21,761 nt of DNA from a virus. The stretch is taken from positions 1 to 21,761 of IMG/VR virus record IMGVR_UViG_3300024520_000542. The stretch is one strand, 5' to 3'. Of this stretch, positions 1 through 21,761 are shown in pieces. The notes under the pieces were generated by a model, which saw only the letters and a program-made list of their open reading frames with translations, made no database searches and had not been told where the DNA came from. The translations under genes were made by a program, and so were the position numbers. Numbering within the stretch: position 1 is the first letter of the stretch; each line of letters begins with the position of its first letter.

Positions 1-2
1 CT

Positions 3-290
3 ACTCAATTAAAGATTAGCAAACAATGGAACTCAATGATGATGGGTCTTAAGCTCCAAGGTAAAAATGGCCTATTCACACCGCCAACATACAGCCACAT
101 TTATAATCTAAAAACTGTTCAAATGTCGAATGACAAAGGAACATGGTTTGGATGGGATGTGTCTCAAGTTGGTCCGGTTACCGATAAAGGTGTTTATGCG
201 ATTGCTAAAAGCTTTGCTGAAAAAAATAGCAAAGGTTTAGTAAAAGTTAAACACGGTGGTGACGAATCAAAAACAGATTCACCTTACTAA
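3..290 (+). CDS. Partial phage hypothetical protein (3' part only)
   Basis: The frame is open from the first bases of the window, so the true start lies outside; an internal ATG at 36 is not convincing as a start and has no ribosome site. The visible 95 residues contain an aromatic-rich segment (YSHIYNLKTV, then NDKGTWFGWDVS) and a charged, hydrophilic tail. I do not recognise the family with certainty. The combination of a beta-rich core, an acidic tail and a position just upstream of a primase would suit a single-strand DNA-binding or replication accessory protein, but that is inference only. A hairpin follows the stop codon and precedes the primase gene. Confidence 0.7.
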   Translation, partial: TQLKISKQWNSMMMGLKLQGKNGLFTPPTYSHIYNLKTVQMSNDKGTWFGWDVSQVGPVTDKGVYAIAKSFAEKNSKGLVKVKHGGDESKTDSPY

Positions 291-304
291 CCAAATCCTA
301 GGAG

Positions 305-336
305 ACGGGCGCTGAAGCGAGAGTGGAGGCGCCTGT
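305..336 (+). terminator. Hairpin between partial gene and primase
   Basis: Eight bases at 305-312 pair with 329-336 (seven Watson-Crick pairs and one G-U), with a 16-nt loop, followed by TTTAAATT. The stem is GC-rich in an AT-rich region. It could terminate the upstream gene. It also contains GGAGG (325-329), the only ribosome-site-like sequence before the primase ATG at 344, so it could instead gate primase translation. The U-tract is too short for a confident terminator call. Confidence 0.45.
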
Positions 337-343
337 TTAAATT

Positions 344-1840
344 ATGATAGAAAAATTTAAAATAATATTTAAAGGATTAGAAAGAGCCCATGGCTGCACA
401 AAGATTGGGCCGGATAATAGTAACGGAGAAAAAGTTAAAGGACAATCTTTTGTAGTACGTCAACCAGTAACTGACGATCTCTGGAAAATGCATCTAGAGG
501 GAACTCAAAGTTTAGGAATTATTCCAATTAATGATGACAATCAATGTGTATGGGGATGTGTTGACATAGATTCTTACGCAGGGTTTGATCACAAAAAATT
601 AATAGACAAAATAAAAAGTTTTAAACTACCTTTGGTAGTGTGTAGATCTAAGAGCGGTGGCGCTCATGTGTTTCTCTTCTCAGAGACTCCTGTAGACGCA
701 GAAAGAATGAGGGATAAACTTACAGAAATAAAGACACTACTTGGCTACGGTGGATCAGAAGTATTTCCAAAACAAATTAAATTAAAATCACAAGATGACA
801 CAGGAAATTTCCTTAACTTACCATATTTTAACGGTAACCGGTCAACACGATATGCTTTTACAGGTGACGGAGAAGCAGCAACTCTTGAAGAATTTTATGA
901 ATTGCATGACTACACTAAACAGAAAGACATAACAAAAATAAAAATAGAAAGACCTAAATCTGATTATGATGATGCACCACCATGTATAGAATTGATGGCA
1001 TTAAATAAAATACCAGAAGGTGGAAGAAATAATGCGTTATTTCATTATGGTGTTTATGCTAAAAAGAAATGGCCAGCAGAATGGAAGAGTAGACTAACAA
1101 TGTTTAATATTTCAGCTTCAGAGACTCCTTTAAGTGAATCAGAAGTTGATATTATTAAAAGACAACACGATAAAAAAGACTGGGGTTATAAATGTAATGA
1201 TACTCCAATGTGTAATTTATGCGACAAAAAATTATGTAAGACTAGAAAGTATGGAATAGGGGATGAAATAGTTTTTCCTGCACTAACAGATTTACAAAAA
1301 ATTAAACTAGAAAAACCTTACTACTATCTTAATGTGGATGGTGAACGTTTACACCTGGAGAATGTTAAGTTTTTAAAACAACAAAGTTTGTTTCAAGAAG
1401 CATGTATGGAACAGTTGGATTTTAAACCACCAACAGTTAAACCAAAAGATTGGGATATGATTATAAATCCATTGATGAAGAATCACGAACCTGTGGAAGC
1501 ACCAGAAGGTGTAACAACAGCAGATCAACTAAGAAGTCATTTAGAAGAATTTTGTTTAAACAGACACATTGGAACAGCCCTTACCGATCTTAAAAATGGA
1601 GGTGTATGGAATAATGAAGGCTTTCATCATTTTATATTTAGCAAATTTTATACTCACTTTTTAATTAGACAACGATGGGATATTAATTATCAACGTACAG
1701 CTCAGATGTTAAAAGAATTTTGCAACTGTGAAGACACTAGGGTTGGTAAAAATAGAATATCAGTATTTTCTGTTAAACAATTTGATAAAAGAAAAGATGA
1801 CTATGTTCAAAAAGAATTAAAACCTAAGGATGTATTTTGA
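344..1840 (+). CDS. DNA primase-like protein, archaeo-eukaryotic primase (TOTE-type) family
   Basis: The 498-residue protein has the core of archaeo-eukaryotic primases: WGCVDIDSY with D74 and D76 as the expected metal-binding pair, SKSGGAHVFLF (H108), and a later segment GGSEVFPKQ...GNFLNLPY. This arrangement matches the primase domain of TOTE conflict systems and related phage primases. A Cys cluster (C284, C290, C293, C298) follows and probably binds zinc. The C-terminal third has no motif I recognise. The likely role is synthesis of primers at the phage fork. The gene ends in a 4-nt overlap (TTGA) with a UvrD-like helicase, so primase and helicase are probably translationally coupled. ATG 344 is the first start after the upstream stop. 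Confidence 0.82.
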   Translation: MIEKFKIIFKGLERAHGCTKIGPDNSNGEKVKGQSFVVRQPVTDDLWKMHLEGTQSLGIIPINDDNQCVWGCVDIDSYAGFDHKKLIDKIKSFKLPLVVCRSKSGGAHVFLFSETPVDAERMRDKLTEIKTLLGYGGSEVFPKQIKLKSQDDTGNFLNLPYFNGNRSTRYAFTGDGEAATLEEFYELHDYTKQKDITKIKIERPKSDYDDAPPCIELMALNKIPEGGRNNALFHYGVYAKKKWPAEWKSRLTMFNISASETPLSESEVDIIKRQHDKKDWGYKCNDTPMCNLCDKKLCKTRKYGIGDEIVFPALTDLQKIKLEKPYYYLNVDGERLHLENVKFLKQQSLFQEACMEQLDFKPPTVKPKDWDMIINPLMKNHEPVEAPEGVTTADQLRSHLEEFCLNRHIGTALTDLKNGGVWNNEGFHHFIFSKFYTHFLIRQRWDINYQRTAQMLKEFCNCEDTRVGKNRISVFSVKQFDKRKDDYVQKELKPKDVF

Positions 1841-3333
1841 AAACAATTGTATTAGGACCACCAGGCACAGGTAAGACAACTACATTATTAAATAAAGTAG
1901 ATAGTTATTTAAAAGAAACAGACCCAGATAGAATAGGTTATTTTGCATTTACTCAAAAAGCTGCACACGAAGCACGCGATAGAGCAATAAAAAAATTTAA
2001 TTTAACTGAAGATGATCTTCCATATTTTAGAACACTACACTCATTAGCATTTAGAAAACTTGGGCTTAAAAAAAATCAAGTAATGCAACCAAGACATTAT
2101 AAAGACCTGGGCGAACAACTAGGGTTTCCAGTAACTTATGCAGAACACCAAGAAGATCATGGTGGTTTTTTTACTTCTGATAGTGAGTTCTTACAAATTA
2201 TTAATCTTGCGAAAGTAAGAAATATTACGCTGGAGCAACAATATAACAAAAGAGAACATACCCAAGACTTAGAGTTAGATAAATTACATGATATTGCTGA
2301 GGCTTTAAGAATATATAAAAAAGAACGTAACTTAATAGATTTTAATGACATGATTTTAGATTTTGTTAAATCAGATTTATCCCCAAAGTTTGATGTAGTC
2401 TTTATAGATGAAGCGCAAGATTTGTCTTTAATGCAATGGGACATGACAAAATCTATCTGGAATAAGAGTGAAGATTCTTTTATTGCAGGTGATGATGATC
2501 AGGCTATTTTTAAATGGGCTGGCGCTGATGTAGATTCTTTTATAGCGTTACAAGATCAAATGATTAATTTACCCTTAACTCAATCTTTTAGAATTCCAAC
2601 TAAAGTTCATACTTTGGCAATGGGAATTATAAATAGAATTAAACATAGAATAGATAAAACGTGGCGACCTAAAACTAACGAAGGAAGTTTGCAAAGACAT
2701 TTTAATGTAGATAGTGTGGATATGTCATCAGGAGAATGGTTGGTGTTAGCTCGAACTAAATACATGTTAAAAGAAATAGAAGATGTTCTACATCGTAAAG
2801 GTTTATATTATGAAACCAGACATAAACGTAGTTATGAAAAAGATATTCAAGAAGCCGCACAAGATTGGGAACATTTACGTCAAGGACAGTTATTATCTTA
2901 TAAACAAATAGAAAAAATTTATGGATATATGTCTCCTGAACATCGAGATAAAACATTGCTGCAAGGTATGACTAAAGGATCCTTTTATGGAATAGATCAA
3001 TTAACTAAAGACTTTGGATTGAAAACTAAAAAAGTTTGGTTTGAAGCATTGGACGACGCGGGCTCTCGACGTATAGAATATTTAAGAAAGATGCGAGCTA
3101 ATGGTGAACAATTAAATAAAAAACCAAGAATAGAATTATCTACTATTCATGCGGCTAAGGGGGGAGAATCACAGAATGTGGTTCTATTAACCAACCTAAC
3201 TAAAACCACAATGGAAACCTACGAACGGAATCCTGATGATGAAAATAGATTGTTTTATGTTGGTGCAACACGAACAAAAGAAAATTTACACATCATAGAA
3301 CCCAAACAATATAACAAAGGATTTATTATATGA
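1837..3333 (+). CDS. UvrD/Rep-like superfamily 1 DNA helicase
   Basis: Superfamily 1A motifs occur in order: Walker A GPPGTGKTT at residues 7-15 (K13), an early TQKAA segment, Walker B/motif II IDEAQD (D191, E192), motif III AGDDDQAIFKWAGA, motif IV-like LTQSFRIP, motif V STIHAAKGGESQNVVLL and motif VI RLFYVGATRT. The protein should be an ATP-dependent DNA translocase/helicase. At 498 residues it is shorter than cellular UvrD (about 720), as is common for phage versions. Walker A lies so close to the N-terminus that the TTG at 1837 is nearly forced as the start; it overlaps the primase stop as TTGA. It probably works with the neighbouring primase and polymerase in replication or recombination. 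Confidence 0.93.
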   Translation: MKTIVLGPPGTGKTTTLLNKVDSYLKETDPDRIGYFAFTQKAAHEARDRAIKKFNLTEDDLPYFRTLHSLAFRKLGLKKNQVMQPRHYKDLGEQLGFPVTYAEHQEDHGGFFTSDSEFLQIINLAKVRNITLEQQYNKREHTQDLELDKLHDIAEALRIYKKERNLIDFNDMILDFVKSDLSPKFDVVFIDEAQDLSLMQWDMTKSIWNKSEDSFIAGDDDQAIFKWAGADVDSFIALQDQMINLPLTQSFRIPTKVHTLAMGIINRIKHRIDKTWRPKTNEGSLQRHFNVDSVDMSSGEWLVLARTKYMLKEIEDVLHRKGLYYETRHKRSYEKDIQEAAQDWEHLRQGQLLSYKQIEKIYGYMSPEHRDKTLLQGMTKGSFYGIDQLTKDFGLKTKKVWFEALDDAGSRRIEYLRKMRANGEQLNKKPRIELSTIHAAKGGESQNVVLLTNLTKTTMETYERNPDDENRLFYVGATRTKENLHIIEPKQYNKGFII

Positions 3334-3416
3334 TGGACTTAACAAGCGAAGCTATTTTATTATCAATGATGACATTTTATTTTGGAATCAAACTATATTT
3401 ATATTTTATTATATGA
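3333..3416 (+). CDS. 27-residue membrane micro-protein
   Basis: The ATG overlaps the helicase stop (TGATG at 3331-3335). The product is a short hydrophobic peptide (MDLTSEAILLSMM...YLYFII) with one predicted membrane segment. Its stop overlaps the next micro-ORF start as ATGA (3413-3416). The precise overlap at both ends is the main evidence that it is real. No function can be assigned. Confidence 0.5.
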   Translation: MDLTSEAILLSMMTFYFGIKLYLYFII

Positions 3417-3493
3417 GCCCTTTACAAAAAAAGCTTCTGGATTTGTTATTTCTAACAGCGATGACTTCAATTTGGATAGTTATAATATTATGA
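3413..3493 (+). CDS. 26-residue membrane micro-protein
   Basis: The ORF is joined by ATGA overlaps to the preceding micro-ORF (3413-3416) and to the DUF3310 gene (3490-3493). The product (MSPLQKKLLDLLFLT...WIVIIL) has a basic N-terminus and one hydrophobic helix. This chain of overlaps also fixes the start of the next gene. Function unknown. Confidence 0.5.
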   Translation: MSPLQKKLLDLLFLTAMTSIWIVIIL

Positions 3494-3699
3494 GTAAAGT
3501 ATATAAAAAACAAATTGGTGGTGATCACTATCAATTGATGACTATTCAGCCATCAGAATTTATTAACAAAAATAATTTGCCTTTTGCAGAAGGTAACGCT
3601 ATAAAATATTTGTGCAGACACAAACAGAAAGGACAAAAGCAGGATTTGGAAAAAGCAATTCATTATTGTCAGATGGCAATTGATAGAGACTACTCATGA
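3490..3699 (+). CDS. DUF3310 family phage protein
   Basis: The 69-residue protein has the DUF3310 signature: GGDHYQ near the N-terminus, IQPSEFI, the central NAIKYLCRHKQKG, and DLEKAIHYCQMAI near the C-terminus. DUF3310 proteins (sometimes called SaV-like or nucleotide kinase-like) are common in phage replication regions; their biochemical role is not settled. A longer frame opens at a TTG at 3382. The family begins at about MSKVYKKQIGGDHY and the ATG at 3490 sits in an ATGA overlap with the upstream micro-ORF, so 3490 is chosen. The stop overlaps the next start as ATGA. Confidence 0.85.
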   Translation: MSKVYKKQIGGDHYQLMTIQPSEFINKNNLPFAEGNAIKYLCRHKQKGQKQDLEKAIHYCQMAIDRDYS

Positions 3700-3881
3700 G
3701 AAATACATTATTAAGAATTACACAAAAAATAACCACATGGCATGAAGGAATGTTTAAGTTTTTAATTAAAAAATCTAAAACAAGTATGTGGTTTACATTT
3801 TTATTATTATTTATATGTCTCTACGAGATTTTTGAACACATTGTTATACCTGCGGTTTTACTTTGGTGGGGTTTTAGATGA
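3696..3881 (+). CDS. Small single-span membrane protein
   Basis: The 61-residue protein has a basic amphipathic N-terminal half and a long hydrophobic stretch from about residue 31 (MWFTFLLLFICLYEIFEHIV) to the end (PAVLLWWGF). Its start overlaps the DUF3310 stop as ATGA, and its stop overlaps the polymerase start (3878-3881, ATGA). The tight overlaps support a real gene translated with the replication operon. No family is recognised. Confidence 0.68.
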   Translation: MRNTLLRITQKITTWHEGMFKFLIKKSKTSMWFTFLLLFICLYEIFEHIVIPAVLLWWGFR

Positions 3882-5731
3882 TGCAAATGCCTCTTTTCAA
3901 ACCACAAACAGAATGGTTACCACCAGAAAGTTTTCCGGATTTATCTAAATACGATGAAATAGCAATTGACTTAGAAACCAAAGACCCAGATTTAATAAAA
4001 ATGGGATCAGGTTCAGTGGTTGGTAGAGGAGATGTTACAGGAATAGCTATAGCAGTAAAAAACTGGTGCGGTTATTACCCAATTGCCCACGAAGGTGGTG
4101 GTAACATGGATCGTAAAAAAGTTCTTAAATGGTTTCAAGATGTATTAAATACATCATCTACAAAAATCTTTCACAACGCCATGTATGACGTTTGTTGGAT
4201 ACGAGCGCTCGGTTTAAGTATCAGCGGTAAAATAGTCGACACAATGATAGCGTCGGCTTTGGTTGATGAAAATCAAATGCGCTATGACTTAAACAACTGC
4301 AGTAAAAGATACACTGGAAAAGGAAAAAATGAAACAGATTTATATGCTGCTGCAAAAGATTGGGGAGTTGACGCCAAGGCAGAAATGTATAAACTACCTG
4401 CCATTTATGTAGGTGCATATGCAGAAAAAGATGCTGAGATAACTTTAGAACTTTGGCAAGAACTTAAGAAAGAAATTAATCATCAAGATATAAATTCAAT
4501 TATGAATATGGAAACTGAATTGTTTCCTGTGTTGGTTGATATGAGATTTAAGGGAGTGCGCGTCGATGTGGAAGCTGCTCATAAGTTAAAAACCAAATTA
4601 CTTGAAGAAGAAAAACAATCATTAATGAAAGTAAAAAAAGAAACAGAAATAGATGTCCAAATATGGGCAGCAAGATCCATTGCACAAGTTTTTGATAAGC
4701 TTTCTTTAGACTACGATCGAACCGAGAAAACATCTGCTCCTTCCTTTACTAAAAACTTTTTACAGAATCACCCCCACCCACTAGTGAAACACATAGCCCG
4801 GGCTCGTGAAATAAATAAAGCCCATACCACCTTCATTGATACCATATTGAAACATTCTCACAAGGGAAGAATCCATGCAGAAATTAACCAACTAAGAGGA
4901 GATAATGGTGGAACGGTAACTGGAAGATTCAGTTATTCAAACCCAAATTTACAGCAGGTTCCAGCTAGAAACAAAGAGCTTGGACCAGCTATTAGATCAT
5001 TATTTATACCCGAGGAAGGCCATACATGGGGTTGTTTTGATTACTCACAACAAGAACCAAGATTAGTAGTTCACTATGCGACTTTACAAAATCTATACGG
5101 AGTGGACGAAGTATTGGAAGCATATCGCGAAGGCGATGCAGATTTTCATACCATCGTCGCAGACATGGCAGAGATACCTAGATCACAGGCCAAGACGATA
5201 AATCTTGGTCTGTTCTATGGTATGGGAAAAAATAAATTACAAGCTGAACTAGGAGTGAGTAAAGAAAAAGCTGAAGGACTATTTAAACAATATCATCACA
5301 AAGTTCCATTTGTAAAACAACTTATGGATAATGTAATGCGTAGGGCCCAAGACTCTGGAAGAATTAGAACACTACTTGGAAGATTATGTAGGTTCCATTT
5401 ATGGGAGCCCAATGCATTTGGAATTCATAAAGCATTACCACATCCACAAGCACTCATGGAACACGGACCAGGGATTAAGCGTGCTTACACTTACAAAGCA
5501 TTAAATAAATTAATTCAAGGATCAGCCGCAGACATGACAAAGAAAGCAATGATAGACTTACACAAAGAAGGAATTATTCCACATATACAAGTACATGATG
5601 AATTAGACATATCTGTTCAAGATGAACAAGAAGCAAAACTAATAAAAGGTGTTATGGAAGATGCTGTTTCTCTTGAAGTTCCTAATAAAGTTGACTACGA
5701 ATCGGGGCCCAATTGGGGAACAATAAAATAA
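3878..5731 (+). CDS. polA: Family A DNA polymerase with 3'-5' exonuclease domain
   Basis: The N-terminal part has DnaQ-like proofreading motifs: IAIDLET (exo I), FHNAMYDVCWI (exo II) and YAEKDAEITLELW (exo III). The polymerase core follows: TGRFSYSNPNLQQVP, motif A DYSQQEPR with catalytic D388, the O-helix KTINLGLFYGMG, and motif C HDE (H573, D574, E575). At 617 residues it lacks a 5'-3' exonuclease domain, as usual for phage enzymes. The O-helix position equivalent to E. coli Phe762 is Leu443, a substitution linked to altered nucleotide discrimination and, in viral ecology studies, often to temperate lifestyle. ATG 3878 overlaps the preceding gene by ATGA. This is the replicative polymerase of the phage. 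Confidence 0.96.
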   Translation: MMQMPLFKPQTEWLPPESFPDLSKYDEIAIDLETKDPDLIKMGSGSVVGRGDVTGIAIAVKNWCGYYPIAHEGGGNMDRKKVLKWFQDVLNTSSTKIFHNAMYDVCWIRALGLSISGKIVDTMIASALVDENQMRYDLNNCSKRYTGKGKNETDLYAAAKDWGVDAKAEMYKLPAIYVGAYAEKDAEITLELWQELKKEINHQDINSIMNMETELFPVLVDMRFKGVRVDVEAAHKLKTKLLEEEKQSLMKVKKETEIDVQIWAARSIAQVFDKLSLDYDRTEKTSAPSFTKNFLQNHPHPLVKHIARAREINKAHTTFIDTILKHSHKGRIHAEINQLRGDNGGTVTGRFSYSNPNLQQVPARNKELGPAIRSLFIPEEGHTWGCFDYSQQEPRLVVHYATLQNLYGVDEVLEAYREGDADFHTIVADMAEIPRSQAKTINLGLFYGMGKNKLQAELGVSKEKAEGLFKQYHHKVPFVKQLMDNVMRRAQDSGRIRTLLGRLCRFHLWEPNAFGIHKALPHPQALMEHGPGIKRAYTYKALNKLIQGSAADMTKKAMIDLHKEGIIPHIQVHDELDISVQDEQEAKLIKGVMEDAVSLEVPNKVDYESGPNWGTIK

Positions 5732-6372
5732 ACATAGACCAGCTATTACAGGCTCAAAAAATAGGTATGGCTCAGTTCGGGGCCCAATTAGGAAACCCTA
5801 AAATAGACAATCTATTAGAGGGCGGAATTCATATAGAAGAAAATTTTTTTCCTTTAAATATGTATGATGAAATGGTTGAAGAAATGGGCACTACTAAAAT
5901 GGACAGCACTTATCAGCCTCTTGGAATAAACTATGGTAATAGAATGCAAGCTATGCCTTGTTATGAAAATGCGCCTTTTCAGTTTAAACAAGATTTCATT
6001 GCAAATAAAATAGAAAAAATTTTAAATGCAAAGTTAGCCAACTATCGATGTCTTTTCAGAAAAATTAAAACAAAGGAACTTAAAAAATCACACTGTAACG
6101 GAAAGTATGGTTTCATTCATAGAGATAAAGATAATCAGGGTTTAGAAAACATTAAGGATTTAGCCGCCATAATGCATTTTGATCAATCTTTTTATGGAGG
6201 CACAGCTTTTTTTCGAAACATTTGGGAAAAGGTACCAGATATTTATGTAAGTGCTTTTCCAAATAGATTGGTAATATATGATGCCTGTAGATGGCATGCG
6301 CCAGCTTTTGATTATTCTTTTGAAGAAAGAACTAGTTTAGCATTTTTTTTAAAAGTTATAAATGAATCATAA
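5713..6372 (+). CDS. DUF6445-type protein, candidate Fe(II)/2OG oxygenase fold
   Basis: The 219-residue protein has an H-x-D pair in IMHFDQSFYGGTAFFRN (H155, D157) and a distal His in ACRWHAPAFDY (H195), the spacing of a double-stranded beta-helix Fe(II) site. The pattern, plus the segment NRLVIYDA, resembles DUF6445 proteins, which in bacteria often sit beside tryptophan-halogenase genes, as here. The start is uncertain. The TTG at 5713 overlaps the polymerase end by 19 nt; the ATG at 5767 would remove 18 residues and has only a weak ribosome site. The gene overlaps the halogenase start by 11 nt, so the two proteins are probably made together. The substrate is unknown. Confidence 0.72.
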   Translation: MGNNKINIDQLLQAQKIGMAQFGAQLGNPKIDNLLEGGIHIEENFFPLNMYDEMVEEMGTTKMDSTYQPLGINYGNRMQAMPCYENAPFQFKQDFIANKIEKILNAKLANYRCLFRKIKTKELKKSHCNGKYGFIHRDKDNQGLENIKDLAAIMHFDQSFYGGTAFFRNIWEKVPDIYVSAFPNRLVIYDACRWHAPAFDYSFEERTSLAFFLKVINES

Positions 6373-7858
6373 CAAAATAATTATAGTTGGAGGAGGAAGT
6401 GCAGGTTGGATGACAGCCGCCACTTTGATTAAAGCTTTTCCAAATAAAAGTATAACTGTTATGGAGTCACCCAATATTAAAAATATAGGAGTAGGTGAAA
6501 GCACTCTAGGACAGATTAATGATTGGTTAGATTTTTTAGAAATAAAAGATGAAGACTTTATGTCTTCTACGAATGCCAGTTATAAATTAAGTATCAGATT
6601 TGAAGACTTTTATAAAAAAGGAGATGGAGGTTTTCATTACCCTTTTGGACCAGTATTTGAAAATAATGAAGTAGGCCCTAAGGAATTATGGTTTTTTAAG
6701 AAAAAATTTTTTCCTGACTTACCTATATCCGATTATGCTACAAGCATCTCTCCTCAAATGGCATTAGTTAATAACAATGTTTTATTTAAAAATGAAGATA
6801 ATAAATTACCTCTATTCAATTTTAAATATAATGTGGCCTATCATTTTGATGCCAGTAAATTTGGAGAATGGCTTAGAGAATATTATTGTAAACCTAAAGG
6901 AGTTAAACATATTATAGAAGAAATACATAATATTCAAACAAATGACCAAGGAATAAAAACCTTAAATAATAAATACTCAGCTGATCTTTTTATTGATTGC
7001 ACTGGTTTTAAATCTCTATTATTAGGAAAAACTTTAAAAGAACCTTTTTGTGACTATTCACACTTACTACCAAACAACAAAGCGTGGGCTACGAGCATTC
7101 CCTATAAAGATAAAGAAAAAGAATTAAAACCTTATACTAATTGCACAGCCATAGAAAATGGTTGGGTATGGAATATACCTAGTTGGGACAAAATTGGAAC
7201 GGGATATGTATATTCAGATAAATATATCTCTGATGAAGAGGCTTTATTAGAATTTAAAAAACATTTAGGAAGAGAAGATTTAGAATTTAAAAATATTAAA
7301 ATGAGAGTTGGTATACACGAAAGAATTTTTGTAAAAAATGTTTGTGCTATTGGACTAGCAGCAGGCTTCATTGAACCCTTAGAGTCTAATGGACTATTAA
7401 GTGTACATGAATTTTTATTTAAACTAATCAATGTTTTAAGGAGAGGAAAAGTTACTCAGTGGAACAGAGATAATTTTAATGTTTCTTGTAAAACATTTTT
7501 TGATGAATTTACAGAATTTGTAGCTCTTCATTATGCCTTGTCACAAAGAACCGATACACCATATTGGCAAGACATTAGTAATAAGTCTTTCTATACAAAC
7601 CGTTTAGTGGATACTGAATTAAAATTAAATATAGATTCTTATATGCATAAATATAATTTTTTTCCATCTCATTCTGGCATTCATTATATCAGCACTGGTA
7701 TGAATTATTTTGGAGCTAATATAACAGAAAAAGAGCTATCTCCGGAAATTGAAAACATTATTAAAACAAGAGAAAATGAATTAAAAAACTGGAATAACAT
7801 ATGTCAAGGTAAAAATTCAGTCCTAAAATTTTTAAAAAACACTATTTATAAAGTATGA
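6362..7858 (+). CDS. Flavin-dependent tryptophan halogenase-like protein
   Basis: The 498-residue protein starts with the FAD-binding motif VGGGSAGWMTAATLI, followed by VGESTLGQINDWLDFL. It retains a Lys in SYKLSIRF (K75), aligned with the catalytic Lys (K79) of PrnA/RebH. It also has the diagnostic WxWxIP motif as WVWNIP (W268, W270) and a C-terminal FAD segment GLAAGFIEPLESNGL. Family members use reduced FAD, oxygen and halide to make a halogenating species; a partner flavin reductase is needed and none is seen here, so the host presumably supplies FADH2. A cyanophage halogenase (VirX1) is an established precedent for viral members. The substrate cannot be predicted. The partner DUF6445 gene overlaps its start. 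Confidence 0.88.
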   Translation: MNHNKIIIVGGGSAGWMTAATLIKAFPNKSITVMESPNIKNIGVGESTLGQINDWLDFLEIKDEDFMSSTNASYKLSIRFEDFYKKGDGGFHYPFGPVFENNEVGPKELWFFKKKFFPDLPISDYATSISPQMALVNNNVLFKNEDNKLPLFNFKYNVAYHFDASKFGEWLREYYCKPKGVKHIIEEIHNIQTNDQGIKTLNNKYSADLFIDCTGFKSLLLGKTLKEPFCDYSHLLPNNKAWATSIPYKDKEKELKPYTNCTAIENGWVWNIPSWDKIGTGYVYSDKYISDEEALLEFKKHLGREDLEFKNIKMRVGIHERIFVKNVCAIGLAAGFIEPLESNGLLSVHEFLFKLINVLRRGKVTQWNRDNFNVSCKTFFDEFTEFVALHYALSQRTDTPYWQDISNKSFYTNRLVDTELKLNIDSYMHKYNFFPSHSGIHYISTGMNYFGANITEKELSPEIENIIKTRENELKNWNNICQGKNSVLKFLKNTIYKV

Positions 7859-7904
7859 ATTTAGGTAAAATTAAGGTAAAATAAAATAAAAATAGGAGGA
7901 AACT

Positions 7905-8006
7905 ATGGAAAAAGTTAAACAACTATGGGCATTAGCAAAAGCTCATCCAAAAGGAGCGGCCGCTGTAGTGATAGTGATCATTGCTATTTATTTTTTAGCA
8001 ACATAA
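7905..8006 (+). CDS. 33-residue single-span membrane micro-protein
   Basis: A strong ribosome site (AGGAGG at 7895-7900) precedes the ATG by a few bases. The product has a short basic/amphipathic N-terminus (MEKVKQLWALAKAHPKG) and a hydrophobic segment AAAVVIVIIAIYFLA. The AT-rich 46 bp upstream (7859-7904) contains a near-tandem GGTAAAATTAA repeat but no convincing -35. From memory, similar micro-proteins occur in marine phages. It could be holin-like; function is not established. Confidence 0.72.
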   Translation: MEKVKQLWALAKAHPKGAAAVVIVIIAIYFLAT

Positions 8007-8016
8007 TTTATGAGCT

Positions 8017-8670
8017 ATGGCTTATTTAAATGCAAACATTCCTGTGATGTATTCCCAGATCAGAAGAGAATATCTTTATGATCTCCAAAAACATCACGGA
8101 GAAGTGGAAGACTGCATTATCTTTAGCCTGGCATCAATTACAGGGCGTCCTATTCTCTTTCATGCAATTATGGAAAACGGTGCTGTATTCTATCGGTTAC
8201 CGATCTCTGCTTTCATTCAAAGAGGATTTGAAGTTGATCAAGTTCCTAGGATGCGACTTGATGAGCTGGAGCTATGGAATTGTTTCAGTTACTATCCTAG
8301 CGTTACTTCTTTTGATATCCTAGACGGACAATCAGGTAAATTTATTGGAAAAGACAAGAAGTGGCATCCAGGTGCATATCTCTTTACTGTTGACTGGGCT
8401 CATCCAGAGAGTAATATAGTAGATACAGATCATTCTGAAATACCGCATGAACATAAGTGCGCCCACATTCTCGCCTTAGAGAATGGAAATTATGCAGCAC
8501 AACCTAATAATAGAATTATATGGAGTATTCCATCTTTTACTGTTAAAGATGAAATACCAGATTGGAAAGTGCAAACTTCAGACTGGAATGTTGAAGACAC
8601 GGGTAAATGGAAAACAGAAGATACCGATAGGTATTTTTACGATATTGAGAAAAAAAATGAAAAAGTGTAA
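8017..8670 (+). CDS. Conserved phage hypothetical protein
   Basis: The 217-residue soluble protein begins MAYLNANIPVMYSQIRREYLY. It is rich in aromatic residues, with segments such as FHAIMENGAVFYRLPIS, ELWNCFSYYPSVTSF, GAYLFTVDWAHPE and CAHILALENGNYAAQPNNRI, and ends in a Trp/Asp-rich charged tail. I recall similar conserved hypothetical proteins in marine podoviruses but know no function. The dense conserved motifs suggest a compact beta-rich domain. An alternative 81-residue frame inside it (8078-8323) is a shadow. The end overlaps the next Cys-rich gene by 14 nt. Confidence 0.82.
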   Translation: MAYLNANIPVMYSQIRREYLYDLQKHHGEVEDCIIFSLASITGRPILFHAIMENGAVFYRLPISAFIQRGFEVDQVPRMRLDELELWNCFSYYPSVTSFDILDGQSGKFIGKDKKWHPGAYLFTVDWAHPESNIVDTDHSEIPHEHKCAHILALENGNYAAQPNNRIIWSIPSFTVKDEIPDWKVQTSDWNVEDTGKWKTEDTDRYFYDIEKKNEKV

Positions 8671-8821
8671 AAATTGTAATTGTAATTGTCACTGTGATGG
8701 AGAACTTCATACAGACGTGTATGGTGTATGCACCTGTGATAATTGTAAATGTCGTGAAGTAAAAGACGAACCAGAAGGTCTTGTTGTTGATGAGACTGAA
8801 GAATGTGAAAGCTGTCAATAA
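8657..8821 (+). CDS. Small Cys-rich, probable metal-binding protein
   Basis: The 54-residue protein has 11 cysteines, mostly in an N-terminal run (CKNCNCNCHCDG) and a second cluster (CTCDNCKC), ending in an acidic stretch with ECESC. The pattern suggests metal binding of metallothionein or zinc-cluster type. The frame is open further upstream (from 8483), but that part lies inside the previous gene in another frame and is not credible. ATG 8657 gives the usual short overlap with the upstream gene. Function unknown. Confidence 0.68.
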   Translation: MKKCKNCNCNCHCDGELHTDVYGVCTCDNCKCREVKDEPEGLVVDETEECESCQ

Positions 8822-8822
8822 A

Positions 8823-8981
8823 ATGAAAAAACTATTATTAATATTATCCTTACTTGCATTTACTTCGTGTGTTGCAGTAGGACCTAGATGTACTTACACA
8901 CAAGAAGGAACTAAAATATCTTCTTGGTTGTGGTTTACTAAAGAAATACCAGTAGATTTAAGCAAAGAAAATTGTAACTAG
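8823..8981 (+). CDS. Small predicted lipoprotein
   Basis: The 52-residue protein has a typical signal sequence (MKKLLLILSLLAFTSC) with a lipobox-like FTSC, then a short polar domain containing two more Cys residues. The ATG follows the previous stop by one base. A small outer-membrane lipoprotein next to single-span membrane proteins would fit an o-spanin in a lysis module, but no endolysin was recognised nearby, so this is speculative. A longer reading from 8781 is rejected because it would lack an N-terminal signal and overlap the Cys-rich gene. Confidence 0.68.
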   Translation: MKKLLLILSLLAFTSCVAVGPRCTYTQEGTKISSWLWFTKEIPVDLSKENCN

Positions 8982-8982
8982 T

Positions 8983-9138
8983 ATGACTGAGGGGGGCGTT
9001 AATGAAGTACAGAACTTTAAAGCTTTTTCGGACAAGAAGAAACGCAAGGAAAAGAATTCAAGCAACAGAAAAAGCGGTGCAGGCTTTAATAATTGTCCTA
9101 ATGGTGATTCTAGTACTTTTGGTATAATGAATGTCTAA
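8983..9138 (+). CDS. 51-residue hydrophilic phage protein
   Basis: The product starts MTEGGVNEVQNFKAFSDKK, has a very basic middle and a Gly/Asn-rich C-terminal part GAGFNNCPNGDSSTFGIM. Codons in its second half show a strong purine-N-pyrimidine pattern with T in third position, which supports this frame over the competing frame at 9002-9127. The ATG is one base after the previous stop and the end overlaps the next gene by 8 nt, the habitual spacing in this region. Function unknown. Confidence 0.55.
   Translation: MTEGGVNEVQNFKAFSDKKKRKEKNSSNRKSGAGFNNCPNGDSSTFGIMNV
9002..9127 (+). CDS. Alternative overlapping micro-ORF, basic plus one membrane span
   Basis: This 41-residue frame lies entirely inside the 8983-9138 gene. 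It has the better ribosome site (a G-rich run at 8989-8996, about 5-6 nt before the ATG) and encodes a strongly basic N-terminus followed by a hydrophobic helix (ALIIVLMVILVLLV). It could be a genuine overprinted membrane protein or a coincidence. Confidence 0.3.
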   Translation: MKYRTLKLFRTRRNARKRIQATEKAVQALIIVLMVILVLLV

Positions 9139-9361
9139 ACAACCCTTAACAATTTCAGAAGAAGCAAAAGTTCAGATGCCCATGAAAACGGTTGCGAGCT
9201 TAATCACCCTCGTGGCGATCGGGACCTGGGCGTTTTTCGGTATTCAAGAAAAATTAAATACACATGCAACTAAACTACAAATTATGGAGAAGGATCTCGA
9301 AATGAATTCAGAGTTCAGAATAAAATGGCCTCGTGGATTACTCGGATCCTTACCCCGCTGA
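9131..9361 (+). CDS. Membrane-anchored protein, N-terminal part, probably continued by frameshift
   Basis: The product has a polar N-terminus, one membrane segment (VASLITLVAIGTWAFFGI), then a helical region ending FRIKWPRGLLGSLP before a stop. The downstream frame continues smoothly as ADSEQFMLIEELY if one base of the CCCC at 9353-9356 is skipped. I recall single-chain phage proteins with this order. The two frames are therefore probably one gene of about 135 residues, separated by a +1 shift that is either programmed or an indel or sequencing error in the C run. Membrane anchor plus coiled coil would suit a spanin- or holin-like role, unproven. Confidence 0.68.
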   Translation: MSKQPLTISEEAKVQMPMKTVASLITLVAIGTWAFFGIQEKLNTHATKLQIMEKDLEMNSEFRIKWPRGLLGSLPR

Positions 9362-9548
9362 TTCAGAACAATTTATGTTAATTGAGGAATTATATAAACA
9401 AAGTGACAAGCTGCAGACACGAGTAGATAGTATGTTACATAATGAAGTTAATATAAAAGCTTTAGAAAAAGCTGTCGAAAAGCTTCAAAAAGATGTAGAA
9501 CGTCTTAAGGATAAACAAAGAGAATTTGGTAACGGGAGTACTCACTAA
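9333..9548 (+). CDS. Coiled-coil protein, C-terminal part of the frameshifted membrane protein
   Basis: The frame can start at GTG 9333 (VDYSDPYPADSEQ), overlapping the upstream ORF by 29 nt, but is more naturally the continuation of that ORF after a +1 shift at CCCC (9353-9356). From about residue 15 it is a charged helix with heptad character (LEKAVEKLQKDVERLKDKQ), a likely coiled coil. The end overlaps the next ATG by one base (TAATG). Confidence 0.65.
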   Translation: MDYSDPYPADSEQFMLIEELYKQSDKLQTRVDSMLHNEVNIKALEKAVEKLQKDVERLKDKQREFGNGSTH

Positions 9549-9826
9549 TGGAAGAAGTAATTATATGCGTAGCACTTTGTCTCTTCATGAATGGAGAGTT
9601 AGTCGAGCATACATACCAAAAATCCATGGGTGACTGCTTAAAGTCGAAGAGGGTCGCCGAGCGCACGATCCAGCCCGAGCGCGTTCAATTTAAATGCGGT
9701 GCTAATGTTAAGGCAAGAGTAGAATATGTAGAAGAAAAAGGAGAGACTGCAGCACGAACACGTATTATAGAAGTTCTGGATCATGGTTATGAGAGCGATA
9801 GTTATGACTCGGAATCGCGGTACTAA
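9548..9826 (+). CDS. Small secreted or membrane-anchored phage protein
   Basis: The 92-residue protein has an uncleaved-signal-like hydrophobic N-terminus (MEEVIICVALCLFMNGELVEHTY), then CLKSKRVAERTI, FKCGANVKARVEY, and an acidic, Ser/Tyr-rich tail. The layout resembles the genes at 11015 and, on the minus strand, at 11308: an N-terminal hydrophobic segment followed by a spaced Cys pair. I recall relatives in marine phages, all uncharacterised. Its start overlaps the previous stop by one base. Confidence 0.7.
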   Translation: MEEVIICVALCLFMNGELVEHTYQKSMGDCLKSKRVAERTIQPERVQFKCGANVKARVEYVEEKGETAARTRIIEVLDHGYESDSYDSESRY

Positions 9827-9953
9827 AAAAAATAATCCCATAGCAAGATGGCTAAGATTAAGAAGATATAGAATGCTTGTGATGAAGAATAAGAAAGCGT
9901 ATGACAGAAAAAAAGCAGCGAAAACCCTTCATAATTCGGAAATTTACTCTTAA
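9804..9953 (+). CDS. Small very basic phage protein
   Basis: The 49-residue product MTRNRGTKKNNPIARWLRL... is dominated by Arg and Lys (KNKKAYDRKKAAK near the end) and could bind nucleic acid. It overlaps the end of the previous gene by 23 nt and the start of the next by 53 nt. An in-frame ATG at 9789 would add five residues. From memory, similar short basic proteins (NPIARALR-type) recur in marine phages, which is the main reason to accept it. Confidence 0.58.
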   Translation: MTRNRGTKKNNPIARWLRLRRYRMLVMKNKKAYDRKKAAKTLHNSEIYS

Positions 9954-10458
9954 TAATTTTTTAAAGTGGGAAGATTTAGACTACGCTATTAAAAATTCTA
10001 AAGACAAAGACATTGAAATTATAACTACCGATGGAAGAAAATTAATAGATTTAGAGGGTCAAAAAAAACATGTTAAATATAATTCAGTAGTTATAACTAA
10101 GTGTAAACATCTATTTGACTTTAAATTTATCAAGGATTTTGTGGATAATAAGAAGATATTCTATTATAGGCTATGGAATGCAGATATTTACGCCTCATAT
10201 AATGAAAAAAGTTGTTCTTTTAAAAAGCACTTAGACTATGCAAATAATTTAATTATCCCTCAGATTGGAAAAAGTCGCTGGATAGTAGAGAATTTCTGCG
10301 ACACAATGCTTTACCCAGGAGATCTGCTGTATATCCCATACAAATGGAAACACGAATGTGTTCCTACAGAAAAAAGAATATCCCTTAGTTTTCCTTTTTG
10401 GTTGGATCCCGCTCTGATGTCCCCAGCCGATAATGAAAAATCTGGTATATTTAAATAA
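9901..10458 (+). CDS. JmjC/cupin-like Fe(II)/2OG oxygenase
   Basis: The 185-residue protein has a metal-site pattern of JmjC/cupin-8 type: H110-x-D112 in SFKKHLDYANN and H151 in GDLLYIPYKWKHEC, with the characteristic PGDLLYIP turn just before the second His and a beta-rich ending RISLSFPFW. The N-terminal half is alpha/beta and polar, with no motif I recognise. Relatives include ribosomal-protein hydroxylases and tRNA hydroxylases; which substrate this one uses cannot be told. It is one of eight candidate Fe(II)-dependent oxygenases in the window. ATG 9901 overlaps the basic micro-protein gene. Confidence 0.75.
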   Translation: MTEKKQRKPFIIRKFTLNNFLKWEDLDYAIKNSKDKDIEIITTDGRKLIDLEGQKKHVKYNSVVITKCKHLFDFKFIKDFVDNKKIFYYRLWNADIYASYNEKSCSFKKHLDYANNLIIPQIGKSRWIVENFCDTMLYPGDLLYIPYKWKHECVPTEKRISLSFPFWLDPALMSPADNEKSGIFK

Positions 10459-10477
10459 TATAGTATAAACACAAAAG

Positions 10478-10693
10478 ATGTATAAAAAACCTCTTGATCA
10501 ATTAGAAATGTCAGCACATGTAACCAGTGGAGTATGCCCTACTTGTACCGAAGATAGCATGTTTGTATCACTGAGTCCTGAAATATTTAGATGTGTAACA
10601 TGTGGAGCTGATTGCAGACAATATATTAATGGAAGAATTTCTTATATACCTATCACTACCAGCCGTAGAGTAGATGTTATTGTAGATGTCTAA
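10478..10693 (+). CDS. Small zinc-ribbon protein
   Basis: The 71-residue protein contains CPTC (about residues 20-23) and CVTCGADC (about 39-46) flanking a short beta segment SMFVSLSPEIFR, the spacing of a zinc ribbon, then NGRISYIPI. A function in nucleic-acid or protein binding is plausible. I recall related phage proteins that begin near the internal MSAHVTSGVCP, so ATG 10508 is a possible alternative start. Confidence 0.72.
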   Translation: MYKKPLDQLEMSAHVTSGVCPTCTEDSMFVSLSPEIFRCVTCGADCRQYINGRISYIPITTSRRVDVIVDV

Positions 10694-10820
10694 AAAGTCC
10701 CAATACGGAGTAAACCTTTATCATAAACGAACTCTTAAAAAGAGACCTGGACGCCATAAGAAAAATCGCAATAAACACGAGAAAAGAATGGGGCTTTATT
10801 TACCTAGAACTGGTACTTGA
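10686..10820 (+). CDS. Small very basic phage protein
   Basis: The 44-residue product (MSKKSQYGVNLYHKRTLKKR then PGRHKKNRNKHEKR) is about 40% basic and probably binds nucleic acid or the ribosome. It overlaps the zinc-ribbon gene by 8 nt. The KKRPGRHKKN core resembles short basic proteins I recall from marine phages. A sigma70-type promoter for the next gene begins inside its last codons. Confidence 0.65.
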   Translation: MSKKSQYGVNLYHKRTLKKRPGRHKKNRNKHEKRMGLYLPRTGT

Positions 10821-10845
10821 CTTTAATCCTATACTAACCTATATT
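10817..10845 (+). promoter_or_regulatory. Sigma70-type promoter, apparently leaderless
   Basis: TTGACT (10817-10822), a 17-nt spacer and TATATT (10840-10845). The ATG of the next gene begins 7 nt after the -10, where transcription would be expected to start, and there is no ribosome site. The mRNA is probably leaderless. Confidence 0.7.
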
Positions 10846-10851
10846 TACAGT

Positions 10852-11088
10852 ATGAAAGAAGTACATATAAAAGTATCTAACATATCGTCCAAGCAATGGG
10901 CTAATTTACTTTTAGAATTAAATCTTGTGAGAGATGCCTGGAAACGATATGGTCCCGATATAAAAATTAAAGCTAAAAACTTTGATAAAATTGTTAAATG
11001 GGGGAGAAAAAAAAATGGCGAAGACAATGATAATTCTAATACTCTTATTCAATGGGACGTTGGTCCAAGAAAGATACGACCTAAGTAG
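10852..11088 (+). CDS. Conserved small phage hypothetical protein
   Basis: The 78-residue protein (MKEVHIKVSNISSKQWANLL then LELNLVRDAWKRYGPDI) looks like a compact alpha/beta domain with a basic segment AKNFDKIVKWGRKK. I recall relatives in marine phages that stop near the GRKK region, so the last 25 residues, which overlap the next gene by 74 nt, may be unusual. Function unknown. It has its own promoter at 10817. Confidence 0.68.
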   Translation: MKEVHIKVSNISSKQWANLLLELNLVRDAWKRYGPDIKIKAKNFDKIVKWGRKKNGEDNDNSNTLIQWDVGPRKIRPK

Positions 11089-11233
11089 ACCAATAGATGT
11101 TCATGAGTGTTTGCTATTTGCAGACGATCATAGAGAAGCTATTGCTACTTACAGAGAATTTGAGGATGCTATGCGTAATGGATGGTATCTAAATGATGGT
11201 AGAGGCACTTGGCAGGGTGTTATCTGTGAATAA
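11015..11233 (+). CDS. Small secreted or membrane-anchored protein with Cys pair
   Basis: ATG 11015 is preceded by GGGGGAG (11000-11006). The 72-residue product has a hydrophobic N-terminus (MAKTMIILILLFNGTLV), then DVHECLLFADDHREA and a C-terminal GVICE. The spaced Cys pair after a signal-like segment is shared with the products at 9548 and 11308. An in-frame TTG at 10982 is not needed. A stem-loop follows the stop codon. Confidence 0.7.
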   Translation: MAKTMIILILLFNGTLVQERYDLSRPIDVHECLLFADDHREAIATYREFEDAMRNGWYLNDGRGTWQGVICE

Positions 11234-11263
11234 AACCTATCCCTAAGGGAATAGAAATAGGTT
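11234..11263 (+). terminator. Stem-loop between convergent genes
   Basis: AACCTAT (11234-11240) pairs with ATAGGTT (11257-11263), and a nested TCCCT-A-AGGGA inverted repeat sits inside. It lies right after the stop at 11233 and faces the minus-strand gene ending at 11308. There is no strong T-run, so it is a possible bidirectional terminator or mRNA end stabiliser only. Confidence 0.4.
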
Positions 11264-11307
11264 AATTGTGGTGAGAAGATGTTCCTTAACACATTTCTGC
11301 CACATTG

Positions 11308-11526
11308 TCAATAAATTTCAACTTTTCTGCATGAATAACTCATAGCAATTTTATTATCATTAATATATTTATAACCTAGTTTAGAAATCATTAATAAAGC
11401 TTCACTGTGGGCACCACGTGTGCACTCATACCAAGTATCAAATTGTTTTGGAAATTCCATAGGAGGTAGACACTGTTGTCCCTCTAAAAAAGAACACACC
11501 CATATTATTAAACTAAACTTTATCAT
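11308..11526 (-). CDS. Small secreted protein with Cys residues, minus strand
   Basis: The 72-residue protein (ATG complement at 11524-11526; a TTG two codons upstream is unlikely) has a signal-like N-terminus MIKFSLIIWVCSFLEGQQC, then FDTWYECTRGAHSEAL and a C-terminal SYSCRK. The WYEC...A...C layout resembles uncharacterised small secreted phage proteins and the plus-strand products at 9548 and 11015. It is an isolated minus-strand gene in a plus-strand region, convergent with 11015 and divergent from the ribbon-helix-helix gene. A TATAAA on the minus strand (11546-11541) lies about 14 nt upstream, without a good -35. Confidence 0.72.
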   Translation of the reverse strand: MIKFSLIIWVCSFLEGQQCLPPMEFPKQFDTWYECTRGAHSEALLMISKLGYKYINDNKIAMSYSCRKVEIY

Positions 11527-11554
11527 TGACAACCAACCTTTTATATCCTATATA
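11526..11554 (+). promoter_or_regulatory. Consensus sigma70-type promoter
   Basis: TTGACA (11526-11531), a 17-nt spacer, then TATATA (11549-11554). The -35 touches the start codon of the minus-strand gene. The transcript would start near 11561 and encode the ribbon-helix-helix-like protein. The leader reads ATGAAAGGA before the likely start, as at 21562-21570. Confidence 0.75.
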
Positions 11555-11576
11555 TTCATTTTAAATGAAAGGAATT

Positions 11577-11828
11577 ATGACAGACACAACCAAATATAGA
11601 AATGTCTCTCTTACACATGAAACATACAAGGGAGGTCATCTTTTATCAACAAAAATGTTTAATGGTCTCCAAGTATCTATGTCTCAGTTAATAGAATCAT
11701 TAATAACTCAGAAGATAAAAGAGCTTAAACTTGAATCTAAGTTAGCTTCTTATGATCGACCAGAAAAAGTTAAATATAACAAAAAGAGAAAGAGAAATGG
11801 CAAAACTAAAAGTAAGAAGAATCCATAA
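11577..11828 (+). CDS. Ribbon-helix-helix-like DNA-binding protein
   Basis: From ATG 11577 the product has 83 residues: MTDTTKYRNVSLTHETYKGG as a likely beta-strand and first helix, VSMSQLIESLITQKIKEL as a second helix, then a long Lys/Arg tail. This is the size and pattern of Arc/MetJ-type repressors. ATG 11565 is in frame and would add four residues (MKGI), but AAAGGA (11568-11573) then serves as ribosome site for 11577. Its dedicated consensus promoter supports a regulatory role, possibly autoregulation. DNA binding is inferred. Confidence 0.65.
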   Translation: MTDTTKYRNVSLTHETYKGGHLLSTKMFNGLQVSMSQLIESLITQKIKELKLESKLASYDRPEKVKYNKKRKRNGKTKSKKNP

Positions 11829-12018
11829 AGCTATCTGTCCAACTTGTAGAGGAAATGGATATATTAGAATAAAAGATAACGAAGACCCAACTGAAGTAAA
11901 TGTTCATCAGTGTTGGGAATGTGATTCGGAAGGAGAATTTTATGTTTATGAACCAGCGAATATTACAGACGATAATACTAGTAACGATGATCGTAATAAT
12001 GACAAATTCTTGCACTAG
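11797..12018 (+). CDS. Small DnaJ-type zinc-finger protein
   Basis: The 73-residue protein has CPTCRGNGYIRI and CWECDSEGEF, two CxxCxGxG-like repeats as in the DnaJ central domain, then a highly acidic Asn/Asp tail. It probably binds one zinc. The ATG at 11797 follows a purine-rich AAGAGAAAGAGAA; the frame is open upstream from 11752 but that part overlaps the RHH gene. Similar short zinc proteins occur widely in phages, with no defined role. Confidence 0.68.
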   Translation: MAKLKVRRIHKAICPTCRGNGYIRIKDNEDPTEVNVHQCWECDSEGEFYVYEPANITDDNTSNDDRNNDKFLH

Positions 12019-12062
12019 CAGAGGAGATTATAATCCTATTACAAGTGTATTAAGATTAATGT

Positions 12063-12176
12063 ATGGCGCACGATAACAAAATTAACAGTTGGGGACGGTC
12101 TATTGTCCAATCGAGGTTTAATCAGCCTTTCTACCACGGGTTGGCCTGCTCCCCTCATATTCATCGCCCGTGGTAG
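12063..12176 (+). CDS. 37-residue micro-ORF overlapping an RNA stem
   Basis: The product is MAHDNKINSWGRSIVQSRFN followed by QPFYHGLACSPHIHRPW. Its stop codon lies in the right arm of the 12130-12177 stem, just 4 nt before the ATG at 12181. Composition is unusual, but the WGR and CSPH motifs vaguely recall micro-proteins of marine phages. It could be a real peptide or a leader that opens the stem. Confidence 0.4.
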   Translation: MAHDNKINSWGRSIVQSRFNQPFYHGLACSPHIHRPW

Positions 12177-12177
12177 A
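12130..12177 (+). promoter_or_regulatory. Perfect 11-bp stem-loop in front of a gene
   Basis: Positions 12130-12140 pair perfectly with 12167-12177 (core CTACCACGGG / CCCGTGGTAG), enclosing a 26-nt loop. The stem is GC-rich, ends three bases before ATG 12181 and covers the place where its ribosome site should be. There is no T-run, so it is not an intrinsic terminator. A smaller stem lies upstream (TTGGGGAC / GTCCAA, about 12089-12111). Confidence 0.55.
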
Positions 12178-12180
12178 CAA

Positions 12181-12321
12181 ATGAAGAAATTAAAAATGAG
12201 TATATTATTATGGATTCAAGGATGGTCGGGTCAACTTAATTCGTGGGCCTGGACTGAATGGGATCAACTTAATCGAGAGGATTGGGTTAAAGGTTATAAC
12301 AAATGGAAAAAAAATGAATAA
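12181..12321 (+). CDS. Small Trp-rich phage protein
   Basis: The 46-residue protein MKKLKMSILLWIQGWSGQLN continues with SWAWTEWDQLNREDWVKGY and a Lys-rich end; it has seven tryptophans. The N-terminal helix could sit at a membrane. The frame opens at a TTG (12103), but that stretch overlaps the stem-loop and looks non-coding. The end overlaps the next micro-ORF by 8 nt. Function unknown. Confidence 0.6.
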   Translation: MKKLKMSILLWIQGWSGQLNSWAWTEWDQLNREDWVKGYNKWKKNE

Positions 12322-12394
12322 CTTTTTTATAATTGTATTTGCTTCCCTTACAGTGGTAATAATTTTAAGTTTATACATGGTAATGACTCTATGA
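12314..12394 (+). CDS. 26-residue membrane micro-protein
   Basis: MNNFFIIVFASLTVVIILSL plus a short tail: essentially one membrane helix. It overlaps the previous gene by 8 nt and the next by ATGA (12391-12394), the same architecture as the micro-ORFs at 3333-3493. Function unknown. Confidence 0.5.
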   Translation: MNNFFIIVFASLTVVIILSLYMVMTL

Positions 12395-12582
12395 AAAATA
12401 AATACTACATAACCTACTATTCAAAATCTGATGGGAAAAGAATTAAACGTCCATACGATCCTCATCATGAAATGCAACACGAGTTTATTGCATCTACTGG
12501 TAATCTTTGTAAAAGATATTGGGATCAAAGTAAGGATGGATTGAGAACGGCTAACGCACCATGGACGATACAAAAAAATTAA
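12391..12582 (+). CDS. Conserved small phage hypothetical protein
   Basis: The 63-residue protein has a conserved-looking pattern YYITYYSKSDGKRI then RPYDPHHEMQHEFI, LCKRYWDQSKDG and APWTIQKN. I recall this type from marine phages with no function. Start ATG 12391 overlaps the micro-protein stop; the end overlaps the next gene by 22 nt. Confidence 0.68.
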   Translation: MKNKYYITYYSKSDGKRIKRPYDPHHEMQHEFIASTGNLCKRYWDQSKDGLRTANAPWTIQKN

Positions 12583-12734
12583 AGTGGAATAACTATATGA
12601 AAGAGTATAGAAAGAGAGGATACGTTAAAAAGAAATATCATGAATATTATATTAATAGAATAATTAGACAGGCAGCAGAAGATAATGAAAAAAGAAAAAG
12701 GCAAACAGTGGGACGGGAAGTCCCGAGTGTCTAA
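12561..12734 (+). CDS. Small basic helical protein
   Basis: The 57-residue product is Lys/Tyr-rich (EYRKRGYVKKKYHEYYINRI) and predicted helical. ATG 12561 overlaps the previous gene; ATG 12597 (MKEYRKRG) is an alternative start. It overlaps the next gene by 50 nt in a different frame. Nucleic-acid binding is plausible; function unknown. Confidence 0.5.
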   Translation: MDDTKKLKWNNYMKEYRKRGYVKKKYHEYYINRIIRQAAEDNEKRKRQTVGREVPSV

Positions 12735-12849
12735 TAAAAAATATAGAGAAAGGTTTGAAGAAATTTTCGGACAAAAAGAACAACATGAATTAAATGAAAG
12801 TTATCAACAGTCTTTAAGAAACAAAAAAGATCGGACAAAAAATGATTGA
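12685..12849 (+). CDS. Small charged phage hypothetical protein
   Basis: The 54-residue protein MKKEKGKQWDGKSRVSNKKY continues RERFEEIFGQKEQHELNESY and a basic end. The motif GKSRVSNKKYRERFEEIF resembles a short protein I recall from marine phages. It overlaps the upstream ORF by 50 nt and the next oxygenase gene by 8 nt. Confidence 0.6.
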   Translation: MKKEKGKQWDGKSRVSNKKYRERFEEIFGQKEQHELNESYQQSLRNKKDRTKND

Positions 12850-13369
12850 AATATTTGACGAGATGATTCCCCTAAGCGTTCGTAATAGTATTTATAAATT
12901 TATAATTAATTCTAATTATAGAATTGAAGGATGGACAGATACCTCTGACTTAGAATTAAAGAACCATCATCATCTTCATTCTAGGTGGGGTTTAGAAGAT
13001 ATTCAAAATTCTCAAATTGTTCCTTATGTTGAAAAAGTGTTACAGCTCTCTAGTTTTAAAGACTATACCATGAAAGACTTTCTTCAATGCGCTGTTAATT
13101 TAGTTAAACCAGGCGATCACTATTTCACTCACTCACATGACTTGGGAGTAATTTCTATTATATATTATGCAAATCTACAATGGCAACATAACTGGGCTGG
13201 CGAAACTATTTTTTATAAAGAAAACATGACGGACATTGAACTCGCTGCATCCTATGTCCCAGGAAGATTTATTATATTTGACAAAGAACCTCATACCATT
13301 CGACCTCAATCATCTATTGCACCAGCATTTAGGTTTACACTAGCTATATTTTTTCAAAAAAAGAAATAA
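12842..13369 (+). CDS. Fe(II)/2OG oxygenase, prolyl-4-hydroxylase-like
   Basis: The 175-residue protein has the double-stranded beta-helix pattern of prolyl-hydroxylase-like phage proteins: VKPGDHYFTHSHDLGVISII (H97, H99, D100), WAGETIFY, PGRFIIFD, then H151 and R154 in EPHTIRPQS and a terminal FRFTLAIFF strand. R154 is the likely 2-oxoglutarate anchor. The first ligand set reads HSHD rather than a plain HxD, so the exact metal ligands need modelling. Substrate unknown. It begins a run of four directly adjoining oxygenase genes, overlapping its upstream neighbour by 8 nt. Confidence 0.82.
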   Translation: MIEIFDEMIPLSVRNSIYKFIINSNYRIEGWTDTSDLELKNHHHLHSRWGLEDIQNSQIVPYVEKVLQLSSFKDYTMKDFLQCAVNLVKPGDHYFTHSHDLGVISIIYYANLQWQHNWAGETIFYKENMTDIELAASYVPGRFIIFDKEPHTIRPQSSIAPAFRFTLAIFFQKKK

Positions 13370-13370
13370 A

Positions 13371-13925
13371 ATGAATGAAATTTCTATTTTATTTGGTACA
13401 CCTTTGATCTCATCCACTGTTGATTTAGATAAAATAAAGGTTGGACCTACTAATCTTAAAAAAGCTTACCTTTCTCAGACCCCTAACAGAAGCGGAATAG
13501 ATCTCCTCTCTAAGGAATCTATCTCTTATTTAAAAAGTAAACTGGCCACCATGGTAGAGGAAGTTAAAAATTTATTAAATATTAAAAGCTGTGATCTTTA
13601 TATTCAACATATTTGGCTTAATGATTATCAAGAAAAAGACTATCAAGAATCTCATGCTCATGCAGGGAATGGTTTTAGTTTTATTATTTATTATGATACT
13701 CTTAAATGTAATACTATTCTGGAACACCCAGCTAAAAAAGAAATACTATGTGGTCAAAATCCAGAAGAAGATTACTCCATATATGACACTCACTTCGCAT
13801 TAAACAAGAAAAATGGGGATATTATCATGTTTCCATCCTGGTTATCACATTTTGTAAAACCTAATTCAGATGGTAAAACGATAGCTGGAAATATTAATTT
13901 TAGAAAAATATTAAAAAATGACTGA
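13371..13925 (+). CDS. Fe(II)/2OG oxygenase-like protein (2OG-FeII_Oxy_5 type)
   Basis: The 184-residue protein has QHIWLNDYQEKDYQESHAHA (H95, H97), GFSFIIYYD, GDIIMFPSWLSHFVKP (H160) and the final AGNINF strand, as in the TIGR02466-like putative 2OG oxygenases. The first metal site reads HxH rather than HxD, common in this subgroup; activity is therefore inferred from fold, not shown. Its ATG lies one base after the previous stop and its end overlaps the next gene by 8 nt. It probably arose by duplication with its neighbours, though identity is low. Confidence 0.78.
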   Translation: MNEISILFGTPLISSTVDLDKIKVGPTNLKKAYLSQTPNRSGIDLLSKESISYLKSKLATMVEEVKNLLNIKSCDLYIQHIWLNDYQEKDYQESHAHAGNGFSFIIYYDTLKCNTILEHPAKKEILCGQNPEEDYSIYDTHFALNKKNGDIIMFPSWLSHFVKPNSDGKTIAGNINFRKILKND

Positions 13926-14565
13926 TCAACAAGTACCTGTCGCAACCTACAATTGGGGACCCTGCGTTATTAAAATAAAAGCTAGAGACAATTTTATAAA
14001 AATGCTTTTAGATGAAGCTAAGAAAAGTAAAATATCTTATGAGCATAAACTTGCTGGTCAACTGAATAAAGAAATGGGTTATACTCAGGAGTCTAAAGAT
14101 ATTATTGCTCCAGAACTCGCTAAGTATCTTGGAGCGTACGATCAAATGTACCAGAAGTATCAGAACAAACCCTATGAAAATCCACCTAAATATGCCATTA
14201 GTGCTTTATGGATAAATTATCAAAGACAATATGACTTTAATCCACCGCATGATCATGACGGCGCTTTGTCTTTTGTAGTTTATTTAGATATTCCTCAAGA
14301 ATTAATTGAAGAAAATAAAAATTATAAAGGAAGAAGCTGTGGTCCTGGTGGTATACAGTTTGTTTATGGCGACGGAGGCCGCGATTATATAACTTACATG
14401 TCAGAAGTACCTAAGACTGGGGAAATGTTTATCTTTCCAGCGTCTCTTAAACATTGGGTTTCTCCTTTTAGATCTGATGTCACTAGAATTTCTGTCTCCG
14501 GTAACATTCAAAATACAGTTCCTATTCATACCCTTCCTAAAAATACCAAGATAAAGGCATCGTAA
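13918..14565 (+). CDS. Fe(II)/2OG oxygenase-like protein
   Basis: The 215-residue protein contains SALWINYQRQYDFNPPHDHD (H111, D112, H113, D114), LSFVVYLDIP, GEMFIFPASLKHWVSPF (H179) and RISVSGNI (R190). The NPPHDH...LSFV pattern is the one seen in 2OG oxygenases of T4-like cyanophages, as I recall. An insertion rich in Gly (RSCGPGGIQFVYGDGG) separates the two metal-site halves. Substrate unknown. The stop overlaps the next ATG as TAATG. Confidence 0.8.
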   Translation: MTDQQVPVATYNWGPCVIKIKARDNFIKMLLDEAKKSKISYEHKLAGQLNKEMGYTQESKDIIAPELAKYLGAYDQMYQKYQNKPYENPPKYAISALWINYQRQYDFNPPHDHDGALSFVVYLDIPQELIEENKNYKGRSCGPGGIQFVYGDGGRDYITYMSEVPKTGEMFIFPASLKHWVSPFRSDVTRISVSGNIQNTVPIHTLPKNTKIKAS

Positions 14566-15128
14566 TGGAATATCTATTTTATAAATGGGATTCCTATTTC
14601 AATAAATCTGAATTAGTTAAATTATCCGAAACTATTTATGATAAAAGGAACAAAGAATTTGAAGAAATAGGAGCCACTGTTAATGGAGAAAGAATTAAAA
14701 AAGCTACTACACTAGCTTTTGAATGGATTGCTGTTAAACATCTTATGAAACGTTTGGACGAAGCTATCTTTGTTACCAACCAAAACAAATATGGATACAA
14801 TGTTCACACTCTTTTAGATTGTGATACCTTATTATATAATATTTATGACGCCAAAAAAAATCATGCTTACGCATGGCATAAGGACGGAGAAGGAGACGGC
14901 GATAAAGTTTGTATAAAATTTACTGTTCTTATTAATGTTTCCACCGAACCTTATGAAGGAGGAAAATTTCAACTGTTTGGTAACGGAGGCGAAACGGAAG
15001 TGCCGGCGATGAATACTCCTGGGAGTGTTGTTATGTTTAAGTCAGACATTCCACATCGAGTGTTGCCTATTACTAAAGGTATAAGAAAATCTATAACTAT
15101 ATTCATTAAGGGGCCCCCTTTTGTCTAA
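14565..15128 (+). CDS. Fe(II)/2OG oxygenase, PKHD-hydroxylase-like
   Basis: This 187-residue protein has the cleanest catalytic triad of the set: H105-x-D107 in YAWHKDGEGDGD, H164 in SDIPHRVLPI, and R174 in GIRKSITIFI. Between them lie FTVLINVSTEPYEGGKFQLF and PGSVVMF, typical of prolyl-hydroxylase/PKHD-type enzymes. Activity is therefore likely; the substrate is unknown. It follows the previous oxygenase with a one-base overlap and overlaps the endonuclease VII gene by 8 nt. Confidence 0.87.
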   Translation: MEYLFYKWDSYFNKSELVKLSETIYDKRNKEFEEIGATVNGERIKKATTLAFEWIAVKHLMKRLDEAIFVTNQNKYGYNVHTLLDCDTLLYNIYDAKKNHAYAWHKDGEGDGDKVCIKFTVLINVSTEPYEGGKFQLFGNGGETEVPAMNTPGSVVMFKSDIPHRVLPITKGIRKSITIFIKGPPFV

Positions 15129-15660
15129 TTTAAATTCTGATAAATATTGGAAAAAAAGAAAAGGTAAAAGACGACCTTATAAATGTGAATCCCACGAAAT
15201 TTTTCACAAGCGTGGAAGAATGAAAATTGTTGGAAAAGAAGATGAACTTAGAGAGTGTAAAGAATGTCATAGATTTTTACCCACTGTTTCTTATACTACT
15301 GCAAGTCAAAGAAGCGATGGTGCATTATATCTTAAAAAAATATGCCGCGAGTGTTCTAGCCGAATGATAATGGAAGGCCGAGAGGTAAAAGCCAAGGCTC
15401 CTCCTAAGCCCGATAGTGGACAATGCTACTGTTGTCATAAAAAGAATCCATTACAATGTGACCATGCACACGGGACCACGGAATTTAGAGGATGGATCTG
15501 CAAGTCATGTAATGTAGGTCTTGGAGAATTGGGAGATAACTTACAAGCGGTGCTTCAAGCGGCTATCTACTTAGAGAGCGATACCAATAAAATTATAAAA
15601 ACTTTACATGAAGTTTATAATGAAATGTTTGCGAGGACTTTTAAATTTAATGATGAGTGA
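15121..15660 (+). CDS. Recombination endonuclease VII-like nuclease
   Basis: The 179-residue protein contains a His-Cys pattern of phage endonuclease VII: CYCCHKK, CDHAHGTTEFRGWICKSCN (H115, H117) and GLGELGDN. Four Cys should bind zinc and the HxH region forms the beta-beta-alpha metal active site. An additional N-terminal Cys region (CESH, CKECHRF, CRECS) may form a second zinc finger. T4 endonuclease VII resolves branched DNA before packaging; this one probably debranches replication intermediates. The start is TTG 15121, overlapping the previous gene by 8 nt. Confidence 0.87.
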   Translation: MSNLNSDKYWKKRKGKRRPYKCESHEIFHKRGRMKIVGKEDELRECKECHRFLPTVSYTTASQRSDGALYLKKICRECSSRMIMEGREVKAKAPPKPDSGQCYCCHKKNPLQCDHAHGTTEFRGWICKSCNVGLGELGDNLQAVLQAAIYLESDTNKIIKTLHEVYNEMFARTFKFNDE

Positions 15661-16285
15661 TAAAGATATAAAAGAATTTCATAATTTAGATAAACTTAAA
15701 CCAATAAGTTTGCGTGGAAAGTCTACGTACCACATTATGTATGCCCATGATTTTACTTGGGGTTATCTCGACAACGTTGATAATGAAAAACTTAGTAAAC
15801 TATGCATTAAAAATTATGAGAATAGAAAGAGTGAGGATAGAAGAAGCGGACGAGCCGAGGATATAGTTATACCTTTAAATAAACAAATTGAAGAGATAGC
15901 AGCACAAATGGCTCTAGCTTATGAACAACATTTTCGTCAACCCATAAGCCTGATGGAGGGAGAAGGAAATCATTGGTCCCAGGTTCATTATAAAAAGGAA
16001 CAATCACAGTTTCATCATCACTTAGGAAATGCATATGGTCAAAGAGAAAAGGGAGCGGATGTTGTAGGAGTTTATTATGTGAAGGTTCCAAAAGACAGTG
16101 GAGTTTTAATTATGAAATATAAAAAACATGAATTTGATAGTAGTAGATGGTACTTCCCCCCGGAAGAAAATAAATTTATTCTTTTTAATGCTGGCGTTGA
16201 ACATGGGGTATCTCCTAACGAGAACGATGAGCCTAGAGTGATTATCTCTATGAATTTTGAAAGGAAAGATGATAAAAATATCTAA
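15650..16285 (+). CDS. Fe(II)/2OG oxygenase-like protein (2OG-FeII_Oxy_5 type)
   Basis: From ATG 15650 (or 15653) the protein has 211 residues. It includes HWSQVHYKKEQSQFHHHLGN (H122-H124), ADVVGVYYVKVP, RWYFPPEENKFILFNAGVEH (H185) and a final RVIISMNF strand. The VYYV, PPEENKFILF and H-G-V-SPN elements match TIGR02466-like putative 2OG oxygenases. The usual HxD is replaced by a His-rich stretch, so catalytic competence is uncertain. The frame extends upstream to 15608, but that part lies inside endonuclease VII; the ATG near that gene's stop is chosen. Confidence 0.77.
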   Translation: MMSDKDIKEFHNLDKLKPISLRGKSTYHIMYAHDFTWGYLDNVDNEKLSKLCIKNYENRKSEDRRSGRAEDIVIPLNKQIEEIAAQMALAYEQHFRQPISLMEGEGNHWSQVHYKKEQSQFHHHLGNAYGQREKGADVVGVYYVKVPKDSGVLIMKYKKHEFDSSRWYFPPEENKFILFNAGVEHGVSPNENDEPRVIISMNFERKDDKNI

Positions 16286-17015
16286 TAAATACAAATATTT
16301 ACAGGGAAAACAGATCACGGACCAGGAATCAGGGACCAGGGTTTATGACTTCGCTGGGGTACGTTTACCTTCGGTTACAACAATACTTGCAAAGACAAAG
16401 AATCAGGAGTATTTAACGCGTTGGAAAAATAAGGTTGGACATGAAAAAGCAGAATCAATCAAGAATCTATCATCAAAGCGGGGGACTGCCATGCACAAAT
16501 TCTTGGAGTCTCATATCACGGGAGTTGGCTACGATGATCTTACGCCAATCGGATGCGAGGCGAAGCCCATGGCCGAAAAAATTATTGAGATCGGTCTTAC
16601 ACCTATTGAAGAAGTCTATGGTAGTGAAATTATGTTACACTATCCTGGGCTGTACGCTGGGAGTACTGATCTCGTATGTCTACATAATGGTCTGGAAACT
16701 ATTGTAGATTTTAAACAAAGCAATCGACCAAAGAAAGAAGAGTGGGTTGAAGATTATTATTTACAAATTGCGGCTTATGCTATGGCGCATGATGCATACT
16801 ATGGGTCAACCATCAGGCAGGGAGTAATTATGATGTGCACACCAGATTTATATTATCAAGAATTTAAAGTATCGGACAGTGTATTAAGGGGTTGGAAGCA
16901 TAAGTTTCTTAAGAGATTGGACCACTACAATGAGCTCATGCATGATGAGAAGGAACAACAAAATGTCCAAATTAAGGCAAATGAGTTTGAAATAAGGCAG
17001 AAAGAAGGCAAATAA
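16269..17015 (+). CDS. PD-(D/E)XK exonuclease, RecB/Cas4-like
   Basis: The 248-residue protein has the core of phage RecB-like nucleases: RGTAMHKFLE near residue 80, LYAGSTDLV with D134, and the IVDFK motif with D147 and K149, followed by YYLQIAAYAMAH, where the Gln of motif QxxxY sits. It probably degrades DNA ends or acts in recombination and host DNA breakdown. TTG 16257 would add four residues, but AAAGGAAAG just before ATG 16269 is a good ribosome site. It is the last gene before the inverted-repeat region at 17031-17268. Confidence 0.86.
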   Translation: MIKISNKYKYLQGKQITDQESGTRVYDFAGVRLPSVTTILAKTKNQEYLTRWKNKVGHEKAESIKNLSSKRGTAMHKFLESHITGVGYDDLTPIGCEAKPMAEKIIEIGLTPIEEVYGSEIMLHYPGLYAGSTDLVCLHNGLETIVDFKQSNRPKKEEWVEDYYLQIAAYAMAHDAYYGSTIRQGVIMMCTPDLYYQEFKVSDSVLRGWKHKFLKRLDHYNELMHDEKEQQNVQIKANEFEIRQKEGK

Positions 17016-17041
17016 GGCACCAAGACAGATTCTGTATAGGT

Positions 17042-17170
17042 ATGGTAAAAAAAATAAAAAATAAAATAAAAACTACTCTAGAAAAAGTGTCAATCTGTCA
17101 CTTTGGCTTAGAAGTGTTGGTATCAAACAATAATGATTGCCAAATTGTGGAAATAAAAAGTGTCATCTGA
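17042..17170 (+). CDS. 42-residue candidate ORF inside the inverted-repeat region
   Basis: The ORF starts at the ATG in the left repeat arm and encodes MVKKIKNKIKTTLEKVSICH then FGLEVLVSNNNDCQIVEIKS and two more residues. It looks protein-like, but no ribosome site precedes it and it covers the TGTCA motifs. It may be a real small protein or chance. Confidence 0.3.
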   Translation: MVKKIKNKIKTTLEKVSICHFGLEVLVSNNNDCQIVEIKSVI

Positions 17171-17221
17171 CAGATTATATTGTCACTTCAGGCACAATCT
17201 CAGATTGCCCGCGCGCGAAGC

Positions 17222-17252
17222 AAATCAAAAACACTATTACTTTGATTTTTTT
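17222..17252 (+). terminator. AT-rich hairpin with T-run
   Basis: AAATCAAA (17222-17229) pairs with TTTGATTT (17241-17248) across an 11-nt loop and is followed by a T-run to 17252. It is weak (one G-C pair), but in the right form for an intrinsic terminator of the upstream operon. It partly overlaps the right arm of the long inverted repeat. Confidence 0.35.
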
Positions 17253-17294
17253 ACCATACCTATACAGATTAGAAATTTAGGGTTATAAGAAGAC

Positions 17295-17585
17295 ATGCCT
17301 AAGAAAAGAAGAAAACAAGTGGTTCAACACCCAACACCAGCCATACCTTATAGCAAGTATAGGGTTCATTGGATTGATATCTTAAGTGATAGTGGATGGG
17401 CTGATGAAAGAGAGTTTAATAAGATGAGACTCTCACATCCGGTGAACGAGGGCTGGTTGTATTCTAAAGATAGGGATGCAATTAAATTATTTGCTTCTTA
17501 TGATCGAGAAGAAGATGGTACAATTACTTTTGGGGATCGTACTATGATTCCTGTGTCTTGTGTGAAGAAGATGGTAAAGATATGA
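17295..17585 (+). CDS. Conserved small phage hypothetical protein
   Basis: The 96-residue protein has a basic N-terminus (MPKKRRKQ) and conserved-looking segments YRVHWIDILSDSGWADEREF, EGWLYSKDRDAIKLFASYD and TFGDRTMIPVSCVKKM, suggesting a small beta-rich fold. I recognise no function. It is the first gene after the inverted-repeat region and joins the following oxygenase gene through an ATGA overlap (17582-17585). Confidence 0.75.
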   Translation: MPKKRRKQVVQHPTPAIPYSKYRVHWIDILSDSGWADEREFNKMRLSHPVNEGWLYSKDRDAIKLFASYDREEDGTITFGDRTMIPVSCVKKMVKI

Positions 17586-18169
17586 TTGAAGACCTGTTCC
17601 CGGTCGCCCTCTATCATGAACAGTTAAACTTAAATACGGAGCGTATGGCTAAGTATTGTTTAGACATGCAGAAAGTTTTCCCTGGTGTGGTAGTGAGTAA
17701 TAATGGTGGTTGGCAATCGCCTCCTTTAAAAGGAAGGCATGAGCCATTAGAAGTATTGTTTTCAAGTATACATAAGCATGCAAAAATATATCAAGAGATT
17801 CTTAAATTTAAACATCCATTACAAATCAATCCTTTGTGGATAAATATTAATGGGTATAAAGATTATAATATAGAACACATTCATCCACATGCTGTGGCTT
17901 CAGGCGTTTTTTATATTAAAATACCACCGTTAGATAAAAATGATGGGGCTTTGAAGTTTGTTCATCCTCTAGGACAATTTTTAGAATATGATTGGCCATA
18001 TGATAGTGTAAGCGAGCCAAATAAATATAATACTAATAGATGGTTTATTCCTCCAAAGGTTAATCAATTATTATTGTTTCCTGGTTGGATAAATCACACA
18101 GTTACTCCTCATCATGTTAAGGATGAGGATAGAATATCTATTTCTTTTAATTTAACTAGATTAAGTTAA
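17582..18169 (+). CDS. Fe(II)/2OG oxygenase-like protein (2OG-FeII_Oxy_5 type)
   Basis: From ATG 17582 the protein has 195 residues, starting MIEDLFPVALYHEQL, the usual N-terminus of TIGR02466-like putative 2OG oxygenases. It has WININGYKDYNIEHIHPHAV (H99, H101, H103), SGVFYIKIP, RWFIPPKVNQLLLFPGWINH (H172) and RISISFNL. The HxH form of the first metal motif is typical of this group. A frame extension to 17558 is rejected because the ATGA overlap with the previous gene marks the start. The end overlaps the convergent terminase gene by 4 nt. Confidence 0.82.
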   Translation: MIEDLFPVALYHEQLNLNTERMAKYCLDMQKVFPGVVVSNNGGWQSPPLKGRHEPLEVLFSSIHKHAKIYQEILKFKHPLQINPLWININGYKDYNIEHIHPHAVASGVFYIKIPPLDKNDGALKFVHPLGQFLEYDWPYDSVSEPNKYNTNRWFIPPKVNQLLLFPGWINHTVTPHHVKDEDRISISFNLTRLS

Positions 18170-18669
18170 CTAGATGAAATCTTCTCGGGTTCTTCAGACT
18201 CTCCCTCCACAGTCTTTGCGTTTAAAAGGGGAGCGTAATCGTCTAGTATTTGTTTCATTTTTGCTTCTAGTTGCTCCTCTGTTAAGTCTTCTAATTTCCC
18301 ATGCTTTATTATTTTTCTGTCTATATATAATCCTGCTGCTTTCCCACGACTTACTTCTGCGTTTACAGAAGAGGAAAAACTTCCTTTTTTTAAAGCGGCT
18401 TCTCTCAGGCGAGCAAGTTCAGCAATATGATTCTCGTAATTAACTTCAAACTTCTTAAGTCTTTCTTCTTTAAGCTCTCCAATATATTTAGCCACAAGTG
18501 GAGATAATCTTGGATTCATTAATTCTGATCCTTCCTGTCTACATCTATTTGCAGAGTAGCCAGCTAGTTTAGCTGCTTCAGATTGTGATACTGGTCCATC
18601 AGGTCCACCGAATATTATGAATTCAGCGAAGCGCTTCTGCATCTCAGTTAATCTTTTTGGAACTCCCAT
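18166..18669 (-). CDS. Terminase small subunit
   Basis: The 167-residue protein has an N-terminal helix-turn-helix of the terminase small subunit type: LTEMQKRFAEFIIFGGPDGP, SQSEAAKLAGYS, then MNPRLSPLVAKYIGELKEER. The middle is helical and suited to oligomerisation (NYENHIAELARLREAALKKG), and the C-terminus is acidic (EQLEAKMKQILDDYAPLL and a Glu/Ser tail). It should recognise phage DNA and start packaging with a large subunit not in this window. It is on the minus strand, opposite to the replication genes, convergent with the oxygenase at 18169, and overlapped at its start by a membrane micro-protein gene. Confidence 0.82.
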   Translation of the reverse strand: MGVPKRLTEMQKRFAEFIIFGGPDGPVSQSEAAKLAGYSANRCRQEGSELMNPRLSPLVAKYIGELKEERLKKFEVNYENHIAELARLREAALKKGSFSSSVNAEVSRGKAAGLYIDRKIIKHGKLEDLTEEQLEAKMKQILDDYAPLLNAKTVEGESEEPEKISSS

Positions 18670-18754
18670 GTTTTCTTCCTATGCTGTACCCAATGATAAG
18701 GCTGATTGCCATCACTGCGAGTATGGCTGTTAAATGCCATATTATAAAATTCAT
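18644..18754 (-). CDS. 36-residue membrane micro-protein upstream of terminase
   Basis: The product MNFIIWHLTAILAVMAISLI then IGYSIGRKHGSSKKIN has one membrane helix and a basic C-terminal tail. It overlaps the terminase start by 26 nt and begins 7 nt after the minus-strand -10 at 18767-18762, so it would be the first gene of a leaderless minus-strand transcript. From memory, near-identical micro-proteins precede terminase genes in marine phages. Function unknown. Confidence 0.68.
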   Translation of the reverse strand: MNFIIWHLTAILAVMAISLIIGYSIGRKHGSSKKIN

Positions 18755-18756
18755 GT

Positions 18757-18785
18757 TTGACAATTTAAGGTAACTATCTTATAAA
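18757..18785 (+). promoter_or_regulatory. Rightward promoter of a mirror-image divergent pair
   Basis: TTGACA (18757-18762), a 17-nt spacer, TATAAA (18780-18785). The ATG of the rightward gene begins 7 nt after the -10, so the transcript is probably leaderless. It overlaps the leftward promoter on the other strand almost completely. Confidence 0.75.
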
Positions 18786-18790
18786 GTCAA
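18762..18790 (-). promoter_or_regulatory. Leftward promoter of a mirror-image divergent pair
   Basis: On the minus strand TTGACT (18790-18785), a 17-nt spacer and TAAATT (18767-18762), then 7 nt to the ATG at 18754. Each promoter's -35 lies just beyond the other's -10, so the two polymerases would exclude each other. Confidence 0.68.
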
Positions 18791-18791
18791 T

Positions 18792-19010
18792 ATGAAAGAT
18801 GAGCATGATTATCTAGGTGGAAGTGAAAGAGCTGTTGACGCTACTTATGAAGACGAACACACTTCTAGACGAACTGTTACTATTCCTCTTAAGGAGTATG
18901 ATGAGCTCAAAGCTCAACAGTCTTCTATTACAGACCCATCCTTGATTGCTATTATTGATAAGGTTGAAGAGTTAGTGAGAGCATTAAGAAAACATATTAT
19001 TAGAAAATGA
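18792..19010 (+). CDS. Small phage hypothetical protein
   Basis: The 72-residue acidic protein (MKDEHDYLGGSERAVDATYE) has a helical C-terminal half (SLIAIIDKVEELVRALRKHI) with possible coiled-coil character. It is expressed from the rightward promoter at 18757, with no leader. It overlaps the next gene by ATGA (19007-19010). A small scaffold or adaptor role can be imagined but nothing supports it. Confidence 0.7.
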   Translation: MKDEHDYLGGSERAVDATYEDEHTSRRTVTIPLKEYDELKAQQSSITDPSLIAIIDKVEELVRALRKHIIRK

Positions 19011-19393
19011 GTGAAGACAGAGGACCATCAGATTTAACGTTCTTAATTGAACAACATAAAAGAGATATCTGGGAATATAAACAGAAAGAAATGCAATGGA
19101 TAAGAGATAAGAATCAGTTGGATGGTAATAAACAAATTATCGAAGAACTATCTGCTCAAATGGTGGCTTTGAAGAAGAGAGCAGAAGAAGCTGAAGGAGA
19201 ATTAACTCTTATCAAAGGGATAGGTATGAACTCTCCTGAGATGAGAGAAGCTAAAGCAATTAATAAAAGTCATCAAGAATTAAATGGGAAATTACAAACA
19301 AGATTGACAGAGGTGGAAGAAGATAATAAGAAGCTGGCAAAACAAATTCAAGATTTACAATACCAAAGAAAGTTTGGAGACGGCACTTACTAA
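19007..19393 (+). CDS. Coiled-coil phage hypothetical protein
   Basis: The 128-residue protein is nearly all charged helix, with long heptad-like stretches (QIIEELSAQMVALKKRAEEA and NGKLQTRLTEVEEDNKKLAK), and ends RKFGDGTY. It is likely an extended coiled-coil oligomer. It is second in a three-gene operon with ATGA and TAATG overlaps at its ends. Function unknown. Confidence 0.75.
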   Translation: MSEDRGPSDLTFLIEQHKRDIWEYKQKEMQWIRDKNQLDGNKQIIEELSAQMVALKKRAEEAEGELTLIKGIGMNSPEMREAKAINKSHQELNGKLQTRLTEVEEDNKKLAKQIQDLQYQRKFGDGTY

Positions 19394-19632
19394 TGAGAGT
19401 ACAAGATTTACAAGAGTTCTTACAACCTTTTACTAAAGGTTCAGATGCAGTTAAGAATGCTGTTCTTATGGTTGAAGTTCAAGGTAAATTATTTGATGTA
19501 AGAAGAATGGAAGTGCAAGAGCACTCTATGCCTATCATTGGTCACAAAGGTCATACTGCTCACAGACTAGTTTTAAAAACAGATAAACCCTCCCCATTAA
19601 TACTTCCGGACAAGCTCCGAAATGACTATTAA
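19393..19632 (+). CDS. Small phage hypothetical protein
   Basis: The 79-residue protein MRVQDLQEFLQPFTKGSDAV continues with NAVLMVEVQGKLFDVRRMEV, a likely beta-hairpin, then HRLVLKTDKPSPLILP. It looks like a compact alpha/beta domain. Its ATG overlaps the coiled-coil gene by one base (TAATG). No family recognised. Confidence 0.7.
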   Translation: MRVQDLQEFLQPFTKGSDAVKNAVLMVEVQGKLFDVRRMEVQEHSMPIIGHKGHTAHRLVLKTDKPSPLILPDKLRNDY

Positions 19633-19660
19633 CGCATGTCATGGTTACCTTAATTAAGAC

Positions 19661-20035
19661 ATGGGCCCAGAGGCAAAACTTTACCAAAAAATCCGGAAGA
19701 ATTCTAAGGGAATTATATGGAATAGGATTGAAAACCTTAGCTCTTTGGGTGCTCCTGATCTATTGGGCTATAATACTTTTGGCACATTTTTCACTGTTGA
19801 GTTAAAAGTTACAAAGGGGAAGAACGTGCGTTTTTCTCCACACCAAATCGCCTTCCATAAATCACATCCAACAAATACTTTTATCATGGTCCAGGCCCCT
19901 GGACCGGGAACCTCGAAACTTGTTCACATGTTTCGTGGTTCACGAATAACGGAGCTTGCAGCTTGCGGCTTGGCGCTTGAAGCTTGCTGGTTAGGGCTTG
20001 AAACTTCTATAAATTTTTTAAAGAACCTGAACTAG
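19661..20035 (+). CDS. VRR-NUC/Hjc-like PD-(D/E)XK nuclease
   Basis: The 124-residue protein has the core of VRR-NUC and archaeal-type Holliday junction nucleases: an early Glu (E4), LSSLGAPDLLGYN with D33, FTVELKVTKG with E47 and K49, and SPHQIAFH. It probably cuts branched or flap DNA. The C-terminal 30 residues (ITELAACGLALEACWLGLET) are encoded by a run of 7-nt repeats (19954-20006) and look like an acquired tail not needed for the fold. The gene converges on and overlaps a minus-strand ORF by 29 nt. Confidence 0.78.
   Translation: MGPEAKLYQKIRKNSKGIIWNRIENLSSLGAPDLLGYNTFGTFFTVELKVTKGKNVRFSPHQIAFHKSHPTNTFIMVQAPGPGTSKLVHMFRGSRITELAACGLALEACWLGLETSINFLKNLN
19954..20006. repeat. Heptanucleotide tandem array A
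   Basis: GCTTG occurs at 19954, 19961, 19968, 19975, 19982 and 19996, always in 7-nt register, with degenerate units at 19989 and 20003. The array lies inside the 3' end of the VRR-NUC-like gene. Confidence 0.85.
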
Positions 20036-20189
20036 GTTCTGGTTTAGGGGCTTGAAGCTTGGAGCTTGAGGTTTGGCCGGCCCCAGGTGAACGCTGACCC
20101 CGCCCGTCGGCTTGGTGCTTGCTAATTACCCGGGACCTATATTGCATACGCAATTCTTTATAATATTTTGGTGATTTAAATTCGTGCAT
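20007..20189 (-). CDS. Small minus-strand ORF with repeat-derived tail
   Basis: The 60-residue product MHEFKSPKYYKELRMQYRSR has a basic N-terminal half, then a Ser/Gln/Pro-rich tail (GQTSSSKLQAPKPEPSSGS) encoded largely by heptanucleotide repeats. Its ATG directly follows the stop of the Gp88-like gene (TAAATG). The conserved part is probably only the first 20-25 residues. Function unknown. Confidence 0.52.
   Translation of the reverse strand: MHEFKSPKYYKELRMQYRSRVISKHQADGRGQRSPGAGQTSSSKLQAPKPEPSSGSLKNL
20022..20040. terminator. Hairpin at overlapping convergent gene ends
   Basis: AGAACCT (20022-20028), a 5-nt loop, AGGTTCT (20034-20040). The plus-strand stop (20033-20035) lies in it, and read on the minus strand the stem is followed by TTTAAAAAATTT. 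It may terminate one or both transcripts. Confidence 0.45.
20050..20121. repeat. Heptanucleotide tandem array B
   Basis: GCTTG at 20050, 20057 and 20064 with a degenerate GTTTG at 20071, then GCTTG again at 20110 and 20117. The spacing within each cluster is 7 nt. It lies inside the minus-strand ORF at 20007-20189. Confidence 0.8.
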
Positions 20190-20801
20190 TTAATGTTTTC
20201 CGTAACTTACATTTTTAATTGATTTTGTCCAGCAAGCTCTACACGTACGACACTTGCCGCCCTGAGATGGGGCCGGACATGTTGCGCCCTTAGTAACGAC
20301 TGATGACGTGTGAGACCAGGCCGTAGGCGGTGGCCCATCGATTTTTGATCCTGATAATCTTATTATTAAGTTGTCCGGAACCGCTTCAGGAGCTGGCAGG
20401 TAAGGCCGCTCTTGTGTTGGCAGCCAGTGCTTAGTGCCAGGTGTTAACCTGCACACCTCCAAAATTTTGGACATGTGCTCGTCGCTCTGGACGTCACCGG
20501 CGTCGTGCCATCTAAACCATTTTTGCCTCTTCACCTGCGCCACCATTGCCGCGGTCCATGAGTCACGGGCCAGGCTTGCCAGTCTGTAGTACTGAGCTTT
20601 TTTAATTGCTGGATATCTTATATAATTGCCCTTCAGGGCATAACAGCCATGACACGGCGTCCCGGGAACCAGTCGCAGCTTGCTACCTGTTTTGCACTCC
20701 CAGGCCGGCAGGCTATAACTGAGCCCAGGCATTTTTGATGTCCGGGTCATAGATCCAGTAATTTTTACTGCTTCTTTTACTTTCATACTTTCTAATTTCA
20801 T
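20190..20801 (-). CDS. Gp88-family phage protein
   Basis: The 203-residue protein contains PGTPCHGCYALKG, RWHDAGDVQSDEHMSKILEV and WLPTQERPYLP, and a C-terminal Cys group (CPAPSQGGKCRTCRACW), the pattern of the phage Gp88 family first named in mycobacteriophages. Six Cys residues after the start of the CHGC motif could ligate zinc or an iron-sulfur cluster; this is inference. The family has no established function. Base composition here is clearly more GC-rich than in the replication genes, suggesting a different history. In-frame ATG 20786 (MKVKEAV) is an alternative start. Confidence 0.78.
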   Translation of the reverse strand: MKLESMKVKEAVKITGSMTRTSKMPGLSYSLPAWECKTGSKLRLVPGTPCHGCYALKGNYIRYPAIKKAQYYRLASLARDSWTAAMVAQVKRQKWFRWHDAGDVQSDEHMSKILEVCRLTPGTKHWLPTQERPYLPAPEAVPDNLIIRLSGSKIDGPPPTAWSHTSSVVTKGATCPAPSQGGKCRTCRACWTKSIKNVSYGKH

Positions 20802-20810
20802 ACTATCAAT

Positions 20811-21038
20811 TCATTGTGTCTTTTTTAAGGCGCTTGAAGCTTGGCGCTTGCGGCTTCTCTCTTCAATCTCTGTAAATAAATTATGTCTTGTTGCATTGCT
20901 GCTTGAAGCTTGGAACTTATTTCTTTTTTTACCTAGTTCTCTGAAAAACTTCTCACAGCTGGCCAGGTATGACGCCGGCAGGTCCTCATGCGGCGTCATA
21001 AAATAGTGTGTTAGATCGTTGTGTTTAATTCTTGCCAC
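20811..21038 (-). CDS. Small phage hypothetical protein with repeat-derived tail
   Basis: From GTG (complement of 21036-21038) the 75-residue product reads MARIKHNDLTHYFMTPHEDL then PASYLASCEKFFRELGKKRN; this first part looks conserved. The rest contains two QASS segments (FQASSSN and RQASSALKK) encoded by heptanucleotide arrays at 20901 and 20832. An ATG at 21086 would add 16 residues overlapping the upstream gene. The GTG start gives the usual short overlap. Function unknown. Confidence 0.62.
   Translation of the reverse strand: MARIKHNDLTHYFMTPHEDLPASYLASCEKFFRELGKKRNKFQASSSNATRHNLFTEIEERSRKRQASSALKKTQ
20832..20857. repeat. Heptanucleotide tandem array C
   Basis: GCTTG at 20832, 20839 and 20846, and GCTTC at 20853, in exact 7-nt register, near the 3' end of the minus-strand gene at 20811. 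Confidence 0.8.
20901..20919. repeat. Heptanucleotide tandem array D
   Basis: GCTTG at 20901 and 20908, then a degenerate AACTT at 20915. It is in the coding region of the minus-strand gene at 20811 and encodes FQASSS. Confidence 0.65.
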
Positions 21039-21123
21039 GTGGTTCCATATCTTTTTTAACAAGACGCAGGATCTCTTCCAGTGCATCCGCTATTCGCTCT
21101 AGTTCTTTTGTTGCATATTCCAT
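21025..21123 (-). CDS. 32-residue helical micro-protein
   Basis: The product MEYATKELERIADALEEILR then LVKKDMEPRGKN is an amphipathic helix with heptad pattern, probably oligomeric. Its end overlaps the next minus-strand gene by 14 nt. A minus-strand TTGACA at 21173-21168 with a poor -10 (TATAGG or TAGGAT) lies upstream. Function unknown. Confidence 0.6.
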   Translation of the reverse strand: MEYATKELERIADALEEILRLVKKDMEPRGKN

Positions 21124-21159
21124 ATATTTCTTCTTTCTAATTGTATCCTATACTATCCT

Positions 21160-21291
21160 TCAGTCACTGTCAAGCTTGGAGCTTGAAGCTTGGGGCTCCT
21201 GCTTCTTCTTCATATAACCAGCGCGCTTCCTGATCAGGGAACACAGCTGCGCTGGCAAAACTCCACCTATAAAGAGGGCCGCCAGAGGCAT
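21160..21291 (-). CDS. 43-residue hydrophobic micro-protein with repeat-derived tail
   Basis: The product MPLAALFIGGVLPAQLCSLI continues RKRAGYMKKKQEP and ends QASSSKLDSD. The N-terminal part is hydrophobic and followed by a basic cluster, so it may be a membrane peptide. The last ten residues come from heptanucleotide array E. It would be the first gene of the leftward transcript from the promoter at 21541, after a leader of about 215 nt. Confidence 0.5.
   Translation of the reverse strand: MPLAALFIGGVLPAQLCSLIRKRAGYMKKKQEPQASSSKLDSD
21174..21205. repeat. Heptanucleotide tandem array E
   Basis: GCTTG at 21174, 21181 and 21188, and GCTCC at 21195, in 7-nt register, followed slightly out of phase by GCTTC at 21201. 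Read on the minus strand it encodes QASSSKL. Confidence 0.8.
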
Positions 21292-21512
21292 GCCTTATGT
21301 TAGGCTGTTTATCATTCCTGATCCCAGATCCAACGTGGTAGCGACGCTCTTAAATTACAAACACCAATTGGATCTGAGATCAGTCCAGGGCAAGTTCGGC
21401 TAGCGTGAGCATTGCTCGTGTTATCCTGGTTCCGCTATATAATTTTTCAAGCGACTTAACTGATCTCAAGACAGTTATTATAAAGGCTCATATCTCAGGA
21501 GCCTATTTATCC
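21292..21512. ncRNA. Non-coding region with candidate structured RNA
   Basis: No convincing ORF on either strand. Pairings seen: 21318-21333 with 21368-21383 (16 bp, one mismatch on plus or one G-U on minus); 21375-21384 with 21459-21468 (perfect 10 bp, mutually exclusive with the first); 21385-21390 with 21424-21429; a 10-bp hairpin 21401-21410/21414-21423 containing three G-U pairs only in plus-strand RNA; and CGCT/AGCG at 21433/21450. It may be a plus-strand small RNA or the leader of the leftward operon. Confidence 0.5.
21484..21509 (+). terminator. Hairpin downstream of candidate RNA
   Basis: AGGCTC (21484-21489), a 9-nt loop and GAGCCT (21499-21504), followed by ATTTAT. It could terminate a plus-strand RNA just before the next promoter; the U-tract is short. 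Confidence 0.4.
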
Positions 21513-21541
21513 TATATAATACTTGACAATGGATATGTCAA
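21513..21541 (-). promoter_or_regulatory. Leftward promoter of a second mirror-image pair
   Basis: On the minus strand TTGACA (21541-21536), a 17-nt spacer and TATATA (21518-21513). It would transcribe the structured region and the minus-strand genes from 21291 downward. Confidence 0.68.
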
Positions 21542-21551
21542 GATGTAAATT
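21523..21551 (+). promoter_or_regulatory. Rightward promoter of a second mirror-image pair
   Basis: TTGACA (21523-21528), a 17-nt spacer and TAAATT (21546-21551). The two facing -35 boxes form a CTTGACA / TGTCAAG inverted repeat (21522-21542) that could double as an operator. Confidence 0.7.
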
Positions 21552-21575
21552 AAAATAATTAATGAAAGGACTAAA

Positions 21576-21761
21576 ATGTCAAAAATAAGAATGAACACCG
21601 AGTTAAGAACTAAAATTCTTAACCGATATAGAGATAGTGCTGAAAGTGAAAACACGCAAGAACTTGAAGCATATAAACAAGCAAGGGAACACGTTGATTT
21701 GGCTTATCCAAAAGCGTTTGAACTTGCAACACAAGTTGTTGAAAGGTCATATCCAAGTGAA
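21576..21761 (+). CDS. Early phage hypothetical protein, 3' end outside window
   Basis: The frame from ATG 21576 runs off the right edge after 62 codons: MSKIRMNTELRTKILNRYRD, then a helical, charged region ending ERSYPSE. AAAGGA (21565-21570) is the ribosome site; the earlier ATG at 21562 stops after eight codons. I recall similar phage proteins beginning with N-[TN]-ELR-x-KI, with no known role. The strong promoter immediately upstream suggests early expression. Confidence 0.72.
   Translation, partial: MSKIRMNTELRTKILNRYRDSAESENTQELEAYKQAREHVDLAYPKAFELATQVVERSYPSE

Follow-up and report, generated by a model that had tools for sequence, protein, structure and literature searches.

The locus described here raises the question why a phage should carry eight double-stranded beta-helix (DSBH) Fe(II)/2OG-type oxygenase genes and one flavin-dependent halogenase (FDH) gene within 12.5 kb, and on what their products would act. 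The window, i.e. the whole stretch of 21,761 nucleotides that was analyzed (IMG/VR record IMGVR_UViG_3300024520_000542), is a fragment of an HTVC023P-type pelagiphage and covers about one third of a genome, the relatives being 58–61 kb in size. Membership in this group was evident from polA kinship (60–63% identity to HTVC027P and 023Pt_psg01) and from the gene order primase-helicase-DUF3310-polA-...-exonuclease-terminase small subunit-GP88. The host is presumably SAR11, the most abundant ocean bacteria. An earlier note on this DNA had located eight oxygenases and a halogenase in the region, and all nine genes were recovered there:

5732..7890, + strand: inserted A-halogenase cassette, ~2.15 kb, approximate boundaries, GC 0.29
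5767..6372, + strand: A, DSBH oxygenase, weakly DUF6445-like; the ORF may begin at 5713 (TTG); active site HxD (H136, D138), H195, R206 (5713 numbering)
6362..7858, + strand: FDH, tryptophan-type, VirX1-like; 11 nt overlap with A
9901..10458, + strand: B, JmjC_2-type oxygenase; HxD (H110, D112), H151, R159
12842..13369, + strand: C1, FlmC-like DSBH oxygenase; H97-x-H99, H151, R164
13371..13925, + strand: C2, PF13759 oxygenase, TIGR02466-like; HxH...H...K
13918..14565, + strand: C3, PF13759 oxygenase; HxH (H111, H113), H179, R190
14565..15128, + strand: C4, PF13640 oxygenase, YbiX/PKHD-like; H105xD107, H164, R174
15121..15660, + strand: endonuclease VII-like gene
15650..16285, + strand: D, PF13759 oxygenase; HxH...H...R
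16257..17015, + strand: PD-(D/E)XK exonuclease, common to HTVC023P-type relatives
17582..18169, + strand: E, TIGR02466/PF13759 oxygenase; HxH...H...R

For D and E, the starts proposed earlier (15650 and 17582) agree better with the relatives than do the longer ORFs from 15608 and 17558. For A, the proposed TTG at 5713, which overlaps polA, is a possible ORF start, but the relatives suggest 5767. The four genes between 12842 and 15128 indeed run head-to-tail, with a gap of 1 nt followed by overlaps of 8 nt and 1 nt. The suspicion that the oxygenases are unusually numerous was borne out as well, since their number exceeds the norm of the phage group as judged from C3 loci and isolate genomes: C3 was the only oxygenase in the fetched stretch for 19 of 21 non-redundant relatives carrying it, and the isolate genomes (58–61 kb) contain two to three PF13759 genes each, located in the tail region. 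The oxygenase densities of polA and FDH loci (0.07 versus 3.2 per 10 kb) were not taken as a fair measure, most polA contigs being cut off shortly behind this gene. The window is not the densest known locus, as one contig (L017) holds nine oxygenases in 17.6 kb.

Profile comparisons assigned C2, C3, D and E to PF13759 with E-values of 1e-10, 5e-15, 2e-6 and 5e-21, passing the cut-off of 27 bits with 42, 56, 29 and 75 bits, respectively; among these, only E (81) also passed the NCBIfam cut-off of 62.5 for TIGR02466. B matched JmjC_2 (PF08007; 2e-10) with 41 bits against a curated cut-off of 22, and on this match its DSBH membership rests. C4 matched PF13640 (1e-10) as well as the prolyl-4-hydroxylase 4iw3 (E 6e-4). 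In hhalign comparisons with C4, C1 and the C2/C3/D/E profile each reached 94%. C1 lies under the PF13640 cut-off and matched FlmC (NF052475) over its full length (3e-15), yet with 57 bits it misses the curated cut-off of 240. A likewise fell below the curated DUF6445 (PF20043) cut-off (18 versus 24 bits, E 0.003) and was therefore modeled, as the only one of the eight. The resulting model (pLDDT 82) gave P. putida prolyl-4-hydroxylase 4iw3 as best Foldseek match (E 2.5e-7) and a VIA Z of 14.3 to FtmOx1/OkaE, so that A, the weakest of the eight, is predicted to adopt the DSBH fold. Comparison with C4 by hhalign was significant neither for A nor for the phage 'ferrochelatase' family discussed below, probably due to shallow alignments.

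A canonical HxD...H metal site was identified in A, B and C4, and HxH...H in the other five oxygenases (C1, C2, C3, D and E); HxH is the rule for PF13759-like relatives (162 of 164). In all eight a basic residue follows the distal His, namely R in A, B, C1, C3, C4, D and E and K in C2. From this conserved R/K we infer that the five HxH enzymes use 2OG, and their three histidines could still hold Fe(II). The finding which the earlier note had named as speaking against its reading, i.e. that most of these proteins are not DSBH or lack a metal site, was not obtained: fold and plausible site come together in all eight. Textbook 2OG enzymes carry HxD...H, unlike the all-histidine HxH...H of the PF13759 type. 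The bacterial PF13759/TIGR02466 proteins 2rg4 and 3bvc are homologous to the C2/C3/D/E profile (E 3e-16) and to E (3e-13 for 2rg4) and share the HxH motif, but differ in being bacterial and have no assigned function. The literature searched on FlmC, 2RG4 and three-His 2OG enzymes yielded nothing usable apart from an EgtB-type three-His enzyme. No close relatives of C1 were found in viral contigs. A tblastn search of 50,697 phage records gave no match for A, and none of 97 candidate stretches obtained by pattern search in 84,980 prokaryote genomes was confirmed; consequently, no cellular source was found for A. Ten small ORFs of the window, compared with PHROG, yielded no recognizable peptide-precursor family.

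C3 is resident in ~80 relatives, closely upstream of the exonuclease and usually as the sole oxygenase. C2, C3, C4, D and E recur together in a sister contig (L257) with 80–88% DNA identity, and against this contig the five genes showed dN/dS values of 0.13–0.38, indicating purifying selection, compared with 0.14–0.18 for exonuclease, terminase and GP88. In the same contig a LAGLIDADG gene stands in place of C1, and there is no endonuclease VII at the corresponding place. The DNA-processing neighborhood invoked earlier is conserved mainly for C3 beside the exonuclease, but not for endonuclease VII. Judged from these sequence comparisons, the eight oxygenases are a mosaic of separately acquired pieces and not one pathway. 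The single oxidative tailoring system suggested before was rejected because array oxygenases occur without the halogenase in related records (fragments); array and A-halogenase cassette have separate histories.

The FDH passed the PF04820 cut-off by far (3e-106, 356 bits versus 21) and exhibits the motifs GGGSAG (10), SYK (73), WVWNIP (268) and PLES (339). Its nearest solved structure is the cyanophage flavin-dependent halogenase VirX1 (PDB 6qgm, 386 bits), whose motif set is identical; the window differs in that the FDH gene is linked with one for a DSBH oxygenase. Together with A it forms a 2.15-kb low-GC insertion after polA (GC 0.29 versus 0.36–0.37 in the surroundings); three relatives (L085, L089 and L101) with ~90% identical polA lack it between polA and the gene that follows. 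The 11-nt A/FDH overlap recurs in L005/L171, L006, L165, L170, L172 and L173 within different flanks, and amounts to 14 nt in L002/L003. Among 44 non-redundant viral FDH loci, all of one clade (~51–78% identical to the query) with genes called by simple ORF rules, a DSBH oxygenase gene directly adjoins the FDH in 36 and lies on the same strand within 20 bp in 32; 50 of 84 neighbor slots held a DSBH gene versus 28.4 expected (permutation within the same loci, p 1e-4). A common insertion hotspot may account for part of this proximity, since phage FDHs often lie near virion-type genes (30 of the 44 loci), although the permutation was confined to the loci themselves. By sequence, the pair appears as the best-supported functional unit of the window, and its substrate is more likely a protein, peptide or aromatic metabolite than DNA.

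With a confidence somewhat short of even, we explain the locus as a mosaic in which a SAR11 phage has gathered accessory oxidative enzymes rather than one pathway. According to the sequence comparisons, C2, C4, D and E extend the resident C3 upstream of the exonuclease into an array kept under purifying selection in the sister phage, C1 and endonuclease VII vary between sister phages, and A plus halogenase were gained separately as a two-gene cassette. The latter two would be translationally coupled and share a substrate: a host flavin reductase would supply FADH2 to the FDH, which would halogenate an electron-rich aromatic (Trp/indole or Tyr/phenol), and A would hydroxylate the same molecule. 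The other oxygenases would work separately, each using host 2OG and O2 for hydroxylation of a host or phage target. By analogy, proteins or peptides would be the most likely targets because the detectable kin are prolyl/JmjC-type hydroxylases, followed by metabolites and, least likely, DNA. The rise of host iron-uptake transcripts upon HTVC027P infection (PMC12753301) is in favor of this explanation. Rather speculative is the wider claim that a widespread halogenase-oxygenase operon of marine phages puts combined halogen and hydroxyl marks on a protein or peptide during infection and that the PF13759 type, the dominant oxygenase family of phages, uses an all-His (HxH...H) iron site.

Oxidation of phage or host DNA by AlkB- or TET-like enzymes, for modification or repair, had been the first choice of the earlier note and now appears distinctly improbable. 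The oxygenases do lie among polA, endonuclease VII and exonuclease, C3 precedes the exonuclease in most relatives, at a distance of no more than 300 bp in 13 of 19 non-redundant loci, and cyanophage 2OG genes near uvsX/Y/W were once proposed to serve DNA repair (PMC9146016, PMC3037559). Nevertheless, none of the eight gave an AlkB (PF13532) or TET/JBP (PF12851) Pfam match at E ≤ 1, the families matched being PKHD/P4H-like, JmjC_2, TIGR02466 and FlmC. Furthermore, the genes searched revealed no known hypermodification gene, endonuclease VII stands outside the conserved array, and C3 and exonuclease are often separated by other genes. To our knowledge, no FDH acts on DNA, which also weighs against this alternative. 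Passive accumulation of promiscuous genes at a recombination hotspot, several of them with little effect, would agree with the exchange of C1, the variable presence of other parts and the mosaic gene content of HTVC023P-type phages; the purifying selection, the intact active sites and the stability of the five-gene array make it the least probable reading.

Tailoring of a small molecule such as an indole compound, or 2OG/redox manipulation in which a 2OG drain shifts nitrogen signaling, is a minority possibility. VirX1 halogenates diverse small substrates according to the title of Gkotsi 2019 (cited in PMC10452541), the Z of the A model to the metabolite enzymes FtmOx1 and OkaE equals that to prolyl hydroxylases, and a 2OG model was put forward for cyanophages (PMC3037559). 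On the other hand, biosynthetic or transport genes were not recognized in the window, and a drain needs no set of eight divergent enzymes with conserved sites. Modification of tail or other virion proteins, changing adsorption or stability, we regard as unlikely: phrog_3287 (virion structural), phrog_7759, phrog_31104 or phrog_2295 (glycine-rich) occurs within five genes of the FDH in the 30 loci mentioned above, and HTVC023P has three 2OG genes plus 'ferrochelatase' near a putative tail protein, but only phrog_3287 carries a virion-protein annotation and in this window all nine enzyme genes lie in the replication module.

As for known systems, phages with arrays of 2OG oxygenases have been published before. 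HTVC023P-type pelagiphages with multiple clustered non-orthologous 2OG-Fe(II) oxygenases were described by Wittmers 2022 (PMC9599517); there the genes are nearby but non-adjacent with a 'ferrochelatase' partner, whereas four are head-to-tail here, and the available portion of that paper mentions no halogenase, whereas the window has the inserted FDH-oxygenase pair. The oxygenase-rich cyanophages S-SCSM1 (24 2OG oxygenases), S-CREM1 (10 plus PrnA-type halogenase) and S-SZBM1 (9 plus PrnA) likewise combine many divergent PF13759/PF13640 oxygenases, in two cases with a tryptophan-type halogenase, but are large and T4-like with the genes distributed genome-wide, whereas the pelagiphage has eight packed into 12.5 kb. 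In the literature searched we found neither the FDH-oxygenase pairing nor the HxH rule, nor a DSBH fold for the 'ferrochelatase' partner. As a compact two-gene unit of 2.15 kb, A and halogenase offer a tractable handle on a first substrate. A search of the 'ferrochelatase' family (phrog_2954) profile against PDB sequences found nothing; by structure model, this oxygenase partner is predicted to adopt the DSBH fold, which would alter the published view of iron/heme metabolism in these phages.

The earlier note had described eight Fe(II)/2OG-type oxygenases and a halogenase, and this observation holds: seven oxygenases were accepted by sequence profiles, A was assigned by the fold of its model, and the flavin-dependent halogenase (FDH) by its intact motifs, VirX1 being its closest solved relative.

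Double-stranded beta-helix (DSBH) oxygenase genes and halogenase of the window
5767..6372 (ORF can begin at 5713, TTG): A, match to DUF6445 under the cut-off only
6362..7858 (+): FDH
9901..10458: B, JmjC_2 (sequence profile)
12842..13369: C1, FlmC-family (full-length match 3e-15, under the model's own cut-off, and profile comparison with C4)
13371..13925: C2, PF13759 (sequence profile)
13918..14565: C3, PF13759 (sequence profile)
14565..15128: C4, PF13640/YbiX-like (sequence profile)
15650..16285: D, PF13759 (sequence profile)
17582..18169: E, PF13759 (sequence profile)

As A remained under the DUF6445 cut-off, nine homologues were used to model its structure (pLDDT 82); the best Foldseek match was a P. 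putida prolyl-4-hydroxylase whose structure was determined together with EF-Tu (E 2.5e-7). HxD...H with an arginine was found in A, B and C4, and HxH...H with R or K in C1, C2, C3, D and E. Among the complete PF13759-like triads with His at the distal site in the fetched loci (n = 164), 162 were HHH and 2 were HDH; among C4-like proteins, 60 had HDH and 6 had HHH. On this distribution the HxH of the window oxygenases is, judged from sequence, not decay. The bacterial structures 2rg4 and 3bvc have this motif in common with the PF13759-type oxygenases of the window. Across window 13371-18169 and 189 relatives, HxH...H replaces HxD...H in PF13759-like phage oxygenases with almost no exceptions.

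The window, a 21,761-base IMG/VR virus contig, shares its gene order (AEP-type primase, UvrD helicase, DUF3310, DNA polymerase A, ..., PD-(D/E)XK exonuclease, then terminase small subunit and GP88 on the minus strand) with two phages, Pelagibacter phage HTVC027P and 023Pt_psg01. Their polA is 60-63% identical to that of the window. On this order and kinship, we read the window as a piece of an HTVC023P-type pelagiphage; since relatives measure 58-61 kb, about two thirds of the genome lie outside it.

The single tailoring system proposed earlier is not supported by comparison with related contigs, whose gene content revealed three histories. C3 precedes the exonuclease in most of the 80 fetched relatives and is the sole oxygenase of the stretch in 19 of 21 non-redundant ones. 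The five-gene array C2, C3, C4, D and E is retained around the exonuclease, its order unchanged, in a sister contig (L257, 80-88% DNA identity), which is without endonuclease VII and carries a LAGLIDADG gene (830-1633, reverse strand) in C1's place, adjoining C2. The dN/dS values of the five genes (0.13 to 0.38) are near those of exonuclease, terminase and GP88 (0.14-0.18), indicating that they are maintained. A and the halogenase fill the junction of polA and a small ORF, which is closed in three close relatives (L085, L089, L101), with a GC content of 0.29 versus 0.36-0.37 beside it. The right border (7861-7898) carries a degenerate duplicate of part of the polA 3' end, which suggests recombination at the polA end. 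No halogenase was found in ten C3- or polA-bearing relative records (fragments) or three isolates searched.

FDH pairing was analyzed in 44 viral loci whose FDH differ by more than 10%. A DSBH gene directly adjoins FDH in 36 of them and lies within 20 bp on the same strand in 32; DSBH neighbours numbered 50, compared with a mean of 28.4 when FDH was moved to random junctions inside the same loci (p 1e-4). The overlap between the A and halogenase genes is 11 nt in the window, L005/L171, L006, L165, L170, L172 and L173, with differing flanking genes, and 14 nt in L002/L003. The partner family varies by phage (A, C2, C3, C4, E, FlmC-like or the 'ferrochelatase' family), and this synteny favours a common functional need over a single ancestral operon. 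Tandem halogenase-like genes, overlapping or nearly so, occur in L040, L050, L052, L055 and L057.

The 'ferrochelatase' family, phrog_2954, lies within three genes of FDH in 21 of the 44 loci.

Members of phrog_2954
L018:8687-9310
L008:8492-9325
L258:6302-6922 (HTVC023P gp67)

Its proteins have no Pfam match and an invariant HxD...H. In structure comparison, the closest folds to the model (pLDDT 87) were those of prolyl hydroxylases and of SnoN (Foldseek E 4.7e-9 to P4H; VIA Z 16-17, 160-180 residues, rmsd 2.5-3.0), so that phrog_2954 is probably a DSBH oxygenase, not a ferrochelatase. HTVC023P gp67, recorded as 'putative ferrochelatase', is a close member of the family. Where papers pair a ferrochelatase with 2OG oxygenases in such phages (PMC9599517, PMC11561400), both partners are therefore probably oxygenases. 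Likewise, the PHROG name 'DNA endonuclease V' for phrog_274 looks wrong, since it matches DSBH oxygenases (L073:3172-3801 at 5e-32; window A, C3, C4, D and E).

Separate action is best supported: A and the halogenase would form one coupled unit, and several other oxygenases would each act independently. Nucleic-acid modification, previously the first choice, is weakened, as family kinship is to P4H/PKHD and JmjC_2, with no AlkB or TET/JBP match among the eight (Pfam, E<=1); this kinship points to proteins or peptides more than DNA. The target may instead be a small molecule, because the model of A also fits the metabolite enzymes FtmOx1 and OkaE (VIA Z 14.3, rmsd 3.1-3.2, ~175 residues). Virion-type genes lie near FDH in 30 of the 44 loci, but the copy in the window belongs to the replication module rather than to the tail module, which makes virion proteins a less natural target for it.

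Marine phages that each carry many 2OG oxygenases have been described (S-SCSM1 with 24, S-CREM1 with 10, S-SZBM1 with 9), as have eight types in HTVC023P-type phages; phage halogenases are likewise known. The open-licence literature searched yielded no operonic FDH-oxygenase pairing, HxH rule of PF13759-like oxygenases, halogenase in an HTVC023P-type phage or fold of the phage 'ferrochelatase'.

The gene at 8017-8670, which comes after polA in almost all relatives, has no Pfam match, and both its PHROG name (ferredoxin, phrog_3704) and that of its HTVC027P homologue (purM) are doubtful. At 9131-9548, two overlapping ORFs match the halves of phrog_20984 (2-56 and 55-119 of 120), a frameshift due to assembly, mutation or programming.
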